Origin: Lachnospiraceae bacterium
Lineage (GTDB): Bacteria; Bacillota; Clostridia; Oscillospirales; CAG-272
DNA length: 64,000 nt
Assembly: GCA_024404495.1 (NCBI GenBank)
Contig: JAKSPT010000009.1
Location: 1 to 64,000, forward strand
Direction of reading: 5' to 3'
The position numbers and the translations under genes were made by a program. The notes below the pieces were generated by a model, which made no database searches, was not told the DNA's origin, and worked only from the letters and a program-made list of their open reading frames with translations. Within the stretch, counting starts at the first letter, position 1. Every line of letters begins with the position of its first letter. This document shows, piece after piece, positions 1 to 64,000 of the stretch.

Positions 1-67
1 TCACTCGCCGCAGGCGAACATCACGCCCGAAGGGCACATCACGTTCCGCGCAGGCAGAACACATCGT
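1..67. repeat. Array of short hairpins separated by CATCAC
   Basis: Three small inverted repeats follow one another: TCGCC-GCA-GGCGA, GCCC-GAA-GGGC and an imperfect GTTC...GAAC. They are separated by the near-constant spacer (A)CATCAC/G. The array runs into the tRNA-Leu terminator hairpin, whose upstream flank ATCG continues the spacer motif. No reading frame is evident. The array probably extends left of the window. Such hairpin strings beside tRNA terminators recur in gut Clostridia from general familiarity, but I know no accepted name or role. Confidence 0.5.
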
Positions 68-69
68 TC

Positions 70-105
70 AAAAAAAGACGATTGCGAAAGCAATCGTCTT
101 TTTTT
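70..105 (-). terminator. Terminator of tRNA-Leu (works in both directions)
   Basis: A 9-bp perfect stem (GACGATTGC / GCAATCGTC, 77-85 with 90-98) has a GAAA loop and is flanked by A7 on one side and T8 on the other. It lies just past the CCA end of the minus-strand tRNA and could also stop a plus-strand gene to the left. Confidence 0.85.
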
Positions 106-106
106 G

Positions 107-190
107 TGGTGCGCGAGACGAGACTTGAACTCGTATGGGGTAACCACACGCCCCTCAAACGTGCGCGTCTGCCAGTTCCGCCACTCGCGC
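107..190 (-). tRNA. tRNA-Leu (anticodon GAG)
   Basis: Read on the minus strand, the acceptor stem GCGCGAG pairs with CTCGCGC and is followed by an encoded CCA. The anticodon stem CACGT/GCGTG closes the 7-base loop TTGAGGG, giving anticodon GAG for CUC (and CUU) codons. A long variable arm (TGGTTACCCCA region) marks it as a class II tRNA, and the T arm carries TTCAAGT. The length is 84 nt with CCA. A consensus promoter lies directly upstream and an intrinsic terminator directly downstream, so it is a single-gene unit. Confidence 0.95.
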
Positions 191-202
191 TTGACGGGTT
201 AT

Positions 203-231
203 ATTATAGCACGGAGGACGGGAAAAGTCAA
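203..231 (-). promoter_or_regulatory. SigA-type promoter of tRNA-Leu
   Basis: On the minus strand, TTGACT (231-226) and TATAAT (208-203) are separated by 17 bp. The -10 ends about 13 bp before the mature tRNA 5' end, so the leader is very short. Confidence 0.8.
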
Positions 232-301
232 GGGGTTTTCAAAACTTTTTTATTTTTTTGCAAAACGCGTGAAAGAAGCGTTTTCCTGCCGTTTTTTGCC
301 G

Positions 302-344
302 AAAAAAAGGGGAAGGAACCGCGCGTTCCGTTCCCCGTTTTTTC
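302..344. terminator. Bidirectional terminator-like hairpin between divergent units
   Basis: The stem GGGGAAGGAAC / GTTCC-G-TTCCCC has one bulged base. A run of A7 lies on one side and T6 on the other. It stands between the outward-facing promoters of tRNA-Leu and the DUF5685 gene, where no annotated transcript needs it. It could insulate the two units or end an unannotated antisense transcript. Confidence 0.5.
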
Positions 345-392
345 CATTTGCAAACTATTTGTGAATCAATCGAAAAGAATGCGTTTTTCCGC

Positions 393-421
393 TTTACACC
401 ATAAAAGGATTATAGTATAAT
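393..421 (+). promoter_or_regulatory. SigA-type promoter of the DUF5685 gene
   Basis: TTTACA (393-398) and TATAAT (416-421) have a 17-bp spacer, about 31 bp upstream of the TTG start. Confidence 0.8.
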
Positions 422-452
422 AGAATGGAATATACAAAAAGGAGGAGAGGAC

Positions 453-1310
453 TTGTTCGGTTACGTGACCCCCGACGTGCCGGAGCTGAAGGTGAAGGAG
501 CACGCGCTCTACCGTGCGGTCTACTGCGGGCTCTGCCGCTCGATGGGAACGAATGTCACCGCCGCCTCCCGCCTTTCTTTGAGCTACGATTTCGTCTTTC
601 TCGCCCTCGTCCGTCTTTCCCTTTCCGGGGAAACCGTGTCCTTCTCCGAGGGGCGCTGTCTTGCCCATCCGTTCAAAAAGCGGCAGTACGCGAAGGAAAC
701 GCCCTCTCTCGCCTACGCGGCGAAGGCGAGCGGGCTTCTGACCTATCACAAGCTCCGGGACGATATCGCCGATAAGCGTTTCCTCCCTTCCCTCCCCTCG
801 CGTCTTCTCCTGCCCGCCGCCGCAAGGATGCGGAAAAAGGCGGCACTTCCCGACCTTGACGCGAAGATATCGGCGTCGCTCGCCTCCCTTTCCGCTTTGG
901 AAAAGGGTGCGTCCGAAGACGCCTCCCCCGACCGCGCGGCGGCGCTCTTCGGCGACCTGCTCGGCGGCATCTTTACCGAAGGGCTGACCGGAAACGAAGA
1001 AAAGATCGCCCGCGAGATCGGCTATCACGTCGGAAAATGGATCTATCTTGCCGACGCCGCCGACGATCTGGAAAAAGACAAAAAAACGGGTGCCTTCAAC
1101 CCGTTCCTCTCCGAAGGGACCGATCCCGAACGGCTTTATAACGCGATGCAGCTCGAGCTGCACGCCGCCTCCCTCGCCGTCGAGCTGATCGCCTTCCCCG
1201 ACCCCTCGGTCGCCTCGATCGTACGCAACGTCATCTACCTCGGAATGCCCCGCAGAGCGGAGCAGGTGCTGAAACGCACCGCAAAGGAAAGGAACCCCGT
1301 AACCGAATGA
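453..1310 (+). CDS. DUF5685 family protein
   Basis: 285 residues. The N-terminus [17 protein letters not shown] followed by [13 protein letters not shown] is the hallmark of the DUF5685 family, whose biochemical role is not established. The protein looks soluble and helical, with no signal peptide. A conserved-looking D-A-A-D-D-L-E-K-D segment near residues 207-215 is acidic enough to bind a metal, but that is only a guess. The start is TTG at 453, chosen because a strong GGAGGAGAGG Shine-Dalgarno lies just before it and the family begins MFGY. Its stop overlaps the next gene's ATG (ATGA), so it is translationally coupled to the J-domain protein, which suggests a shared function. Confidence 0.8.
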
Positions 1311-1939
1311 ACGATCCCTACAAGACCCTCGGTGTGTCCTGCGACGCGACCGACGAAGAAATCAAAAAAGCCTACCGCGATCTCGCGCGAAAATACCATC
1401 CCGACAACTACGCGGACAATCCGCTCGCGGAGCTCTGCGAGGAGAAGATGAAGGAGATCAACGAGGCATACGACGCGATCCGCAAGAGCCGCGCGGAAAG
1501 CGCAGCCGGAGGCTCCTCCGCGGGAGCGAACGGCACGACCGGCAGCGCCTCGTACCGCGGGAGCTCCGGACCGCTCTACACGCAGATCCGTCAGCTCATC
1601 CGTGCCGGGCAGTATTCCCGCGCGGAGGTCATGCTCGACGCGATCTCTGTCTCCGACAGGGGCGCGGAATGGAACTTTCTCAAGGGCTGTGTTCTCACCC
1701 AGCGCGGCTGGTTCTACGACGCGCAGAAATATTACGAGACCGCCTGCTATATGGACCCGAACAATCAGGAATACCGTGCGGTGCTGAACAACGTCCGTTC
1801 CTCTGCCTCCGCCTACGGCAGAGGCTACCGTACCGAGCAGACGGCGGGCGGATGCTCGGGCTGTGATATGTGTTCCGGTCTGCTCTGCGCCGACTGCTGC
1901 TGTGAGTGCATGGGCGCTGACTGCATCCGCTGCTGCTGA
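1307..1939 (+). CDS. J-domain protein with Cys-rich C-terminal tail
   Basis: 210 residues. Residues 4-65 form a J domain with the HPD motif (KYHPDN) that stimulates Hsp70 (DnaK) ATPase. A Gly/Ser/Ala-rich linker follows, then a TPR-like helical stretch (about 95-165). The tail, from about residue 180, contains eleven cysteines in roughly 30 residues ([21 protein letters not shown]). The zinc-finger CXXCXGXG repeats and C-terminal peptide-binding domains of true DnaJ are absent, so this is a specialised type C co-chaperone. The tail may bind metal, or may be lipidated or disulfide-linked; the sequence does not decide. It overlaps the DUF5685 gene by 4 bp. Confidence 0.8.
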
Positions 1940-1967
1940 CCCTTTCCCAAAAAGGAGATAATTCGCT

Positions 1968-2513
1968 ATGGCAATCAAAAAAAGGAGCGATTCGGTCAAA
2001 AAGCTGACCCTTTCGGCGATCTTCACGGCGCTCGGCACGATCGTTCTGACCGTCGGCGTCGCGCTCGGACCGACCGACCTCACCGCGGTCGCCTTCGCTT
2101 CCTTCTTCATTTATTTCGCGTATATCGAAATGCGGAGCTGGTATCCGTGGATGATCTGGGCGGCGACCTCGATCCTGACCGCGATCTTAATGCCCGGGGA
2201 CGGCGTCGCGCTCCTCACCTATATCCTCTTCGGCGGCATTTATCCGGTCTTCAAGGCGCTCTTTGAGAAGCTGCACCCGATCCTTTCGTGGATCGTCAAG
2301 CTTTCCTATTTCAATACCGTGCTGTCGCTCATCATCGGCGGTTCGCTCGTAATTTTTCACATTGATCCGGAGGAGATCGGCTTCACGTGGGTCGCTTACC
2401 TGCTCGGCAATCTCGTTTTCGTCCTCTACGATATCGCGATGTCAAAGCTCATCCTGCTCTATCTCGTGAAGCTCCGGGACCGCCTCGGCATCAAAAAGTT
2501 TTTTGAATCGTAA
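1968..2513 (+). CDS. Polytopic membrane protein of unknown function
   Basis: 181 residues with about five hydrophobic segments (near residues 13-32, 37-52, 58-75, 78-92 and 112-132, plus a C-terminal one at 140-165) and basic ends. The N-terminal KKLTLSAIFTALGTI pattern resembles small ECF-transporter substrate-binding (S) subunits, but I see no diagnostic motif. An AAGGAG ribosome-binding site precedes ATG at 1968. It follows the J-domain gene by 28 bp and is probably the last gene of that operon. The next gene has its own promoter only 5 bp after this stop. I do not assign a substrate. Confidence 0.6.
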   Translation: MAIKKRSDSVKKLTLSAIFTALGTIVLTVGVALGPTDLTAVAFASFFIYFAYIEMRSWYPWMIWAATSILTAILMPGDGVALLTYILFGGIYPVFKALFEKLHPILSWIVKLSYFNTVLSLIIGGSLVIFHIDPEEIGFTWVAYLLGNLVFVLYDIAMSKLILLYLVKLRDRLGIKKFFES

Positions 2514-2517
2514 AGCC

Positions 2518-2546
2518 TTGACAAACGGGGAAATAAAGGGTAAAAT
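2518..2546 (+). promoter_or_regulatory. SigA-type promoter of the yicC-rsmB operon
   Basis: TTGACA (2518-2523) and TAAAAT (2541-2546) are 17 bp apart, about 70 bp upstream of yicC. A heptamer repeat array occupies the 5' leader between the promoter and the ribosome-binding site. Confidence 0.8.
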
Positions 2547-2553
2547 AGAAGAT

Positions 2554-2602
2554 GGGTCTTAAGTCTTAAGCCTTAAGTCTTAAGACTCATGGCTTAAGAC
2601 TC
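2554..2602. repeat. Heptamer array R5a (AAGNCTT units) in the yicC leader
   Basis: Seven 7-bp units in register: GGGTCTT, AAGTCTT, AAGCCTT, AAGTCTT, AAGACTC, ATGGCTT, AAGACTC. The consensus AAGNCTT is itself a palindrome. The array ends 3 bp before the AAGGAG ribosome-binding site of yicC. Similar arrays lie at 37381 and 53149. Confidence 0.8.
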
Positions 2603-2617
2603 ATCAAGGAGAATCGT

Positions 2618-3502
2618 ATGGTAAAAAGTATGACCGCCTACGGGCGCGCCGCCGGAGAGGCGGACGGAAGGCACTACCTCGTTGAGATGAAGTCGGTCAA
2701 CAACCGCTTCCTCGACCTCACGGTCAAGCTCCCGCGCTCCTACGGCTATCTGGAAGAAAAGATTAAAAGCGCCGTCACCGCCGGCGGCATCAGCCGCGGC
2801 AAAATGGAGATCTACGTCGGCATCGACGTCACCGAGGGGACCGGAACGGTCGCCCTTGACCCGACCTATGCCGAAAGCTATCTCCGCGCGCTCTGCGAGC
2901 TGCGCGACCGCTTCGGTCTGAAGGACGATATCACGGTGACCTCGGTCGCCGCCAACCGCGACCTCTTCACGGTCACCCATCCCGAGGAGGACGCCGAAAA
3001 GGTCTGGGAAGGGCTGAAGCCGGTCTTCGACGAGGCGCTCGCCGCCTTCCTCGCCGCGCGTCAGACCGAGGGCGACAATCTCCGTATCGATCTCACGGGC
3101 AAGAAGGAAAAGGTCAAGGCGCTCGCCGAAAAGATCCGCGTCCTTTCCGAGACCAATACCGAAGCCTACCGTTCCCGTCTGGAGGGCAGACTCCGTCAGA
3201 CCCTCGGCACGCTCGATATCGTGCTCGACGAAGGCCGCATCCTCACCGAATGCGCCATCTTCGCCGACAAGATCGCGGTGGACGAGGAAATGGTCCGCCT
3301 TGACAGCCATTTCAAGGCGTTTGACGAGGCGCTCGCCTCCGACGAGCCCGCCGGACGCCGCCTCGATTTCCTGCTGCAGGAAATGAACCGCGAGATCAAC
3401 ACCACCGGCTCCAAATCGGGTGACGCCGAGATCGCGAAGCTGGTCGTGGACGCGAAATGCGAGCTGGAAAAGATCCGCGAGCAGATCCAGAACATCGAAT
3501 AA
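2618..3502 (+). CDS. yicC: YicC/YloC family endoribonuclease
   Basis: 294 residues, the normal length for YicC. The N-terminus MVKSMTAYGRA and the segment VEMKSVNNRFLDLTVKLPRS are the typical YicC_N signature. The C-terminal DUF1732 part holds EMNREINTTGSKSGDAEI. YicC proteins are endoribonucleases that affect small-RNA turnover in E. coli; the Bacillus homologue YloC is less well understood. The AAGGAG site lies 6 bp before ATG. It heads an operon with remA, gmk, rpoZ and priA, an order conserved across Bacillota. Confidence 0.93.
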   Translation: MVKSMTAYGRAAGEADGRHYLVEMKSVNNRFLDLTVKLPRSYGYLEEKIKSAVTAGGISRGKMEIYVGIDVTEGTGTVALDPTYAESYLRALCELRDRFGLKDDITVTSVAANRDLFTVTHPEEDAEKVWEGLKPVFDEALAAFLAARQTEGDNLRIDLTGKKEKVKALAEKIRVLSETNTEAYRSRLEGRLRQTLGTLDIVLDEGRILTECAIFADKIAVDEEMVRLDSHFKAFDEALASDEPAGRRLDFLLQEMNREINTTGSKSGDAEIAKLVVDAKCELEKIREQIQNIE

Positions 3503-3560
3503 AGAATAACACCGCAAAAAATACCGGGACTCCGTTCCCGTAAAGAATCGGTAGGTTTTT

Positions 3561-3836
3561 ATGAAATTCATCAATATCGGCTTCGGCAATATGGTGGCAT
3601 CCAACCGTATCATCACGCTGGCAAGCCCCGATTCCGCCCCGATCAAGCGTCTGATCCAGGACGCGAAGGACGAGGGGAGAGCCATCGACGTCACCTGCGG
3701 CAGAAGAACGCGCGCGGTCATCGTGACCGACAGCGACCACATCATCCTTTCCGCCGTACAGACCGAGACGATCTCGAACCGTCTCAACGGCGATACCTCC
3801 GATACCGACGAAGAAGAAGAGGAAGACGGGGAATGA
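3561..3836 (+). CDS. remA: RemA-family DNA-binding regulator (DUF370)
   Basis: 91 residues. The start [31 protein letters not shown] matches the RemA/DUF370 family with R and N residues in the usual places. The C-terminus ends in an acidic tail ([10 protein letters not shown]). In Bacillus subtilis RemA is a transcription activator of biofilm matrix and osmoprotection genes; in most Clostridia its targets are unknown. Its position between yicC and gmk is the standard one. The TGA stop lies in the loop of a GGGGAA-TGA-TTCCCC hairpin (3828-3842). Confidence 0.9.
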
Positions 3837-3852
3837 TTCCCCGCTTGTGACT

Positions 3853-4467
3853 ATGAAGGAAAAAGGCTTACTCATCGTTGTTTCCGGCTGCTCCGGCGCC
3901 GGAAAAGGGACGGTTCTTGCCGAGCTTTTCGCAAAAGCGGACCGTCTTTCCTACTCGGTCTCCGCGACCACGCGCCTTCCCCGCCCCGGAGAGATTGACG
4001 GCGTGAACTACCATTTCGTCACGAAGGAAACCTTTGAGGATATGATCGCAAAGGGCGAGATCCTCGAATACACGACCTACGCGGGCAACTACTACGGCAC
4101 GCCGAAAAGCGAGCTGAAAAAGACCGAAAGCGGCGACAGCCTGATCCTTGAGATCGAGCTGGAGGGCGCGACCAACGTCAAGCGCATGGTGCCCGACGCC
4201 GTGACGATCGTCATCGTCCCGCCGAGCCTTGAGGTGCTCGAAAACCGTCTCCGTTCCCGCGGCACGAACACCGAGGAGGACATCGCACGCCGGATGAAGC
4301 AGGCGGCGGTGGAGCTGAGGCATATCACCGACTACGAATATATCGTACTGAACGAAACCGGTCACGCCGACCGCGCCGCCGACGAGATCCTCGCGATCAT
4401 CCGCGCCGAGCAGTCGAAGACCGCACGCAATCCCGACCTCGTCGGGTCCCTCACCGTTAATAACTGA
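3853..4467 (+). CDS. gmk: Guanylate kinase
   Basis: About 204 residues. Catalyses GMP + ATP to GDP + ADP. The P-loop is GCSGAGKGT near residues 12-20. The GMP-binding segment SATTRLPRPGEIDGVNYHF and the Y-GNYYGTP motif are intact. The C-terminus (ARNPDLVGSLTVNN) is slightly longer than usual. ATG at 3853 matches family starts (MKEKGLLIVVSG); an in-frame GTG at 3847 is possible. Neither has a convincing ribosome-binding site. A hairpin carrying the remA stop in its loop lies just upstream, so initiation may be coupled to remA translation. Confidence 0.93.
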   Translation: MKEKGLLIVVSGCSGAGKGTVLAELFAKADRLSYSVSATTRLPRPGEIDGVNYHFVTKETFEDMIAKGEILEYTTYAGNYYGTPKSELKKTESGDSLILEIELEGATNVKRMVPDAVTIVIVPPSLEVLENRLRSRGTNTEEDIARRMKQAAVELRHITDYEYIVLNETGHADRAADEILAIIRAEQSKTARNPDLVGSLTVNN

Positions 4468-4488
4468 AATTCAGACATAAGAAAGGAC

Positions 4489-4508
4489 GTCTCCGGAAAG
4501 CCGGAGAC
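4489..4508 (+). promoter_or_regulatory. Intercistronic hairpin before rpoZ
   Basis: A perfect 8-bp stem, GTCTCCGG-AAAG-CCGGAGAC, lies between gmk and rpoZ without a following T run, so it is not a terminator. It ends one base before the GGGAAAG Shine-Dalgarno of rpoZ. It may stabilise the processed mRNA end or tune omega synthesis. Confidence 0.5.
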
Positions 4509-4519
4509 GGGAAAGAATC

Positions 4520-4813
4520 ATGATCAACCCCACGCTTGAAGAACTCACCGCAGGCGGAAAGTATAACCGCTATATGCTCGTCATCGCGACCTCCAAGTGC
4601 GCCCGCATCGTCACCGACGAATACGTGGAGCAGAGAGAGAACGCCGAGAAGGCGATCCAGAGCAAGGACAACGACAAGTCCCTTGCCTCCTTCATCAAGA
4701 AGGAATACCGTGACGAAAAGGCTGTCCGCACCGCCATCAACCGCCTCTCGAACGGTGAATACCACATCGTCCCCGGCTCCGTTGATTTTTCCGGTGCCAA
4801 GGCTGAGGACTGA
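4520..4813 (+). CDS. rpoZ: RNA polymerase omega subunit
   Basis: 97 residues. The motif GGKYNRYMLVIATSKCARIVTDEY corresponds to the conserved omega core (sYkLVvatakRARql). Further conserved features are KSLASFIKKEY and a C-terminal GEYHIV. Omega helps assemble beta-prime into RNA polymerase. The gene is directly downstream of gmk, as in other Bacillota. A GGGAAAG site precedes ATG at 4520. Confidence 0.92.
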   Translation: MINPTLEELTAGGKYNRYMLVIATSKCARIVTDEYVEQRENAEKAIQSKDNDKSLASFIKKEYRDEKAVRTAINRLSNGEYHIVPGSVDFSGAKAED

Positions 4814-4903
4814 CTGCGCAGCGTACTCTGACGGGACGTGCTTTTTTCGGCGCGCCCCCACGGAAGAGAGGACGGCTTGAAATAACGAGAAAGCGGTACC
4901 GAG

Positions 4904-7381
4904 ATGAATAAAACCGTTGCCCGTATCCGGCTGCTGAACGCCCCCTTCCATATCGACCGTTCGTATGACTACTTTATTCCCGGAGAGCTTCGCGAAGCGG
5001 TGCGATCCGGGAGTTTTGTCGTTGTGCCCTTCGGCGCGTCGAACCGCAGGGAACGCGCCGTCGTCACCGGTCTCGCCGAGGGAAGCACGTTCGGCGAACT
5101 GAAGCCTGTCCTCGCCGTCGTCAACGAGTCCTTCCGCCTCACGCGCGAAATGCTGAAGCTCGCCGACTTTATCCGGGAGCATACCTTCTGCACCTACGGA
5201 GACGCCGTCCGCGCGATGCTGCCGACCGCATCCGGCGCAAACAAGATCGGAGAAACGATCACCCCGGTGCCCGGGGTCTCCCGCCCGGAGGATCTGAACG
5301 AAACCGAGGCGCTCGTGCTCGACGCGGTCTCGGGCAAAAAGAAGCTGACCGAGGACGATCTCCGGGAGCGCTGCGGGGAAAACGTCTCCCGCGCCGTCCG
5401 TTCGCTTGCCGCGCGCGGACTCGTCACGCGGACGCTGACCCTGCGCGAGCCGAAAAGCAAACAGATCGAAACGATCTTCCCGGCGAAAGCCGAGGAAGAG
5501 ATCGCCGCTTACCTTGAAAAGAACGGGAGAAGGAGCAAAAAGCAGGCGCTGCTGCTCCGTTCCCTCTCGGATCTCGGTCCGATGAACTGGGAGACCGTGC
5601 GCGATTCGCTTTCGGTCCCGCGTTCCGCCGTCGAGGATCTGCTCGCCGCCGGGATGATCCGTTCCGAAAAGCGCACCCTCTGGCGCGATCCCTACCGGGA
5701 AAAGGATTTCGTTCCCCTCCCCGACGTCGTTCTTTCCCCGGCGCAGGACGAAGCCCTCCGTGCCATCCTGCCGCTGATCTGCGGCGAGCCGCGTGCGGCG
5801 CTGCTCCACGGCGTGACCGGAAGCGGCAAAACGAGCGTCGTCAAAAAAGTGATCGACGAGGTGCTTTCACGCGGGAAAAGCGTGATCCTCCTCGTGCCCG
5901 AGATCGGGCTCACCCCGCAGACGGTCGATTTCTTCCGGGGCTACTACGCCGGGAAGATCGCCGTCATCCATTCGATGCTCTCGGACGGCGAACGGTTCGA
6001 CGCGTGGCAGCGGATGAAAAGCGGAGAAGCGGCCCTCTGCATCGGCACCCGTTCGGCGGTCTTCGCGCCCTTTGACAATCTCGGCGCGATCATCATCGAC
6101 GAGGAGCAGGAGCACACCTACAAATCCGACCAGACCCCGAAGTATCACGCCCGCGACGTGGCGCGTTTCCGCTGTGCCGAGCAGGGCGCGCTGATGCTTC
6201 TTGCCTCGGCGACCCCCTCTCCCGAAAGCTACGAGAAGGCGATCACCGGGAAATACACCCTCGTTCCCCTCACCGAGCGCTACGGAAACGCCGCGCTCCC
6301 CGAGGCGGTGCTCGTCGATACCCGCGCCGACGCGAAGGAGGGCAATCTCTCCCCAATAGGCTCGGTGCTGAAGGCGGAGCTTGCCGCAAGGCTGGAAAAG
6401 GGCGAGCAGTCGATCCTCTTCCTCAACCGCCGCGGCTACCATAATTTTCTTTCCTGCCCCCTCTGCGGCGAGGCGATCCTCTGCCCGCACTGCTCGGTCT
6501 CGCTCACCTACCACACGCGGAAAAAGCGTTTTGCGGGCGAGGAGACCTCGGCGTTCCTCTTCTGCCATTACTGCGGCTACCGCGCACCGGTCCCGCATGC
6601 CTGCCCTTCCTGCGGCTCGCCCGATCTCCGCCGCGTCGGCTGCGGCACGCAGAAGGTCGAGGAGGAGCTGAAAAACCTCTTCCCCGCCGCACGCGTCCTC
6701 CGTATGGACGCCGACACGACGGCAATGAAATTTTCGGCGGACGCCCTGCTCGACAGCTTCCGCAAGGGCGAAGCGGACATCCTCGTCGGCACGCAGATGG
6801 TCACGAAGGGACACGACTTTCCGAACGTGACGCTGGTCGGCGTCATCTCCGCCGATTCCTCGCTCTATCTCGACGACTTCCGTGCGGGAGAGCGTACCTT
6901 CTCGCTGATCACGCAGGTCATCGGCAGAGCGGGACGCGGCGACAAACCCGGCAAGGCGCTGATCCAGACCTCCAACCCCGACCATCCCCTCCTCCGCCTC
7001 TCCTGCTCGCAGGATTACGGGCGTTTCTTCCGGGAGGAGGAAGCGATGCGCCGCGCGCTCACCTTCCCACCCTTCTGCGATATCGTGGTGCTCACCTTCT
7101 CCTCGGTCTCCGAGCAGGACCTGATGACCGTGTGCGTATCGTTTGACAAGCGGATGAAGGAGCTGCTCTCGGGCGACTTTTCGGACGTGCGACTCCAGAG
7201 CTTCGGTCCGATGGAAGCGCCGGTCTACCGCGTCAGCGAGGTCTGCCGGATGCGTATCCTCGTCAAATGCCGCACAAACCCCCGCACCCGACTGTTCTTC
7301 CGCACCCTGCTTGACGAATTCACGGCAAAGGTCGGAAAAAAGGTGTCCGTCTCGGCAGACGTGAACCCCACGGGAATCTAA
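4904..7381 (+). CDS. priA: Primosomal replication protein N' (PriA helicase)
   Basis: 825 residues. PriA reloads the replicative helicase at stalled forks. It has an N-terminal DNA-binding domain (FHIDRSYDYFIPGEL), a Walker [11 protein letters not shown] at residue 302, and DEEQEHTYKSDQTPKYHARDVA for Walker B. The zinc-binding cysteines are CPLCGEAILCPHC and CHYCGY...CPSCGS, with helicase motifs V/VI (GTQMVTKGHDFPNV, QVIGRAGRGDKPG). Length and domain order are normal; the extra helical region at about 130-270 is somewhat divergent. It stands 90 bp after rpoZ in the same operon and is followed 34 bp later by def. Confidence 0.95.
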   Translation: MNKTVARIRLLNAPFHIDRSYDYFIPGELREAVRSGSFVVVPFGASNRRERAVVTGLAEGSTFGELKPVLAVVNESFRLTREMLKLADFIREHTFCTYGDAVRAMLPTASGANKIGETITPVPGVSRPEDLNETEALVLDAVSGKKKLTEDDLRERCGENVSRAVRSLAARGLVTRTLTLREPKSKQIETIFPAKAEEEIAAYLEKNGRRSKKQALLLRSLSDLGPMNWETVRDSLSVPRSAVEDLLAAGMIRSEKRTLWRDPYREKDFVPLPDVVLSPAQDEALRAILPLICGEPRAALLHGVTGSGKTSVVKKVIDEVLSRGKSVILLVPEIGLTPQTVDFFRGYYAGKIAVIHSMLSDGERFDAWQRMKSGEAALCIGTRSAVFAPFDNLGAIIIDEEQEHTYKSDQTPKYHARDVARFRCAEQGALMLLASATPSPESYEKAITGKYTLVPLTERYGNAALPEAVLVDTRADAKEGNLSPIGSVLKAELAARLEKGEQSILFLNRRGYHNFLSCPLCGEAILCPHCSVSLTYHTRKKRFAGEETSAFLFCHYCGYRAPVPHACPSCGSPDLRRVGCGTQKVEEELKNLFPAARVLRMDADTTAMKFSADALLDSFRKGEADILVGTQMVTKGHDFPNVTLVGVISADSSLYLDDFRAGERTFSLITQVIGRAGRGDKPGKALIQTSNPDHPLLRLSCSQDYGRFFREEEAMRRALTFPPFCDIVVLTFSSVSEQDLMTVCVSFDKRMKELLSGDFSDVRLQSFGPMEAPVYRVSEVCRMRILVKCRTNPRTRLFFRTLLDEFTAKVGKKVSVSADVNPTGI

Positions 7382-7415
7382 CGGAAACCGATCAAACGTA
7401 AGGAGTAATATATCA

Positions 7416-7904
7416 ATGGCAATTCTGAAAATCGTAAAAGAAAAAGACCCCGTTCTTCGTAAAAAGAGCCGTCCGGTGGAGGAGATCACCCCCCGGATCC
7501 TCACCCTGCTCGACGATATGAAGGACACGCTTCACAAGGCGAACGGCTGCGGTCTCGCGGCGGTTCAGGTCGGCGTGCTTCGCCGCATCGTGCTCGTCGA
7601 AACCGAGGAAGGCAAGCTTTTTGAAATGATCAATCCCGAGATCATCGCCTCCGAGGGCGAGCAGGAGGAGCTTGAGGGCTGCCTCTCGATCCCGCAGGTC
7701 TGGGGCATCACCCACCGCCCGAAGACGGTCACCGTCCGCTATACCGACCGCAAGGGCAAGGTATGCGAGGCGACCGGAGACGATCTGACCGCGCGCGCCT
7801 TCTGCCACGAGCTCGATCATCTCGAAGGCACCCTCTTCACCGATCACGCCATCCGCATCCTCACGCAGGAGGAGCTTGACAAGCTCTCGGAGGAGCAGGA
7901 CTGA
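7416..7904 (+). CDS. def: Peptide deformylase
   Basis: 162 residues. Removes the N-formyl group from nascent proteins. All three family motifs are present: GCGLAAVQVG (motif 1, GxGxAAxQ), EGCLS (motif 2, with the metal-binding Cys) and CHELDHLEG (motif 3, HExxH). An AAGGAG site precedes ATG. It is immediately upstream of fmt, so the enzymes that add and remove the formyl group are co-transcribed, the usual arrangement. Confidence 0.95.
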   Translation: MAILKIVKEKDPVLRKKSRPVEEITPRILTLLDDMKDTLHKANGCGLAAVQVGVLRRIVLVETEEGKLFEMINPEIIASEGEQEELEGCLSIPQVWGITHRPKTVTVRYTDRKGKVCEATGDDLTARAFCHELDHLEGTLFTDHAIRILTQEELDKLSEEQD

Positions 7905-7955
7905 AGAGGATCCCGCACCGACGTGCGGCATCCTCATCAAAGAAAGGTGATCCCG

Positions 7956-8909
7956 ATGACGAAAATTCTTTTCTGCGGCACGCCCGAATTCGCCGGGGCG
8001 ATGCTCGCCGCCCTGCACGAAAACGGGTATCCGGTCATGGCGGTCCTGACCCAGCCGGACAAGCCGAAGGGCAGAGGCAATAAACTGACCCCCTCCCCGG
8101 TCAAGGTCTACGCCGGAGAGCACGGCATCCCGGTCTATCAGCCCGCGACCCTGAAAAACGGCGCTTTTGACCGTCTGATGGCGATCCTCGACCCCGATCT
8201 GGTCGTCGTCGCCGCCTACGGCAAGATCCTGCCCGCTTCTTTTCTGAACTATCCCCGCCTCGGATGCGTCAACGTCCACGGCTCGCTCCTGCCCCGCTAC
8301 CGCGGTGCGGCGCCGATCCAGCGCTGTCTGATCGACGGCGAGACCGAGACCGGCGTCACGATCATGAAGATGGACGAGGGGCTCGATACCGGCGATATGC
8401 TGCTCAAGCGCTCCACCCCGATCACCGAGGAGGACGATTTCGGCTCCCTACACGACAGAATGGCACTCCTCGGCGCGGAAGCCCTGCTCGAAGCGATGCC
8501 CGGCATCCTTGACGGTACGATCAAAGCCGAAAAGCAGGACGGTTCTCTCTCCAACTACGCAAACAAGATCGAAAAAGAGGATACCCTCCTCGATTTCACG
8601 GCGTCCCCGGCGTCGCTCGCGCACCGGATCATGGGGCTTTCCCCCGCGCCTCTCGCCTGCTGCACGCATAACGGTCAGCCCTTAAAGCTCGCCCGCGCCA
8701 AGGTCGGGAAGCGGGACGGCGTCCACGGCGCTCCCGGTGAGGTCCTTTCGCTGAAGGGCGGGATCATCGAGGTCGCCTGCGGCGAGGGCACGCTCCTCGT
8801 CACCGAGCTTCTCCCCGCCGGCAAAAAGCGGATGCGCGCCGCCGACTATATCAACGGCAGAAAGATCGCCGTCGGCGAAAGATTCCTCACACCCGAAGAA
8901 GAGAATTGA
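7956..8909 (+). CDS. fmt: Methionyl-tRNA formyltransferase
   Basis: 317 residues from the chosen start. Formylates initiator Met-tRNA with 10-formyl-THF. Motifs: ILFCGTPEFAGAML at the N-terminus, the KPKGRG loop, and NVHGSLLPRYRGAAPIQRCLIDGETETGVTIM with the catalytic Asn-His-Asp arrangement. ATG at 7956 is preferred over the in-frame ATG at 7923 because AAAGGTGAT lies 5 bp before it and homologues start MKILFxGTPEFA. The stop codon lies inside a long inverted repeat (8904-8939). Confidence 0.95.
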   Translation: MTKILFCGTPEFAGAMLAALHENGYPVMAVLTQPDKPKGRGNKLTPSPVKVYAGEHGIPVYQPATLKNGAFDRLMAILDPDLVVVAAYGKILPASFLNYPRLGCVNVHGSLLPRYRGAAPIQRCLIDGETETGVTIMKMDEGLDTGDMLLKRSTPITEEDDFGSLHDRMALLGAEALLEAMPGILDGTIKAEKQDGSLSNYANKIEKEDTLLDFTASPASLAHRIMGLSPAPLACCTHNGQPLKLARAKVGKRDGVHGAPGEVLSLKGGIIEVACGEGTLLVTELLPAGKKRMRAADYINGRKIAVGERFLTPEEEN

Positions 8910-8960
8910 AAACGAAAAAGGTCTTTTCCGTTTTCAATTTTCCATTTTCAATTTTTCATT
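8904..8960. repeat. Inverted repeat and TTTTCAATTTT direct repeats at the fmt stop
   Basis: AATTGAAAACG pairs with CGTTTTCAATT across a short centre (8904-8939), with the fmt TGA inside the left arm. It is followed by two more degenerate TTTTCAATTTT/CATT units up to 8960, just before the rsmB ribosome-binding site. The tract is strikingly AT-rich against its surroundings. It resembles a small slippage-generated spacer repeat. Confidence 0.5.
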
Positions 8961-8975
8961 GTTCCGGAGGAACCC

Positions 8976-10271
8976 ATGCCCGAACCGAAAACGATCACTC
9001 CCCGGGAGGCTGCGTGGCAGTCGCTGATCCGCTGTGCCTCGGCGGACAAATTCGCCAACCTCGAAACCGACGCGGCGCTGAAAAAATACGGCTTTCAGGG
9101 CTCTGACCGGGCGTTTTACGTCCGTCTGACCTACGGCGTCATCGAGCGGAAATTCACGCTTGACTGCTATCTTTCGCTCCTCTCGTCCAAGCCGCTTGAG
9201 AAGCTCGACCCGCCGGTCCTTTCCCTGCTCGAGCTCGGCGCGTACCAGATCCTCTACGCCGACGCCGTTCCCGATCACGCCGCCGTTTCCGAGACGGTCG
9301 AGCTCTGCAAAAAGTCTCATTTCAAAAGTGCCTCCGGCTTCGTCAACGCGGTTTTACGGAATCTGATCCGAAAAAAAGGGACGCTTCCCCTTCCCGCGGA
9401 GGGAACCGACGAACGCTTTTCTGTCGAGTATTCGGTCGCCCCGTGGATCGTTTCGCTGTTTAGGAACGCCTACGGCGACGAAAAGACCCGCGCGATCCTG
9501 TCCGCTTTTCTCGCAGAGCCCCCGATCACTCTCCGCGTCAACACTTTGAAAACGACCCGTGACGCCCTCCTTGCCGACCTGCGTCGGGCAGGTATCGGAG
9601 CGGAACCGACGAAAGCGTCCCCGGTCGGCATCGTTCTTCCCGACTCGGTCCCGGTCTCCTCGCTCACGGCGCTTTCGGACGGGCTCTGCTTCGTGCAGGA
9701 CGAGGCTTCCCAGCTCTGCGTCTCCGCCCTCGGCGCGAAAAAGGGCGAAACGGTCTACGACCTCTGCGCCTGCCCCGGCGGCAAATCTTTCGGACTCGCG
9801 ATGGAAATGGAAAACGAGGGCTTTCTCCGCTCGACCGATCTGCACGAAAGCAAATGCTCGCTCCTCGTTTCGGGCGCCGAACGGCTCGGCATCGGTATCC
9901 TTCACGCCGCCGCATCCGATTCCTCAAAGCCCGATCCCGCGCTTTTTGAGACCGCCGACCGCGTTCTCTGCGACGTTCCCTGCTCCGGGCTCGGCGTCAT
10001 CGGCAAAAAGCCGGACCTGCGGCACAAGAAAAAGGAAGAAGCCGATCGTCTGCCCCCGATCCAGCTTGCGATTCTGCGAACCGGCGCGGACTATCTGAAA
10101 GCAGGCGGAACGCTCGTCTACTCGACCTGCACGCTGAATCCCGCCGAAAACCGCTCCGTCGTCGAAGCGTTTCTTGCGTCCGCCCCCCGTTTCTCCCTCG
10201 TTTCCGACCGCACCCTCTTTCCCGACGGCGGCACCGACGGGTTTTATTATGCAGTCCTTCATAAAGTGTGA
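8976..10271 (+). CDS. rsmB: 16S rRNA (cytosine-C5)-967 methyltransferase
   Basis: 431 residues. It has an N-terminal NusB-like helical domain (REAAWQSLIRC... about 1-140) and a C-terminal Rossmann methyltransferase. The SAM loop is DLCACPGGKSFGLAMEME. The catalytic and release cysteines sit in DVPCSGLGVIGKKPDLR (motif IV, PCSG) and VYSTCTLNPAENRSVVEAFL (TC motif). RsmB methylates C967 of 16S rRNA in E. coli. A GGAGGAACCC site precedes ATG. It is the last gene of the yicC operon, followed by an intrinsic terminator. Confidence 0.93.
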   Translation: MPEPKTITPREAAWQSLIRCASADKFANLETDAALKKYGFQGSDRAFYVRLTYGVIERKFTLDCYLSLLSSKPLEKLDPPVLSLLELGAYQILYADAVPDHAAVSETVELCKKSHFKSASGFVNAVLRNLIRKKGTLPLPAEGTDERFSVEYSVAPWIVSLFRNAYGDEKTRAILSAFLAEPPITLRVNTLKTTRDALLADLRRAGIGAEPTKASPVGIVLPDSVPVSSLTALSDGLCFVQDEASQLCVSALGAKKGETVYDLCACPGGKSFGLAMEMENEGFLRSTDLHESKCSLLVSGAERLGIGILHAAASDSSKPDPALFETADRVLCDVPCSGLGVIGKKPDLRHKKKEEADRLPPIQLAILRTGADYLKAGGTLVYSTCTLNPAENRSVVEAFLASAPRFSLVSDRTLFPDGGTDGFYYAVLHKV

Positions 10272-10295
10272 CGCCCGGCAATAATACGTTTTCCG

Positions 10296-10326
10296 CGCTC
10301 TCCGAGAAAAACGGGGGGCGTTTTTT
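10296..10326 (+). terminator. Terminator of the yicC-rsmB operon
   Basis: A 9-bp stem, CGCTCTCCG / CGGGGGGCG (two G-T pairs), is followed by T6, 25 bp after the rsmB stop. Confidence 0.8.
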
Positions 10327-10386
10327 GTTTCCTGACTTTTCCGGATTGCCCGCTGAAAAACGGAGCGCGAGCGATACCGCCGCGCT

Positions 10387-10567
10387 CGTAGGGCGGGGCC
10401 TTGTGTCCCGCCGCGGGAAGAAAAGTGAAAGGCGAAGCAGGAAGCGGGGCACGTCGCTGCGCTTGATTCGGAGAAAGCGCTCTTCGTATCCCGGTTCGTG
10501 ACGTATTACGCTCTCTGCCCCGCCTCTCGTTCTCCTGTCGCGGCGGGACGCAAGGCCCCGCCCTACG
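10387..10567. mobile_element. MITE-like element R3a with 29-bp terminal inverted repeats
   Basis: The left end CGTAGGGCGGGGCCTTG(T)GTCCCGCC... (10387-10415) is the reverse complement of the right end (10539-10567) with one mismatch. The 181-bp element has no coding frame of its own. A related copy lies at 45376-45570, with the same ends and a similar right interior (CGTGACG...CCGCCTC...CTGTCG). No target-site duplication is obvious, so it may be a structured repeat rather than a transposon relic. Confidence 0.65.
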
Positions 10568-10873
10568 GTGTCGCCCGTTCGTTCTCCGGATAATCCCGTC
10601 CCATTGTTCCTCCTTTTTTCTTTCCTTCCTCTGCGTGACCGTCCTTGATATAAATCGAACTTCTTTCTCCGATTTTTTGTAATTTGCTGTTGACAACCGC
10701 GTTTGTTTGTCTTATAAAAATATCAAAGTCGATGTTCGATAACGCCCCAAAGAATTGTACTTTGGCTTCGCTGTTGAGTTTTCGGCTTTTTTTATTTGTC
10801 GGCGGAGCCGATAGCCGTGTTGAGGAAGTTTGTGAAACCGTCCTTTCCGTATGCGGTTGCTGCAAGCTTCTTT
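10568..10873. other. AT-richer spacer with a promoter-like sequence
   Basis: About 300 bp without a supportable gene, clearly lower in GC than its surroundings. On the plus strand, TTGACA (10690) and TATAAA (10713) are exactly 17 bp apart and would fire towards the spoIIID 3' end, giving an antisense RNA. A CCAAAG...CTTTGG hairpin follows. A minus-strand frame is open here but has no recognisable homology or ribosome-binding site. Confidence 0.35.
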
Positions 10874-11140
10874 TCACGCTTTTTTTCTTTCCGCGTACTT
10901 TCTCTTCGTCGCCTCTCCGCCGCGCAGATGCCGTTCCTCTTTGTTTTTTTGCAGCAGTTTTCTGACCTCGGAAAAGAGTACGGCGTTTCTTGCCGCAAGC
11001 TTTTCGGTGAGGTCCTTATGTACCGTGCTTTTGCTGATGCCGAAGCGCGCCGCCGCGCTTCGCACGGTACAGTTTTCCTCAAGCATATACCTTGCGAGGA
11101 TCACGCAGCGGTCCTCCGGCATCTCAAACCGTCCGGTCAT
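10874..11140 (-). CDS. spoIIID: Sporulation transcription regulator SpoIIID
   Basis: 88 residues. The core TVRSAAARFGISKSTVHKDL is the helix-turn-helix of SpoIIID, and the C-terminal basic motif RHLRGGEATKRKY is diagnostic. SpoIIID acts in the mother cell, where it represses and activates sigma-E genes and helps switch on sigma-K. The N-terminus MTGRFEMPEDRCVILARYMLEENC aligns with the family with a few extra residues. GGTGG lies 7 bp before ATG at 11140. The gene is monocistronic. A sigma-E-like promoter lies upstream. It is the only sporulation-specific gene in the window. Confidence 0.93.
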   Translation of the reverse strand: MTGRFEMPEDRCVILARYMLEENCTVRSAAARFGISKSTVHKDLTEKLAARNAVLFSEVRKLLQKNKEERHLRGGEATKRKYAERKKA

Positions 11141-11173
11141 CGTTTTTCCACCGTTCCTTCCCGTTTTTCTTCC

Positions 11174-11202
11174 ATTCTATGCCCGTCCCGGACGGGGTAT
11201 GA
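11174..11202 (-). promoter_or_regulatory. Possible sigma-E-type promoter of spoIIID
   Basis: On the minus strand, TCATACC (11202-11196) and CATAGAAT (11181-11174) are 14 bp apart, close to the Bacillus sigma-E pattern (ATA-type -35, CATACAAT -10). The spacer is almost entirely a palindrome, CCCGTCC-G-GGACGGG, which could be an operator. It lies 33 bp upstream of the start codon. Known: spoIIID depends on sigma-E in B. subtilis. Inferred: the same here. Confidence 0.35.
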
Positions 11203-11230
11203 AAAGAAACGTGAAAATTCAAAATTGCCC

Positions 11231-11259
11231 TTGAAAGAAGCGGCAAACTATGATACAAT
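11231..11259 (+). promoter_or_regulatory. SigA-type promoter of the GH28-like gene
   Basis: TTGAAA (11231-11236) and TACAAT (11254-11259) have a 17-bp spacer, 29 bp before the ATG at 11289. Confidence 0.75.
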
Positions 11260-11288
11260 AAGAAAAAAAGCATGGGAGGATCCCGACA

Positions 11289-12647
11289 ATGAAAATCAAG
11301 AAAATTCTGGCAAGCACGGTAGCCGTTCTCGATTCCGACGTGGAAAAAGGCGGCGGTACCGACGACACCGCGGCGCTTCAGGCGGTTCTCGACGAAGCGA
11401 AGGACGGCGAAACCGGCGTATGGCTGATTATGGACGGTGCCGCGCTCGTTTCCGGGCTCGACGTCTATTCCAACACCACCATCGAATGCCTCTCCCGCTC
11501 CTGCGGCTTCTTCCAGAAAGCGAATTCCAACCGCTCGATCGTTTCCAACAAGGACTGGAGCTTTTCGACCCTCACCACCAAAAACGTAACTCTCATCGGC
11601 GGCACCTACAATCAGGACTGCCACAATCAGGCGCATCATTTCATTCCGGAACCGGGCACCCGCGAGCACGACAACTTTGCCGCCTCCCGCTGGGTCTTCG
11701 GTCTTGAATTCTACGGCGTCGAATATCTGACCCTGCGCGACCTCGTCGTCCGCAACTTCCGCACCTTCTCGGTCACGGTCGGCAATTTCAAGCATTGCCT
11801 CATTGAAAACGTCTGGCTCGACCTGCCCGACCGTATGTATGCGCAGAACCAGGACGGCTTCCATTTCTGGGGTCCCGGTCAGTTCCTCACCGTCAAGAAC
11901 GTCGGCGGCACGGTCGGCGACGACTTTATGAACATCGGTCCCGACGAGCACGACGGCGAAAGCTCGATCTATGACGTCATCGTGGACGGCGTCTTCCTCG
12001 AAAACGCCGATCAGGCGATCCGCCTCCTCTCCTACAAGCACGGCGTTCTCGACCGCGTCACGGTCCGCAACGTCTCGGGCACCTACCGTTCCTTCGGTTT
12101 CTATATCAACTGCTGGTTCCCCGGTCCCACCTACGGCGATTTCCGGAACCTCTTCTTCGAGAACATCGACCTGCGCGAGGATCCCCCGGTCTACGACTAC
12201 CGCGAAGGCTTCCTCTTCTCGGTCGGCGGCAATATTCAAAGCCTCACCTGCAAGAATATCCGTCACCACAATCCGCGTGACTCCCGTCCGCTCTTCGAGT
12301 TCGGTCTGCCCTTTTACGATATGAAGTTCAAGTTCCCCGAGAACAACCGTCCGAAGCTCGAAAACGTCTTCATCGACGGTCTGACCATCATCGAGGACAC
12401 CCCCGCGCCCAAGCCCGCCGACTACATTCAGGTCTATGACAAGGTCGACCGTATGGTCCTGCGCGACGTCTTCGTCGTCCGCGACGGTACCACCGCGCCC
12501 GACGGTCATCTCCTTGCCTTCCGTCAGACCGGTGAGATCGGCTCCCTCTATCTGTCCGACGTCCGTGCGAACGGCTTCAAAAAACTGATCGACGAGGAGG
12601 AAAAGATCGGAAAGATCGTTTCCTCGAACGTCCTCGTCGAAAAATAA
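11289..12647 (+). CDS. Glycoside hydrolase family 28-like beta-helix protein
   Basis: 452 residues. It begins with the pectate-lyase-superfamily pattern (DVEKGGGTDDTAALQAVLDEAK) and continues as right-handed parallel beta-helix repeats (LTLRDLVVRN..., LIENVWLD, LTVKNVGG). NQDGFHFWG (Asp189) followed by GDDFMNI (Asp211, Asp212) matches the N-x-D and DD catalytic positions of GH28 polygalacturonases. A clear GHG motif is not evident, so activity is uncertain. There is no signal peptide, so it is probably a cytoplasmic enzyme acting on imported oligosaccharides. A GGGAGGATC site precedes ATG. The radical-SAM gene follows 23 bp later. The substrate is unknown; a uronide is a reasonable guess given uxaC elsewhere in the window. 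Confidence 0.75.
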   Translation: MKIKKILASTVAVLDSDVEKGGGTDDTAALQAVLDEAKDGETGVWLIMDGAALVSGLDVYSNTTIECLSRSCGFFQKANSNRSIVSNKDWSFSTLTTKNVTLIGGTYNQDCHNQAHHFIPEPGTREHDNFAASRWVFGLEFYGVEYLTLRDLVVRNFRTFSVTVGNFKHCLIENVWLDLPDRMYAQNQDGFHFWGPGQFLTVKNVGGTVGDDFMNIGPDEHDGESSIYDVIVDGVFLENADQAIRLLSYKHGVLDRVTVRNVSGTYRSFGFYINCWFPGPTYGDFRNLFFENIDLREDPPVYDYREGFLFSVGGNIQSLTCKNIRHHNPRDSRPLFEFGLPFYDMKFKFPENNRPKLENVFIDGLTIIEDTPAPKPADYIQVYDKVDRMVLRDVFVVRDGTTAPDGHLLAFRQTGEIGSLYLSDVRANGFKKLIDEEEKIGKIVSSNVLVEK

Positions 12648-12670
12648 CCTCAAAAAAGAAGGTCCCTTCC

Positions 12671-13363
12671 ATGATCTTTCACGGCTTTCAGAAAATGACC
12701 CTGCTCGATTATCCCGGCAAGGTCGCCTGCACCCTCTTTACGGCGGGCTGCAATTTCCGCTGTCCCTTCTGCCACAACTCCACCCTCGTCCTCACCCCGG
12801 GCGACGCGGAAAAGTACCCCGAGGACGAGATCCTTTCCTATCTCAAAAAGCGCAAAGGGCTGCTTGAAGGCGTTGCGGTCACCGGCGGCGAACCGACCCT
12901 CGATCCCGGGCTTCCCGATTTTCTCCGCCGCGTCAAAGACCTCGGCTTCCCCGTCAAGCTCGACACGAACGGGACCGCCCCCGCCCTCCTCGCTTCTCTC
13001 GTCTCCGAGGGGCTCGTCGACTACGTCGCGATGGATATCAAAAACTGCAAAGCGAAATACGCCGCCACCGCCGGCGTTCCCACGCTCGATATGTCCCCTA
13101 TCCTCGAATCGGTTTCCTACCTTCTCTCCGGCGCGGTCGATTACGAATTCCGCACTACCCTCGTCCGCAAGTTCCACACCGTTTCCGATATCGCCTCCGC
13201 CGCAGAATGGATCTCCGGCGCCCGCCGCTATTTCCTTCAGAATTTCGTGGACAGCGGTCTCCTCATCGATCCCTCGATGACAGGCGTTCCCAAATCCGAA
13301 ACCCTCCTCATGCTCGACGCCGCCCGCCCCTTCGTACGCGAAGTGTCGGTTCGTGGGCTTTGA
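12671..13363 (+). CDS. nrdG: Anaerobic ribonucleotide reductase activating protein (radical SAM)
   Basis: 230 residues. The start IFHGFQKMTLLDYPGKVACTLFTAGCNFRCPFCHN carries the CxxxCxxC [4Fe-4S] motif of radical-SAM activases. GVAVTGGEPTL is the SAM-binding GGE motif, and VKLDTNGT and YVAMDIK are also typical. This matches the subfamily annotated as anaerobic ribonucleoside-triphosphate reductase activating protein (TIGR02495-like). No nrdD is adjacent, so the partner glycyl-radical enzyme is either elsewhere or not a reductase. An R1 repeat starts 7 bp after the stop. Confidence 0.8.
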   Translation: MIFHGFQKMTLLDYPGKVACTLFTAGCNFRCPFCHNSTLVLTPGDAEKYPEDEILSYLKKRKGLLEGVAVTGGEPTLDPGLPDFLRRVKDLGFPVKLDTNGTAPALLASLVSEGLVDYVAMDIKNCKAKYAATAGVPTLDMSPILESVSYLLSGAVDYEFRTTLVRKFHTVSDIASAAEWISGARRYFLQNFVDSGLLIDPSMTGVPKSETLLMLDAARPFVREVSVRGL

Positions 13364-13370
13364 GGGAAAA

Positions 13371-13600
13371 GGGGGATGCGTGTCCTTTCTCTGAGAGAAT
13401 CGGTTCCCGGCTTCGCCGTGGAACCGCGTATCAAAGAGGCATAAGGGGGACATAATGTTTGACTCCTTCGTATATTGCCTCTCTGTATCCGGGAGAGATC
13501 GTCTTCGGTAATCTTCCATCCCGATCCGCCTCCCCCGGTGTCTTCGCATTGCGCGCTGCTGCCCGGACTATATCCGAAGCGCAGTTCGTTTCAAAGCAGC
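13371..13600 (+). repeat. R1 element, copy 1 (3' of the nrdG-like gene)
   Basis: It begins GGGGGATGCGTGTCC and contains AAAGAGGCATAAGGGG, CGGTGTCTTCGCATTGCGCGC and TGCTGCCC-GGACTATATCCG, all shared with copies at 21429, 45075 and 45876 (minus). In this copy the first hairpin is interrupted by an inserted GGTTCC...GGAACC hairpin (about 13401-13430), and the long-range stem is decayed. It lies in sense orientation directly after a stop codon. No coding frame is evident. Confidence 0.8.
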
Positions 13601-13645
13601 AAAAAGGCATTCCCGTGACTGTATCGTCGTGAGAATGCCTTTTTC
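13601..13645 (+). terminator. Terminator at the end of R1 copy 1
   Basis: AAAAAGGCATTC (13601-13612) pairs with GAATGCCTTTTT (13633-13644), a 12-bp stem ending in T's. It closes the nrdG-R1 transcript. Confidence 0.75.
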
Positions 13646-13680
13646 TTTGTTTTCGTCCGTTTCACTTTGGGCGATGTGTA

Positions 13681-13737
13681 GGCTCCCTTGTGTAAAGAGA
13701 GTTCCCGCGCCAGCGGGTGAGGGATTGTACCGCGTTG
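13681..13737 (+). repeat. R4 hairpin repeat, copy a
   Basis: GGCTCCCTTGTGTA-N-hairpin (CCCGC-GCCA-GCGGG)-TGAGGGATTGTACCGCGTTG. The ends GGCTCCCT and GAGGGATT are near-complementary, so the whole folds as one stem. Other copies are at 50341 (minus) and 50495. Confidence 0.65.
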
Positions 13738-13807
13738 CCATCCGATTCTCATCAGACCCCGACGCGCCTTCTTTCAGTCAGCGGACAGAGAAAGAACCGT
13801 TTTTTCC

Positions 13808-13836
13808 TTGACAAATAAGGCAAATAAAGGTATAAT
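13808..13836 (+). promoter_or_regulatory. SigA-type promoter of the large beta-helix gene
   Basis: Perfect TTGACA (13808-13813) and TATAAT (13831-13836), 17 bp apart, 36 bp upstream of the ATG. This is one of the strongest promoters in the window. Confidence 0.88.
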
Positions 13837-13872
13837 ATTTCTATCAATTCAATCCGAAAAAGAGGACAGATA

Positions 13873-16800
13873 ATGAAAAAAACGACCAAGCTTCTTTCCT
13901 TCCTGCTTCTGTTCCTTCTTCTGCTTTCGTTCTGCCTGCCGACCGCGGCGGACGAATTGGACGAGGAATTCATTGAAATGCTCGACGACTGCGAAAAAGT
14001 GTCGTTCCAAAGCTGGGACAAAGGGCGTGCCTTCCGTCGTGACACCTCCGAAAAAACCGAGGGCAAGGCAAGCACGATGCTTACCATCCCGCGCGGCGAC
14101 GGCGCTTTCGTCATCGGCGCGACCTACAGCCCGGTAAACGGCACCGGCGCGAACTACCTCGTTATGGACCTCTACGTTTCCGACCCCGACCTGTGGTATT
14201 CCTCCACCTCCACGACCCTCGAAATGACCTCGAGCGGCAAGTGCGACGTGGAAGAAACCAACTGGGAACTGCTCGCCTTCGACGTCCGCGAGGGTTGGAA
14301 CCATCTTGAACTGCCGATCTCTCCGAACGGCGGATGCCGTCTGAACCACATCAACTACATCCGTATTTTCACTCTTTCGATCGACGTGCAGAAGGGTCTG
14401 ACGATCGGCTTCGACAACATCCATCTTGCCTACATTGATTACGCGGCTTCCCGCCCCGTATTTGACATCGGCGAATACGATCTCGACCGTGCGATCCCCG
14501 CAAAATACACCACGCCCGAAACCGAACCGATCCCCGAGACCGATCCCGTGACCGAGGCGATCACCGACGTTCCCGCCGCCGAAGGAAACGACTCCGGCTT
14601 CCTTTCGACCGTTCTTCTGATCTCGGGCGGCGTCGTTATGCTCCTCTCGCTGATCGGCTTCTTCGTCAGAAAGGATCGCCGCATCGGTCTGATCCTCATC
14701 CTCGCGGGCGCACTCATCTGCGTCGCCGGCTTCGTTCTGATGCTTCTGAATCCCGCCTCCCCCGCCGTTCCCGTTCCCGGAACCGAGGCGACCGAAACCG
14801 AGGGCGAGACCGTTCCCGAAACCGACGCCGAAACCGAACCCCGTGTGATCCCCACCGGTTTCCCGTGGTCGGTCGGCGATCAGACGAAGCATCCCGAGGT
14901 CAGCGCCGAAACCGTTGACGTCGAACTGCTTCTGACGAAGAACAAGTCCTACGACACGAGAGAGGACTACCGCTCCTCCTACAAGAGCGTCGGTCAGGAG
15001 GTCAAGCAGCCCGACGCGAAAACCGGTCTCATCGTCTCGAAATATCCTTCCTCCTCCTACACCGTCGCCGACGCGAACGTCCTCACCTACGGTGCGACGC
15101 CCGACGACCTCTTTGACGACACGAGAGCCATCCGCGAAGCGATCACCGCCGTTTCGAGAGCGGGCGGCGGCACGGTCTTCCTCCCCGCCGGCTACTACTG
15201 CATCTCCGAACCGCTGAATCTGCCTGCCGGCATTGCGCTGATCGGTGAACTGGAAAAGGGCACCGCGAACGGCACCGTCCTCTGCGTTTACTGCGGCAAG
15301 GGCAAGACCGACACGGCGAAATCCGCCGTCCGTATGGAGCACCATACCGGCATCAAGAGCATCGCCTTCTGGTACCCCGAGCAGACGATCGTCAACGGCT
15401 CCGCGATCCCCTATCCCGCCACGATCGTCCAGACCCTCTCCGAGGGCGTCACGGTCGAAAACGTGACCTTCGTCAACTCCTATCAGGGCATCAACTTTGC
15501 CGCGGGCAGCAACAACTCCCTCCAGTACGTCCGCGACGTTTACGGCACCTGCCTTGCGATCGGCTACGAAAACAACATGAGCCTTGACATCGGCAGAGTG
15601 GAAAACGTCCGTTTTGCCGCCGATTACTGGCTGGATTCCGCTCTCCCGGGCACCCCGAATGAAGAGCTTCTCCGCACCTATCTGCTCCGCAACGCGACCG
15701 GTATGCTGCTCGAACGCATCGACTGGACCTTCTACGCCGACGTGACGGTCGAAGGCTACGCGATCGGCGTCCACGGCAAGGGCTCGTCCGACGGCTACGC
15801 GAACGGACATATGTTCAACTTCAACCTCCTCGACTGCTACTACTGCATGAAGGTCGATCAGCTGAGCTGGATGCTCCTGACCAACTGCGTACTCCGCGCG
15901 TCGGGCGGCGAGGGTGCGACCCCCGTCTGGATCAACGAAAACTGCGGCGCTCCGCTCACCTTCAACGGCTGCACGATCGAGTCGAAGGGCAAAAACGCCG
16001 TCGTCAACAACGGCACCGCGCCCCTTTCCTTCACCGACTGCACGATCTCCTCGGTCGGCGGACGCACGGTCGCGAATTACCCCGAAAAAGATATTGCCTT
16101 CGTCAACTGCACGGTTTCCGACGGCAAGGAAGCGATCATCACCGACGAAACGCTGCCGATGCACTTCGATATTCCGGATTACGGCAAAGAGGTCGTCACC
16201 AAGCCCGCCTCCGATAAGTTCGTCATTCTCACGAAAGCACCCTACAACGCAAAGAAGAACGCCGACATCACCGCCGAGCTGAAAAAAGCGATCGAAGACC
16301 TGAAGGCGACCGGCGGCACGATCTACATCCCGGGCGGATACTACTACGTCAACGAGCATATCGACGTGTGGGCGGGCATCGAGATCCGCGGCGCTGCCGA
16401 CTTTGAGTGCAACCTCGACGGCGTCACCCGCATCCAGTCCACCTTCGGCGAAAACGATCCGAACGGTCCCGCGCTCTTCGACCTCTACGACGGTTCCGGT
16501 ATGCGCGGTCTCGCCATCTACTACCCGAATCAGGACAAGGGCACGCTGAAGCCCTATTCCTTCACGATCCGCGGTCACGGCAAGAACGTCTACCTCGTCG
16601 ATATGACCCTTCCCACCTCGTGGAACGGCGTCGACTTCGCCACCTACCGCTGCGACAACCACTACGTTGAGTACATCCACGCCGCGATCATCAACACCGG
16701 CATTCAGGTCGGTGCCGGCTCCGAAAACGGCATCATCCGCGACTGCCAGTTCACCCCGAACACGTGGATACTTCGTTCCAAGCCCTCGAACGGCTGGTGG

Positions 16801-17385
16801 GGCGACGTTTACAACATCCTGATGAAGCAGGGCTGCACCTTCGTCGTCGGCGAATCGAAGAACGAGATCCTCTATCACAACTTCACCTACGGCGCGTACG
16901 AAGGTCTCTCGATCCGCGACGGCGCAAAGGACGTCTTCGTCCTCGCCCACGGCGTTGACGCGGGCAACTATCCCGTCCGCGTTTCGGGCAACTCCACCTC
17001 CCTCCTCGTTGACTGCCAGCTCGTCAACCTCAACGGCACCGACAACCGTTACTTCCTCACCGACGAGGACTTCACCGGATCGGTCACGACGGTCAATCAG
17101 GCAGGCTGGGGCTCCACGAAGGGTGCCTTCATTCTGAAGGGTACCGGCACCGTCACGGTCATCGGCGGTCAGATGCACGCCGCGGGCTCCCCGATGTGTG
17201 AATTCCGCGCGGGCACGGCGAACTTCTTCGGTCTCTTTAACGCCGGCAGAAGCGTCGATTTCAAGATCGGTGAAGACGCGTCCGCCCTGCACATTGCGGG
17301 CAACGTCCTCCGCTCCGGTCTCCGCCTGACCGGCACCGAGAATCCCTGCAGGATCACCGGGGCTGACGCCGAAGCCGAGGAGTAA
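13873..17385 (+). CDS. Membrane-anchored protein with two pectate-lyase-type beta-helix domains
   Basis: 1170 residues. Order: signal peptide (1-26); a beta-rich module (about 30-190) resembling a carbohydrate-binding or jelly-roll domain; an acidic Pro/Thr/Glu linker; two transmembrane helices (243-265 and 271-293) joined by a short basic loop RKDRR; a second ET/PE-rich linker; then two right-handed parallel beta-helices of the pectate lyase superfamily (about 400-765 and 783-1160). Each helix opens with a typical TYGATPDDLFDDTRAIREAI or ITAELKKAIEDLKATGGTIYIPGG segment. The helix hairpin should place both the N-terminal module and the beta-helices outside. No single catalytic motif is clear, so binding or lyase activity on cell-wall polysaccharide is inference. 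Monocistronic with a strong promoter. Confidence 0.8.
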   Translation: MKKTTKLLSFLLLFLLLLSFCLPTAADELDEEFIEMLDDCEKVSFQSWDKGRAFRRDTSEKTEGKASTMLTIPRGDGAFVIGATYSPVNGTGANYLVMDLYVSDPDLWYSSTSTTLEMTSSGKCDVEETNWELLAFDVREGWNHLELPISPNGGCRLNHINYIRIFTLSIDVQKGLTIGFDNIHLAYIDYAASRPVFDIGEYDLDRAIPAKYTTPETEPIPETDPVTEAITDVPAAEGNDSGFLSTVLLISGGVVMLLSLIGFFVRKDRRIGLILILAGALICVAGFVLMLLNPASPAVPVPGTEATETEGETVPETDAETEPRVIPTGFPWSVGDQTKHPEVSAETVDVELLLTKNKSYDTREDYRSSYKSVGQEVKQPDAKTGLIVSKYPSSSYTVADANVLTYGATPDDLFDDTRAIREAITAVSRAGGGTVFLPAGYYCISEPLNLPAGIALIGELEKGTANGTVLCVYCGKGKTDTAKSAVRMEHHTGIKSIAFWYPEQTIVNGSAIPYPATIVQTLSEGVTVENVTFVNSYQGINFAAGSNNSLQYVRDVYGTCLAIGYENNMSLDIGRVENVRFAADYWLDSALPGTPNEELLRTYLLRNATGMLLERIDWTFYADVTVEGYAIGVHGKGSSDGYANGHMFNFNLLDCYYCMKVDQLSWMLLTNCVLRASGGEGATPVWINENCGAPLTFNGCTIESKGKNAVVNNGTAPLSFTDCTISSVGGRTVANYPEKDIAFVNCTVSDGKEAIITDETLPMHFDIPDYGKEVVTKPASDKFVILTKAPYNAKKNADITAELKKAIEDLKATGGTIYIPGGYYYVNEHIDVWAGIEIRGAADFECNLDGVTRIQSTFGENDPNGPALFDLYDGSGMRGLAIYYPNQDKGTLKPYSFTIRGHGKNVYLVDMTLPTSWNGVDFATYRCDNHYVEYIHAAIINTGIQVGAGSENGIIRDCQFTPNTWILRSKPSNGWWGDVYNILMKQGCTFVVGESKNEILYHNFTYGAYEGLSIRDGAKDVFVLAHGVDAGNYPVRVSGNSTSLLVDCQLVNLNGTDNRYFLTDEDFTGSVTTVNQAGWGSTKGAFILKGTGTVTVIGGQMHAAGSPMCEFRAGTANFFGLFNAGRSVDFKIGEDASALHIAGNVLRSGLRLTGTENPCRITGADAEAEE

Positions 17386-17429
17386 ACCCTTCGGGACCGA
17401 AGCTTTCATCCGCAATTTACAAATTCTGC

Positions 17430-17485
17430 TTGCATTTCAGGCGAAATATGGTATAATGATTTCCGGGGCAGAAAAAGCCCCGGAA
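17430..17485 (+). promoter_or_regulatory. Promoter and 5'-terminal hairpin of the SPFH operon
   Basis: TTGCAT (17430) and TATAAT (17452) are 16 bp apart. The predicted transcript begins almost exactly at a perfect 9-bp stem, TTCCGGGGC / GCCCCGGAA (17461-17485), followed by ATCTTTTATT. The hairpin may protect the 5' end or act as an early attenuator. The AAGGAG site lies further on at about 17501. Confidence 0.65.
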
Positions 17486-17513
17486 ATCTTTTATTATGAA
17501 AAGGAGATAAAAT

Positions 17514-18413
17514 ATGAAAAATCAGAAAACCGCGCGCAGAATCTTCCTCGCCCTGATCCTTATCGTTGTCGTTCTCATTCTGCTTTCCACCGTCTTCGCC
17601 ACCGTTCCCACCGGGCACACCGGCGTCGTCACGACGCTCGGCAAGGTCGAAGACTACATATACGACGAAGGGCTGCACTTCAAGCTCCCGTGGCAGAAGG
17701 TCACGAATATGGACAACCGCACCCAGCGTGCCATCGTCACGACCGAAGCCTCCTCCTCCGACATTCAGCAGGTCGACGTCCTCTGCTCGGTCAACTATTC
17801 GGTCGACCGTGAGACCTCGCAGAAGCTTTTCGGCAACGTCGGCGCCTCCTATTACGAGACCGTTATGGAGCCCCGTATCTACAACGATATCAAGACCGTC
17901 TTTGCCAACTATTCCGCCGAGAACCTCATCGCCTGCCGCAGTGAGCTTGCCGACAAGATCGCCGAGCTGCTCATGCCCGAAATGAAAGCGTACGGGATCG
18001 CGGTCAGCAGCGTCTCGATCGAAAACCTTGACTTCTCCGACGCATTCACCGAAGCCGTCGAGGCAAAGCAGGTCGCCGAGCAGGACAAGCTCCGCGCCGC
18101 CACCGTGCAAGCGCAGAAGACCCTCGAAGCCGAAGCGGAAGCAAAGCGTCAGGTCATCGCCGCCGAAGCGGACGCGGAGATCACCCGCATCCAGGCGGAG
18201 GTCGCACAGTTCGCGGGCGAAAAGGAAGCCGCCAAGAACCAGAAGCTCTCCGAGAATATGAACGAGCTGCTGATTGCTTACAACTTCATCGAAAAGTGGA
18301 ACGGCAAGCTGCCCACGATCTATTCCGGCAGCTCCGAAGGAATGCTCCCGATCCTCAACATCAATCCCTCCGATCTGCCCGAGCTTTCCGAAGAAATGAA
18401 CGACGCGGAATAA
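17514..18413 (+). CDS. SPFH/prohibitin-family membrane protein
   Basis: 299 residues. One N-terminal transmembrane helix (about 10-32) is followed by VPTGHTGVVTTLGKVEDYIYDEGLHFKLPW, the classic prohibitin/HflC opening, then an SPFH domain to about residue 180. A long Ala/Glu/Lys/Gln coiled coil (185-250) and a C-terminal tail complete it. SPFH proteins form ring-shaped membrane scaffolds. Here the gene starts an operon with two MutS-like ATPases (gap 31 bp), which is not a pairing I know from characterised systems. An AAGGAGATAAAAT ribosome-binding site precedes ATG. Confidence 0.85.
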   Translation: MKNQKTARRIFLALILIVVVLILLSTVFATVPTGHTGVVTTLGKVEDYIYDEGLHFKLPWQKVTNMDNRTQRAIVTTEASSSDIQQVDVLCSVNYSVDRETSQKLFGNVGASYYETVMEPRIYNDIKTVFANYSAENLIACRSELADKIAELLMPEMKAYGIAVSSVSIENLDFSDAFTEAVEAKQVAEQDKLRAATVQAQKTLEAEAEAKRQVIAAEADAEITRIQAEVAQFAGEKEAAKNQKLSENMNELLIAYNFIEKWNGKLPTIYSGSSEGMLPILNINPSDLPELSEEMNDAE

Positions 18414-18444
18414 GCCGCGACAAGCCGAAAGGACCATTTTACCT

Positions 18445-19938
18445 ATGAGCCGACCCGACTTTCCTTCCCTTCTCTATCGGGACCAGCCGACCGGAAAACC
18501 CATTGCGCTTTCGGTCTTTGAAGACCTTCAGCTCACGCAGCTCATCCGGAGCGACATCCTCGAAGCGGTCCTCGTCCCCTGCGGCAGAGAGAACATTCCC
18601 CTGCGGCAGGAGCTTTTCCGCGCTGCGGAGAAGGAGGAATTTCTCTCCCACCTTGACGCGCTCGACACCGCGCTGCTGAAGACCGAAGACCTTTACCGCG
18701 CCTTTTCCGAGGCGCAGTCGGAAGAGGAGACCGCCGTCATCGGCACCTTTCTGCTCTCCTCCGCGATCGGTTTCATGCGTCTCGCGGCGAAGGACGTCAC
18801 GTATTCCGGCGACAAGGCGAAGGAAGGTGGGGAAGGCTTTCTTTACTGCCGCTTCCGCGACTTTTTCCGTGCCGAACTGGAAAAAGAAGCGTGGAAGAAA
18901 GCGGAAGAGGAGCTCTCTTCCCTGCTCCCGCTCCTGAATGAGATCGACACCTACTCCTTCCGCGTTCACGGCAAGGAGATCTCCTTCCGCGTCGGAGGCG
19001 GGGAAAGCTATCTCGACCGTCTCCGCTCCTGCGCCGCCGATCTTGCGCTTGATCCGCCGGACGAGCCCCTTTTCCTCCCCCGTCAGCTTTCCCCCGTCAT
19101 TCTTGACGCCTTCGGAAAAGCGCACCCGGAGGAATTCGGAAAATTCCGCGCGTTTTACGAAAAAAACCGCACGCTCTTCCCGGAGGAGCTTCTTTCCTAC
19201 CGTCTCCCGATCGGATTTCTCCTTGCCTTCACCCACCTCTTTGAAAAGGTCCGTGCGCACGGCATCCCGCTCACCTATCCCGCTCTGACCGACGAGCGCA
19301 CGATCCGCATCACCGAGGCCTACGACATCTCGCTGTTTGCGAAAAACGAATACGATATCGTTCCGAACGACGTCGTTTTCACCGGAGACGAGCCCTTCTT
19401 CTATCTGACCGGCGCGAACGGCGGCGGCAAGACCACCTACCTCCGCACGGTCGGCATCGCGCTCACACTGCTCCTTCTCGGCTGCCCGCTTCCCTGCGCT
19501 TCGGCAGTCGTCTGCGTCCCGAGCGGTATTTTTACCCATTTCCCGCGCGACGAACGGTTCGAGGGAACCGGGCGCTTCGTGGAGGAAAACCGCCGTGTCG
19601 AAAAGATCCTTGCCGAAATGGATTCCGATTCCGTCGTTCTTCTGAACGAGACCTATTCGACGACGAACGAGGAAAACGCGGTCGAAATGACCGAAAAGCT
19701 TGCGGATCTGCTCTGGGACAAAAAGATTTTCGGTCTTTATATCACCCATCAGCATTCGCTGAAGGAGAGCGCGATCCCCTACCTGAACGTCCTCATCGAC
19801 GAAAACGATTCCAACCGCCGTACCTTCAAGATCGCGCGGCAGCGTTCCACCGGCGGCTCCTTTGCCGTTGACGTGCTGAAACGCTACGCGCTGACGAAGG
19901 AAGCGCTGGAAGAACGATTCGGAAGCGGGGTGCTGTAA
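18445..19938 (+). CDS. MutS-related ATPase, first of a pair
   Basis: 497 residues. The C-terminal half is a MutS-type ABC ATPase: Walker A GANGGGKTTYLR (323-331), GRFVEENRRVEKIL in place of the MutS STFM signature region, Walker B VVLLNETYSTTNEEN with Asn401-Glu402 instead of Asp-Glu, the switch His in YITHQH (435), and a C-terminal GGSFAVDVLKRYALT matching the GIxVAxLAGxP helix. The N-terminal half is helical like the MutS lever/core. Mismatch-binding domain I, with its Phe-x-Glu, is missing, so mismatch repair is unlikely. KamB/KamC-type aminomutase reactivases are MutS-like pairs too, but no aminomutase is nearby. Its stop overlaps the next ATG (TAATG). Confidence 0.75.
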   Translation: MSRPDFPSLLYRDQPTGKPIALSVFEDLQLTQLIRSDILEAVLVPCGRENIPLRQELFRAAEKEEFLSHLDALDTALLKTEDLYRAFSEAQSEEETAVIGTFLLSSAIGFMRLAAKDVTYSGDKAKEGGEGFLYCRFRDFFRAELEKEAWKKAEEELSSLLPLLNEIDTYSFRVHGKEISFRVGGGESYLDRLRSCAADLALDPPDEPLFLPRQLSPVILDAFGKAHPEEFGKFRAFYEKNRTLFPEELLSYRLPIGFLLAFTHLFEKVRAHGIPLTYPALTDERTIRITEAYDISLFAKNEYDIVPNDVVFTGDEPFFYLTGANGGGKTTYLRTVGIALTLLLLGCPLPCASAVVCVPSGIFTHFPRDERFEGTGRFVEENRRVEKILAEMDSDSVVLLNETYSTTNEENAVEMTEKLADLLWDKKIFGLYITHQHSLKESAIPYLNVLIDENDSNRRTFKIARQRSTGGSFAVDVLKRYALTKEALEERFGSGVL

Positions 19939-21413
19939 TGAAAAAATTCAGTCTTCTGAAGAAAACCGACGAAACGCCCCTCTTCTGCGACGTCGTCTAC
20001 GACCTCTCGATCGACCGTGCGATGGCGAACCTCTGCCCCGATCAGAAGCGGCGGGAATACTTCCTCGATACGATCGCCCATCCGCTGACGAAGCGCGAAA
20101 ACATCATTTACCGGCAGGAGATCTTCCGTGACTTCGTCACGCAGCCGACGCTGTTCACCGACCTGCGTCTGCTCTTCACCCGCTACGACAAGATCAAAAG
20201 CGACTGGCAGGAAATGAAGCTGTCCGGCTCGCACGGCGGCTCCTCCTCGGTCAATCCGGAAGCGATGCTCGACCACACTTACGCGAGCCTCAAGGTCACG
20301 GCGATCTTCCCGAACACCATCGTCTCCTTCTTCCGTTCGCTCTACGACACGCTGAAGAAGTACCCGCTTGAGGCGGAAGGTCTGATCGCCATCCGCGACT
20401 ACTGCGAAGAGCGCATCGGGAACAATTCCCTGAACGAGATCGTCCGCATCGCGCAGCTTTTCCGCTACAAGTCGCCCGAAGCCTTCTCCTTCGGCGTCGT
20501 GACGAAGATCGGCGAAACGATGCGCGTCGCCTCCGCCGAGCTTTTCGACATCGAAGAATATCAGGAAAAGAAGCCGAACGTTCTGACCAAGCTCTTTGCC
20601 AAAAAGCCGAAGGGACCGACGGAATATCCCGTCGAGCCCGACGACAACTCCTACGAGGATTCGGTCGCGCTGCTCAACGAGGCGCTGACCGGCATTGATT
20701 CTGCGCTCACGCAGATCACGAACGGGGTCTACGAGATCTTCTTCGGTCTCTCCCGCGAAATGTTCTTCTACGAAGCGGCGCTCCTTTACTACGACAAGAT
20801 GACCGGGAGCAGGGTTCCCCTCTGCGTTCCCGAGATTCTCGAAGCGGAAGAGGATATCGTCGTCATCGACCGTCTCCGTGACCTGCTCCTCGCCTCGGGC
20901 GAGACCCCGGTCGAAAAGATCGTCCCCAACGACGTCGATATCAACGGCACGGCGGGCATTCTTGTCAAGGGTCTTACCGATACCGGTAAAACCGTCTACC
21001 TGCGTTCCTGCGCTGCCGCGCAGCTCTTCGGGCAGGCGGGACTTCCCGTTCTCGCCGACCGCGCCCGCCTTTCGATCCGCACCGCCTATTTCTCCCATTT
21101 CTCCTCCGCCGAGGAGGAATTTATGGTCGGGGACGCGGCAGGACGCTTCGATCAGGAGGCAAAAGAGATCGCTAAAATCATGGACCGCCTCACCCCTCAC
21201 GCCATGGTCTTCCTCAACGAGACCTTCCAGACGACCTCCTACCGCGAGGGTACCGACGCCATCTTCCACGTTCTCTCCGTTCTTCCCAATCTCAACGTCA
21301 AATTCCTTTTCGTCACGCACCTCACCGCCCTCTTCAAAAAGATGGACAAAACCAAAGTCTGCCTGATGGAGACCGACGACACCGGTAAATACAAGCTGAA
21401 ACGGATCGTTTAA
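19938..21413 (+). CDS. MutS-related ATPase, second of a pair
   Basis: 491 residues and paralogous to the gene before it. Walker A is GLTDTGKTVYLR (345-352). GRFDQEAKEIAKIM replaces the STFM region, and Walker B is MVFLNETFQTTSYREG with Asn427-Glu428. The switch His lies in FVTHLTALF. It has no mismatch-recognition domain. The C-terminal helix of the partner (GGSFAVDV) is missing: the protein ends KYKLKRIV, so the two are not interchangeable and probably form a heterodimer. Start and stop overlap with the upstream gene implies equimolar synthesis. An R1 element follows in the same orientation 15 bp after the stop. Confidence 0.75.
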   Translation: MKKFSLLKKTDETPLFCDVVYDLSIDRAMANLCPDQKRREYFLDTIAHPLTKRENIIYRQEIFRDFVTQPTLFTDLRLLFTRYDKIKSDWQEMKLSGSHGGSSSVNPEAMLDHTYASLKVTAIFPNTIVSFFRSLYDTLKKYPLEAEGLIAIRDYCEERIGNNSLNEIVRIAQLFRYKSPEAFSFGVVTKIGETMRVASAELFDIEEYQEKKPNVLTKLFAKKPKGPTEYPVEPDDNSYEDSVALLNEALTGIDSALTQITNGVYEIFFGLSREMFFYEAALLYYDKMTGSRVPLCVPEILEAEEDIVVIDRLRDLLLASGETPVEKIVPNDVDINGTAGILVKGLTDTGKTVYLRSCAAAQLFGQAGLPVLADRARLSIRTAYFSHFSSAEEEFMVGDAAGRFDQEAKEIAKIMDRLTPHAMVFLNETFQTTSYREGTDAIFHVLSVLPNLNVKFLFVTHLTALFKKMDKTKVCLMETDDTGKYKLKRIV

Positions 21414-21428
21414 GAGACGGAGATACGA

Positions 21429-21464
21429 GGGACGCGGGGGACGCGGGGGACGCGGGGGACGCGA
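21429..21464 (+). repeat. 9-bp tandem repeat (GGGACGCGG x4)
   Basis: Four consecutive 9-bp units at 21429-21464; the last ends in A instead of G. The unit equals the 5' edge of the R1 element (GGGGACGCG), so R1 copy 2 appears to have amplified its own left end. Confidence 0.8.
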
Positions 21465-21640
21465 TGTTCTTTCTCTGAGAGAAAGAACCAAAGAGGCATA
21501 AGGGGTACATAATGTTTGGGTACTCCGAATACAGCTTCTTTGTTCCCGGGAGAAATCATCTTCGGTGATCTCCCGTCCCGATCCGCCTCCTTCGGTGTCT
21601 TCGCATTGCGCGCTGCTGCCCAAACTATATCCGAAGCGCC
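21456..21640 (+). repeat. R1 element, copy 2 (3' of the MutS-like pair)
   Basis: The first hairpin is GTTCTTTCTC-TGA-GAGAAAGAAC (21466-21488), then CAAAGAGGCATAAGGGG. Long-range arms GTTTGGG (21514-21520) and CCCAAAC (21619-21625) enclose a GGGAGA...TCTCCC hairpin and CTTCGCATTGCGCGC. In copy 3 the hairpin reads GTCC/GGAC and the arms CTGGGT/ACCCAG, so both stems show compensatory change. It is not coding. Confidence 0.85.
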
Positions 21641-21671
21641 GCGCCCTCATCAAGTCAGTTCATAAGTAACT

Positions 21672-21892
21672 GAAAAAAGGGGGTGTTGCACTAATGTGCA
21701 ACACCCCCGGCAAATACGGCTCGGCGGCTGAACGCCGCCGTTTTGGCATATTTGCAACATAAAAAATGGCGTTATTCGAGCCAAAAACGCCGTATATTGC
21801 GCAAAACAGCGGAATCCTGACCGCTGTTTTGCCGATGCGAAGCATGTGGGCTGTTGATCGCTTCCGCTTTGCGGAAGCAGATGCAACAGCCC
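21672..21892 (-). ncRNA. Candidate structured RNA with its own terminator
   Basis: Read on the minus strand, the element opens with a long hairpin, GGGCTGTTG...CAACAGCCC with an inner GCTTCCGC/GCGGAAGC. A perfect 12-bp hairpin GCAAAACAGCGG/CCGCTGTTTTGC follows, then GGCGTT/AACGCC and CGGCGGC/GCCGCCG stems. It ends with a 13-bp stem, GGGGGTGTTGCAC/GTGCAACACCCCC (21679-21708), and T6. That last hairpin has a U tract only on the minus strand, so transcription is most likely in that direction. No minus-strand gene upstream explains it. The family and function are unknown; a repeat element with an embedded terminator is the alternative. Confidence 0.5.
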
Positions 21893-22088
21893 CTTTCTGT
21901 CATATTTATTCTTTCTCGTCCGCGTTTCTTTGAAAATACTTATCCCCCGCCGCTCCTCTTTCCCGTCCGAGTTCGTCCGGAGAACTATCATACGTCGAAT
22001 AATGCGCTTCCCTTGCCCTCTGCGCCTCCCATAGAATGATTGTCTTTCTTCCGCGGCTCATTTTCTTCACGGAAAAATAAATAACTTC
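21893..22088. other. Spacer with no recognised feature
   Basis: About 200 bp between the structured element and the kinase promoter. I see only weak AT-rich tracts and no gene, terminator or repeat. Confidence 0.4.
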
Positions 22089-22117
22089 TTGAAATATCTT
22101 CCAAGCGATGATATAAT
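22089..22117 (+). promoter_or_regulatory. SigA-type promoter of the FGGY kinase
   Basis: TTGAAA (22089-22094) and TATAAT (22112-22117), 17 bp apart, 26 bp before the ATG. Confidence 0.8.
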
Positions 22118-22143
22118 AATGAAAAAACACGCGGAGGTTTCTT

Positions 22144-23721
22144 ATGACCGACTTTTCACGTTCCGTACTCGGCATCGAGCTCGGCTCGACGAGGATCAAG
22201 GCCGTCCTGCTTGACGAAAACCGCAATCCGATCGCGTCCGGCGGCTTCAACTGGGAAAACAAGCTTGTTAACGGCATCTGGACGTACTCCCTTGAAGAGG
22301 TACGCGAAGGAATGCGCGCCTGCTACGCCGATCTCAAGCGCAGCGTTAAAGAGAAATACGGTGTCACGCTGACGAAAATCGGTGCTGCCGGCGTATCCGG
22401 CATGATGCACGGATATCTTCCCTTTGACGGCGACCGGAATCAGCTTGCCCTTTTCCGCACCTGGCGCAACACGATGACGGCGGCGGAATCGGAGGAGCTG
22501 ACGAACGCGCTCGGGTTCCACATCCCCCAGCGTTGGAGCGTCTGCCACCTTTATCAGGCAATGAAGGCGGGCGAGCCTCATCTGAAAAAGTTGAAATACA
22601 TCACCACCGTCGCGGGCTATCTCCACGGTCTTCTGACCGGAGAGAACGTCATCGGCATCGGGGAAGGCTCCGGAATGTTTCCGGTCGACCCCGAGACCGT
22701 GGATTTTGACGCGAAGCTGATCGAAAAATTCGACGCGCTCGCAAAGCCCTACGGTGTTTTTCGCACGGTGAAGGACGTCCTCCCCCGCGTTCTTTCGGCA
22801 GGCGAGAACGCCGGATATCTGACCGCGGAAGGCGCAAAGCTGCTCGACCCGGAAGGAGACCTGCTCCCGGGCATTCCCTTCGCGCCGCCGGAAGGCGACG
22901 CCGGGACCGGCATGGTCGCAACGAACTCCGTACGGAAATACACGGGAACGCTCTCGGTCGGAACCTCGATCTTTATGCTCGCCGTTCTTGACCGTCCTAT
23001 CGGCGTATATCCGACCGTAGACGTCGTCATGACGCCGGCAGGGCTTCCTGTCGCCCTCGTGCAAAGCAACAACTGTACGACGGATATCAACGCGTGGGTG
23101 AATCTGATCGCCGAAGCGGCAGAGCTCGCGGGCGCGAAGATCGACAGAAACGAGCTGTTCACCCGCCTGTTCCGGAAGGCGCTTGAAGGAAAGCCCGACT
23201 GCGGCGGACTCGTCGCCTGCGGGTATTATTCGGGCGAAAACGTCACCGGGGTAACCGAGGGTCGTCCCTTCGTCCTCCGCACGCCCGAAACGCAGTTGGA
23301 CCTTGCCGACTTTATGCGTGCGCACCTCTGCTCCGCCGTGGCGACCTTCAAGATCGCATACGACGATCTCGTAAAGAACGAACGTCTCCGCATAGACAAG
23401 ATCACGGCACACGGCGGCTTTCTGAAGACGCCGGGCGTCGGACAGCGGATCCTTTCCGCCGCCCTCGACAGCGAGGTCAGCGTCCTTGATACTGCCGGGG
23501 AAGGCGGTCCCTACGGCATGGCGCTTCTTGCAGCCTATCTCCTCGATAAAACGAACGGCGAATCCCTTCCCGATTACCTCGACCGCGCGATCTTCGCCGA
23601 CGCGAAGGAAACGACCCTCCGCGCCTCCGCGGAAGAGGTTGACGGAATGAACGCGTACACGGCGCGTTTTCAGGCGGCGCTCCCGGTCGAAAAGGAAGCG
23701 ATCCGGGTCCTGCGTCGGTAA
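22144..23721 (+). CDS. FGGY-family carbohydrate kinase
   Basis: 525 residues, normal for the family. The ATPase-fold motifs are GIELGSTRIKAVLLDENRNPIA (phosphate 1, residues 10-31), GAAGVSGMMHGYLPFD (about 81-96), GTLSVGTSIFMLAVL (phosphate 2) and AHGGFLKTPGVGQRIL (adenosine). Proteins of this type phosphorylate pentoses, pentuloses or related sugars; the sequence is nearer to ribulokinase/xylulokinase-like proteins than to glycerol kinase, but I cannot fix the sugar. GGAGG precedes ATG. It stands alone with its own promoter, so there is no pathway context to help. Confidence 0.85.
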   Translation: MTDFSRSVLGIELGSTRIKAVLLDENRNPIASGGFNWENKLVNGIWTYSLEEVREGMRACYADLKRSVKEKYGVTLTKIGAAGVSGMMHGYLPFDGDRNQLALFRTWRNTMTAAESEELTNALGFHIPQRWSVCHLYQAMKAGEPHLKKLKYITTVAGYLHGLLTGENVIGIGEGSGMFPVDPETVDFDAKLIEKFDALAKPYGVFRTVKDVLPRVLSAGENAGYLTAEGAKLLDPEGDLLPGIPFAPPEGDAGTGMVATNSVRKYTGTLSVGTSIFMLAVLDRPIGVYPTVDVVMTPAGLPVALVQSNNCTTDINAWVNLIAEAAELAGAKIDRNELFTRLFRKALEGKPDCGGLVACGYYSGENVTGVTEGRPFVLRTPETQLDLADFMRAHLCSAVATFKIAYDDLVKNERLRIDKITAHGGFLKTPGVGQRILSAALDSEVSVLDTAGEGGPYGMALLAAYLLDKTNGESLPDYLDRAIFADAKETTLRASAEEVDGMNAYTARFQAALPVEKEAIRVLRR

Positions 23722-23754
23722 TCTGCTCTTCCGTTCTTAACGCTTCAAAAAACA

Positions 23755-23971
23755 AAAAAAGATCGCGCCTCATCCGTATGGCACCGGAAGAGGCGCGCGA
23801 GTTGTGGATTCAAGCGATAACCCTTTGGGGCAGAGATCCTGAACGTCCACAGAAAAACGTTCGAGGAACCAAAAGGCTATGTTTGCTCCCACCGATATAA
23901 TCTGATTTGCGGTCCTGACCGTACCCGGTCAGTTTCTATTCGGGACGTTCCGTTTTCGGGGTGTCCCGATT
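23755..23971 (-). ncRNA. Candidate structured RNA downstream of the anti-sigma gene
   Basis: On the minus strand this spacer contains hairpins CGGGAC...GTCCCG and CTGACC...GGTCAG. Next comes a long rod (23804-23892) in which GTGG pairs with CCAC, ATAGCC with GGTTAT, CCTTTTGG with CCAAAGG and CGAACGT with ACGTTC, broken by asymmetric bubbles. A GCGCCTC/GAGGCGC hairpin with a T7 run (23796-23754) ends it. The shape recalls 6S RNA, a rod with a central bubble, but I cannot match its consensus. The last hairpin also serves as terminator for the sigma/anti-sigma operon. Confidence 0.4.
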
Positions 23972-23973
23972 CT

Positions 23974-24639
23974 TTATTTCAGAAATGCCGTAACGTAAGT
24001 GACCATTTCCTCTAATTCAAATTGATAACACCAAATCTTATACATATCGCCGTTGTAATTGAATGCAGCAAGGTGTTTCGTTCCGTTCGGTCCGGTTCCT
24101 TCGGCAAAGAAAACCTCAGTACCCGCTATGACCGTCTGTTTGACCGATTCCGGAAAGAAGGAAAGTTCGCTTTCTTTGACGTATTCTTCCGCCGCAATCT
24201 CTTCGTTGAAAACACAGTTGAAGAACACTTCCACGTCCTTTTTGTATGCAACCGAAAGATCGATCATCTTGACCGTTTCAAAATCTTCGATTTTCTTTGT
24301 TCCCTTGGGGCAATAAAGCTTTGCGCTGATCTTGGCGTTCCGGACGTCCGGGATATTCAGAAGCGCGCTGTCTTCAGGGAGCACTTTGCACAGTTCCGGG
24401 AAACTTTCAAACCGTATGACTGTGTCAACGTCCTGAGATTTGAAACGCGCACTCTGGATCATATTGATCATCAAAGGCATACAGAGAACGATCAGTACCA
24501 GGCAGGCGGCAAGCGTACTCCAGGTACGGATGCGCCGTCTGACAAGTCTTGCCTTGAGAGCTTCGCTTCTCTCGGCGTATTCGATCACATATGCGTCATC
24601 GATGTCATTGATATCATACAGTAATTTATTTGCATTCAT
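23974..24639 (-). CDS. Putative membrane anti-sigma factor
   Basis: 221 residues. A cytoplasmic N-terminus (1-38, starting MNANKLLYDINDIDDAYV) is followed by one transmembrane helix (about 40-62) and an extracytoplasmic domain with two or three cysteines (LYCPKG, FFNCVF, KIWCYQ). The gene overlaps the ECF sigma gene by 4 bp (ATGA), the standard arrangement for a cognate anti-sigma factor. No zinc-binding HxxxCxxC motif is seen, so the inhibitory contact is probably of a different class. The local GC is lower than in neighbouring operons, which hints at acquisition by transfer. Confidence 0.7.
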   Translation of the reverse strand: MNANKLLYDINDIDDAYVIEYAERSEALKARLVRRRIRTWSTLAACLVLIVLCMPLMINMIQSARFKSQDVDTVIRFESFPELCKVLPEDSALLNIPDVRNAKISAKLYCPKGTKKIEDFETVKMIDLSVAYKKDVEVFFNCVFNEEIAAEEYVKESELSFFPESVKQTVIAGTEVFFAEGTGPNGTKHLAAFNYNGDMYKIWCYQFELEEMVTYVTAFLK

Positions 24640-25223
24640 ATGTGAATTCCTTCATTCTCAAGATACTCTTTCAGCTCGCCTCTTAATCTCAGAAGAAGCA
24701 TTTTCGTTTTGCTGACAGAGTAGTTCATTTTATCGGAGATCTCCGACACGGAGTCGAAGTACCAGTATCTTCCGACGAAAACCATTCGTTGTTCGGGTGT
24801 CAGTGTCGACAGCCATTTGTTGATGAAATCCCTGCAGGAGATCTCTTCAACGAGCTCCTCGACAGACTGCGGTGAAGTAATGACCTCTTCCAGTTCCTCA
24901 AAGGCAAGGTCGTATTCACCTGATCCGCGTTTTTTTGTTCTTTGTGCTTTGAGACGGTTCAGGGAAAGGTTTCGGACGATCTTTCCCAGAAAAGCCCTCA
25001 GGTTGGAAGGCTTGACCGGCGGAATGGAATTCCAGGTCTGCATATAAGCGTCGTTCACACTTTCTTCTGCATCTTCACGGTTTCGCAGAATGTTTTCGGA
25101 GATCGTAAGACAGTACTTGCCGTATTTCTTGGCTGTTTCGCCGATCGCCGATTCGTTCCGGTTGAAATACAACGTGATTATTTCAAGGTCCTCCGTAGCG
25201 TCTTCCTTTCTCCGCTTTCTCAA
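24636..25223 (-). CDS. ECF-type RNA polymerase sigma factor
   Basis: About 195 residues. Sigma region 2 is seen in ENILRNREDAEESVNDAYMQTWNSIPP (about 43-69) and region 4 in LSTLTPEQRMVFVGRYWYFDSVSEISDKMNYSVSKTKMLLLRLRGEL, a helix-turn-helix. A TTG start at 25223 fits the open frame but has a poor ribosome-binding site; initiation may occur a few codons downstream, after ACGGAGGACC. The upstream element TTGTGACC-N14-GTTGTC also precedes the protease gene, which predicts autoregulation plus control of that gene. Confidence 0.88.
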   Translation of the reverse strand: MRKRRKEDATEDLEIITLYFNRNESAIGETAKKYGKYCLTISENILRNREDAEESVNDAYMQTWNSIPPVKPSNLRAFLGKIVRNLSLNRLKAQRTKKRGSGEYDLAFEELEEVITSPQSVEELVEEISCRDFINKWLSTLTPEQRMVFVGRYWYFDSVSEISDKMNYSVSKTKMLLLRLRGELKEYLENEGIHI

Positions 25224-25240
25224 CCGGCTCTACACATAAA

Positions 25241-25268
25241 GACAACAATCAAATGCGGTTGGTCACAA
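25241..25268 (-). promoter_or_regulatory. Predicted ECF promoter of the sigma/anti-sigma operon
   Basis: On the minus strand, TTGTGACC (-35; GTGACC core at 25266-25261), 14 bp, then GTTGTC (25246-25241), followed by TTTAT. The two hexamers and the spacing are identical at 26610-26635. There is no SigA consensus at this position. Confidence 0.65.
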
Positions 25269-25291
25269 CTTTTTTGCGGTTTTTCAAAATT

Positions 25292-26530
25292 TTAATACTG
25301 GTAAGTATACATACTGCCGAGAATGCCCGAGAAGTAGACCTCTTCTTTGCCCGCAGCACCCAGATGCCCGACGAAATCGTAGCCGGCGAACAGACCGCCG
25401 TACTTATAACCGTAAACCACGAGTGCGTGGCTGCCGAGGCCGTTGACGTGTCCGAACCAGATCACCGGACGGCCTGCGTCGATCTTATTGGCAATGGCGG
25501 TATCGGTGGCAAAAGGCACATACAGCTCGGTATGGGAAACACTGATGCCTCTCGCGGTTAAATAGGTCTGCAGAACGTTTTTAATCTTGCCCGCGTTCGT
25601 ACCGGCGCCGTAGCCCATGCCGACGCCGATATTGTAGAGACCGGTCGGCAGAGCGGTCTTGATGGAATATCTGCCGCTGGAGGACACGGAGTACTGAACG
25701 GGAGTAACGACCGTGTTGCGGATGCCGGCCGCCGTATCGTAGGTCAGCAGGATGCCCGCCGCGATGTAGCCGCACTTGCCGCCGGTGATGTAGCCGCAGT
25801 CGGTCAGATCCGTAAAGAAGGAATAGTTTCTGAGGACGGTCCATTTACCGACCGTAACGGTTTTGCTCGCCGCAGCCGTGAGTGCCGTATTCGCAGCCGC
25901 CTTCACGGGCGCTGCCGTGAGAAGAACGTCGGTCGCGCCGGAAACGTAGTTGAGAACGTTTTCGTTTTTATTCTCTTTCAGGGTCTCGTCCACCCTTCTG
26001 GATTCCTCCGCAAGAACGGGGGTCGAGCGGGCTTCCACGGATGCCTGCTCAATCAGATCGGTGCAGACCGAGTAACGGTCAATGGAGTAATAAGAACCGA
26101 GACCGCCGTATTTCAGGGTTCCCGACTTGCCGTAGTAGGGGGAATGCGACGTGGCGCAAACCTCCGTGAAAATACCGGATTCGTCGTGATAGATCAGATA
26201 GCCGGTAGGAGCGCATTCGATGAGGGTATAGACGTTCCCGTCAAAGTCGGTGATTTTGGTTGCGGAAGCGATCGAAAGGGAGACCTTGGTTCCCCTCAGC
26301 GCTCCGGTATCTTCTTCCAGTTCGCGGATGCGTGCCTTGACCACGGAGTTCAGTCTTCCGAGGATAGCAGAAGCATTGCCGTTTTCGGTGACGTTTTCAA
26401 CTGCCGTTTCGGCGCGGGTCTGTACCGGGATTTTTTTCTCGCTGACTGCAGCCGCTGCGGAAACGAGAGGGAGCGACAGCAGCATGGCAGCTGCCAATGC
26501 GAGCGCTATGACTCTTTTGCTGGTTTTCAT
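25292..26530 (-). CDS. Secreted papain-fold cysteine protease (C39/C10-like)
   Basis: 412 residues. Starts at 26530 (MKTSKRVIALALA...), where AGGAGGAATTT precedes ATG; the longer open frame upstream lacks such a site. A signal peptide covers about 1-28 (ending SAAAA). A propeptide-like region follows to about 200. The catalytic half has DCGYITGGKCGYIAAG with Cys253 as likely nucleophile and GLGSHALVVYGYKY with His368 as likely base, an arrangement typical of C39/C10-type peptidases. The protein ends SMYTYQY. An ECF-type promoter identical to that of the neighbouring sigma operon lies about 75 bp upstream, so it is likely the main target of that sigma factor. Confidence 0.7.
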   Translation of the reverse strand: MKTSKRVIALALAAAMLLSLPLVSAAAAVSEKKIPVQTRAETAVENVTENGNASAILGRLNSVVKARIRELEEDTGALRGTKVSLSIASATKITDFDGNVYTLIECAPTGYLIYHDESGIFTEVCATSHSPYYGKSGTLKYGGLGSYYSIDRYSVCTDLIEQASVEARSTPVLAEESRRVDETLKENKNENVLNYVSGATDVLLTAAPVKAAANTALTAAASKTVTVGKWTVLRNYSFFTDLTDCGYITGGKCGYIAAGILLTYDTAAGIRNTVVTPVQYSVSSSGRYSIKTALPTGLYNIGVGMGYGAGTNAGKIKNVLQTYLTARGISVSHTELYVPFATDTAIANKIDAGRPVIWFGHVNGLGSHALVVYGYKYGGLFAGYDFVGHLGAAGKEEVYFSGILGSMYTYQY

Positions 26531-26609
26531 AAATTCCTCCTGAATCATTCATTATGATTCTGTTTTTGCTTCTATTAATATTCCTAATAAAGGTTCTTTC
26601 ATCTATAAT

Positions 26610-26637
26610 GACAACTTTTTTTCTGCCGGGGTCACAA
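26610..26637 (-). promoter_or_regulatory. Predicted ECF promoter of the secreted protease gene
   Basis: On the minus strand, TTGTGACC (core 26635-26630), 14 bp, GTTGTC (26615-26610), then ATTAT. It matches the sigma operon promoter base for base in both hexamers. The leader to the start codon is about 73 nt. Confidence 0.65.
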
Positions 26638-26689
26638 AAAAAGGAAAAAAAGTAAAATTTTTTCAAAAAATCCAAAAATAACAAATTGA

Positions 26690-26718
26690 GCGCGGATGGA
26701 AAGGGATCCCATCCGCGC
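26690..26718 (-). terminator. Terminator after the GH4 gene
   Basis: GCGCGGATGG pairs with CCATCCGCGC. On the minus strand it is followed by TCAATTTGTTATTTTT, a broken U tract. It lies 20 bp past the GH4 stop. Confidence 0.7.
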
Positions 26719-26737
26719 CCGGAAGCGGGGATGCCGA

Positions 26738-28060
26738 TCAGAATATCGGGAAACCGGCGTTTTCGTGGGCGGCGATCAGTTCGTCGCAGAGGGAGACGAT
26801 CTCGTCGGTGGAAAGCTCGGCGCCGGTGTGGGGCTCCATCATCGCCGCCTGATAGAGTGTCTCGCGGGAGCCGGTGACGGCTGCCTCGATGGTCAGCATC
26901 TGCGGATAGATATTGGAAGAGTTCATAGCGGCGAGCTGAAGCGGGAGGGCTCCGACGTAGGTCGGGGTCACGCCGCTGCGGTCAACGAGGCAGGGCACCT
27001 CGACGCAGGCGTCGTAGGGGAGGTTGGTGATGACGCCGCGGTTGATGACGTTGCCGCCGATTTTGTAGGGCGTGTTGGTCACGATCGCTTCCATAATATG
27101 GGAGGCATACTCGGAGGAACGGGTGTGAGTCACGTTGCCGCCGTTGGAAAGATTCTCCCACTGCTTTTTCCAGCCCGCGATCTGATTCACACAGCGGCGG
27201 GGATACTCGTCGAGCGGGATATTGAACTTTTCGATCAGATCGTCGCGCCCCTTCTTGATGTAGAAGGGATTGTATTCGGCGTTGTGCTCGCTGCTCTCGG
27301 TGCAGTAGTAGCCGAGCTTGTCGATGTAGTCGAAGCGGACCATATCGTGATGCTTGCCTGCCGCGTTCTTTTCGCGTGCAAGGCGTCTGACCATCGGATA
27401 GAGGTCGTTGCCGTCCTTGTCGACGAGCTCAAGCAGCCACGCCATGTGGTTGATGCCGGCGATCTTGGAGCGGCAGGTATCGCCGTACTTCTCGGTCAGA
27501 CCGAGGCCGCCGAGGAGGGCGGGCACGCAGACCTGAACGGAATGGCAGAGGCCGACGGTTTTGATGCCGGTGTAACGCTGCATATAGCCGGATAGGATCG
27601 CCATCGGATTCGTGTAGTTGAGGAACCAAGCGTTCGGGCAGACCTCTTCCATATCGCGGGCGAAGTCCTTCAGAACGTGGATGGTGCGCATCCCGCGCAT
27701 GATGCCGCCGATGCCGAGGGTATCGGCGATCGTCTGACGGAGACCGTATTTTTTCGGGATCTCAAAGTCGATGATCGTGCAGGGATCGTAAAGACCGACC
27801 TGAATCGCGTCGATGACGAAATCCGCGCCGCGGAGCGCCTCCTTCCGGTTTTCGGCGCCGAGATACTTGGTAATCTTCGCGCGGGAAGCGTTCAGCTTCT
27901 CGTTCATCGTGGTGATGAGGAGATAGGACTCGTTGAGACGCGCGCCGTCGATGTCGTACAGCGCGATCTCGGTCTCGCAGAGAGACGGGCAAAGCATCGT
28001 ATCGCCGAGGACGTTTTTGGCGAAGACGGTGCTTCCGGCACCCATAAACGTGATTTTCAT
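26738..28060 (-). CDS. melA: Glycoside hydrolase family 4 alpha-galactosidase
   Basis: 440 residues. The N-terminal Rossmann fold starts MKITFMGAGSTVFAKNVLGD and binds NAD. GH4 enzymes use NAD and a divalent metal held by Cys and His; here GLCHSVQ (about residue 174) and GINHMAWLLEL (about 203) provide them. FLNYTNPMAILSGYMQRYTGIKTVGLCHS is characteristic of the MelA branch that acts on alpha-galactosides. Galacturonidase or glucosidase activity within GH4 cannot be excluded. There is no signal peptide, so the substrate must be imported; no transporter is adjacent. AAGGAA precedes ATG. It follows DUF4317 by 60 bp and may share its promoter. Confidence 0.85.
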   Translation of the reverse strand: MKITFMGAGSTVFAKNVLGDTMLCPSLCETEIALYDIDGARLNESYLLITTMNEKLNASRAKITKYLGAENRKEALRGADFVIDAIQVGLYDPCTIIDFEIPKKYGLRQTIADTLGIGGIMRGMRTIHVLKDFARDMEEVCPNAWFLNYTNPMAILSGYMQRYTGIKTVGLCHSVQVCVPALLGGLGLTEKYGDTCRSKIAGINHMAWLLELVDKDGNDLYPMVRRLAREKNAAGKHHDMVRFDYIDKLGYYCTESSEHNAEYNPFYIKKGRDDLIEKFNIPLDEYPRRCVNQIAGWKKQWENLSNGGNVTHTRSSEYASHIMEAIVTNTPYKIGGNVINRGVITNLPYDACVEVPCLVDRSGVTPTYVGALPLQLAAMNSSNIYPQMLTIEAAVTGSRETLYQAAMMEPHTGAELSTDEIVSLCDELIAAHENAGFPIF

Positions 28061-28120
28061 AGCGGTTCCTTTCCGCCCGGGCAGCGCCGGGGCTTTGAAG
28101 TGATATATTGGATTTTTCGT

Positions 28121-29248
28121 TTACTGAATGTTGATGCAGACGCCGTTGACCTCAACCGTTTCATCGGCACGGATGAGGATGTATTTCACGCCGTCGATCA
28201 CGCGGGTCTCGAGGACGTCCGCGCGTTCGGGATCGACCTTGATGACGCAGGCGGGCGTTTTGACCTCCATCCCGCGGCGGGAAAGGAGATTTGCGGGCGG
28301 GATCGCCGCGAGCGCGCCGAATTCCTCGTCGTATTTTTCCTCCACCTTTTCCACGTTTTCCTCGCTGACCCCGGCGCGGACGAGGATATCGTGCACGTCG
28401 GACTTGGAGATCACGAGGTTATCGTCCTCACGGGATTCCCTGTGGACCTCCACGCGGGTTTTCAGCTCGTCCTGCACCGCCTCCACGACGCCGAGGGTCA
28501 GGTCGTCGGCGATCTGGTTGGAGAGGATCGAATTGAAGGTTCCCTTCTGCTCCTCTGCGGGCATCAGAAGCTCGGAATTGAAGATCGCCTTCACGAAGGC
28601 GTCGTGGTTGTCGGAGGCGTCCTTCGTGTAGTAGAGGGCGTTATGGATGTTGGTGGAGCGGTAGTCGAACGCCGGGAAGACGAAGCCGAAGGCGGGCGGG
28701 CAGACGGTGACGTCGCCGAGGACGTTTTTCAGGCGGTTTTCGCTGACGAGGTAGGAAAGCGACGATTTCGCCGCCTTGACCGGGCAGACCGCGCAGACGA
28801 AATAGCGGAAGACCTCGCTCGAATCACCCTCGTTCGCGCCGTCCTTCGTCTTTTTGAAAACGTCGTAGGAATCGGCGGCGAGGAGAATGAGGTAATTGTC
28901 CTCCATTTCGACGGCTTCGATCACCTTTTGGCAGAAGGTTTTGACCGTTTCGCCGTCCTCAAGCCCGGTGTCGCGCATTTTCATTAACAGCTTGTGCTCT
29001 TCCCCTTCAAGGACCTGCTTTGTGGTAAAGGCAACGTCGAGCAGATTTCTGCCCACCGTGCCCGAAAGCGTTTTCTTGGCGAGGGAGAGGATCGCGTCGC
29101 CCTCGTCCTCGGGGAGCGTGCCGAGGAATTGGTTGAATTCGGAAACGATCTCTTTTTTGGCATTTACAAAAACGCCGCGCACGTAGTTGATGTTCGTTTT
29201 GTCGGAACGGAATCTGCGGCGCAGCTCGGATACTTCTCTTGCGTTCAT
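28121..29248 (-). CDS. DUF4317 family protein
   Basis: 375 residues. The opening MNAREVSELRRRFRSDKTNINYVRGVFVNAKKEIVSEFNQ is typical of DUF4317, a family widespread in Clostridia and with no known function. It is soluble, with no signal peptide or membrane helix. The C-terminus has alternating strands (EVNGVCINIQ). GAAAGG lies upstream of ATG, with a SigA-type promoter at 29298-29326. It may be co-transcribed with the GH4 gene, although no functional link is obvious. Confidence 0.8.
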   Translation of the reverse strand: MNAREVSELRRRFRSDKTNINYVRGVFVNAKKEIVSEFNQFLGTLPEDEGDAILSLAKKTLSGTVGRNLLDVAFTTKQVLEGEEHKLLMKMRDTGLEDGETVKTFCQKVIEAVEMEDNYLILLAADSYDVFKKTKDGANEGDSSEVFRYFVCAVCPVKAAKSSLSYLVSENRLKNVLGDVTVCPPAFGFVFPAFDYRSTNIHNALYYTKDASDNHDAFVKAIFNSELLMPAEEQKGTFNSILSNQIADDLTLGVVEAVQDELKTRVEVHRESREDDNLVISKSDVHDILVRAGVSEENVEKVEEKYDEEFGALAAIPPANLLSRRGMEVKTPACVIKVDPERADVLETRVIDGVKYILIRADETVEVNGVCINIQ

Positions 29249-29297
29249 GGGACGTGACCTTTCGGAAGTTTACAAATAATAATAAGGGATTGTAATT

Positions 29298-29326
29298 ATT
29301 GTATCATAAAAAAGCAAAATGTGCAA
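29298..29326 (-). promoter_or_regulatory. SigA-type promoter of the DUF4317 gene
   Basis: On the minus strand, TTGCAC (29326-29321) and TACAAT (29303-29298), 17 bp apart. Confidence 0.75.
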
Positions 29327-29358
29327 TAGAAACATTCCTTTTTCTCTGTAAAATCTTT

Positions 29359-29538
29359 GCCTCTTTCTCTGTCTGAGAAAGAGGCTTGCGAGAAAGAGAC
29401 CGCACTTGCCGCAGGCGGCAAGTGCCGAAGTTGCTTCGCAACTTCCCGGGTCGGCGCTGACGATACTTTTTCCAAAAACAAGTTTTTGAGAAAAAGTATC
29501 TAACCGCGCCCTCCCTTTGGGATCCCTCCCGCGGAGGG
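29359..29538. repeat. Cluster of perfect hairpins next to R2 copy A
   Basis: In order: GCCTCTTTCTC-TGTCT-GAGAAAGAGGC (29359-29385), GCACTTGCCGC-AG-GCGGCAAGTGC (29402-29425), GAAGTTGC-TTC-GCAACTTC, then a nested GATACTTTTT...AAAAAGTATC (29462-29500) enclosing CAAAAAC-AA-GTTTTTG, and a CCCTCC...GGAGGG stem. No promoter or frame explains them. The first hairpin resembles hairpin 1 of R1. They merge into R2. Confidence 0.6.
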
Positions 29539-29791
29539 GAACGGCTTGTCCTCTTGCTATGTTTCTCTTCCGTTTGCTTACCGGACTAACCCCCGTTTTC
29601 TTACGGAGAACGACAGTTACCGCACCGAACGGTACCGGATCGCAAACGAAAAAAGAGAGAGGGGGTAGCCGAAGGGGGAGGGAGAATCGCGGATTCCGCG
29701 ACTTTTCATCGAAAAGACGGGGAATCTGCGTCTTCCTTCCCCTGCGGTGTTATTTTTCTGCAAGGCTCTTTTTCTCCAAAGAAAAAGAGCC
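29539..29791 (+). repeat. R2 element, copy A
   Basis: About 250 bp homologous to 58222-58482 in the opposite orientation. It starts AACGGCTTG(T)CCTCTTGCT and contains CGTTTTCTTACGGAGAA, GTTACCGCACCGAACGGTAC and AACGAAAAAAGAGAGAGGGGG. It ends with GGCTCTTTTTCT...AGAAAAAGAGCC. The interior CGCGG...GATTCCGCG and TTTTCATCGAAAAG stems are copy-specific. Coding is rejected: 3 silent against 10 replacement differences in the best shared frame. Confidence 0.75.
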
Positions 29792-29822
29792 GACGTTCTT
29801 TTCGTAAAATCGAAAAACAAAA

Positions 29823-29851
29823 TTGACAAATCTTCCGGGCTGTGCTATACT
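29823..29851 (+). promoter_or_regulatory. SigA-type promoter of the miaB-mutS operon
   Basis: TTGACA (29823-29828) and TATACT (29846-29851) have a 17-bp spacer; a second TATAAT overlaps at 29851-29856. It shows that translation cannot start at the upstream in-frame ATG at 29842. Confidence 0.82.
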
Positions 29852-29919
29852 ATAATGAATATTTGTATTTTCCGGATGTCGTATTCCGGGTCAGAAACGA
29901 ACGAAAAGAGGATCATTCC

Positions 29920-31380
29920 TTGTCCGAAATGAACCGAGCCGCCGTTGACGCCGTGAGGGCGTACAGCGCGGCGTTTGCCGAAAAGAACGAAAGAGCCCCG
30001 CGCGTTTCGGTGCGCACCTTCGGGTGTCAGCAGAACGAAGCGGACAGCGAACGGATCGCCGGAATGGCGGTTTTAATGGGCTATGAATACACCGAAAATC
30101 CCGAAGAAGCCGAGCTGATCGTCTTCAACACCTGCGCCGTGCGCGAGCACGCCGAGCTGAAGGCGCTTTCGCTCACGGGTCAGCTCAAACACCTGAAGGC
30201 GAAGAATCCCGCGCTTGTCACCTGCGTCTGCGGGTGCATGGTCGCCGAGGAGCACCGGCTGAACGAGCTGAAGAACAAATACCCTTATATTGATATCCTT
30301 TTCGGCACGGGTGCCCACGAGCGGTTCCCCGAATACCTTGCCGCCGCGCTGAAAACGAAGAAGCGCGCGTTTTACCCCGACCCCGAAACGATGGAGATTT
30401 CGGAGGATATGCCGGTCCGGCGCGAGAATCCCCGTCAGGCGTGGGTCAGTATTATGTACGGCTGCAACAATTTCTGCACCTACTGCGTCGTCCCTTACGT
30501 CCGGGGCAGAGAGAGAAGCCGCAGACCGGAGGATATCCTGAACGAGATCCGGGAACTCGTGAAGGCAGGTTACCTTGAGATCACCCTGCTCGGGCAGAAC
30601 GTCAATTCCTACGGCAAGGGGTGCGATTTCGGAAACGGTATAGGCGCTTACGATTTTGCCGACCTCCTTTCGGATATCTGTAAAATCAAAGGCGATTACT
30701 GGATCCGCTTCATGACCTCCCATCCGAAGGACGCCTCCGACCGCCTTTTCGACGTCATCGCCGCCCATTCGGGCGAGGATGCGAGACCGCATATCTGCCG
30801 TCAGTTCCATCTCCCCGTACAGGCGGGCAGCGACCGGATCTTACATAAGATGAACCGCCATTACGAGCGCGCCGACTACCTCGCGCTCGTGGAACGCCTC
30901 CGCGCCCGCGTGCCGGAGATCGCCCTCTCCACCGACGTCATCGTCGGCTTCCCGACCGAGACGGAGGAGGAATTCGACGAGACCCTTTCCCTGCTCCGCG
31001 CGGTGCGGTACGACGCCTTCTTCTCTTTCATTTATTCGAGAAGAAAGGGCACCCCCGCCGACAAAATGGAGCAGGTCCCCGAGGAGATCAAAAAGGCGCG
31101 ATTTGCCCGCCTCCTCGAAACGCAGAACGAAATTTCCCTGGAAAAGAACCGCGCCTTCGTCGGCAGAAAGATGCGCGTCCTCGTCGAGGGCGTCAGCAAG
31201 ACCGATGAAAGCCGCCTGACCGGAAGAAACGAGCATAACCGCCTCGTCCATTTCCCGTGTGACGACAGAAGCCTGATCGGCTCCTTCCGCACGGTACTGA
31301 TCACGGGCGCGGACACCTATACGCTTTCGGGCGAATACCTCCCCGAAGACGGGACTACTCTGAAAGGAGAGAACCGATAA
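29920..31380 (+). CDS. miaB: tRNA-2-methylthio-N6-dimethylallyladenosine synthase
   Basis: About 486 residues. MiaB adds the methylthio group to i6A37 of tRNAs. The N-terminal UPF0004 domain holds three cluster cysteines (RTFGCQQN, NTCAVRE, CVCGCMVAE). The radical-SAM motif is YGCNNFCTYCVVPY, and the C-terminal TRAM region starts near KMRVLVEGVSK. The usual GCQMN is GCQQN here. The start is probably TTG at 29920, 8 bp after GAGG; ATG at 29929 is a poorer fit, and the ATG at 29842 lies upstream of the transcription start. The stop overlaps the mutS ATG (TAATG). Confidence 0.93.
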   Translation: MSEMNRAAVDAVRAYSAAFAEKNERAPRVSVRTFGCQQNEADSERIAGMAVLMGYEYTENPEEAELIVFNTCAVREHAELKALSLTGQLKHLKAKNPALVTCVCGCMVAEEHRLNELKNKYPYIDILFGTGAHERFPEYLAAALKTKKRAFYPDPETMEISEDMPVRRENPRQAWVSIMYGCNNFCTYCVVPYVRGRERSRRPEDILNEIRELVKAGYLEITLLGQNVNSYGKGCDFGNGIGAYDFADLLSDICKIKGDYWIRFMTSHPKDASDRLFDVIAAHSGEDARPHICRQFHLPVQAGSDRILHKMNRHYERADYLALVERLRARVPEIALSTDVIVGFPTETEEEFDETLSLLRAVRYDAFFSFIYSRRKGTPADKMEQVPEEIKKARFARLLETQNEISLEKNRAFVGRKMRVLVEGVSKTDESRLTGRNEHNRLVHFPCDDRSLIGSFRTVLITGADTYTLSGEYLPEDGTTLKGENR

Positions 31381-34004
31381 TGCCGCTCAGCCCCCTTATG
31401 CAGCAGTATCTCGAAACGAAAAAGCAGTATCCCGAGGCGATCCTTTTCTACCGCATCGGCGATTTTTACGAAATGTTCTTCGACGACGCGAAGCTCGCCT
31501 CCCGCGAACTCGAACTGACCCTCACGGGCAAGGACTGCGGTCTTGAGGAGCGCGCCCCGATGTGCGGCGTCCCCTTCCACGCCGCCGACGTCTACGTCGG
31601 ACGGCTCGTCGCAAAGGGCTATAAGGTCGTCATCTGCGAACAGACCGAGGACCCCGCGCTGGCGAAGGGACTCGTGAAGCGTGAGGTCATCCGCACGGTC
31701 ACGCCCGGCACGGTCATCGACAACACGCAGATCCCCGACGATAAGAACAACTACCTCTCCGCGGTCTGCTTCACGGATGCAAGTGAAGCATCCGACGAAA
31801 ACGGCGGAGAAGCCGCCGGGATCGCGGTCGGCTTTGCCGATATCACGACCGGTGAATTTTCGGTCACCTTCTTTACGGGCGAATCGGCGGAACGGCAGCT
31901 CATGAACGAGCTTGCCACCTTCTCCCCCCGCGAGATCCTTCTGAACCGTCCTCTGCCCGAAGGCTCCCCGCTCCGCGCGTTTTTCCGCGAGCGGCTGAAC
32001 GCCTCGGTCTCGGAAAACGGGAACGAAAAGCGCTTCGATTACGTTCACGACCTTGCGCTCGTCACGAAGCAGTTCGGTCAGAGCGCGCTCGAAGCGGGCA
32101 CCGTCCCCCCGCCCGCCGTCCGCGCGGCAGGCGCCCTGCTCGACTACGTTCTCGAAACGCAGATGACGGATATCAGCAATATCTCCAAGCTCAATTTCTT
32201 TGAGGACGGGCAGTACCTCGGGCTCGACGTTTCGACGAGACGCAACCTTGAGCTGACCGAATCCATGCGTTCCAAGGAGAAAAAAGGGACGCTTCTCTGG
32301 GTCCTCGACCGTACCCGCACCGCGATGGGCGCGCGCCTGCTCCGCAAATGGATCGAACAGCCCCTCCTCAACGCCAATCACATCGTAAAGCGGCAGAAGG
32401 CGGTCGAAGAGCTCGCGGGCAGCTTCATGATCCGCGAGGAGCTTTCCGATCTGCTCCGCCACGTCCTCGACCTCGAACGTCTGATGACCAAGCTTGTCTA
32501 CGGCACGGCGAACGCCAGAGACCTGCGCGCCATCCACGCGACGATCTCGGTCCTGCCCGACGTGAAAAAGCTGCTTGCCGACTTCACCTCGGCGGAGCTT
32601 TCGGGCATCGCGAAGGAGATGGACACCCTCGACGATATCCGCGACCTGATCGGCCGCTCGATCGTGGACGAGCCCCCCTTCTCGATCAGAGAAGCGGGCT
32701 TCATCCGCGCGGGCTATAACGCGCAGGTGGACGAGCTTCACGAGATCGTTTTCAACGGCAAGGACTACGTGGAGCGCCTCGCCGCCGAGGAAAGAGAAAA
32801 AACCGGCATCAAGAACCTGAAGATCGCGTATAACCGCGTCTTCGGCTACTATATCGAGGTCACGCGCTCCTTCCTCGACCTCGTTCCCGACCGCTATATC
32901 CGCAAGCAGACCCTCACCACGGGCGAGCGCTATATCACCGAGGAGCTGAAGGAAAAGGAGACCGTCATCGTCGGCGCCTCCGACCGCCTCTCCGCCCTCG
33001 AATACGAGCTTTTCGTCGGCATCCGGGAACGGATCACGGCGGAAATACAGCGCGTGCAGGCGTCCGCCGCGATGATGGCGAAGCTTGACGTTTACCTTTC
33101 GCTCGCCGACGTCGCGGTCAGAAACAATTACGTCTGCCCCGAGGTCGAATACGGCTCGGTCATCGAGATCAAGGACGGGCGTCACCCGGTCGTGGAGCAG
33201 TTCTGCGAGGACGGATATTTCGTCCCGAACGACACCCTGCTCGACACCAATCACAACCGCCTCGCCCTCATCACCGGTCCGAATATGGCGGGCAAATCGA
33301 CCTATATGCGTCAGGTGGCGCTGATCACGCTGATGGCGCAGATCGGCTCCTTCGTTCCCGCGCGTGAGGCGAGGATCGGCATCGTCGACAAGATCTTCAC
33401 CCGCGTCGGCGCGTCGGACGACCTTGCCTCCGGGCAGTCGACCTTTATGCTCGAAATGAACGAGGTCGCCGCCATTCTGAAAAACGCGACCCGCCGCTCG
33501 CTGATCGTTTACGACGAGATCGGACGCGGCACCTCGACCTACGACGGCATGAGCATCGCCCGCGCCGTCGCCGAATACACGGTCGGGAAAAAGCTCGGCG
33601 CGAAGACCCTTTTCGCCACCCACTATCACGAGCTGAACGACCTCGCCGACGAGCTCGACGGGATCGTGAACTATAACATCGCCGCGAAAAAGACGGGCGA
33701 TTCGATCACCTTCCTCCGGAAGATCGTCAAGGGTTCCGTGGACGACAGCTACGGCATCGAGGTCGCAAAGCTCGCCGGGATCCCGAACGAGGTCATCCGC
33801 CGGGCAAAGGAAGTCCTGAAAACGCTGAACGAAAAAGGCATCGTTCCCCGCGAACCCGAAAAGAAGGAAGAAAACTCCAATATCACCTTCGACGACTACC
33901 GCGCGAACGACGTGCGCGTCAAGCTGCTCAATACCGACGTCAACATTCTGACGCCGATCGAGGCGCTGAACCTGCTCGTTGAGCTGAAACGTCTGGCGGA
34001 ATAA
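31380..34004 (+). CDS. mutS: DNA mismatch repair protein MutS
   Basis: 874 residues. It has a full-length MutS fold: N-terminal mismatch-binding FYRIGDFYEMFFDDA (Phe-x-Glu intact), connector and lever domains, Walker A GPNMAGKSTYMRQ (about 636-648), STFMLEMNE signature, Walker B LIVYDEIGRGTSTYDG, switch HYHEL and C-terminal GIEVAKLAGIPNEVIRRAKEVL. It is clearly the genuine repair protein, unlike the two MutS-like ATPases at 18-21 kb. It is coupled to miaB by overlapping stop and start. A UroD-like gene separates it from mutL. Confidence 0.96.
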   Translation: MPLSPLMQQYLETKKQYPEAILFYRIGDFYEMFFDDAKLASRELELTLTGKDCGLEERAPMCGVPFHAADVYVGRLVAKGYKVVICEQTEDPALAKGLVKREVIRTVTPGTVIDNTQIPDDKNNYLSAVCFTDASEASDENGGEAAGIAVGFADITTGEFSVTFFTGESAERQLMNELATFSPREILLNRPLPEGSPLRAFFRERLNASVSENGNEKRFDYVHDLALVTKQFGQSALEAGTVPPPAVRAAGALLDYVLETQMTDISNISKLNFFEDGQYLGLDVSTRRNLELTESMRSKEKKGTLLWVLDRTRTAMGARLLRKWIEQPLLNANHIVKRQKAVEELAGSFMIREELSDLLRHVLDLERLMTKLVYGTANARDLRAIHATISVLPDVKKLLADFTSAELSGIAKEMDTLDDIRDLIGRSIVDEPPFSIREAGFIRAGYNAQVDELHEIVFNGKDYVERLAAEEREKTGIKNLKIAYNRVFGYYIEVTRSFLDLVPDRYIRKQTLTTGERYITEELKEKETVIVGASDRLSALEYELFVGIRERITAEIQRVQASAAMMAKLDVYLSLADVAVRNNYVCPEVEYGSVIEIKDGRHPVVEQFCEDGYFVPNDTLLDTNHNRLALITGPNMAGKSTYMRQVALITLMAQIGSFVPAREARIGIVDKIFTRVGASDDLASGQSTFMLEMNEVAAILKNATRRSLIVYDEIGRGTSTYDGMSIARAVAEYTVGKKLGAKTLFATHYHELNDLADELDGIVNYNIAAKKTGDSITFLRKIVKGSVDDSYGIEVAKLAGIPNEVIRRAKEVLKTLNEKGIVPREPEKKEENSNITFDDYRANDVRVKLLNTDVNILTPIEALNLLVELKRLAE

Positions 34005-34037
34005 AAAAATTTTCGTTTTCTCCGAAAGGAGCATCCA

Positions 34038-35096
34038 ATGCCGATCCGTTTTGATACCGCGCGGATGGACGCGGTGAAGGAATCACACGCAAGATGGTGG
34101 GAAGGATCGCTTTCCCGCCCGCTTCTCAGCATCATTCTGCCCGACGCGTACGACGACGGGCGCCCCCCGCTCCCCCTGCTCTCGCAGGCAAACTGCCACG
34201 ACCTCTCCCGCCCGGCGGAGGACGTTATCGAGGCGTGGGACCGCTGGCTCTCTCATTTTGCATTTCTCGGCGATTCTTATCCGAACGTGTCACTCGACGT
34301 CTTCGGTCCGGGCGTCCTCTCGGCATTCACGGGAGGCATCCTCGACAATTCGAGCGGCGCGGTCTGGTTCCGGGGCGAAAAAAAGCCGCTTTCGGAGATC
34401 AGGGTGAAATACGACCCGGAAAACGTCTGGGCAAAACGCATCAAGGAAATTTACCGCGCGGGAACCGAGCGCTGGCAGGGCAAGGTCATCATGGGAATGC
34501 CCGACCTCGGCGGCGTGCTCGACGTCGCGGCGGCGCTGCGCGGAACCGACGACCTGCTCTGCGATCTGATCGACGACCCCGGGGAGGTGCTCCGTCTGAC
34601 CGGAGAGATCAGAAAAGCGTGGCACGAGGCGTACGCCGATTTTTCCTCTGTGCTTGCGGGTCAGCACGGCTGTACCGACTGGAACGGGCTCCTCAGCACC
34701 GCTCCCTCCTATATCCTCCAATGTGATTTCAGCGCGATGATCGGGAAGGAAATGTACGATACCTTCGTCCTGCCCGACGTCCGATACGATACCGAGACGC
34801 TCGAAAACACGATCTACCACCTCGACGGCGCGGGCGCGCTCCGTCACCTTGACAGCATCCTCACCCTCCCCGCCCTGAACGCCGTTCAATGGGTCCCGGG
34901 CGCGGGTTCTCCCCCCTCCGATCACTGGCCCGACGTTTTCCGCCGCATCATTTCCGCGGGCAAGGGCTGGATGATGGTCGACGGGCCCGATCAGTTCGTC
35001 TTTCTGCAAAAGGAGCTGCACGGAACCCCCTTCTGCCGCTGGTATCTCCCGGCAGGGGAAAGAAGACGCGCGGAGGAGCTGCTCTCCATCCGCTGA
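34038..35096 (+). CDS. UroD-like protein (uroporphyrinogen decarboxylase superfamily)
   Basis: 352 residues. The TIM-barrel pattern of the UroD/MtaA/CmuA superfamily is visible: DVFGPGVLSAFTGG, GMPDLGGVLDVAAALRGTDDLLCDLIDDPGEVLRLTGEI, YLDGAGA-type loop (TIYHLDGAGALRHLDSIL) and VQWVPGAGSPP. True uroporphyrinogen decarboxylase is unlikely because no other heme gene is present and the N-terminal RxxR porphyrin motif is absent. Relatives include corrinoid methyltransferases and many uncharacterised proteins of carbohydrate-utilising Clostridia. It sits 33 bp after mutS and 55 bp before mutL, splitting a usually adjacent pair. An AAAGGAG site precedes ATG. Confidence 0.7.
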   Translation: MPIRFDTARMDAVKESHARWWEGSLSRPLLSIILPDAYDDGRPPLPLLSQANCHDLSRPAEDVIEAWDRWLSHFAFLGDSYPNVSLDVFGPGVLSAFTGGILDNSSGAVWFRGEKKPLSEIRVKYDPENVWAKRIKEIYRAGTERWQGKVIMGMPDLGGVLDVAAALRGTDDLLCDLIDDPGEVLRLTGEIRKAWHEAYADFSSVLAGQHGCTDWNGLLSTAPSYILQCDFSAMIGKEMYDTFVLPDVRYDTETLENTIYHLDGAGALRHLDSILTLPALNAVQWVPGAGSPPSDHWPDVFRRIISAGKGWMMVDGPDQFVFLQKELHGTPFCRWYLPAGERRRAEELLSIR

Positions 35097-35151
35097 AACG
35101 AATGATACGTCCCCGGAAACGGAAAAACCGCTTTTCCGGAAAGGAACACAA

Positions 35152-37377
35152 ATGGGAATCATCAACGTTCTTGATTTTTCGATCGCCAATCTGATCGCCG
35201 CCGGCGAAGTGGTCGACCGTCCCGCCTCTGCGGTCAAGGAACTGACCGAAAACGCGATCGACGCGGGCGCGACGCAGATCACCGTCGAGACCAAAAACGG
35301 CGGTTCTTCGCTGATGCGCGTCACCGACAACGGCTGCGGCATGGCAAAGGAAGACCTCCCGGTCTGCGTCAAACGCCACGCGACGAGCAAGATCCGCGAG
35401 GCAGCCGATCTGAACGGCATCCTCACCCTCGGCTTCCGCGGGGAGGCGCTTGCCGCCATCGCCTCGGTCTCCAAGCTCCGCATCATCACGCGGCGCAAAG
35501 AGGACGAAATGGGCACCGTGATGGCGGTGGACTGCGGCGAGGTCGTCAGCCTCGAACCGACCGGCGCCGCCGTCGGCACGACGGTCATCGTCGAGGAGCT
35601 TTTCGCCAACGTTCCCGCGCGCCGCAAATTTCTGAAAAAGGATATTTCGGAGACGACCGCCGTCGTCGCCGTCGTCGAAAAGATCGCCCTTTCCCACCCG
35701 GAGATCGCGGTGCGCCTCATCACCGACGGCGTGACCCGCTTTGCCTCGGCGGGCGACGGGCAGCTCTGGAACACCGTGTACGCGGTGCTCGGACGCGATT
35801 TCTCGAAGAAGCTCGTACAGGTGGAAGACCTGACCGGAGGAGTAGGCGTCAGCGGCTATATCGGCAGACCCGACAACGTACGCGGCAACCGCAACTGCCA
35901 GAACTTCTTCATCAACGGCAGATACGTCAAGAGCACGACCGCCTCGGCGGCGCTGGAGCAGGCTTTCGTTTCCTACTGCCCGCCCGAGCGCTTCCCGGTC
36001 TGCGTGCTCAATCTCACGGTCCACCCCGCCTTCGTGGATGTCAACGTCCATCCGGCGAAATTAGAGGTCAAATTTTCCAACGAAAAAGCGGTTTTCGAGG
36101 CGGTCTACTGTGCCGTCCGGAACGCATTGACCAATTCGGTCTCCCGCCCGGAGGCTTCCCTTCCCGGCACCTTCCGCCTCACCTCGGACGACGTTCACGG
36201 CGTCAGCGCCCCGATCACCGAAAAGCTCGAATCCGCCGAGGCCGCCCGCGCGGCAAGCCTTGAGAACGAGAAGCTGACCGGGACCTACCGGCAGATCACC
36301 GCCGATCTGCGGGAAGCGGCGCCCGCGTCCGATCCCCGGAAAACGGCAGGCACGGACAAAACGGGCGTGACCCTCACCCATCCCGAGATCGAGGGCTCGA
36401 AATCGTGGCAGTACCGTCCGGAGGAACCGGGCGTCACGCTGCCGCCGAAAAAGGATTCCTTCGACGTCGGCAAGCCGGTCTCCGTTCCCCGCACCGCCTC
36501 TTACGACGGCGCGATGAAGGTCTCTTATCCTCCGGTTCCGGAAGGTCCTTCCTTCGCGCAGGAGGAGGGCTTCCTCCCGCCCGAGGCGTTTGACGCCGTT
36601 CCGGAAAAAGCGGTGCCGCAGGAGCAGAAGCCCTCGGAACGAGTTCCGACGGAACGAGCCCCGACGGAACGGGTTCCGACGGAACAAGCCCCGACGGAAC
36701 AAGCCCCGACGGAACAAGCCCCGACGGAACAGAAGCCGCCGGAGCGGGAAGCTGCCGTTTCCGCCCCCGTTGAATCCGACCTTACCGAGCCGCTTCCGTG
36801 GTACCGGATCGCGGGCGTGGTCTTCAACTGTTACGTCACGGTCGAGCTTGCCGACAAGATGCTCCTTATCGACAAACACGCCGCGCACGAGCGCATCCTT
36901 TTTGAGGAAATGAAGGAAAACCTGACCCGGGAAACGGTCTCGCAGTACCTTCTGATCCCCATTGAGATCCCTCTCTCCGCAGAGGATATCGGTGCGCTTT
37001 CCGAAAACGCCGACGACGTGAAAAAGCTCGGCTTCGACTTCGATTTTGCCAAAGAAGGCAATCTCGCGCGTCTCTACCGCATCCCCGCGTCGCTGACCAA
37101 CGTGGAAGCCTCCGAGCTCTTCTCCACCCTTGCCTCCTCGTTTGCCGAGGGCAAGGCTTCGGGCGGGATCACCGGAGAGAGCCTGACCGAAAAAGCGCTC
37201 TTTCAGGCGTCCTGCAAGGCGGCGGTCAAGGCAGGGCGGGAGGACAGCCCGGAAACGATCCGCTGGATCGTGGAAAACGTCCTCGTAAAAAAGAACGTCC
37301 GCTTCTGCCCGCACGGCAGACCGGTCGCCTTTGAAATGACGAAGGCACAGGTGGAGCACCTGTTCAAGAGGTCGTAA
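35152..37377 (+). CDS. mutL: DNA mismatch repair protein MutL
   Basis: 741 residues. GHKL ATPase motifs are ELTENAIDAGA, DNGCGM, ATSKI and GFRGEAL. The transducer domain holds FFINGRYVKS and VDVNVHPAKLEVKF. A long variable linker (about 340-550) contains seven copies of the pentapeptide PTE(R/Q)(A/V). The C-terminal endonuclease domain has DKHAAHERILFEE (from Asp574; usual form DQHAxxE), SCKAAVKAG and FCPHGRP, so endonuclease activity is likely intact with one conservative Gln to Lys change. An AAAGGAAC site precedes ATG. Confidence 0.95.
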   Translation: MGIINVLDFSIANLIAAGEVVDRPASAVKELTENAIDAGATQITVETKNGGSSLMRVTDNGCGMAKEDLPVCVKRHATSKIREAADLNGILTLGFRGEALAAIASVSKLRIITRRKEDEMGTVMAVDCGEVVSLEPTGAAVGTTVIVEELFANVPARRKFLKKDISETTAVVAVVEKIALSHPEIAVRLITDGVTRFASAGDGQLWNTVYAVLGRDFSKKLVQVEDLTGGVGVSGYIGRPDNVRGNRNCQNFFINGRYVKSTTASAALEQAFVSYCPPERFPVCVLNLTVHPAFVDVNVHPAKLEVKFSNEKAVFEAVYCAVRNALTNSVSRPEASLPGTFRLTSDDVHGVSAPITEKLESAEAARAASLENEKLTGTYRQITADLREAAPASDPRKTAGTDKTGVTLTHPEIEGSKSWQYRPEEPGVTLPPKKDSFDVGKPVSVPRTASYDGAMKVSYPPVPEGPSFAQEEGFLPPEAFDAVPEKAVPQEQKPSERVPTERAPTERVPTEQAPTEQAPTEQAPTEQKPPEREAAVSAPVESDLTEPLPWYRIAGVVFNCYVTVELADKMLLIDKHAAHERILFEEMKENLTRETVSQYLLIPIEIPLSAEDIGALSENADDVKKLGFDFDFAKEGNLARLYRIPASLTNVEASELFSTLASSFAEGKASGGITGESLTEKALFQASCKAAVKAGREDSPETIRWIVENVLVKKNVRFCPHGRPVAFEMTKAQVEHLFKRS
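36631..36735 (+). repeat. 15-bp tandem repeat in mutL
   Basis: Seven 15-bp units of the type CCGACGGAACAAGCC. Three of them (36676-36720) are identical; the outer units diverge. They encode PTEQA-like pentapeptides in the inter-domain linker. Copy number could change in frame without disrupting either MutL domain. Confidence 0.9.
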
Positions 37378-37380
37378 ATT

Positions 37381-37429
37381 AAGTCTAAAGTCTAAAGTCT
37401 AAAGTCTTAAGGCTTAAGGCTTAAGACTT
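37381..37429. repeat. Heptamer array R5b between mutL and tgt
   Basis: Seven units in exact register: AAGTCTA x3, AAGTCTT, AAGGCTT x2, AAGACTT. It begins 3 bp after the mutL stop and ends just before the AAAGAAAGG site of tgt. Confidence 0.85.
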
Positions 37430-37448
37430 AAAAAAGAAAGGATACATC

Positions 37449-38588
37449 ATGTCTTTCACGTTACTCAAAACCGACGGCAAGGCAAGACGCGGCAGGATGG
37501 AGACCGTCCACGGGACGATCGAGACCCCCGTCTTCATGAACGTCGGCACCTGCGCCGCCATCCGCGGCGGCGTTTCGACGATGGATCTCCGCGAGATCGG
37601 CTGTCAGGTCGAGCTCTCGAACACCTACCATCTCCACATCCGTCCGGGCGACGATCTGATCCACCGCCTCGGCGGCATCCATAAGTTCTTCAACTGGGAC
37701 CGTCCCGTCCTCACCGACAGCGGCGGATTTCAGGTCTTTTCGCTCGCGAAGCTCCGCAAGATCAACGAGGAGGGCGTTCATTTCGCCTCCCACATCGACG
37801 GCAAGCGGATCTTTATGGGACCCGAGGAGAGTATGCGGATCCAGTCCAATCTTGCCTCCACGATCGCGATGGCGTTCGACGAGTGCATCGAAAACCCCGC
37901 CGAATACAAGTACGTGAAGAACTCCTGCGACCGCACCTACCGCTGGCTCGTCCGCTGCAAGAACGAGATGGCGCGGCTGAACTCCCTGCCCGAAACGATC
38001 AACCCGTCCCAGCTTCTCTTCGGCATCAATCAGGGCTCGACCTACGAGGACCTGCGCATCAACCACATGAAGCGCATCGCCGAGCTTGACCTCGCCGGCT
38101 ACGCGATCGGCGGCCTTGCCGTCGGCGAAACGGCGGACGAAATGTACCATACGATCGAGGTCGTCGAGGAATATATGCCGGTCGACAAGCCCCGCTATCT
38201 GATGGGCGTCGGCACTCCGGTCAATATCCTCGAGGCGGTCTACCGCGGCGTCGATTTCTTCGACTGCGTCATGCCAAGCCGCAACGCCCGCCACGGCAAC
38301 CTCTTCACCTGGGAAGGCAAGCTCACGATCCTGAACGAAAGCTTCAAGTTCGACACCCGCCCGATCTCCGAGCGGTGTAACTGCCCCGCCTGCCGGAACT
38401 ATTCCCGCGCCTATATCCGCCATCTGCTGAAGGTGGACGAAATGCTCGGGATGCGGCTCTGCGTCCTGCACAATCTGTATTTCTACAACGAGCTGATGGC
38501 AAAGATCCGCGAGGCGATTGACGAGGGACGCTACGAGTCCTTCTACCGTCAGTACCGCGTCATCCTCGGGGAACGGGTGCCGCAGTAA
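37449..38588 (+). CDS. tgt: Queuine tRNA-ribosyltransferase
   Basis: 379 residues. Exchanges guanine 34 of GUN-anticodon tRNAs for preQ1. The substrate site DSGGFQVFSL, catalytic Asp in GVDFFDCVMPSRNARHG and zinc ligands CNCPAC plus His in VLHNLYFYNELM are intact. The length is normal. No queA or preQ1 synthesis genes are seen in the window. The gene is probably the last in the miaB operon, so two anticodon-loop modifiers share a transcript with mismatch repair genes. Confidence 0.95.
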   Translation: MSFTLLKTDGKARRGRMETVHGTIETPVFMNVGTCAAIRGGVSTMDLREIGCQVELSNTYHLHIRPGDDLIHRLGGIHKFFNWDRPVLTDSGGFQVFSLAKLRKINEEGVHFASHIDGKRIFMGPEESMRIQSNLASTIAMAFDECIENPAEYKYVKNSCDRTYRWLVRCKNEMARLNSLPETINPSQLLFGINQGSTYEDLRINHMKRIAELDLAGYAIGGLAVGETADEMYHTIEVVEEYMPVDKPRYLMGVGTPVNILEAVYRGVDFFDCVMPSRNARHGNLFTWEGKLTILNESFKFDTRPISERCNCPACRNYSRAYIRHLLKVDEMLGMRLCVLHNLYFYNELMAKIREAIDEGRYESFYRQYRVILGERVPQ

Positions 38589-38703
38589 AAACAGGATTTT
38601 TCCGAATTTTTGAAAAAACATCATACAGTCTTCACATACTTCTTTTATAATGGAACCGTAAAAGCCGATCCTTTTCTTTGAAGATCCGAAAGGAGAACAA
38701 TTC

Positions 38704-40230
38704 ATGAACGATCAATGGAATCCCGAAAACAATAACGACCGGACCCCGGTCACGCCCTCCGCGCCCGTGACCCCCTCCGAACCCGTCCGTCCCTCGGAGC
38801 CGGTCAGACCGACCGATAACGGACAGACCGAGCCGCCCCGTCAGGATGCCCGTCCCTACGAGCGTCCGGTCTACGGCGGGCAGGGCTATTACAGACAGAA
38901 TTCCTACTATCAGCAGGCTCCCTACGGGCAGAACCCCTACGGGCAGTCCGCCTATGACCCGAACGCGGGCACCCGCGGCGGATATCAGACCGGGATCGGT
39001 CAGCAGCCCTCCGGCGGCTACTATCAGCAGCAGCCCGGGGCATACGCGCCCGCACCCAAGCCCCGGAAAGAAAAAACGCCCTACGCCTCCAAGAAGGCGC
39101 TGGCGTGGTGCACCGTCATCTGCCTGTTCGTCGCGATCGTATTCGGCACGCTCGGCATCGTGATCGGCGCCGTGGCGGCGTCGAAGGGCAACAGCCCGAT
39201 CATCCCGATCAAGGGCGGCAGCGTCACGATCGAGCAGTACACCGGCAATCCGACGAATTACGAAAAGGGCGACGGCTCGCTCGTCTCCGTCGTCAAGGAA
39301 GTGAAGGACGCGGTCGTTGAGATCACGACCGAAACGGTCAGCACCTCTTCCCTCTTCGGTCAGTATATCACGGGCGGCGCGGGCTCGGGTGTCATCATCG
39401 ACAAGGCCGGCTATATCGTCACCTGCTGCCACGTCGTGGACGGCGCGAATTCGATCACCGTCAAGCTCACCTCGGGCAAGGAATACGAGGCGACCCTCAT
39501 CGGCAAGGACGCGCAGACCGATATCGCCGTCATTCAGATCAAGGCGGACGCTGATCTGCCCTATATCACCTTCGGCGATTCCGACGCGCTTGAGGTCGGT
39601 GAGTCGGTCATCGCGATCGGCAACCCGCTCGGCTCGCTCGGCGGCAGCGTCACGACCGGCATCATTTCGGCGACCGACCGTGAGATCGAGATCGACGGCA
39701 CGATGTACAACCTGCTCCAGACCAACGCCGCCATCAACCCCGGCAACTCGGGCGGCGCGCTCCTCAACGCCAAGGGACAGCTCATCGGCATCGTCAACGC
39801 CAAGAGCGGCGGCGAAAACATCGAGGGTCTCGGCTTCTCGATCCCCGGCAACGAGGCGCTGAAGGTCTCCTCCGAGCTGATCGCAAACGGCTACGTCAAG
39901 GGCAGAGTGAAGCTCGGCTTCTCGCTCTTCGAGGTCCACAGTCAGGACGACGCGCTCAACTGGTGGCAGTACCGTCAGTACGTCACCGAGTACGGCGTCT
40001 ATATCGCGGAATCCACCCTCAACGACGACTTCCTCACCGGTGACCGCATCGTCGCGCTGGAAGACGCCGAGATCTCCACGATCGCCGATCTGAAATCCGA
40101 GCTGAACAAGTACGAGGTCGGTGACAAGGTCACGATCACGGTCTCCCGTTACGACACCGAAGCGAGAAAGAACCAGCTTCTCCGCATCGAAATCACCCTC
40201 GCGGAAAAGACCGCGGAGGACAACAAATAA
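38704..40230 (+). CDS. htrA: HtrA/DegP-like membrane-anchored serine protease
   Basis: 508 residues. Cytoplasmic N-terminus rich in Pro, Tyr and Gln (residues 1-125, including YGQNPYGQSAY); one transmembrane helix (about 135-160); trypsin-like domain with His243 (TCCHVVDGA), Asp273 (QTDIAVI) and Ser349 (PGNSGGAL); then a C-terminal PDZ domain. It should act outside the membrane in protein quality control. TATAAT at 38646 suggests a promoter, but the -35 is weak. It is followed by a response regulator and sensor kinase in the same direction (28-bp gap), so the protease and the two-component system are probably co-expressed. Confidence 0.9.
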   Translation: MNDQWNPENNNDRTPVTPSAPVTPSEPVRPSEPVRPTDNGQTEPPRQDARPYERPVYGGQGYYRQNSYYQQAPYGQNPYGQSAYDPNAGTRGGYQTGIGQQPSGGYYQQQPGAYAPAPKPRKEKTPYASKKALAWCTVICLFVAIVFGTLGIVIGAVAASKGNSPIIPIKGGSVTIEQYTGNPTNYEKGDGSLVSVVKEVKDAVVEITTETVSTSSLFGQYITGGAGSGVIIDKAGYIVTCCHVVDGANSITVKLTSGKEYEATLIGKDAQTDIAVIQIKADADLPYITFGDSDALEVGESVIAIGNPLGSLGGSVTTGIISATDREIEIDGTMYNLLQTNAAINPGNSGGALLNAKGQLIGIVNAKSGGENIEGLGFSIPGNEALKVSSELIANGYVKGRVKLGFSLFEVHSQDDALNWWQYRQYVTEYGVYIAESTLNDDFLTGDRIVALEDAEISTIADLKSELNKYEVGDKVTITVSRYDTEARKNQLLRIEITLAEKTAEDNK

Positions 40231-40257
40231 TCAACGCTCCCGAAAGAGGTATTTTGC

Positions 40258-40968
40258 ATGGGCTATTCCGTTCTCGTGACCGACGACGAGGAAAACATCC
40301 GGAAGCTGATCCGGAAATACGCGGAATTTGAGGGACACACCGTTACCGAGGCGGCGACCGGAATGGAAGCCGTCTCCCTCGCCCGCGCGGGCGGCTTCGA
40401 CGTCATCATCCTCGACGTCATGCTCCCCGAGCTCGACGGCTTTTCCGCCTGCCGTGAGATCCGCAAGACCTCCGACACCCCGATCATCATGCTGTCGGCA
40501 CGCGGCGAGGAATACGACCGTCTGAGCGGCTTCGGCTTCGGCGCTGACGATTACGTCGTCAAGCCCTTTTCGCCGAAGGAACTGATGTCCCGCATCGACG
40601 CGATCATGCGCCGGGTCGGCAGACGCGCCGATCCCGCTGCCGCGCCCGCACCGGCAGTCCTTCCCGCTCACGACGAATATGTTTCCGGCGGGCTCCGGGT
40701 GGACTTCACCGGGCGGCTGGTCTGGATCGACGGCGTCCGCGCGGACCTTTCCCCCAAGGAATACGAGCTGCTCTTTTATCTCGTCAAGAACCGCAACATT
40801 GCCCTCACCCGGGAAAAGCTGATCACCGAGGTATGGGGCTACGATTTCTTCGGGGACGACCGCACGCTCGACACCCACGTCAAGCTGCTGCGCCGCTCCC
40901 TCGGCAAATACAGCGCCCATATCGTGACGCTTCGCGGAGTGGGGTACCGTTTTGAATCCGATCACTGA
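40258..40968 (+). CDS. OmpR/PhoB-family response regulator
   Basis: 236 residues. Receiver domain with acidic pocket DDEE, phosphoacceptor Asp53 (VIILDVMLPELDGF) and Lys in DDYVVKPFSPKEL. An Ala/Pro-rich linker (about 118-138) follows, then a winged-helix domain (LSPKEYELLFYLVKNRN, TLDTHVKLLRRSLG, TLRGVGYRF). Its 3' end overlaps the kinase gene by 17 bp, so the two are translationally coupled. The targets are unknown; htrA directly upstream is the obvious candidate, suggesting an envelope-stress role. Confidence 0.92.
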   Translation: MGYSVLVTDDEENIRKLIRKYAEFEGHTVTEAATGMEAVSLARAGGFDVIILDVMLPELDGFSACREIRKTSDTPIIMLSARGEEYDRLSGFGFGADDYVVKPFSPKELMSRIDAIMRRVGRRADPAAAPAPAVLPAHDEYVSGGLRVDFTGRLVWIDGVRADLSPKEYELLFYLVKNRNIALTREKLITEVWGYDFFGDDRTLDTHVKLLRRSLGKYSAHIVTLRGVGYRFESDH

Positions 40969-42475
40969 ACCTAAAAAACAGAAAAAGGCGAAAAGGAGCC
41001 ACGTTTCCCTCCGGTGGAAGCTCCTTTTCGCCTTCGGGCTTTACGCGGCGATCATCCTGACCGTGCTGTGGCTCTGTCAGGTCGTCTTCCTTGACGCCAT
41101 TTACAAGGGCATCAAGGAGGCGGAGATCAAATCCGCCGCGCGGGAGCTCACCACGGTCACCGACCGCGAAGCGCTTTCGGCGCGCGCCGGGACGGTCTGC
41201 GAGGACAAGCAGATCTGCCTCCGCGTCTTTGAGATGCGCGAGGGCGGGCAGACCGCGGCACAGATTGCCGATATCGACCTCGGGCAGCGGTGCGTCATCC
41301 ACCATATGTCGAAGGACGGCATCTTTCAGCTCTACGACTACGCCTCGAAGAACGGCGGCACGCTGCTGCAGCGCTACCGCTACAACCTCGACAAGCGGGT
41401 CTATTACGAGGTCCACGGCGGTCCGCTCGACCGCTCGCAGGACGAGGAAAGCATCGTGCTGACCGTCATTTCGGGCGACCGGCTCTTCCTCTTCAACTCG
41501 GTGACCTCGCCCGTCGCCTCCACCGTCCGCACGATCAATCTGCTTCTGATCGCGATCTCGGTCCTCCTGATCGTTCTTGCCGTCATCCTCACCCTCATCC
41601 TTTCCCGCCGCATCGCAAAGCCGCTTGAAGGGATGAACGAGAGCGCCAAGCGGCTCGCGGGCGGGGACTACGGGACCGATTTCTCGGGCGCGGGCTGCCG
41701 CGAGCTTTCCGAGCTCGGCGACTCGCTGAACCACGCCGCCTCCGAGCTTTCCAAAACCGATTCCCTCCGCCGCGATCTGATCGCCAACGTCTCGCACGAC
41801 CTCCGCACGCCTCTGACGCTGATTTCGGGCTACGCCGAAATGATGCGCGACATCCCGGGCGAAAACACGCCGGAAAACGATCAGATCATCATCGACGAGA
41901 CCGCGCGTCTCACCGCCCTCGTCAACGATATGCTCGACCTCTCCAAGCTGCAGTCGGGCACGCAGACCCTCTCCTTCACGGTCTGCAATCTGACCGCGCT
42001 TCTCTCCTCCGCGCTCGGACGCTACAACAAGCTGATCGAGGGCAGAGAGTGCCGCGTTATCTTTGAACCCGAATTCGACGCGATGGTCTCGACCGACGTC
42101 ACCCGCTTTCAGCAGGTCTTCTTCAACCTCATCAACAACGCCCTCACCCACACCGGGGAGGACCGCACGGTCATCGTCACGCAGGATCTCATTCCCGATC
42201 CCGTCACCCTCGCGCCCGCCCGCGTCCGCATTTCGGTCACCGACAGCGGCGAGGGCATTCCCGAGGACAAGCTCGATCTGATCTGGGACCGCTACTACAA
42301 GGTCGACAAGCTCCACAAGCGCGGCGCGATCGGCACCGGACTCGGTCTTTCGATCGTCAAAACGACGATGGAACAGCTCGGCGGCACCTACGGCGTTTTC
42401 AGCCGGGTCGGCGAAGGAAGCACCTTCTTCGTTGAGCTTCCCCTCTGCCCTCCGCCCGAGCCCGATTCTTTCTGA
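40952..42475 (+). CDS. Sensor histidine kinase
   Basis: 507 residues. A basic N-terminus, TM1 (about 27-50), an extracytoplasmic sensor domain (about 51-180) and TM2 (about 188-212) lead into a HAMP domain. HisKA holds the phosphoacceptor His282 (LIANVSHDLRTPLTLISGYAEMM). The HATPase has the N box (NLINNALTHTG), G1 (DSGEGIPEDKL) and G2 (GTGLGLSIV). The start is TTG at 40952 with GGGG 7 bp upstream, inside the 3' end of the response regulator gene. No ligand can be predicted. Confidence 0.92.
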   Translation: MNPITEPKKQKKAKRSHVSLRWKLLFAFGLYAAIILTVLWLCQVVFLDAIYKGIKEAEIKSAARELTTVTDREALSARAGTVCEDKQICLRVFEMREGGQTAAQIADIDLGQRCVIHHMSKDGIFQLYDYASKNGGTLLQRYRYNLDKRVYYEVHGGPLDRSQDEESIVLTVISGDRLFLFNSVTSPVASTVRTINLLLIAISVLLIVLAVILTLILSRRIAKPLEGMNESAKRLAGGDYGTDFSGAGCRELSELGDSLNHAASELSKTDSLRRDLIANVSHDLRTPLTLISGYAEMMRDIPGENTPENDQIIIDETARLTALVNDMLDLSKLQSGTQTLSFTVCNLTALLSSALGRYNKLIEGRECRVIFEPEFDAMVSTDVTRFQQVFFNLINNALTHTGEDRTVIVTQDLIPDPVTLAPARVRISVTDSGEGIPEDKLDLIWDRYYKVDKLHKRGAIGTGLGLSIVKTTMEQLGGTYGVFSRVGEGSTFFVELPLCPPPEPDSF

Positions 42476-42505
42476 TGAAAAATCCTCTTTCAAAAAGGTC
42501 TCTTT

Positions 42506-43219
42506 ATGAAACGTAAGTCATCCTCCTCCCCCTTCCTTTCGGGCATCCGTGACGGCATTCCGATCGCGCTCGGGTATTTTGCCGTCTCCTTTACCCTCGG
42601 CATCGCCGCGCGGAAGGCGGGTCTGAACGCGCCTCTCGCCGGGCTGATGTCTGCGGCGATGGTCGCTTCCGCCGGGGAATTCGCGGCGCTCGGCGTCATC
42701 GAGGCGTCCGCACCCTATCTGGAGATGATCCTCACCTCCCTCGTCATCAACCTCCGCTATCTGCTCCTCTCCTGCTCGCTTTCGCAGAAGTTCGGACCGG
42801 AAACGAGGTTTTTCCACCGCTTTTTCGTCGGGTTTTTCGTCACCGACGAGATCGCGGGGATCTCCTTTGCCCGGGAAGGGCACCTCGAACCCGCATACGT
42901 CTACGGCGCGGGTACGATCTCGGTCCCCGCGTGGGTCGCGGGCACGGTGCTCGGCGTCCTCGTCGGCGCGATCCTGCCCCCCTTTCTCTCCTCCGCGCTC
43001 GGCGTCGCCCTCTACGGGATGTTCCTCGCGATCATCATTCCCCCGGCGAGAAAGGAAAAGTTCCTTGCCGTCCTCGTCGCGGTCTCTATGCTCTGCAGCT
43101 TCGCCTTTGCCTATATCCCCGGCATCCGCACGCTTTCCTCCGGAATGCGCATCATTCTGATCACCGTCCTGCTTTCCGCGTTGGCGGCTGTCGTCAAACC
43201 GAGAACGGAGGAAGCCTGA
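42506..43219 (+). CDS. azlC: AzlC-family branched-chain amino acid exporter subunit
   Basis: 237 residues with about five to seven membrane helices. GIRDGIPIALGYFAVSFTLGIAARKAGL and SAAMVASAGEFAALGVI are the AzlC signature. With AzlD it forms an LIV-E-type exporter of branched-chain amino acids or analogues. Ribosome-binding site AAAGG. It is followed after 1 bp by azlD, which confirms the pair, and stands 30 bp after the kinase. Confidence 0.9.
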   Translation: MKRKSSSSPFLSGIRDGIPIALGYFAVSFTLGIAARKAGLNAPLAGLMSAAMVASAGEFAALGVIEASAPYLEMILTSLVINLRYLLLSCSLSQKFGPETRFFHRFFVGFFVTDEIAGISFAREGHLEPAYVYGAGTISVPAWVAGTVLGVLVGAILPPFLSSALGVALYGMFLAIIIPPARKEKFLAVLVAVSMLCSFAFAYIPGIRTLSSGMRIILITVLLSALAAVVKPRTEEA

Positions 43220-43220
43220 T

Positions 43221-43529
43221 ATGGAAAAAAGCGTTTATCTCTATCTGCTCCTCGCGGCAGGCGTCATCTATCTCATCCGTATGCTTCCCCTGACCCTGAT
43301 CCGAAGAGAGATCAAAAGCACCTTCTTCCGTTCCTTCCTCTTCTATGTCCCCTACGTCACCCTCGCCGCGATGACCTTCCCCGCGATCCTTTCCGCCACC
43401 TCCTCCCCGATCTCGGGTGCGGCGGCGCTGGTCGTCGGGCTTCTGATCGCCTTTTTCGACGGAAATCTCTTCCGCTGCGCGGTCGGCTGCTGCGGCGCGG
43501 TCTTCCTCGTTGAACTATTTATCCGGTAA
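43221..43529 (+). CDS. azlD: AzlD-family transporter subunit
   Basis: 102 residues with three or four membrane helices. VYLYLLLAAGVIYLIRMLPLTLIRREI and FLFYVPYVTLAAMTFPAIL match the AzlD domain, including the R-M-L-P motif. It is the small partner of AzlC. GGAGG in the azlC 3' end serves as ribosome-binding site; the genes are almost contiguous. Confidence 0.9.
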   Translation: MEKSVYLYLLLAAGVIYLIRMLPLTLIRREIKSTFFRSFLFYVPYVTLAAMTFPAILSATSSPISGAAALVVGLLIAFFDGNLFRCAVGCCGAVFLVELFIR

Positions 43530-43544
43530 AAAGGAGCGATACTT

Positions 43545-44381
43545 ATGTTTCAGACCGAAATCCGCATCAACGATTCCGCCGTCCTCAAAGCCTTCATTCC
43601 GAAGGACGATTTCGACGGCAGACCCCACGGTTCCCCCCGCCCCGCCCTGCTCGTCATTCCGGGCGGCGGCTACGCGATGGTCTCCGACCGCGAGGACGAG
43701 CCCGTGATGCTCCCCTTCCTCGCACACGGTTACTGCGTTTTCTCCCTCCGTTATTCGGTCGGCAAAGCTTCCCTCTTTCCCCGCCCGCTGATCGAAGCGG
43801 CGAAAGCGATGTTTATCATCCGCTCCCACGCTTCCGAATGGAACCTCGATCCCGCCCGCGTTTTTGCCCTCGGTTTTTCCGCCGGAGGCCATCTGACCGC
43901 CTCCCTCGGCACCTTCTGGGATCTTCCCGAGGTGGTCGAAGGCGCCGGCATCCCGCGCGGCTCCGACCGTCCGACCGGCATTGTTCTCTGCTATCCCGTC
44001 ATCTCCTCGGGCGACTGCGGTCACAAAGGCTCTTTCTATAACATTCTCGGCACCACGACCCCCGACGCCGAAGCTCTTGACCGCTGGTCGATCGAAAAGC
44101 ACGTCACCGAAAAGAACGCCCCCGCGTTCTTCTTCCATTCCTCGGACGACAGCGGCGTTCCGGTCGAAAACACCCTCCTCGCCGCCGCCGCCTACGCGGC
44201 GCATCATATTCCCTTTGAGATCCATATTTATCCGTCCGCTCCGCACGGCTCCTCCCTCTGCAGCAAGCTGACCGCCTGCGGCGTTCCCGGGTTCATCAAC
44301 GACCGCATGGCGCGTTGGGTCGAGGACGCTTATTCGTGGATGGAGACCGTTCCCTCCCTTACGGATCTCCCCGAACTCTGA
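43545..44381 (+). CDS. Alpha/beta-hydrolase esterase (acetylxylan/feruloyl esterase-like)
   Basis: 278 residues. The oxyanion region LLVIPGGGYAMVSDREDE, nucleophile elbow GFSAGGHLTASLG, acid FFHSSDDSGVPVENTL and His in IYPSAPHGSSL give a complete Ser-Asp-His triad. This arrangement is typical of the BD-FAE/XynB-like esterases that remove acetyl or feruloyl groups from hemicellulose fragments. There is no signal peptide, so it acts on imported oligosaccharides. AAAGGAG precedes ATG. A second esterase, of the SGNH type, follows 37 bp later, which supports a deacetylation role. Confidence 0.82.
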   Translation: MFQTEIRINDSAVLKAFIPKDDFDGRPHGSPRPALLVIPGGGYAMVSDREDEPVMLPFLAHGYCVFSLRYSVGKASLFPRPLIEAAKAMFIIRSHASEWNLDPARVFALGFSAGGHLTASLGTFWDLPEVVEGAGIPRGSDRPTGIVLCYPVISSGDCGHKGSFYNILGTTTPDAEALDRWSIEKHVTEKNAPAFFFHSSDDSGVPVENTLLAAAAYAAHHIPFEIHIYPSAPHGSSLCSKLTACGVPGFINDRMARWVEDAYSWMETVPSLTDLPEL

Positions 44382-44418
44382 TTTTCCCCTCAAAAATACA
44401 GAAAAGAGGTAACGTATT

Positions 44419-45072
44419 ATGATCCTTTCCAAGCACGATCGCATCGTTTTCGCCGGTGACTCGGTCACCGATATGGGCTCCGTCAATCCCGTCGGCGAGG
44501 GCTTCATGGAGGAACTCGGCAGAAGCTACGTTCACGTCGTTGACGCCCTTCTCTCTGCCGTCTATCCCGATCTCTACATTCAGGTCACCAACTCCGGCGT
44601 CAGCGGCAACAACTCCCGCGATCTTCTCAATCGCTTCGACCGCGACGTCCTCAACCTCAATCCCGACTGGATCTCCATCTGCATCGGTATCAACGACGTC
44701 TGGCGTCAGTTCGACTGCCCCTCTATCCCCCACCGCCACGTTTCTCTCGAAGAGTACGAGCGCAATATGGAATCCATGATCTCCCGCGCCGTCGAAAAGG
44801 CAAAAGGCGTCTTCGTCATGACTCCCTACTATATGGAGCCCAATCCCGCCGACACCATGCGCGCCCGTATGGAGGAATACTGCGACGTCTGCCGCCGCCT
44901 CGCCAAGAAGTACGGCGCTACCCTCATCGACCTCCAGAAAATCTTCGCCGATTACTGCACCGTCCGCCACTCCACCTACGTCGCGTGGGACCGCGTTCAC
45001 CCGAACCAGACCGGCGCTACCCTCATCGCTCTCGCCTTCCTCAAAGAAATCGGCTTCGAGATCGGGTTTTAA
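44419..45072 (+). CDS. SGNH/GDSL-family hydrolase
   Basis: 217 residues. All four SGNH blocks are present: FAGDSVTDMG (Ser), NSGVSGNNSRD (Gly), ICIGINDVW (Asn), and AWDRVHPNQTGATLIA (Asp and His). Proteins of this length and type are often carbohydrate acetylesterases. There is no signal peptide. It is the last gene of the htrA-to-esterase run. An R1 repeat begins within a few bases of the stop in the same orientation. Confidence 0.85.
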   Translation: MILSKHDRIVFAGDSVTDMGSVNPVGEGFMEELGRSYVHVVDALLSAVYPDLYIQVTNSGVSGNNSRDLLNRFDRDVLNLNPDWISICIGINDVWRQFDCPSIPHRHVSLEEYERNMESMISRAVEKAKGVFVMTPYYMEPNPADTMRARMEEYCDVCRRLAKKYGATLIDLQKIFADYCTVRHSTYVAWDRVHPNQTGATLIALAFLKEIGFEIGF

Positions 45073-45074
45073 TA

Positions 45075-45306
45075 GGGATACGATGTCCTTTCTCTGAGAG
45101 AAAGGACCAAAGAGGCATAAGGGGTAATTCATAACTGGGTTCCTTCGTATGAAGCGCAGCTGTGAGCGCATTTTACAGCGGCGTCGCTCCGAGGCGATCG
45201 GATAATTCTCGGTGTCTTCGCATTGCGCGCTGCTACCCAGTGGTTCGCATAGCGTCGTGTTCGCCTATCGTGCAAAATATGGAAAGTAACCAACGATAAG
45301 AAAGAT
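45075..45306 (+). repeat. R1 element, copy 3 (3' of the SGNH gene)
   Basis: Hairpin 1 is GTCCTTTCTC-TGA-GAGAAAGGAC (45085-45107), then CAAAGAGGCATAAGGGG. The long-range arms are CTGGGT (45135-45140) and ACCCAG (45235-45240). The interior has GCGCAGCTGTGAGCGC and CTTCGCATTGCGCGC. Homology with copy 4 continues through GTGTTCGCCTA-CGTGCA to a terminator. Confidence 0.85.
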
Positions 45307-45338
45307 ATCCCCGTGATCGAAAGATTGCGGGGATTTTT
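45307..45338 (+). terminator. Terminator closing R1 copy 3
   Basis: ATCCCCG (45307-45313) pairs with CGGGGAT (45328-45334), followed by TTTTT. The same hairpin is present but decayed in copy 4, so the terminator belongs to the repeat. Confidence 0.78.
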
Positions 45339-45375
45339 CTATGTGTAAAAACTGCGCGAGGAATCAAACTGCGTT

Positions 45376-45570
45376 CGTAGGGCGGGGCCTTGTGTCCCGC
45401 CACGACAGGGGTACGATTGTGCAAGTAATACACTTTGCTCGTCACCGGTCAAATGATACTGCTTTCCCTGAAAAAGCGTTTTCGTTTCGCATTTTGAATC
45501 GTGACGCGCCTCGCGCGCTACTCCGCCTCTTGTCAACCTGTCGCGGCGGGACGCAAGGCCCCGCCCTACG
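45376..45570. mobile_element. MITE-like element R3b with 34-bp terminal inverted repeats
   Basis: The ends CGTAGGGCGGGGCCTTG(T/C)... run inward to ...CGACAGG (45376-45409) and are mirrored at 45537-45570, with two mismatches. The length is 195 bp. It is related to 10387-10567 by its ends and right interior. It lies inside the repeat-rich junction between two convergent genes, flanked by inverted R1 copies. Confidence 0.65.
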
Positions 45571-45616
45571 GGTGCGGCGGCACTTTTCGCGTTGCTTTTC
45601 GTATATAACAACAGCC

Positions 45617-45876
45617 TCGCAACTTTTGGTCACGGGGAGAACAAGCCTATCCTTTTTATTCTATCTTATCCTTTTCTGCACGTTAGGCGAACACTGTGCA
45701 GGGCGAACCGCGTCCTAGTAGCACGCAATGCGGAGAAACCGGGAATTACCCGGTCGGTTCGGGGCGTCGTCGCTGTAAAATGCGCTCACAGCTGCGCCCC
45801 ATACGAAGGAACCCAATTATTCTGTCCTCCTTATGCCTCTTTGGTCCTTTCTCTCAGAGAAAGGACACGCATCCCC
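45617..45876 (-). repeat. R1 element, copy 4 (overlaps the yjjG stop)
   Basis: On the minus strand it begins GGGGATGCGTGTCC. Hairpin 1 has the same GTCC/GGAC stem as copy 3, and its TGA loop (45856-45854) is the stop codon of the yjjG-like gene. AAAGAGGCATAAGG follows, then a GCGCAGCTGTGAGCGC hairpin, CCGCATTGCGTGCT and GTGTTCGCCTAACGTGCA. The long-range stem is decayed (TTGGGT opposite CTAGGA). Confidence 0.82.
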
Positions 45877-46543
45877 TTACCTGCTCAATCCGCGTCACAA
45901 CGCGATCGACCCGAAGGTCGGGGCGTTTGGAGGAGGAGGGGTCGAAGAGGATGGAGCGGATACCGGCATTCACGGCACCGCGCATATCGCTTGTCAGGGA
46001 GTCGCCGACGATCCAGGTATTCGCGTCAAAGCCGCCGATAGAGGAAGCAACGCAGTCGAAAAAGCGGATATCGGGCTTCTCGAAGCCGATGAGATCGGAG
46101 ATAAAGACGCCGTCGAGGAGGTCGCCGATGCCGGACTTGGCGAGCTTTTTGCGTTGAGCGATGACGGTACCGTTGGTCACGCCGTACTGACGGACAGAGG
46201 GGTCGTTATGGAAGGAGGTGAGAAGTTCTTTGGCGCCCGGATAGAAGACGCAGGTATCGCCGAGGGCGAGCTGATAGTCGGCGTTGAAGGGTCCGGCTTT
46301 GGCGGGATCGAGACCTTCCGAGGAGAAAAACTCGCGGAAACGTCCGACGAGGACCTCGGGCTTGGTGATCTCGCCGCGCTCGAGGCGTTCCCAACAGCGG
46401 CGGTTGATCGCGGAATAGCGCTTCAGCATCGCGTCGGTGCATTCGCCGAGACCGTGAAGAGCAAAGCAGGCGCGGATCGCTTCGCGCTCGGCGGCGAGAA
46501 AATCGAGCAGGGTACCGTCAATATCCCAGAGAACGGTGATCAT
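45854..46543 (-). CDS. yjjG: HAD-superfamily nucleotidase, YjjG-like
   Basis: 229 residues. HAD motif I is LWDIDGTLLDF (residues 5-15), motif II is YGVTNGT, and motifs III/IV are GFEKPD...IVGDSLTSDMRGAVNAG. The cap domain and length fit the YjjG noncanonical pyrimidine nucleotidases that clean the nucleotide pool. AAGGAGATC precedes ATG. It is the last gene of the MoxR operon (39 bp after the membrane protein). The final residues GCVSFL and the TGA are encoded by an R1 repeat, so the natural C-terminus has been replaced by repeat sequence. Confidence 0.85.
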   Translation of the reverse strand: MITVLWDIDGTLLDFLAAEREAIRACFALHGLGECTDAMLKRYSAINRRCWERLERGEITKPEVLVGRFREFFSSEGLDPAKAGPFNADYQLALGDTCVFYPGAKELLTSFHNDPSVRQYGVTNGTVIAQRKKLAKSGIGDLLDGVFISDLIGFEKPDIRFFDCVASSIGGFDANTWIVGDSLTSDMRGAVNAGIRSILFDPSSSKRPDLRVDRVVTRIEQVRGCVSFL

Positions 46544-46582
46544 AGGGGGATCTCCTTTGCGGTAAGGATAGGGTGAATCGGG

Positions 46583-48037
46583 TCAGAGATGGTTTTCGTA
46601 CCGATCCAGCGCCGCTTCCGCTTCGTGAAGAAGATCGGCGCAGGCGGCGGGATCGGGGTCCTTTTCGGCGTACCGGGTCAGAATGAAAAGCTCGGTCAGA
46701 GCGTTCACGTCGGAGCTGACGGAGGACGCCTTTCTGCGGATCTCGTCGGGGGTATCGGAGGGTCGGATCTTCACGCCGAAGGACTTCCACATGGAAAGCG
46801 TGGCGCGGTAAATGATCCTGATCTTGCCCGCAAGGTCGGTTTCGGGCGTGTAGGCGTCCCGCCACGAGGCTTTTTTCTTCGATTCGGCGCCGCGCAGGGC
46901 GTCGGGATCCATCCGGACCGAGGTGTCAACGTAGTCGGAAAAACCCTCGTCTTCGTCGTCAAGGGGCGCTTCTCTCCAATAGTGGAGGGCGTTGCGGAAA
47001 AAGTCGAGAAGCTCCGTCCAGAGTTTTTTGAAAAACGCGGTAAAGCTGAAGCGTTTTTCCCCGTTTTTCGGGCGGAAAAAGATGAAGAAAACGGCGGCGG
47101 CAAGCACGAGCGCGATGAAAATGCCGAAGAGGACGCCCATCGTCGGGCTGCTCACCATCGTAAAGTCGTTCCTTCCGAATACCTGACGCGTGAAGAGGCG
47201 CTCGGTGTCCTCGTTCGGATCGTCCTGCCAGCCCTGCTTTTTCGTAATGCCCCGCCCGAGGGCGAAAAGGAGCATTCTGCAAAGCGTCGTCACACCGCCG
47301 AGGACGACGAGGGTAAGGAAGAATGCACCGGCAAGAAGCACGCCCGCGACGGCGACTAGACCGACGTTGAAGGTCCGCGTGCCGAGCCCGGTCACGCCCG
47401 AGGTCGTTTTTCCGATCGCGGAGGAGAGGTAGCCCTGATTGCGCACGACGATCACGCAGATCAGCCAGAGCGCGAAGCAGACCGACATCAGCCCGGACGG
47501 AACGCCGCCGAAGACGACGTTGAGAAGCAGATTGATGAGGAAGGAGACCGCCATCGCGGCGACGGGATTGCCGGCGGTCAGACGGTAGTAGGGATAGAAC
47601 CACAGCACCGAGCCGATCGAGGCGGCAAGGGCGGAGAGGCAGAGCACGAAGAAGGGGACGATGGAATTCTTATCGTAGAGGACGCCCTTCGTCGCGTCGG
47701 CGTAGAGCCGCATCCCGGTTTTGGAAAGGAAGAAGAAGAGCAGACCCACGCAGACCGAGAGGAGGATCGGCAGCGCCGCCTTGACGGGGTCGAAGCATTT
47801 TTCGGTCTCCTCGTAGCCGCCGCGCTCCTCGACGCGCACGGTATGGGTCATTTTGCCGTACGCCGCCTGCATTCCGTAGCCGACCGCAAAGAGGATCGGC
47901 GGCAGAAGAAGGGCGACCGGCAGGGACCACGTTCCGAAGGCGTGGTAGAGAACGGTGCGGAACCACGGGATCACGCAGAAGCAGAAGGCGCAGACCGAGG
48001 CGAGCTTTAAGAGGCGGGCAAACTTCGTTTCGTTCAT
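46583..48037 (-). CDS. Polytopic membrane protein, DUF4129-like C-terminus
   Basis: 484 residues with about eight to nine membrane helices (first eight before residue 265, one near 305-325). A cytoplasmic C-terminal part contains IRIIYRATLSMWKSFGVKIRPSDTPDEIRRKA, close to the DUF4129 pattern. Such proteins are the usual third member of MoxR-DUF58 loci, often with a transglutaminase domain, which is not visible here. The start overlaps the DUF58 stop (ATGA). The role is unknown; folding or complex assembly at the envelope is proposed for such operons. Confidence 0.65.
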   Translation of the reverse strand: MNETKFARLLKLASVCAFCFCVIPWFRTVLYHAFGTWSLPVALLLPPILFAVGYGMQAAYGKMTHTVRVEERGGYEETEKCFDPVKAALPILLSVCVGLLFFFLSKTGMRLYADATKGVLYDKNSIVPFFVLCLSALAASIGSVLWFYPYYRLTAGNPVAAMAVSFLINLLLNVVFGGVPSGLMSVCFALWLICVIVVRNQGYLSSAIGKTTSGVTGLGTRTFNVGLVAVAGVLLAGAFFLTLVVLGGVTTLCRMLLFALGRGITKKQGWQDDPNEDTERLFTRQVFGRNDFTMVSSPTMGVLFGIFIALVLAAAVFFIFFRPKNGEKRFSFTAFFKKLWTELLDFFRNALHYWREAPLDDEDEGFSDYVDTSVRMDPDALRGAESKKKASWRDAYTPETDLAGKIRIIYRATLSMWKSFGVKIRPSDTPDEIRRKASSVSSDVNALTELFILTRYAEKDPDPAACADLLHEAEAALDRYENHL

Positions 48038-49251
48038 GAGAGCACCTCCCCCCGGTGGGTCCGGAACGCGACGGGAACGTCGGGCGGAATGGCTGCGGCG
48101 TTGCGGTTGCCGCCGGTCACGTAGAAGGAAACGCTGATCCCGGCGCGGCGCATCATTTCGTGAAAGACGAGCATTCTTTCGTCAAGATAGGAGGTGATGA
48201 AAACGAGATTGCCGCCGCGCGCGAACCTTGCGGGATCGGAGACGATGAGATCCATCATTTCCTCGGCACGGCAGGAAAACGCCATCGGAAGGGCGGCGAG
48301 GAGGCGGAGCGTTTCAAGGGTGTCTTCCCTGCCCCGGTACTCGCGGGTGATCATCAGGCGCTGATCGGCGACCCCTTCAAAAGCGGGATCGAGATGCGCG
48401 TCGAGCCCGTCCGATGGGGCGTTGATAAAGAGGCGCGCGGGCTGCCGCTTTGCCGCGAGGCGGTCGAGGACCGACGCCGCGACCGTGATGCAGAGCTCCA
48501 CCGTGTTCGGGTCGCCGGGAACGCCGGGATTCTGCTCGACCGCGCGGGACTGCATATTCAGAACGATATTGAAGCATTCCTTTTCGGAATACTCTTCAAG
48601 ATTGGTCATAAGCTGCCCGTGCACGGCGGTCGATTTCCAGTTCACACGGTTCAGCGGGTCACCGGGGACGTATTCGCGCGTCCCGCAGATGCGGGTCGGG
48701 TCGGTGAGAAGACCGCGCGGAACGGTCGTTTCACCGTCGGTCTCGTCGGTGAAGGTGAAGAGCTTCTGCAGATCGATCGTGCGCGGGAGGACGGTGACCG
48801 TGTTTTCACGGTCGGGGGTCAGCTCGACGCGCTTGGATTCCACGTCGGTCCCGAAGAGGTCGCCCGCGATGATGAGCGCGCCTTTTGGGGTATAGACGCC
48901 GCGTTTCACGCAGGAAACGCGCCAGCGGCGGCTGATCGTTTCCCCGCCGTGCAGGGCAAAAACGCTCGACGCGGAGGCGCTGAGCTTCACTTTTCCCCTG
49001 TTTTTCCCCTGCTTTTCGTGCAGACGGAAAGAAAGCCCCTCGGGCAGCTCCGCCTCCACACGGGCGTTCGGAAGCGGGAGGGATTTGCCGTTTTCCAGCT
49101 CCTCGTAGAGAAAGACGTCCTCTCCCTCAAAGACCTCGGACGTACTCATACGGACGCGGTAACGGAGGGAATCGAAGGCGTGACGGGTGAAAAGTCTGCT
49201 TTGCAGCAGATAGACGAGGAGCGCCGCAAGTGCGATCGCAAGAAAGATCAT
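48034..49251 (-). CDS. DUF58 domain protein
   Basis: 405 residues. One N-terminal membrane segment (2-20), then beta-rich sequence. The DUF58 core is GTREYVPGDPLNRVNWKSTAVHGQLMTNLEEY (about residues 190-222). The following VWA-like fold (ECFNIVLNMQS) lacks an obvious full MIDAS motif. DUF58 proteins partner with MoxR ATPases in a chaperone-like complex at the membrane. It is 19 bp after MoxR and overlaps the next gene by 4 bp. Confidence 0.88.
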   Translation of the reverse strand: MIFLAIALAALLVYLLQSRLFTRHAFDSLRYRVRMSTSEVFEGEDVFLYEELENGKSLPLPNARVEAELPEGLSFRLHEKQGKNRGKVKLSASASSVFALHGGETISRRWRVSCVKRGVYTPKGALIIAGDLFGTDVESKRVELTPDRENTVTVLPRTIDLQKLFTFTDETDGETTVPRGLLTDPTRICGTREYVPGDPLNRVNWKSTAVHGQLMTNLEEYSEKECFNIVLNMQSRAVEQNPGVPGDPNTVELCITVAASVLDRLAAKRQPARLFINAPSDGLDAHLDPAFEGVADQRLMITREYRGREDTLETLRLLAALPMAFSCRAEEMMDLIVSDPARFARGGNLVFITSYLDERMLVFHEMMRRAGISVSFYVTGGNRNAAAIPPDVPVAFRTHRGEVLS

Positions 49252-49270
49252 CGTCTGTTTCCTTTATCTT

Positions 49271-50218
49271 TCAGATAGGCGCGGGAACGGTATCGAGGAT
49301 GCTCTGCAGAATGGTCTCGTTCGAGCTGACGAGGCGGACGGTGTTCTGCGAGCGGGAGATGATGCGGTGCGAGAGGACGGGAAGCGCGACCGCCTTCACG
49401 TCGTCGGGGAGGACGTAATCCCTGCCCGAAAGCGCCGCCCACGCCTGCGAGGCGCGGGTGAGGGCAAGCGTTCCGCGCGGGCTGACCCCGAGGCGGATCG
49501 CGTCGTTATGGCGGGTGGCGTCGGAAAGGGCGACGAGGTAATCGCGAACGGCGCCGCTGACCGTGACCTTTTTCACGGCGCGCGAGGCTTCGAGAATCTC
49601 GCTCTTTTGGCAGACCGGGGTCAGGGAGGCAAGCGGGCTTTCCTCCATATAATTACCGATCATCAGTTTTTCGCTCGCGTTGTCGGGATAGCCGAGCGAC
49701 AGCTTCATAAAGAATCGGTCGATCTGCGCCTCGGGGAGCGGGAAGGTCCCCTGCGACTCGACCGGGTTCTGCGTGGCGATGACGAGGAAGGGCTCCTCCA
49801 TCGGGTAGGTCACGCCGTCGACCGTGGTCTGACGCTCCTCCATACATTCGAGGAGGGCGGACTGGGTACGGGGCGTGGTGCGGTTGATCTCGTCGGCGAT
49901 GACGATGTTCGTGAAGATGGGACCGGGGCGGAAGACGAATTCGCCGGTCTTCTGCTGATAGAAGTTGATACCGGTGAGGTCGGAGGGCAGAAGGTCGGGG
50001 GTGAACTGGACGCGCTTGCTGCCGCAGTCCACCGACCTTGCGAGGGCGCGGGCGAGGGAGGTCTTGCCGGTGCCCGGAATGTCATCCATCAGGACGTGAC
50101 CGCCGCAGAGCAGCGCGCAGAGAAGCAGGCGGACCTTGTCCCCCTTGCCGTAAACGACTTTTTCCACGTTTGCCGTGATCCTGTCCGCGAGCGCGCGGAC
50201 GGCGGTGATATCTGCCAT
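49271..50218 (-). CDS. MoxR-family AAA+ ATPase
   Basis: 315 residues. Walker A DIPGTGKTSLARALARS (about 39-55), Walker B VIADEINRTTPRTQSALLECMEERQ, sensor 1 VIATQNPVE and the C-terminal lid SPRGTLALTRASQAWAALSGRDYVLPDDVK. This is a typical MoxR subfamily member, a chaperone-like ATPase that works with VWA/DUF58 proteins. It is the first gene of a four-gene operon with its own SigA promoter. The start ATG at 50218 is preceded by GGAGCTGATCG. Confidence 0.93.
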   Translation of the reverse strand: MADITAVRALADRITANVEKVVYGKGDKVRLLLCALLCGGHVLMDDIPGTGKTSLARALARSVDCGSKRVQFTPDLLPSDLTGINFYQQKTGEFVFRPGPIFTNIVIADEINRTTPRTQSALLECMEERQTTVDGVTYPMEEPFLVIATQNPVESQGTFPLPEAQIDRFFMKLSLGYPDNASEKLMIGNYMEESPLASLTPVCQKSEILEASRAVKKVTVSGAVRDYLVALSDATRHNDAIRLGVSPRGTLALTRASQAWAALSGRDYVLPDDVKAVALPVLSHRIISRSQNTVRLVSSNETILQSILDTVPAPI

Positions 50219-50248
50219 TTCGATCAGCTCCGTTTTCGTTTTTTTCTT

Positions 50249-50277
50249 ATTCTATCATAGAACGTTCCTACTGTCAA
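50249..50277 (-). promoter_or_regulatory. SigA-type promoter of the MoxR operon
   Basis: On the minus strand, TTGACA (50277-50272) and TAGAAT (50254-50249), 17 bp apart, about 31 bp upstream of the start. Confidence 0.82.
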
Positions 50278-50340
50278 GCAATCTTCAAAAAGCAGCGGTT
50301 CCGGTGAGCCCTGCGGGATCGCCGGCAGTAAAGCGGACGA

Positions 50341-50407
50341 CAACGCGGTACAATCCCTCAGGCGCCGAGCGGGAGCTCCCGCGGATCCGAAGGAAACCAA
50401 AGGAGCC
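50341..50407 (-). repeat. R4 hairpin repeat, copy b
   Basis: On the minus strand it runs GGCTCCTTTGG...GAGGGATTGTACCGCGTTG. A longer inverted pair CGGTGAGCCC (about 50302) / GGGCTCACCG (about 50410) encloses it. It matches 13681 and 50495. Confidence 0.6.
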
Positions 50408-50494
50408 TTGGGCTCACCGAAATTGCTGACGCAGAGGAAAGAGCAATGGCTGCAGCAAATCCATATCTGTTTCCGGGAAGCGAACGTTACAATG

Positions 50495-50549
50495 GGCTCC
50501 CTTGTGTAGAGGAAGCTGTCAGCCGGAGGCTGACCGAGGGATTGTACTC
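50495..50549 (+). repeat. R4 hairpin repeat, copy c
   Basis: GGCTCCCTTGTGTAGAGG, a GTCAGCC-GGA-GGCTGAC hairpin, then GAGGGATTGTAC. It is oriented opposite to copy b in the same 575-bp spacer between moxR and uxaC. Confidence 0.65.
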
Positions 50550-50668
50550 CGGGCGCGTAACCGCAGCCGTTGTCCGAAGAGATTTCGCCTCGTTCTTTTC
50601 CGTTTCCCTTCTCTCTATGGGACACCTCATCCGCCGCTGACGCGGTCTCCCTACGGCAGCGCTCAAAA

Positions 50669-50702
50669 ACCGGCGGGAAAGCACGGCTTCATTTCCGCCG
50701 GT
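50669..50702. other. Strong hairpin in the moxR-uxaC spacer
   Basis: ACCGGCGG (50669-50676) pairs with CCGCCGGT (50695-50702), with an inner AAA/TTT. No T run follows on either strand. The rest of 50408-50731 beyond the R4 copies shows no gene. Confidence 0.45.
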
Positions 50703-50731
50703 GTTACGGAGAAAAAGAGCGGCTTTCCCCA

Positions 50732-50760
50732 TTGATTTTTAAGCCGTAATATGGTACAAT
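50732..50760 (+). promoter_or_regulatory. SigA-type promoter of uxaC
   Basis: TTGATT (50732-50737) and TACAAT (50755-50760), 17 bp apart, 33 bp before ATG. Confidence 0.75.
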
Positions 50761-50793
50761 AGAAAAAAAGCAATCAACAACGGAGGACCCGAT

Positions 50794-52206
50794 ATGAAAC
50801 CCTTTATGGACGAAAACTTTCTGCTTTCCACCGACACGGCGAAAACGCTGTACCATACCTGCGCCGAAAACCTGCCGATCCTCGATTATCACTGCCACGT
50901 CAGCCCGCGCGAAATCGCGGAGAACAGGACGTTTTCCAATATCGCGGAGGTCTGGCTCGGCGGCGACCACTATAAATGGCGCGCGATGCGCTCCTGCGGC
51001 GTCGACGAGCGCTATATCACCGGCGACGCTGCCGATTACGAAAAATTCCTCGCTTACGCGACCGTTATGCCGAAGCTGATCGGCAACCCGCTTTATCATT
51101 GGTCCCACCTCGAGCTGAAGCGCTATTTCGACTGCGATCTTCCCCTCTCGGCTTCCACCGCCGACGAAATCTGGGCGATCACCGGCGAAAAACTCGCTTC
51201 CCACGATTTTTCGGTTCACGGCATTCTGAAAAAGTCGAACGTCGAGGCGCTCTGCACGACCGACGACCCGATCGACTCGCTTGAATATCACCGTGCGATC
51301 AAGGCCTCCGACCTCGAAACCGACGTTTATCCCGCCTTCCGCCCCGATAAGGGTCTGAACTGCAACCGCAAGGGCTATACCGCCTATATCGCTTCGCTCG
51401 CGAAGGCTGCGGGAATGAAGATCGCTTCCCTTGCCGACCTGAAGGACGCCTACGCAAAGCGCATCGCCTTCTTCAACGAAAACGGCTGCCGCACCGCCGA
51501 CCACGGCATCGACGAGCAGATCCCCTTCGCGCCCGACGCGACCGAAAACGACGTGGACGCCATCTTCCGCGCCGCGCTCGCTTCCGACGGGAACGTGACG
51601 GTCGCCGACGCAGACCGCTTCCGTACCTATATGCTCCGCTTCTTCGGCGCGGAATACAAAAAATACGGTTGGATCATGCAGATCCACTTCGGGCCGCTCC
51701 GCAACGTCAATAAGGCAGCCTTCCGCGTCCTCGGACCGGACAGCGGCTACGACGTCATCGGCGGCAGATCCTCGATCACCGAGCTCGCCGGCCTCCTCGA
51801 TTTCCTCCGCCGCTCGGATTCCCTTCCCAAAACCATCGTCTATTCGATCAATCCGGCGGATAACGCCCCCCTCGCCGCGCTGATCGGCGCGTTTCAGGAG
51901 CGCGGGGAGGACGGGCTTCCCACCCTCTATCAGGGCAGCGCGTGGTGGTTCAACGACCACATCCACGGGATGCGCGAGCAGCTCACGGTCTACGCCGCCG
52001 ACAGCGCCCTCGGCTTCTTCCCCGGAATGCTGACCGACTCCCGCAGCTTCCTCTCCTATCCCCGCCACGAATACTTCCGCCGCATCCTCTGCGACCTCGT
52101 CGGCGGCTGGGCGGAGGACGGGCAGATCCCGCTCGACTGGGAAATGCTCGGCGACCTCGTCTCCGATATCAGCTACTGCAACGTAAAGAACCTGTTCCAT
52201 ATCTGA
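50794..52206 (+). CDS. uxaC: Glucuronate (uronate) isomerase
   Basis: 470 residues, the normal UxaC length. Converts D-glucuronate to D-fructuronate and D-galacturonate to D-tagaturonate. The motif ILDYHCHVSPREIAENRTF holds the amidohydrolase-like HxH metal site; GGDHYKWRAMRSCGV, GLNCNRKGYTAYI and WWFNDHIHGMREQL are family blocks. GGAGG precedes ATG. It is monocistronic. Together with the GH28-like protein it suggests use of pectin or glucuronoxylan, although the remaining uronate pathway genes are not here. Confidence 0.95.
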   Translation: MKPFMDENFLLSTDTAKTLYHTCAENLPILDYHCHVSPREIAENRTFSNIAEVWLGGDHYKWRAMRSCGVDERYITGDAADYEKFLAYATVMPKLIGNPLYHWSHLELKRYFDCDLPLSASTADEIWAITGEKLASHDFSVHGILKKSNVEALCTTDDPIDSLEYHRAIKASDLETDVYPAFRPDKGLNCNRKGYTAYIASLAKAAGMKIASLADLKDAYAKRIAFFNENGCRTADHGIDEQIPFAPDATENDVDAIFRAALASDGNVTVADADRFRTYMLRFFGAEYKKYGWIMQIHFGPLRNVNKAAFRVLGPDSGYDVIGGRSSITELAGLLDFLRRSDSLPKTIVYSINPADNAPLAALIGAFQERGEDGLPTLYQGSAWWFNDHIHGMREQLTVYAADSALGFFPGMLTDSRSFLSYPRHEYFRRILCDLVGGWAEDGQIPLDWEMLGDLVSDISYCNVKNLFHI

Positions 52207-52213
52207 AAAAACG

Positions 52214-52243
52214 ACCGCCCTTCGTAATTCTCCGAAGGGCGGT
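52214..52243. terminator. Bidirectional terminator between uxaC and uppP
   Basis: ACCGCCCTTCG pairs with CGAAGGGCGGT. On the minus strand CGTTTTTTC follows; on the plus strand ATTCTT. It ends both convergent operons. Confidence 0.78.
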
Positions 52244-52299
52244 ATTCTTATCACAGTGAAACGACTCCTGCCTCCCGTTGAAGCGGCAGCCCCTATCGG

Positions 52300-53127
52300 T
52301 CACAGGATCAAGAGGAACACGAGCAAAACGACGATACCGAGCAGGATACGGTAGGCGCCGAAGATGCGGAAATTGTGTTTTTTGATGTAGCTCATCAGGA
52401 ATTTCACGCAGGCAAGCGACACGAAAAACGCGGTGAGCGTCCCGACGAGCAGGATCCCAAGCTCTCCCGGCTGAAACGCGAAATCAAAAGACAGCAGCTT
52501 GATCGCGCTCATTCCGAACATGACCGGAACGGCAAGAAAGAACGTGAATTCCGCCGCGGCGACGCGGGAAACGCCGATCAGAAGCGCCCCGAGGATGGTG
52601 GCACCCGAACGGGAGGTGCCGGGAATGACCGAAAGCACCTGAAACAGCCCGATATAGAAGGCATCGCGCCACGAAAGGTCATCCAGCGTGCGGACGCGGG
52701 GCTTTTTCTTTTTTCTTCCCTCGATCACGATGAACGCGACGCCGTAAACGATCAGCGCGACGGCGATGACGACCGGCGTACTCAGATGCGCCTCGATCCA
52801 GTCGTCGAAAAGCAGGGTCACGACCGTGCCCGGCACGCAGGCGAGGACCACCTTGAACCACACGGTAAAGATATCCTTTTTGATGAGGATCCCGCCCTCC
52901 TCCTTCACGCCGAAGGGCCACATCTTCTTCCAGAAGAGGAGAACGACCGCAAGGATCGCCCCGAGCTGGATCACGTATAAGAACATATTCTTGAACGAAT
53001 CGGTCACGTTCAGGTGCAGGAATTCGTCCACGAGCAGCATATGTCCGGTCGACGAGATCGGCAGCCACTCGGTGATCCCCTCGACGATGCCGAGAAACAG
53101 CGCTTTCAGGTATTCGATGAATTGCAT
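52300..53127 (-). CDS. uppP: Undecaprenyl-diphosphate phosphatase
   Basis: About 275 residues with eight predicted membrane helices. Recycles the C55 lipid carrier for cell-wall synthesis. Motif 1 is EGITEWLPISSTGHMLL and motif 2 is PGTSRSGATI, both with catalytic residues intact. The start is ATG at 53127, 6 bp after GTGAGG; the in-frame GTG at 53139 is part of that ribosome-binding site. A heptamer array (R5c) occupies the spacer to uvrA. Linkage to uvrBA is unusual and probably reflects co-transcription only. Confidence 0.93.
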   Translation of the reverse strand: MQFIEYLKALFLGIVEGITEWLPISSTGHMLLVDEFLHLNVTDSFKNMFLYVIQLGAILAVVLLFWKKMWPFGVKEEGGILIKKDIFTVWFKVVLACVPGTVVTLLFDDWIEAHLSTPVVIAVALIVYGVAFIVIEGRKKKKPRVRTLDDLSWRDAFYIGLFQVLSVIPGTSRSGATILGALLIGVSRVAAAEFTFFLAVPVMFGMSAIKLLSFDFAFQPGELGILLVGTLTAFFVSLACVKFLMSYIKKHNFRIFGAYRILLGIVVLLVFLLIL

Positions 53128-53148
53128 TTTTTGCCTCACTTTATTGAT

Positions 53149-53211
53149 AAGTCATGAGTCTTAAGCCTTAAGCCTTAAGACTATAGACTTAAGACTTCTG
53201 ACTTAAGACTC
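53149..53211. repeat. Heptamer array R5c overlapping the uvrA 3' end
   Basis: Nine 7-bp units of the AAGNCTT type, e.g. AAGCCTT x2 (53163-53176), AAGACTA, TAGACTT, AAGACTT, CTGACTT, AAGACTC. The last six residues of UvrA (VLSQKS) and its TAA stop (53191-53189) are read from the array. The remainder fills the leader of uppP. Confidence 0.85.
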
Positions 53212-56035
53212 TCCCCAAAAACTGTCCCGTATAGGACGCCTCGCACGCCGCGACCTCCTCGGGCGTACCGGATGCGACGAGCGTGCCGCCTCTGTCGCCG
53301 CCCTCGGGACCGAGGTCTACGATATAGTCGGCTGTCTTGATCAGATCAAGATTATGCTCGATGACGATCACGGTATTCCCCGCGTCGACCAGTCTCTGCA
53401 AAACCTCGATCAGACGGTCCACGTCTGCGGAATGCAGCCCTGTCGTCGGCTCGTCGAGGATATAGACGGTGCGCCCGGTCGCGCGCTTGGAAAGCTCGGT
53501 CGCCAGCTTGACGCGCTGCGCCTCGCCGCCCGAAAGGGTGACCGAGGACTGCCCGATCTTGATATAGCCGAGCCCGACGTCGTTCAGCGTCCGCAGCTTG
53601 CGGGCAAGACGGGGCAGATGCTCGAAGAAGGCGAGCCCTTCCTCTACCGTCATATCGAGAACGTCGTAAATGTTCTTGCCCTTGTATTTCACTTCAAGGG
53701 TATCGCGGTTGTAGCGCTTGCCCTTGCAGACGTCGCAGGTCACGTAGACGTCGGGAAGAAAATGCATTTCGATGCACTTCACGCCGTCGCCCTGACAAGC
53801 CTCGCATCTGCCGCCCTTCACGTTGAAGGAGAAGCGTCCGGGACCGTAGCCGCGTTGCTTCGCGTCGGGCGTGGAGGCGTAAAGATCGCGGATCTCGTTG
53901 AAAAGACCGGTATAGGTCGCCGGGTTGGAGCGCGGCGTTCTGCCGATGGGGCTCTGGTCGATCGAGATCACCTTGTCGAGGTTCTCGATACCCTCGATCC
54001 GGTCGTGCTTCCCCGCGTGGGTATAGGCACGGTTGAGGTCGTGCGCCAGCTTGTTCATTAAGATCCCGTTGACGAGAGAGGATTTGCCCGAGCCGGAAAC
54101 GCCGGTCACGCAGGTGAAGGTCCCGAGCGGGAAGGCAACGTCGATCTTTTTCAGATTGTGCTCCTCCGCGCCGTAAACCGTGAGATATTTTCCGTTTCCG
54201 GGACGGCGGGTCTCGGGAATTTTTATCTCTTTTTTGTGGGAGAGATAGAGTCCGGTCAGAGAGACGGGATTCGCCATGATTTCTTCGGGCGTTCCCTGCG
54301 CCACGATCTCGCCGCCGTGAATGCCGGCGCCCGGACCGATATCGACGATATAATCCGATTCGAGCATCGTTTCCTCGTCGTGCTCGACGACGATGACCGA
54401 GTTGCCGACGTCGCGGAGCTTTTTCAGCGTTTCGATCAGCTTATGGTTATCGCGCTGATGGAGCCCGATGCTCGGCTCGTCGAGGATATAGAGCACGCCC
54501 ATCAGCGAGGAGCCGATCTGCGTCGCGAGGCGGATGCGCTGTGCCTCGCCGCCCGAAAGCGAGCCCGCCTTGCGGGTGAGCGTCAGATATTCGAGCCCGA
54601 CGTTTTCCAGAAAGCCGAGACGGCTCTTCAGTTCCTTCGTGATCTCGGCGGCGATCGTCTGCTCGGTCTTCGTGAGCTTCATTTCCTTCACGAAGGCGAG
54701 CGCCTCGGTGACCGACTGCGCGCAGAAATCGTGAATGTTCTTTCCGCCGACCGTCACGGCGAGCACCTCGGGCTTCAGACGTTTCCCGCCGCATTTCGGG
54801 CAGGTCACTTCCTCGATGAAGTCCTCGTAATACTCGTTCTGCCCCATATCGAAGCGGTCCTGGATCATTTTCAGGACCCCGTCGAATTTTGCGAGCTGAC
54901 GCTTGGAGGTATTGTCGAAATAGCGGACGACGTCGTAGCGCTCGTCCCCGGTGCCGTAAAGGATCGCGTGCTTCGCTTCCTCGCTCAGATCGCGGAAGGG
55001 CGTATCGAGGTCGAAGCCGTGCGCCTTGCCGGCGGCGAGGAAGAGCGGACCGTTATAGCTGTATTCGTCGAGGGTCTTGAAGCCGTTGACCTGGATCGCG
55101 CCCTCACGGAGGGTCAGGCTCTCGTCGGGAATGACCCGTTCGGGCGAAATGACCCGCATTTCGCCGAGCCCGGAGCAGGCTTCGCAGGCGCCGAAGGGAT
55201 TATTGAAGGAGAACATCCGGGGCGAAAGCTCGCCGACCGAGATCCCGTGCTCCTCGCAGGCGTAGCTCTGCGAAAAACGAGGCCCGGCCTCCCCGCCGAA
55301 GGTCTCGCCCTCGCGGAGGACGACCGAAATGACGAGATTTCCCTCGGCAAGATTCAGCGCGGTCTCCACCGAGTCGCTGAGGCGGGAGCGGACGTCGTCG
55401 CGGATGGAAAGACGGTCGACGACGATCTCGATCGTGTGCTTCTTGTTTTTATCGAGCCCGATCTCCTGCCCGAGCTCGGTGAGGACGCCGTCCACGCGGG
55501 CACGGACGTAGCCTGCTTTTTTGGCGCTGTCAAAGACCTTTTCGTGCATACCCTTCTTGCCCCTGACGACCGGCGCCAGCACCATAAAGCGGGTGCCGGA
55601 GGGCAGCTCGAGGATGCGGTCGAGGATCTGATCGACCGTCTGCTGCCGGATCTCCCTGCCGCAGATCGGGCAGTGCGGGATGCCGACGCGGGCGTAGAGC
55701 AGACGGAGATAATCGTAGATCTCGGTCACGGTGCCGACCGTCGAACGCGGGTTGCGTGATGTCGTCTTCTGATCGATCGAGATCGCGGGGGAAAGCCCCT
55801 CGATCGAATCGATATCCGGCTTGTCAAGCTGACCGAGGAACATCCGCGCGTAGGAGGAAAGCGACTCCACGAAGCGGCGGTGCCCCTCCGCGTAGATCGT
55901 GTCGAACGCGAGCGAGGACTTGCCCGAGCCCGAAAGCCCGGTGAAAACCACCAGCTTGTCGCGCGGGATGGTCAGCGTCACGTTTTTCAGATTGTGTACC
56001 CGTGCGCCCCGCACGGTCAGTTCCCGAAGTGCCAT
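53189..56035 (-). CDS. uvrA: Excinuclease ABC subunit A
   Basis: 948 residues. Damage recognition ATPase of nucleotide excision repair. There are two ABC modules: [19 protein letters not shown] near residues 33-51 and [15 protein letters not shown] near 640. Signatures are [18 protein letters not shown] and [16 protein letters not shown]. Zinc fingers are CPICG...(central insertion), [14 protein letters not shown] and [27 protein letters not shown]. The extreme C-terminus is encoded by a heptamer array. It lies 24 bp after uvrB. Confidence 0.96.
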
Positions 56036-56059
56036 AAAAGAGTCCTTTCTTTTGGGGTA

Positions 56060-58126
56060 TCAGCCTTTTTTTCTCGTTTTTGGGATCGTGCGCGGCTTTT
56101 TCGCGGGTGCGGGAGCGATCTCGGCGGTGCCGGTCTCTTCCAGTTCGCGGATACGGTCACGCAGATAGGCGGCGCGCTCGAATTCGAGCGATTTTGCCGC
56201 TTCCTTCATTTCCTTCGTCAGTTCTTCGATCAGATCGGCGCGTTCCGCGTCGTTCTTCGGCGTCCGGACGGAAGCGCCGCGCGCGTTTTCGGTGCGCTTC
56301 CTTCTGCCGTCCTCTTCCTTTGCCTCTTTCAGCCCGATCTCGATCAGCTCGCGGACCTCCTTGCGGACGGTTTCGGGCGTGATACCGCGCGCCTCGTTGT
56401 ACGCCTTCTGGATCGCACGGCGGCGATTGGTCTCGGCGACGGCTTTTTTGATCGAATCGGTCATCACGTCGGCGTAAAGGATGACCTTGCCGTCGGCGTT
56501 TCTCGCCGCGCGGCCGATCGTCTGGATCAGCGAGGTCTCGGAACGGAAAAGCCCCTCCTTATCGGCGTCGAGTATGGCGACAAGCGAGACCTCGGGGAGG
56601 TCAAGACCCTCGCGCAGAAGATTGATGCCGACCAGCACGTCGAAAACGCCGAGGCGCAGATCGCGGATGATCTCGGTGCGCTCCATCGTTTCGATGTTGT
56701 GATGGATATATTTGACCTTGATGAGGTTCATTTCGAGGTATTCGGTCAGGTCCTCCGCCATCTTGGTCGTCAGCGTGGTCACGAGGACGCGCTCGCCCTT
56801 TTCCTCCCGCTTGTGAATCTCCCCGATCAGGTCGTCCACCTGCCCGGAAACGGGTCTGATCTCGACCTCGGGGTCAAGCAGCCCGGTCGGACGGATGACC
56901 TGCTCCACGATCTGCGAGGAGTGGTCGCGCTCGTAATCGGCGGGCGTTGCGGAAACGAAGACGGTCTGCCCGATCTTCTTCTCGAATTCCTCGTAAAACA
57001 GCGGGCGGTTATCGTACGCCGAGGGGAGGCGGAAGCCGAAATCGACGAGGCTCTTTTTTCTTGCCCGGTCGCCGCCGCTCATCCCGCGCACCTGCGGCAG
57101 GGTGACGTGCGACTCGTCCACGAAAAGAAGGAAATCCTTCGGGAAATAATCGAGGAGGGTGTACGGCGTGGAGCCCGGTTCCCTGCCCGAAAAGACGCGG
57201 GAATAGTTTTCCACGCCCGAGCAGTATCCGATCTCGCGAATCATTTCCATATCGTAATTGGTGCGCTCCGCGATGCGCTGCGCCTCGATCAGCTTCCCCT
57301 GCGACTCGAACCATTTCACGCGGTCGGCAAGCTCCTCTTCGATCTCAAGGATCGCTTTTTCGCGCTTGTCGTCCGTCGTCGCGTAGTGAGTCGCGGGAAA
57401 GATCGCGACGTAGGAGAGGAGGCGGATCAGTTCCCCGGTCAGCACCTGGATTTCGGAAATGCGCTCGATCTCGTCGCCGAAGAACTCGACCCGGATCGCC
57501 TTTTTATCGGAGGAGGCGGGATAGATCTCCACGGTATCGCCGCGAACGCGGAACTTATCGCGGACGAAATTGAGGTCGTTGCGCTCGTAATTGATCGCGA
57601 TCAGATGACGGATCAGATCGTCCCGTTCGAGGATCATCCCCGGGCGGAGGGAGATCATCAGCTCGGTATAGTCCTCCGGACTGCCGAGGCTGTAAATGCA
57701 GGAGACCGAGGAAACGATGATGACGTCGCGCCGTTCGAAAAGTGAGGAGGTCGCGCTGTGGCGGAGCATATCGATCTCGTCGTTGATCATCGCGTCCTTT
57801 TCGATATAGATATCCTTGCCGGGGATATACGCCTCCGGCTGATAATAGTCGTAGTAGGAAACGAAGTATTCGACCGCGTTTTCCGGGAAGAAGGCGCGGA
57901 ATTCGGAGCAGAGCTGCGCCGCGAGGGTCTTATTGTGCGCGAGGACGAGCGCGGGGCGGTTCAGCCTTGCGATGACGTTCGCCATCGTGAAGGTCTTGCC
58001 CGAGCCGGTCACGCCGAGCAGGGTCTGCCCCTTCATGCCGCTTTCCACACCGCGGACCAGTTTTTCGATCGCCTCGGGCTGGTCTCCGGTCGGCTGATAC
58101 TCCGAATGAAGAATAAAACGGTCCAT
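56060..58126 (-). CDS. uvrB: Excinuclease ABC subunit B
   Basis: 688 residues. Helicase-like partner of UvrA. Walker [15 protein letters not shown] (about 39-52), the beta-hairpin region [50 protein letters not shown] and QTIGRAARN are all typical. The C-terminal UVR domain ([31 protein letters not shown]) contacts UvrC. The tail after it is rich in Lys, Pro and Ala. An AAAGGAGG site precedes ATG. It is first gene of uvrB-uvrA-uppP; uvrC is not in the window. Confidence 0.96.
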
Positions 58127-58160
58127 TCGCTTCCTCCTTTTCCGAACAAATATTCAGTAT

Positions 58161-58189
58161 ATTATAGCATAAATAATATAAAATGTAAA
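58161..58189 (-). promoter_or_regulatory. SigA-type promoter of uvrB-uvrA-uppP
   Basis: On the minus strand, TTTACA (58189-58184) and TATAAT (58166-58161), 17 bp apart. A short palindrome-like AATATTTGTTCGG lies downstream (TTCG core). I do not see a convincing full LexA box. Confidence 0.8.
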
Positions 58190-58221
58190 GGGCTATTTCC
58201 TTTCCTTTTTGTCACAATTCC

Positions 58222-58482
58222 GGCCCTTTTTCTTTGAAGAAAAAGGAGCCTCGGCGGAAAAAGAATCACCGCAGGGGGAGGAAGAGACGCCTCGATCGCA
58301 TTTTATTAAAAATGCTCTCTCGGCATCATTCTCCCTCCCCCTATCGGCTTACCCCCTCCCTCTTTTTTCGTTCGCGAATCTGTACCGTTCGGTGCGGTAA
58401 CTTTCATTCTCTGTAAGAAAACCGGGGTTTGTCCGGTAAACGAACGGAAGAGAAACAAAGCAAGAGGGCAAGCCGTTCTCCC
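58222..58482 (-). repeat. R2 element, copy B
   Basis: The reverse complement of this interval aligns with 29539-29791 over nearly its whole length. It starts AACGGCTTGCCCTCTTGCT and ends with GGCTCCTTTTTCT...AGAAAAAGGGCC. The interior stem is GAGAGCATTTT/AAAATGCGATC here, different in sequence from copy A but in the same place. It lies downstream of the S-component gene and its terminator. Confidence 0.75.
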
Positions 58483-58531
58483 GCATCGGAAGTTGCTTCG
58501 CCAAACCTTTTTCTCCGAATGGGGAAAAAGG

Positions 58532-58562
58532 CAAAAATCCCGCAAACCTTTCGGCTTGCGGG
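58532..58562 (-). terminator. Terminator of the S-component gene
   Basis: CCCGCAAGCC pairs with GGTTTGCGGG through a GAAA loop, followed by ATTTTTG on the minus strand. It lies 20 bp after the stop codon. Confidence 0.85.
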
Positions 58563-58581
58563 AGCGTAATGATTTCAAAAT

Positions 58582-59229
58582 TCAATGCAGTTTAAGGAAA
58601 TATTTCCGTACCGGCAGGCAGACCGCAAACGCGATCACGGCGGCGACCGCCATTTCCAAAAGACCGTTCGAGCCGATGACGGCCATCATCGCGCCGATCA
58701 GCGCTTCGTAAGCCAGCCCGTTCGCCGCGGCGTACTCTCTGCCGAAGAAGAGATAGATCCCGCCGAGGACGAGGACGGTATTGGTCAGCGAACCGACGAT
58801 ACCGGAGGCGACGTAGGAAACGGCGTCGGCTTTTTTGCCGTCGAACAGCTTATGCAGGGCGGAAAAGACCAGACCGGAGAAAAGCCCGAGCAGGATACGG
58901 GGCACGAAGCAGATCACGATGCTCCATACGCTCCCGCCGAATTCGCCGATCGTATAGAACGGCGTGAACACGAAGGAAGTGACCCCGGGATTGAACGTCC
59001 AGTACAGAAAGCTGAACAGCCCGAAGAAGAAGCCCATCAGCGTTCCCGCGCCCGTACCGAGCGTGATCGCGGTGATGATGACCGGAACGTGGCTCAGCGT
59101 GGCGACCAGCGGACCGATCGGAATCGAGCCGAGCGGCGTGAAGCAGACGATCGCTTCGATCGCGAGCAGCAGCGAAAACTGCGTCAGAAAAAGCGTCTTT
59201 TTTCTGCGTTCCTCAATGATTTTTGACAT
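58582..59229 (-). CDS. ECF transporter substrate-binding (S) component
   Basis: About 215 residues with six membrane helices. LLAIEAIVCFTPLGSIPIGPLVATLSHVPVIITAITLGTGAGTLMG is characteristic of S components in the PanT/FolT/ThiT-like group, and GVTSFVFTPF with FFGLFSFLYW support it. It would need the shared energy-coupling module (EcfAA'T), which is not in the window. The vitamin is not identifiable; a pantothenate-type substrate is only a possibility. ATG at 59229 is preferred to GTG at 59238 because of the preceding AAGGGTGAT. No riboswitch is seen in the short leader. Confidence 0.75.
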   Translation of the reverse strand: MSKIIEERRKKTLFLTQFSLLLAIEAIVCFTPLGSIPIGPLVATLSHVPVIITAITLGTGAGTLMGFFFGLFSFLYWTFNPGVTSFVFTPFYTIGEFGGSVWSIVICFVPRILLGLFSGLVFSALHKLFDGKKADAVSYVASGIVGSLTNTVLVLGGIYLFFGREYAAANGLAYEALIGAMMAVIGSNGLLEMAVAAVIAFAVCLPVRKYFLKLH

Positions 59230-59266
59230 ACGGATCACCCTTTCCGCGATAAATTACCGTGATTTT

Positions 59267-59295
59267 ATTATATCATCGGAAAAAAGGCTTGTCAA
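59267..59295 (-). promoter_or_regulatory. Consensus SigA promoter of the S-component gene
   Basis: On the minus strand, TTGACA (59295-59290) and TATAAT (59272-59267), both perfect, 17 bp apart. The -35 box overlaps the -35 of the plus-strand promoter. Confidence 0.85.
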
Positions 59296-59317
59296 GTGTT
59301 TTCGGGAGTGTTATAAT
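59289..59317 (+). promoter_or_regulatory. SigA promoter of the nitroreductase gene
   Basis: TTGTCA (59289-59294) and TATAAT (59312-59317), 17 bp apart. It shares five bases of its -35 box with the opposite promoter, so the two cannot be occupied by polymerase at once. Confidence 0.85.
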
Positions 59318-59363
59318 ATGGAATACAAGCATATTGCAAAAATCGGAAAGAAGGTTTTTCAAA

Positions 59364-59900
59364 ATGACCTGCCGTGAACTGTATCTGACCCGTCAGAGCT
59401 GCCGCAATTACGACGAAAGACCCGTGGAGGAGGAAAAGCTGAAGGAGATCCTTTCGCTTGCCGCCCTCGCGCCCTCCGCGTGCAACAGTCAGCCGTGGCA
59501 TTTTACGCTGATCCCGAACCCCGAAAAGGCGCACGAGATTGCGAAATGCGTCTCCGACGCCGTGATGAACCGCTACGCCGCGAAGGTCCCCGCCTTCATC
59601 GTGATCTCCGAGCGGAAAGCGACCCTCTCCGAAAAGATCGCCTCGAAGATCACCTCTCAGCACTTTGCGCAGATCGATATCGGCATCGTGACCGCACATC
59701 TGACCCTCGCCGCCGCCGAAATGGGCGTTGCCACGACGATCCTCGGCTGGTTCTACGAGGATAAGCTCCGCGCGGCGGTCGGTCTCCCGGACGACCTGAC
59801 GCCCCGCCTCGTCATCGCGCTCGGCTACGCCGCGGAGGGCGATCCCCTGAGAAGCAAGAAGCGCCGTCCGCTCGACGAATCGCTGACGATCGTGAAATAA
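59364..59900 (+). CDS. Nitroreductase-family flavoprotein
   Basis: 178 residues from ATG at 59364 (a GAAGG site lies about 11 bp before it; the open frame extends upstream across the promoter and is not used). The FMN-binding pattern is RQSCRNYDERPVEEEKLKEIL, APSACNSQPWHF and GVATTILGWFYED. The family reduces nitro compounds, quinones or flavins with NAD(P)H; the physiological substrate is unknown. It is monocistronic and divergent from the S-component gene. Confidence 0.88.
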   Translation: MTCRELYLTRQSCRNYDERPVEEEKLKEILSLAALAPSACNSQPWHFTLIPNPEKAHEIAKCVSDAVMNRYAAKVPAFIVISERKATLSEKIASKITSQHFAQIDIGIVTAHLTLAAAEMGVATTILGWFYEDKLRAAVGLPDDLTPRLVIALGYAAEGDPLRSKKRRPLDESLTIVK

Positions 59901-59936
59901 TTTCACTTGCCCGAAAGAAAAATTCCGCTGATAATA

Positions 59937-59974
59937 ATACCCCGATGCGTCTGAATACGCATCGGGGTATTGTT
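59937..59974 (+). terminator. Terminator between the nitroreductase and ABC genes
   Basis: ATACCCCGATGCG pairs with CGCATCGGGGTAT (13 bp), followed by TGTTTT. It sits between convergent genes and may serve both. Confidence 0.82.
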
Positions 59975-59975
59975 T

Positions 59976-61898
59976 TCAGGTTTCCATGCCCGCAAACTGC
60001 GTCTGGTAAAGCTCGTAGTAAACGCCCTTCTGTTCGAGCAGCTCCTCGTGGTTTCCGCTCTCCACGATATGCCCGTCGGCAAGAACGATGATCTTGTCGG
60101 CGTTGCGGATGGTGGAAAGTCGATGCGCGATGACGAGGCTTGTGCGGTTCTTCATCAGCTCGAGCATCGCGAGCTGGATCTGCATCTCGGTACGGGTATC
60201 GACCGAGGAGGTCGCCTCGTCGAGAATGAGGATCTTCGGGTCCGCCAGAGCGGCGCGCGCGATGCAGAGGAGCTGACGCTGACCCTGCGAGATATTCTCA
60301 CCCGATTCGGAGAGCTTCATCGCGTAGCCGTCGGGCAGACGCTCCACGAAGAGGTCGGCGTTTGCCGTCTTTGCCGCGGCGCGGACCTCCTCGTCGGTCG
60401 CGTCCGGTCTGCCGTAGCGGATGTTGTTTTCGATGGTATCCGAGAAGAGGACGGAATCCTGCAGCACGATGCCGATCGCCTCGCGCAGCTCCTTTTTGGA
60501 GATGCTCTCGATGTTCTTGCCGTCGAGCAGGATCTCGCCGCCGTCGATATCGTAGAAGCGGGTCAGCAGGTTGACGACCGTGGTCTTGCCCGAGCCGGTC
60601 CTGCCGACGATGGCGACCGTTTCACCGGGATTGACGTGGAGATCGAAATGCTTCAGAACGGGTTCGCCCGGAACGTAGGAGAACATGATATCCCTGAAAT
60701 CGAGTTCGCCGCGCACCGTCGAATCGTCGAGCTCGTCGCCGCCCTCGTTTTCCTCGCCGGGAGCGTCCATGATCTCAAAGACGCGCTCCGCGCCCGCGAT
60801 GGCGGTCATGATCGCGCTGTACTGGTTCGCGACCTCGTTGATCGGGCGGTTGAGATGGCGGGAATACTGAATGAAGCTGTGGAGCGCCGAAACGGCGATC
60901 GCGCCCTTGAGCGAGAGGTAACCGCCCGTCACCGTGATGAGCAGGAAGCCGAAGTTGCCTATTACGTTCATCAGCGGACCCATAATCGAACCGAAGATAT
61001 TCGCGCGGATGCCGGTATGCTTGAGGTTATCGGAAATGACGCCGAAATCCTCCACCGCGCGTTCTTCCCTGCCGTAAGCGACGACCGTGCGGTATCCGGT
61101 GACGTTTTCCTCCACCGCGCCGTTGAGCTGACCGAGAAGCTTCTGCTGACGGACGAAGTATTTCCGCACGAGCTTGGTCATCTGGGTCGAGGCGAGGATG
61201 GTGAGCGGGATGGTCACGAGCGAAACGAGAGTGAGCAGGGGGCTGTATTTCAGCATCATGATCAGCGAGCCGACCAGCGTGATCGCCGCCGAGAAGAGGG
61301 ACGAGATCGAGCTGGAGATCGTGTTCGACACGTTTTCGACGTCGTTCGTCATACGGCTCATGATGTCGCCGTGGCGGTGGCTGTCGACCACCTTGATCTT
61401 CAGATAGGAAATGCGGCGGAAAAGGTCGCGGCGCATATTGTAAACGGTGGTCAGGGAAAGCTTTGCCGCGAAGAAGCCGGTGATATAGGAGATCACCGAG
61501 GAGACGAGGTAGATAACGCCCATTTTGATGAGGATGGCGGTCAGCGCCTCCCCGTCGAAATAGTGGCTTCCGTCCTCTGCCTCGGTAAAGATCGCGCCGA
61601 TCGCCTTACCCTGCAGGTCGGGACCCGCGAGGGTGAGGATAGTGGTCAGAACGGTCATCGCGAGCAGGACGATGACGAGCCATTTGCTTCTGCCGATGTA
61701 GGCGATCAGACGGCGGAGCGTGCCCTTCAGATCCTTCGGCTTTTCCTTCATGCCGGGACCGCGTCCTCTGCCGCCTCCGGGGCGCATCCCCTGATTCGGC
61801 TTGCCCGCGGAAGCGTTGCCGGATTCCCGCTGTTCCTTCATATACGCGGTATATTCGTCAAGCTCTTCCTTCTTTTTTGCCTTCGGTTCCTTAGCCAT
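59976..61898 (-). CDS. ABC exporter half-transporter, canonical ATP site
   Basis: 640 residues. A long cytoplasmic N-terminus (1-70, with a Gly/Arg-rich GGGRGRGPG stretch) is followed by six membrane helices and a nucleotide-binding domain. Walker A is VGRTGSGKTTVVNLL, Walker B LILDEATSSVD with the catalytic Glu, switch VIAHRLSTI. The signature is ISQGQRQ instead of LSGGQ. Together with its partner, which has the reverse pattern, it should form an asymmetric heterodimeric exporter with one degenerate ATP site. It overlaps the upstream gene by 8 bp. The substrate is unknown; drugs or peptides are typical. Confidence 0.88.
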   Translation of the reverse strand: MAKEPKAKKKEELDEYTAYMKEQRESGNASAGKPNQGMRPGGGRGRGPGMKEKPKDLKGTLRRLIAYIGRSKWLVIVLLAMTVLTTILTLAGPDLQGKAIGAIFTEAEDGSHYFDGEALTAILIKMGVIYLVSSVISYITGFFAAKLSLTTVYNMRRDLFRRISYLKIKVVDSHRHGDIMSRMTNDVENVSNTISSSISSLFSAAITLVGSLIMMLKYSPLLTLVSLVTIPLTILASTQMTKLVRKYFVRQQKLLGQLNGAVEENVTGYRTVVAYGREERAVEDFGVISDNLKHTGIRANIFGSIMGPLMNVIGNFGFLLITVTGGYLSLKGAIAVSALHSFIQYSRHLNRPINEVANQYSAIMTAIAGAERVFEIMDAPGEENEGGDELDDSTVRGELDFRDIMFSYVPGEPVLKHFDLHVNPGETVAIVGRTGSGKTTVVNLLTRFYDIDGGEILLDGKNIESISKKELREAIGIVLQDSVLFSDTIENNIRYGRPDATDEEVRAAAKTANADLFVERLPDGYAMKLSESGENISQGQRQLLCIARAALADPKILILDEATSSVDTRTEMQIQLAMLELMKNRTSLVIAHRLSTIRNADKIIVLADGHIVESGNHEELLEQKGVYYELYQTQFAGMET

Positions 61899-63645
61899 TC
61901 TTCTCGCCTCCCTTCTTTAACTGGGAGTTGTAGATGTCGAGATAGGCAGGGCTGATCTTCATCATTTCCTCGTGCGGCGCGCAGGCGGTGATCACGCCGT
62001 CCTCAAGAACGGCGATGCGGTCCGCCTCGGTGACCGACGCGATACGCTGTGCGATCATGATGATCGTGGTATCCGGGAAATTCTCGCGCAGGGCGCGGCG
62101 CAGCTTTGCCTCGGTGCCGAGGTCAAGCGCGGAGGTGCTGTCGTCGAAGATCAGGATCTCGGGCTTGCGGACGAGCGCGCGGGCGATCGACATTCTCTGC
62201 TTCTGCCCGCCCGAGAGGGACGCGCCCTTCTCGGCGATCACCGTCTGATAGCCCTCGTTGAAGCCGGTGATGAATTCGTCCGCCTGCGCGATCTTCGCGG
62301 CGGCGATCGCTTCCTCCTCGGTCGCGCCGGGCGCGCCGTGGAGGATGTGGTCCATCACAGTCCCCGAGAAAAGCTCGCTCTTCTGCAGCACGAGCGAGGT
62401 CTTTTCGCGCAGCGCGCCGAGCTCGTAATCGCGCACGTCTCTGCCGTCGACCATGACCGAACCGCCGGTCACGTCGTAGAAGCGGGGGATCAGATTGACG
62501 AGAGAAGATTTGCCGCATCCGGTCGCGCCGAGGATGGCGACGAACTCACCGGGACGGACGACGAGGTCGATATCGCGGAGCACGTCACGGCCGGACGCCC
62601 CGGGATAGCGGAAGGAAACGTCGGAGAAGACGACCTCGCCGCGCTTTGCCTCTTCGGTCCCCTCGGTTTCGGTGCCGCTGACGACGGTGGGCTTGCTGTC
62701 GAGCACCTCAAGGATACGCTTTCCGGAGGCGACGGCACGGCTGACCGACTGGAACATCATGCTGATCATCAGCAGAGAGGAAAGAATCTGGGTGACGTAA
62801 GTGATCGCCGCGCTGATCGCGCCGACGTGGACGTCAGCCGCCCCGGCGGCAAGCTCGTCACGTACCGCCTGCCCGCCGACGAGCAGGATGGCGATGATCG
62901 AGAAGTTCATGATGATGCTCATGATCGGCCCGAGGCGGATGAGCACCTTCTGCACCTTCATCGTGGTGTCACGGTAGTCGGTATTGACGGTATCAAAGCG
63001 GCCGATCTCGTAATCCTCCATCGCAAACGCCTTGACGACCCTTGCGCCCGCGACGTCCTCCTGCACGACCGAGTTGACGCGGTCAAGCTTTTTCTGTACG
63101 ACCTGAAACATCGGGGAGGCCTTCAGCACGACGCCGATGACGAGGATCAGCTCGATCGGCATCGCGATCGCGAGTACGAGCGAGTAGCGGACGTTGAGCG
63201 TGCGGATCATGAAGATGCCGCCGATGAAAAACATCGGCGCGCGAACGAACATACGGAGGATATTCGCCACGAGATCCTGCACCGCCGTAACGTCGTTGGT
63301 CAGACGGGTAATGAGAGAGCCGGTCGTGAACTGATCGGTCTGTTCGAGGGAGAGCGCCATCACCTGCTTATAGGTGTCGTTGCGGAGGTCGCAGGAAAAG
63401 CTCTGTGCCGCCGCCGACGCGAAGTAGGAGCAGGAAATGCCCCCGATGCCCCCGATGATGACGTAGATCATCATACGAAGCCCGGTCGAAAGAATGATAT
63501 CCATGTTCTGCCCGATGACGCCCTTGTCAATGATGGTCGCCATCAGATCGGGGATCTTCAGGTCGACCAAAACCTCCACGATCATCATGATCGGCGAGAG
63601 CAGAGCGAGATACCAGTAAGGTTTCAGATATTTCGCAAGTTTCAT
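61891..63645 (-). CDS. ABC exporter half-transporter, degenerate ATP site
   Basis: 584 residues from ATG at 63645 (MKLAKYLKPYWYLALLSP); the open frame runs further upstream through the promoter and is not used. It has six membrane helices, then Walker A GATGCGKSS, canonical signature LSGGQKQRMS, Walker B ILIFDDSTSALD with Asp in place of the catalytic Glu, and Gln in place of the switch His (MIAQRIASV). Both changes mark the inactive half of a heterodimeric exporter of the TM287/288 or BmrCD type. It is first gene of the pair, with a SigA promoter at 63715-63743. Confidence 0.88.
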   Translation of the reverse strand: MKLAKYLKPYWYLALLSPIMMIVEVLVDLKIPDLMATIIDKGVIGQNMDIILSTGLRMMIYVIIGGIGGISCSYFASAAAQSFSCDLRNDTYKQVMALSLEQTDQFTTGSLITRLTNDVTAVQDLVANILRMFVRAPMFFIGGIFMIRTLNVRYSLVLAIAMPIELILVIGVVLKASPMFQVVQKKLDRVNSVVQEDVAGARVVKAFAMEDYEIGRFDTVNTDYRDTTMKVQKVLIRLGPIMSIIMNFSIIAILLVGGQAVRDELAAGAADVHVGAISAAITYVTQILSSLLMISMMFQSVSRAVASGKRILEVLDSKPTVVSGTETEGTEEAKRGEVVFSDVSFRYPGASGRDVLRDIDLVVRPGEFVAILGATGCGKSSLVNLIPRFYDVTGGSVMVDGRDVRDYELGALREKTSLVLQKSELFSGTVMDHILHGAPGATEEEAIAAAKIAQADEFITGFNEGYQTVIAEKGASLSGGQKQRMSIARALVRKPEILIFDDSTSALDLGTEAKLRRALRENFPDTTIIMIAQRIASVTEADRIAVLEDGVITACAPHEEMMKISPAYLDIYNSQLKKGGEKNG

Positions 63646-63714
63646 TCCGGTATGCCCTTTCAAGGTTTTCGGTTCTCGGTTTTCCCGTCGGAAAACGGTA
63701 TGAACCAATAAATT

Positions 63715-63743
63715 ATTGTACCATATTCCGCCTTTTTTGTCAA
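63715..63743 (-). promoter_or_regulatory. SigA-type promoter of the ABC exporter operon
   Basis: On the minus strand, TTGACA (63743-63738) and TACAAT (63720-63715), 17 bp apart, 70 bp upstream of the start codon. Confidence 0.85.
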
Positions 63744-63769
63744 CCGGAAACGCCCCGCTCCAAGCGGCA

Positions 63770-63817
63770 AAAAAGGGAAAAAGCCGTCGGTCCGATCTCC
63801 GGAAACAGACGGCTTTT
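63770..63817 (-). terminator. Terminator of the feo operon
   Basis: AAGCCGTC pairs with GACGGCTT around a 19-base loop containing CCGGAGATCGG. TTTTTCCCTTTTTT follows on the minus strand. It lies 8 bp after the small Cys-rich gene. Confidence 0.75.
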
Positions 63818-63824
63818 CCGTTTA

Positions 63825-63968
63825 CTATTTCTTCGTTTTCCGCCCGCAGCTTTTCCCGCAGGAGGCGCAGTCGCCGGAGCAGGAGCCCTTGTGCTTCACC
63901 GAATAAATCACGGCTGCGGCAAAGGCGGCGGCGACGAGGAGCAGGATGACCCAGTCGAGCGCACCCAT
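63825..63968 (-). CDS. FeoB-associated Cys-rich membrane protein
   Basis: 47 residues: MGALDWVILLLVAAAF..., one membrane helix (about 5-22), then a basic cysteine-rich tail with CSGDCASCGKSCG (C-x3-C-x2-C-x3-C). This is the FeoB-associated Cys-rich protein family (PF12669-like), found directly after feoB in Clostridia and thought to assist ferrous iron uptake. Its ATG overlaps the stop of the upstream frame (TGATG), whose visible end fits FeoB. The tail probably binds iron; this is inference. Confidence 0.8.
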   Translation of the reverse strand: MGALDWVILLLVAAAFAAAVIYSVKHKGSCSGDCASCGKSCGRKTKK

Positions 63969-64000
63969 CAGAAGAGCCCTCCGACGGCATAGACCAGCGC
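63968..64000 (-). CDS. feoB: C-terminal end of a gene, probably feoB (partial)
   Basis: Only the last ten codons (ALVYAVGGLF) and TGA are inside the window. The hydrophobic end and the overlap with a FeoB-associated protein suggest the ferrous iron GTPase-transporter FeoB. The identification rests on context alone. Confidence 0.45.
   Translation of the reverse strand, partial: ALVYAVGGLF

Follow-up and report, generated by a model that had tools for sequence, protein, structure and literature searches.

R1, a dispersed structured repeat abutting stop codons and a candidate portable 3' end of genes in a Lachnospiraceae genome

The R1 repeat and its copies

The window, a stretch of 64,000 nucleotides from the genome of a Lachnospiraceae bacterium, carries four copies of a repeat, here called R1, which is a folded DNA element some 190-290 bases long; each copy is found at the end of a protein-coding gene. 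From 5' to 3', R1 consists of a tract of 9-nt units, a hairpin (hairpin 1) followed by CAAAGAG, a branched fold and a terminator-like hairpin, and its bodies are of two types, A and B, that differ by indels. The four copies and their upstream genes are as follows.

12671-13363, + strand: NrdG2-like radical SAM gene (TIGR02495), upstream of copy 1; stop codon TGA at 13361-13363
13364-13650, + strand: R1 copy 1, A-type with an extra inserted hairpin; tract to 13381, hairpin region 13382-13431, CAAAGAGGCATAAGGGG at 13432, CTTCGCATTGCGCGC at 13542
13606-13645, + strand: terminator-like hairpin of copy 1, GGCATTCCCG...TGAGAATGCC and a T run, seen by eye and not passed by the strict script
19938-21413, + strand: gene for a MutS domain V protein, upstream of copy 2
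21414-21679, + strand: R1 copy 2, A-type, its common part stopping where a nested insert starts; 9-nt units, some degenerate and some perfect, 21414-21465, hairpin 21466-21488, CAAAGAGGC from 21489, CTTCGCATTGCGCGC at 21599
44419-45072, + strand: GDSL/SGNH hydrolase gene, upstream of copy 3; stop codon TAA at 45070-45072
45073-45339, + strand: R1 copy 3, B-type; tract 45073-45084, hairpin 45085-45107
about 45307-45339, + strand: terminator-like hairpin and T run of copy 3, seen by eye and not passed by the strict script
45605-45876, - strand: R1 copy 4, B-type, 3' end approximate; tract 45867-45876, hairpin 45844-45866, which includes the stop that ends the YjjG-like frame
45854-46543, - strand: YjjG-like HAD phosphatase gene, upstream of copy 4; its last six codons and stop lie within R1

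The 9-nt tract is the 5' end of R1 and touches the stop codon, a point not made in a preliminary description of this DNA. The same description had every copy beginning after a stop, which holds for copies 1-3 but not for copy 4, where no stop precedes R1: the YjjG-like frame enters the element, acquires the R1-encoded tail GCVSFL, and ends at a TGA (45854-45856) in the R1 hairpin.

A covariance-model search of the host genome (assembly G000, 94% complete), as suggested in the preliminary description, returned 47 match rows at about 45 places, far above chance; the four window copies lie at their described places. No Rfam family reached its gathering score in the window, in agreement with the earlier remark that no named family with these motifs is known, and only three Rfam matches, all below gathering score, were found around copy 1 with E up to 10. 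The most alike pairs of copies share 94-97% identity across the core, and the copies that follow groEL and an ABC transporter gene are among them. The 3' block was missed by motif search in seven of 42 copies, two of which are cut by contig ends, while five align weakly to the model (34-90 bits). A protein-coding interpretation of this block, with frames ending in LLxxLYPKxRALIxSVxK*, was dropped after inspection by eye, since indels separate the A bodies from the B bodies and no conserved frame was seen upstream.

Relatives are unevenly spread, the module of hairpin and CAAAGA being identified in 28 of 295 genomes of the family, host included, and the 68 classed copies in other genera comprise 25 sense, 14 antisense and 29 unclear cases. 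The 17-mer CAAAGAGGCATAAGGGG occurs in 10 genome contigs and one viral contig, in the last of which it lies in unrelated sequence; no match to the R1 pattern was found in plasmids, in phages or, with a narrower pattern, in viral contigs.

Folded head and body

In 35 pattern matches from the host genome, a count that leaves out copies with the extra inserted hairpin, the outer stem of hairpin 1 is GTT/AAC in 21, GTC/GAC in 10, GTA/TAC in three and CCT/AGG in one. The covariation of hairpin 1 proposed earlier is thus present across these matches, but outer pairs are broken in some of the extra-hairpin copies, including copy 1 (GTCC versus GTAT). Among 48 matches in other genera, 132 of 144 outer pairs are retained versus 85 in shuffled sequences, but seven of 16 distinct outer-stem types are fully complementary. 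By eye, the hairpin is flanked in 31 aligned copies by GCGAT, GCGGT or GCGT on one side and by CAAAGA on the other.

Hairpin 1 together with CAAAGAG is laid out like a class II intrastrand triplex motif, a kind of element already described in bacteria, in which a pyrimidine arm of at least 6 nt is followed by a loop, a complementary purine arm, a short loop and a mirror purine third strand. The exact 6-nt rule is matched by 31 of 42 R1 copies, the other 11 departing from it, and a scan of 229 kb of host DNA gave two further matches, both of which are R1-like too. At the one free position the third strand agrees with the stem in 32 of 35 copies of the host and in 80 of 82 elsewhere; these states follow lineages, and therefore represent few independent changes. 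Copy L103 (CCC/GGG with GGG) shows agreement, and L098 and two T-A copies of the host show disagreement. The outer pairs of the hairpin compete with the triplex loop.

For the body, the fold derived from 25 A-type copies pairs 91.5% of 1698 cells, versus 43-54% in slid versions. Nineteen cells are changed on both sides versus 8.3 in shuffles, a value reached in 0 of 500 shuffles, even though double changes do not affect more pairs than in shuffles (188 of 500). Selection on a folded form, as put forward in the preliminary description, is supported by this excess and by the covariation of hairpin 1. The long-range stem GTTTGGG/CCCAAAC, in contrast, is not a general helix and was rejected for A-type copies, only five of 25 of which reach six of six pairs in their best 6-nt window with G-U allowed. 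Pairing of the tract with CGCATTGCG appeared in RNAalifold on all 31 sequences and was gone in the fold of the 25 A-type sequences.

Terminator-like hairpins are present in many copies. Under a strict script demanding a G+C-rich stem and then a T run, such a hairpin is present in the forward direction in 25 of the 35 copies whose 3' block was found and whose sequence is long enough, but the reverse strand gives one in 17 of 35; the remaining 10 copies lack a strict forward match, and a nested insert holds at least two of the 25 matches. Copy 2 passes only through a hairpin in its nested insert and copy 4 does not pass, and the terminators described earlier for copies 1 and 3 can be recognized by eye although the script passes neither.

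Placement at gene ends and its possible origins

The sense orientation first noted for all four window copies extends to the genome, where 38 of the 42 copies examined follow a gene that is read towards R1. These include L026, which follows an ABC transporter frame; L023-2207, with a weak upstream frame, was left out of the 38, and three copies have no sense gene upstream. In 32 of the 42, the tract (GGGGAYGCG)n starts 0-7 nt after an in-frame stop (gaps taken by eye), a distance that about 4% of sense intergenic positions would meet, and in five more the reading frame enters R1 and ends at a stop inside it. Stop contact or an internal stop is therefore seen in 37 of 42 copies, versus a probability of 0.021 (about 2%) per random intergenic placement. 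The upstream genes, among them groEL, valS, typA, pyrF and folD, are unrelated genes, and most of the upstream proteins compared with family models end near the model ends (ValS 859/860, Ddl 301/305, TypA 592/594, GroEL 541/543, PyrF 230/233, FolD 279/285, YjjG 219/223, SpoIID 337/338), with the exception of NrdG2, which extends 38 residues beyond its model. Given its near-constant position after the stop and its shared direction, R1 looks like a ready-made gene ending.

It is plausible, with a probability of about 0.6, that R1 is a REP/PIT-like element, dispersed, structured and non-autonomous, with the role of a portable 3' end. The preliminary description had suggested either a 3'-UTR or terminator module or a dispersed gene-end element, and both fit; the structured 3'-end module is supported, and the long-range stem as a general feature is not. 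From the sequence we infer that transcription from the preceding gene would give the mRNA a folded 3' UTR starting at the stop codon and usually ending in an intrinsic terminator, so that R1 probably stops transcription and protects the 3' end, and it may also act on the terminating ribosome. As DNA, the head may fold into an intrastrand purine triplex at which polymerases stall, and the 9-nt unit before the hairpin could owe its slippage-like repetition to such stalling.

The arrangement could also have arisen from an ordinary REP- or MITE-like repeat that inserted at random, with selection purging copies away from harmless gene ends, an explanation that is possible but rather less probable. 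REPs are described as lying mainly downstream of genes, some in E. coli within 15 nt of the stop (PMC12306157, PMC3733652), and the mixed orientation of R1 relatives in other genera, together with the three host copies that lack a sense gene upstream, is in keeping with random insertion; random survivors, however, would be expected at scattered 3' distances rather than within the narrow gap observed. More doubtful is a mobile class whose insertion is guided to stop codons, for example by way of mRNA 3' ends or of the ribosome at termination, without a known transposase or reverse transcriptase, and which would spread complete gene endings.

Three enzyme families were searched for as possible mobilizers, namely Y1 transposase, reverse transcriptase and integron integrase. 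Insertion through an RNA intermediate, whether group II intron-like, retron-like or by other reverse transcription, with the tract as a tail joining the target, would suit the edges of R1, which are sharp on the tract side and variable on the far side with tandem simple units at the junction; it is nevertheless improbable, since RVT_1 had no match in the host or in the module-rich genomes G645, G672 and G478, only one in G023, and the window holds no Rfam family at gathering score. Mobilization as a REP by a RAYT/IS200-type Y1 transposase appears more improbable still: R1 is hairpin-headed, dispersed and placed at gene ends, and Y1 matches occur in three of four other module-rich genomes (one each in G645 and G672, two in G023, none in G478), but they occur also in seven of 10 relatives free of module copies, PF01797 has no match in the host assembly, and the aligned hairpins are without GTAG or CGTC tags. 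The attC sites of integrons, with core sites RYYYAAC/GTTRRRY, share a single orientation and lie at the stop codons of cassettes, and R1 resembles them in its strand-specific hairpin, sense orientation and stop at or inside the element. An integron-like recombination site is the least credible origin, as no integron integrase exceeded the cut-off in any of five genomes searched, host included, sub-threshold matches being found in all 14 control genomes too, and the upstream genes are not cassette-like.

If copies do arise at stops, DNA would be placed by where translation ends, and no bacterial transposon is known to be placed in this way. Even under the ordinary reading, one repeat family can supply whole 3' UTRs, and the roughly 45 places that share R1 as their 3' end form a natural series for studying the action of UTRs and triplex motifs.

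Comparison with known repeats

The bcr1-type repeats of Bacillus cereus, a Firmicute, are likewise dispersed, structured and of larger size, a likeness of description; they are not known to be in contact with stops. REP/BIME elements of the GTAG and CGTC families share with R1 a dispersed, palindromic nature and a location mainly downstream of genes, but are described as 20-40 bp long, tagged and often in inverted pairs, whereas R1 is far longer, unidirectional and in contact with stops (PMC3733652). Those REPs reported within 15 nt of stops resemble R1 in placement (PMC12306157). In 31 aligned copies viewed by eye, R1 does not have the tag at one stem end that marks GTAG/CGTC REPs.

Potential intrastrand triplex elements (BoxC/PIT, TM_ECO), which have been linked to instability, are close to R1 in their class II order of pyrimidine arm, purine arm and third purine strand, and in being dispersed, intergenic and uneven between close relatives (Holder et al. 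2015, PMC4666352). The stem of R1, CTTTCTC/GAGAAAG with CAAAGAG, differs from the G/C-rich CCCTCNCCC motif given for PIT/TM_ECO, and R1 is oriented and abuts stops, whereas TM_ECO is presented as having no strand bias. PIT elements are likewise characterized in that account (PMC4666352) as being without terminator activity, whereas the body of R1 is long and a terminator-like hairpin often belongs to it.

Copies and anatomy of R1

R1 is a dispersed structured repeat, and the four copies claimed for the window in the preliminary description are present at their positions and strands. They are given here with an insert lying in copy 2.

13371 (+): start of copy 1, behind an NrdG2-like gene
21429 (+): start of copy 2, behind a gene with MutS domain V
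45075 (+): start of copy 3, behind a GDSL/SGNH hydrolase gene
45876 (-): start of copy 4, behind a YjjG-like gene
21680-21893: palindrome-rich insert of ~210 bp (GGGGGTGTTGCAC...GTGCAACACCCCC ... GCAACAGCCCC), occupying the expected terminator site of copy 2

Searched with copy 1 at the DNA level, the host genome yielded at least 47 matches (40 of 67 candidates scored). Copies were fetched with their flanks and aligned, and a covariance model was built from 31 core sequences selected by the CAAAGAGGCATAAGGGG motif (up to 3 mismatches) and the presence of the 3' block. In the 2.70 Mb host genome, this search, proposed in the preliminary description, returned 47 match rows at E<=1e-3, two pairs of which are split copies, and takes the family from four copies to about 45 places. 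Two extra hairpin-only places (contigs C69 and C1) were found by other searches, and the true number may exceed the figure found, as a number of copies reach or approach the end of their contig (C10, C24, C51, C60, C69).

The 5' end of R1 is a tract of 9-nt-like units, GGGGAYGCG, numbering 1-7 in 41 of the 42 hairpin-bearing copies and 0 in one. It is followed by a hairpin (GTNCTTTCTC-loop-GAGAAAGNAC), by CAAAGAGGCATAAGGGG, by a variable body of at least two main types (A and B) and by the block CTTCGCATTGCGCGCTGCTRC, and the 3' end is often a terminator-like hairpin with a T tail. In some copies, including window copy 1, a second hairpin is inserted within the first, and the outer pairs are broken in some of them. 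A strict script detected a terminator-like hairpin in 25 of the 35 copies with the 3' block and sufficient sequence. At least two of these hits, those of window copy 2 and L020, sit within a nested insert, and 17 of the 35 also score when the script reads the reverse strand; window copies 1, 3 and 4 fail it. The 3' block is missing by motif in 7/42 copies, of which two are truncated at contig ends (L034, L099) and five (L016-4506, L030, L097, L100, L102) give no more than 34-90 bits against the model. The 5' module therefore emerges as the most constant part of R1.

A block similar to the copy-2 insert, in either orientation, occupies the same place in three other copies (L018, L020, L028). 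Other repeats were noted nearby: units of TTCTTTCTCGTCCGCGTTTCTTTGGG with variable hairpins GTAGGGCGGGG...CCCGCC, in series downstream of several copies (e.g. L027, L023, L011); a separate dispersed palindromic family, AGGCTCCCTTG...GAGGGATTGTAC, close to R1 (window 13680-13732, L013, L015, L012); and short CTTAAGACTTAAGGC-type repeats in intergenic runs at several loci (e.g. L009, L030).

Placement at stop codons

Open reading frames were scored with codon usage learned from the window. On this basis the gene lying upstream points into R1 in 38 of the 42 copies, and the gene-sense orientation first described for the window is borne out by this tabulation. The tract follows a stop codon (TAA, TGA or TAG) with a gap of 0-7 nt, read by eye, in 32/42 copies, its first units being degenerate in window copies 1 and 2. 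The frame continues into R1 in five, ending either in the hairpin loop (TGA; YjjG-like, PyrF) or at TAA after CAAAGAGGCA (FolD, SpoIID-like and one unnamed gene); in the SpoIID-like protein the tract is translated as repeated RDA. The five exceptions comprise a weak frame (L023-2207), a stop 135 nt off (L102) and three copies without a sense gene (L009-2109, L015, L025). Three further copies, missed by the regular expression and outside the 42, come after TAA by eye. In the intergenic DNA of the window, used as the chance baseline (46 gene calls, one weak call excluded), 48.8% of all position-strand pairs have sense orientation and 2.1% fall 0-7 nt from a sense stop; the stop contact or internal stop in 37/42 copies is far beyond chance. 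Single GGGRYGCG-like units, coding-like by eye, also turn up in other parts of the host DNA retrieved, where no tandem runs were seen by eye outside R1, one mutated R1 copy apart.

Family models reach the last few positions of ValS, GroEL, Ddl, TypA, PyrF, FolD, YjjG and SpoIID, and R1-bearing genes are judged to end naturally where tested; NrdG2 of window copy 1 extends 38 residues beyond its model. One convergent gene pair, each gene with its own sense R1, has a single terminator-like hairpin lying between the two copies and common to both (L017 2025-2490, host contig C2), and window copies 3 and 4 likewise form a convergent pair.

Tandem paralogues on contig C28 (L016 4529-6007 and 6428-7906), without NCBIfam or Pfam match, share 99.6% identity over a 1507-bp stretch that opens shortly ahead of the start codon and closes at around the stop codon, and their 5' flanks differ. 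Beyond the identity, one continues with TAA and a B-type R1 and the other with TGA and a different variant; in a less similar paralogue (L097) no R1 comes after the stop. The pair is consistent with a gain or swap of R1 at the stop that did not depend on the gene, though gene conversion limited to the coding part would produce the same picture. As a cause of R1 standing at stops, selection alone predicts scattered distances from them. Were the target instead chosen by DNA sequence, such targeting would be blind to reading frame. Insertion tied to translation or to mRNA ends would be new.

Fold and mirror motif

The RNAalifold structure of 25 A-type copies is paired in 91.5% of 1698 cells, and displacing one side by 1-3 columns lowers this to 43-54%, a comparison that favours the undisplaced structure because it was derived from the very sequences scored. 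Cells with changes on both sides number 19 versus 8.3 in shuffles (0/500 reach 19), and the covariation score is 0.127 versus 0.107 (0/500); the count of pairs with double changes is no better than in shuffles (188/500). The long-range stem of the preliminary description fared poorly, with 6/6 pairs in only 5/25 A-type copies.

The hairpin arm GAGAAAG and the downstream AAAGAG are mirror copies, an arrangement that PMC4666352 defines as a class II (purine-motif) intrastrand triplex motif. An exact 6-nt rule, applied to both strands of 229 kb of host sequence, finds 33 such motifs: R1 copies account for 31 and the R1-like copies L098 and L103 for the other 2; 11/42 R1 copies lack it. Stem and third strand agree at the single position that the pattern leaves free in 32/35 host hits and 80/82 hits elsewhere, an agreement amounting to few events because the states track lineage. 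The outer three hairpin pairs are intact in 132/144 cases across 48 other-genus hits (shuffled mean 85) and fully complementary in 38/48 hits, or 7/16 distinct types. These pairs would open or strain on triplex formation, and selection may therefore act on the hairpin, on the triplex, or on each alternately.

Spread among relatives and possible mechanism

The relatives searched all belong to genera other than the host's. BLAST found a match in one of 58 relatives apart from the host, and the covariance model in 8/295 family genomes including the host, the other seven scoring 23-31 bits; that in G691 looks spurious. The pattern CTTTCTN{2,10}AGAAAGNNNCAAAGA occurs in 28/295 family genomes including the host (15/71 genera; control counts 0), most often in G645 (39), the host (36), G672 (25) and G023 (10). 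Among 291 genomes sampled across the class, 3 had a variant ending in CAAAGAA; the host scored 0 because its own copies have CAAAGAG. A stricter pattern had no match beyond the host among 398 genomes drawn from the phylum. In G645, the hairpin-CAAAGA element is tandem with a ~230 bp period (L111, L089, L092, L094, L096).

The nearest relatives of R1 with tract-like units are in G560 and G515, where the longest open frame places the copies directly after a stop (TAG, TGA), but codon score makes the former unclear and the latter antisense. A rough sorting of 68 copies from other genera put 25 in sense, 16 of them no more than 30 nt from a stop, and 14 in antisense, with 29 unclear. Within the reach of these data, strict contact with stops is a trait of the host lineage and not of the class.

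In the host genome (94% complete), no match was found to Y1 transposase or RVT_1, and nothing over cut-off to integron integrase. Y1 matches occur in G645, G672 and G023, but also in 7/10 relatives without copies. Dispersal, orientation, stop contact, fold, motif and many terminator-like ends are read directly from the DNA. In the mechanism proposed, R1 RNA would form the 3' UTR and end the transcript, its head would stall polymerases, and the tract would grow by slippage. No account of R1 or its motifs turned up in the open-licence literature searched.

Follow-up and report, generated by a model that had tools for sequence, protein, structure and literature searches.

The window, a stretch of 64,000 nucleotides of DNA, very probably contains an autoregulated module of an ECF sigma factor and its anti-sigma factor, together with one adjacent target dedicated to it. 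The module joins a one-helix partner in the membrane and an exported protein to the sigma factor, and the analysis of the letters supports their being a unit served by one type of promoter. At this level we can demonstrate the two promoter sites, their membership of a promoter family that extends through the clade, and the fit of residues of the sigma factor to promoter bases. Transcription from the sites, inhibition by the partner, a signal, and peptidase activity of the exported protein are inferred.

The module and its two promoter sites

All the elements of the unit lie on the minus strand. In the order of transcription a terminator-like hairpin comes first, then site 2 with the exported protein and site 1 with the ECF sigma factor, and last the one-helix protein. 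The hairpin (26688..26720) lies 3' of an upstream family-4 glycosidase gene, and separates the unit from that gene. No terminator-like site was found on the minus strand between the exported-protein gene and the sigma gene, so that read-through from site 2 is possible, and its transcripts may continue into the sigma operon. The spacing of the genes is as originally described, with the exported-protein gene stopping at 25292 and the first start codon of the sigma gene, TTG, at 25223.

Site 1, the ECF-type promoter of the sigma operon (25241..25268), has the sequence TTGTGACC-N14-GTTGTC followed by TTTATG, and reads in full TTGTGACCAACCGCATTTGATTGTTGTC-TTTAT from 25268 to 25241. Site 2, that of the exported protein (26610..26637), has the same TTGTGACC-N14-GTTGTC followed by ATTATAGATGAAAG, and reads TTGTGACCCCGGCAGAAAAAAAGTTGTC-ATTAT from 26637 to 26610. 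Both copies are where the original prediction put them, with hexamers and spacing exact. They are the sole copies of the exact motif in the genome of 2,699,399 bases, and its expectation by chance in the window is 0.00. While all 14 motif bases are the same in the two sites, the spacers agree at just 1 of 14 positions; the sites are therefore not recent copies, and this rules out recent duplication of a promoter fragment. We found no SigA-type promoter above chance overlapping either site, in agreement with the absence of a SigA consensus noted before. Between site 2 and the exported-protein gene there is a 16-codon open frame (26552-26602, minus strand; ATGAAAGAACCT...TAA) whose first codon nearly coincides with the predicted start of the transcript from site 2; this probably arises by chance.

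The sigma factor is encoded at 24636..25223. It is matched by PF04542 (28.0 bits, cut-off 24) at residues 40-95, by PF04545 (26.3 bits, cut-off 24.1) at residues 137-177 and by TIGR02937 (71 bits, cut-off 42.9). In Pfam and NCBIfam it has sigma2 and sigma4 domains only, connected by a short linker, which is the architecture of the group IV (ECF) sigma factors. There are 12 members of its family in this genome at E < 1e-10, including the window sigma itself, and a search of 97 genomes found one or more in 61. Where the gene starts is uncertain: alignment with the paralogs, which have ATG, GTG or TTG there, points to an ACG (25196-25194, minus strand). The ACG is preceded by a Shine-Dalgarno-like stretch, and the TTG at 25223 lacks a good one. 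The ACG could be a rare start codon, a mutation or an error of assembly.

The membrane partner and the exported protein

The gene for the partner (23974..24639, minus strand) overlaps that of the sigma factor (24636..25223). The protein has about 40 cytoplasmic residues, with its single helix beginning at about residue 43. The arrangement recurs at 100 of the 101 loci studied, where the gene after sigma encodes a protein that has a single hydrophobic helix near its start and a common N-terminal motif, lL.AiG.IDD.[LY]I.EA, after which come basic residues before the helix, the whole segment being some 40 residues long. None of the Pfam or NCBIfam models matched the N-terminus of the partner in the sequences scanned. 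A lower limit of 50 residues has been used for the domains of class I anti-sigma factors (PMC7406223), and the partner, with its segment of about 40 residues matched by neither collection, has no recognisable domain above this length. A class II mode of binding like that of CnrY, with two helices wrapped around sigma2 and sigma4, is possible. Of the one-helix anti-sigma factor that had been predicted, the anti-sigma action is less secure, being deduced from position, topology and the N-terminal motif common to the family.

The exported protein (25292..26530, minus strand) has 412 amino acids, a signal peptide, and a cysteine and histidine, Cys253 and His368, expected of a peptidase. Its start had been placed at 26548, but the start with a Shine-Dalgarno sequence is the ATG at 26530 (aggaggaatttATG). 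We found three distant homologues (26-31% identical), in which Cys253, His368 and His389 are kept, so that the candidate catalytic C253 and H368 are invariant in four sequences. The profile of peptidase family C10 (PF01640) gives a weak match around the His, scoring 23.0 bits where the Pfam gathering cut-off is 26, and it matches none of the three homologues. The GW[DN] that follows the last His in the homologues is replaced by GAA in the window protein; one active-site segment has been lost, and peptidase activity is therefore not assured. An AlphaFold model had a mean pLDDT of 39, too low to be of use on the question of a papain-like fold, and searches of solved structures gave nothing credible. 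The original identification as a cysteine protease thus retains the conserved Cys and His, while the C10 match lies below threshold, and we regard that identity as less secure.

The exported protein has few homologues. A search of 395 genomes in the family found them in 2 others, and a species collection gave 3 contigs, two of which are the same loci. Inspection by eye revealed no ECF promoter upstream of the homologues in three other genomes. Control by the window sigma consequently seems to be specific to this lineage, and with homologues both rare and, by eye, lacking the promoter, we reject a conserved pairing of exported protein and sigma factor.

This distribution also bears on whether the exported protein might be part of the switch itself, cleaving the extracytoplasmic domain of the anti-sigma factor outside the membrane to create a positive feedback loop. 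Proteolysis of the anti-sigma factor is a common mechanism of release, and the adjacency of the genes, the common promoter, export and the peptidase-like Cys/His pair would all be consistent with such a role. Yet the protein stands beside the sigma gene in this lineage alone and 100 of 101 sigma modules manage without it, so we think this unlikely.

The promoter family and the probable reader of site 2

A promoter matrix was built by EM from 101 sigma upstream sequences, 12 from this genome and 89 from 44 others, with letter-shuffled upstreams as the control. The resulting consensus for the clade is TGTAACC, a spacer of 14 or 15, CGTCTATA, and then GGTGAAAGG; 94 of the 101 upstreams score above the 95th percentile of the shuffled controls. 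This is the AAC / CGT type of autoregulatory ECF promoter in the clade variant TGTAACC-N14/15-CGTCTATA. The window promoter deviates from it to GACC / TGTC, as expected from residues M175 and N89 of the sigma factor. Site 1 was part of the training set, whereas site 2 was held out, and it scored 27.8 compared with 9.7 at the 95th percentile of the shuffles. A sequence-only covariance model made from 42 sigma-operon promoters found just site 1 (18.8 bits) and site 2 (14.0 bits) in the window, the next best place having 4.3 bits.

Promoters of these sigma factors differ within a genome. Across 110 same-genome pairs the agreement never exceeds 11 of 14 positions; of the paralog promoters in this genome the closest to the window motif, that of C23a, has 10 of 14 in common with it. 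Loop L3 of region 2.3 has been described as reading one flipped base of the -10 element (PMC8103513), and a code relating residues to bases has already been published (Todor et al. 2020, as reported in PMC8103513). In our family the strongest coupling links residues 89 and 92 to positions 1 and 2 of the -10, and residues 174 and 175 to positions 4, 5, 7 and 8 of the -35. N89 and K92 are each coupled with T, K174 with C and M175 with G, and these are the specificity residues of the window sigma. The z-scores of coupling are inflated by the relatedness of the sequences, and a fold-wise benchmark is a fairer measure. Training without the genome under test, with 43 promoters and 8.8 correct expected by chance, the code chose the right sigma factor for 39/43 with fixed contacts (picked with all the data in view), for 34-35/43 with 8-20 contacts picked inside each fold, and for 30/43 with 4 contacts so picked. 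Site 2 was assigned to the adjacent sigma factor in all settings tried, scoring 6.9 against 4.6 for the runner-up C23a, although this margin shrinks to 1.2 bits in one setting. The promoter model and the code provide independent comparative evidence for what had been proposed, namely ECF-type promoters, autoregulation, and common control of the adjacent exported protein.

If site 2 were read mainly by a paralog (C23a, perhaps C11b) or by several of them, the sigma factors would form a cross-talking network and not a private circuit. C23a is ranked second by the code and has the same N89, K174 and M175 as the window sigma, with a promoter of its own of the form GCGTGACC..GTGTC, and on its sequence it could cross-react with the window promoters. 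Against its being the main reader, C23a differs at residues 62, 77 and 92; its residue 92 is R, which goes with G in the coupling, and the promoter of C23a itself carries G in place of the T of sites 1 and 2 and matches the window motif at just the 10 of 14 positions. We therefore consider this improbable. That the identity of the motifs is due to chance, or to a copied fragment without function, is scarcely credible, for although there are just two short matches, the expectation in the window is nil, the spacers are unlike at 13 of 14 positions, and the promoter model recovered site 2 without having been trained on it.

We scanned the whole genome with patterns and with the covariance model, as had been suggested. 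Allowing 1 mismatch to the motif gave two further places, and allowing 2 brought the total to 18, compared with 4 for a reversed control pattern. The pattern TGTGACC-N14-16-TGTC gave two additional places, both GC-rich. A larger regulon was sought in these scans and not found; it appears to be tiny, comprising the sigma operon and the exported protein, with two weaker candidates. These are the 1-mismatch sites (L003 at C9:21295-21322 and L004 at C61:3812-3839), both intergenic with the common letters CTTTTTGTGACCTGCG and ATGTTG, and they precede an exported protein and a multi-helix membrane protein, respectively. We treat them as candidates only, because the SigA-like hexamers TTGACT-17-TATAAT and TTGCTT-17-TATAAT overlap them. 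The covariance model found 9 places in the genome, of which 4, including site 2, are outside sigma operons. As described by eye, the others precede an exported membrane protein (C50:5991), a protein with an internal hydrophobic segment (C25:5623) and, just beyond the window, a serpin-like lipoprotein (L153, G000:C77:66280-66314, plus strand). The ECF-like promoter of the last is GCGAAACC..CCGTCTTATATGG, which the code gives to paralog C3.

In many of the relatives (L020-L048, L082-L141) the sigma-operon promoter has an inverted repeat directly 3' of the -10, of the type TGAAAGG.CCTTTCA. The center varies yet remains palindromic (GGCC, GCGC, GAGCTC, GGTACC, GGCGCC, GGACC). Perfect arms of at least 5 occur in 20/88 sequences, compared with means of 5.5-7.9 and a maximum of 15 when the right halves were re-dealt among the sequences; the sequences are related, and the AT-rich flank upstream of the -35 is also rich in inverted repeats (12/88). 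A search of 97 genomes for the commonest form of the dyad, at up to 1 mismatch, gave 7 places, including four sigma promoters encountered earlier. In sites 1 and 2 the dyad is present in weak versions only. On inspection we judged an RNA hairpin unlikely, since the varying center would fall in the loop. A dyad just after the -10 is a possible feature of these promoters, to be taken as no more than a lead.

Proposed mechanism and relation to known systems

In the mechanism that we propose, the one-helix membrane protein would hold the sigma factor at rest through its short cytoplasmic N-terminus, until a signal at the envelope released it. The free sigma factor would act at site 1 to transcribe its own operon, which would give positive feedback and renew the inhibitor, and at site 2 to produce the exported peptidase-like protein.

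An autoregulated ECF sigma factor is of a known kind, and the module, though well supported, is in this respect ordinary. Here a pair of promoters could be attributed cleanly, by sequence alone, to a single member of a set of 12 paralogous sigma factors, and the residue-to-base code could help to map the regulons of many such factors in related Clostridia. The short anti-sigma motif and the dyad are side-findings that may deserve study of their own. More tentatively, and with more doubt than confidence, we suggest a large undescribed expansion of ECF factors throughout a clade within an order of Clostridia, in which each sigma factor would have a minimal anti-sigma segment of about 40 residues carrying the conserved motif, with its own extracytoplasmic domain, and the dyad at the first transcribed bases would act as an operator or RNA element to give a second level of control.

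The exported protein resembles the streptopain-like peptidases of family C10 in its conserved Cys-Gly and His-Ala, its signal peptide and the weak profile match around the His, and departs from them in scoring below the Pfam cut-off and in having GAA for the GW[DN] segment of its homologues. Compared by topology, the partner is like CnrY, the class II anti-sigma factor of CnrH, in having a very short cytoplasmic segment before a single transmembrane helix; unlike CnrY it carries the motif lL.AiG.IDD.[LY]I.EA, and the likeness is one of topology with no sequence relationship shown. The module as a whole is like RpoE-RseA of E. coli and SigW-RsiW of B. subtilis, with a two-domain sigma factor co-encoded with a one-helix membrane partner, control of its own promoter plus an extra target, and a -10 base tied to residues of region 2 and the -35 to a helix of sigma4. 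It differs from them in that the window promoter is GTGACC / TGTC and not AAC / CGT, in that the cytoplasmic part of the partner has about 40 residues and matched no curated anti-sigma family, and in that the genome of the window has 12 such modules.
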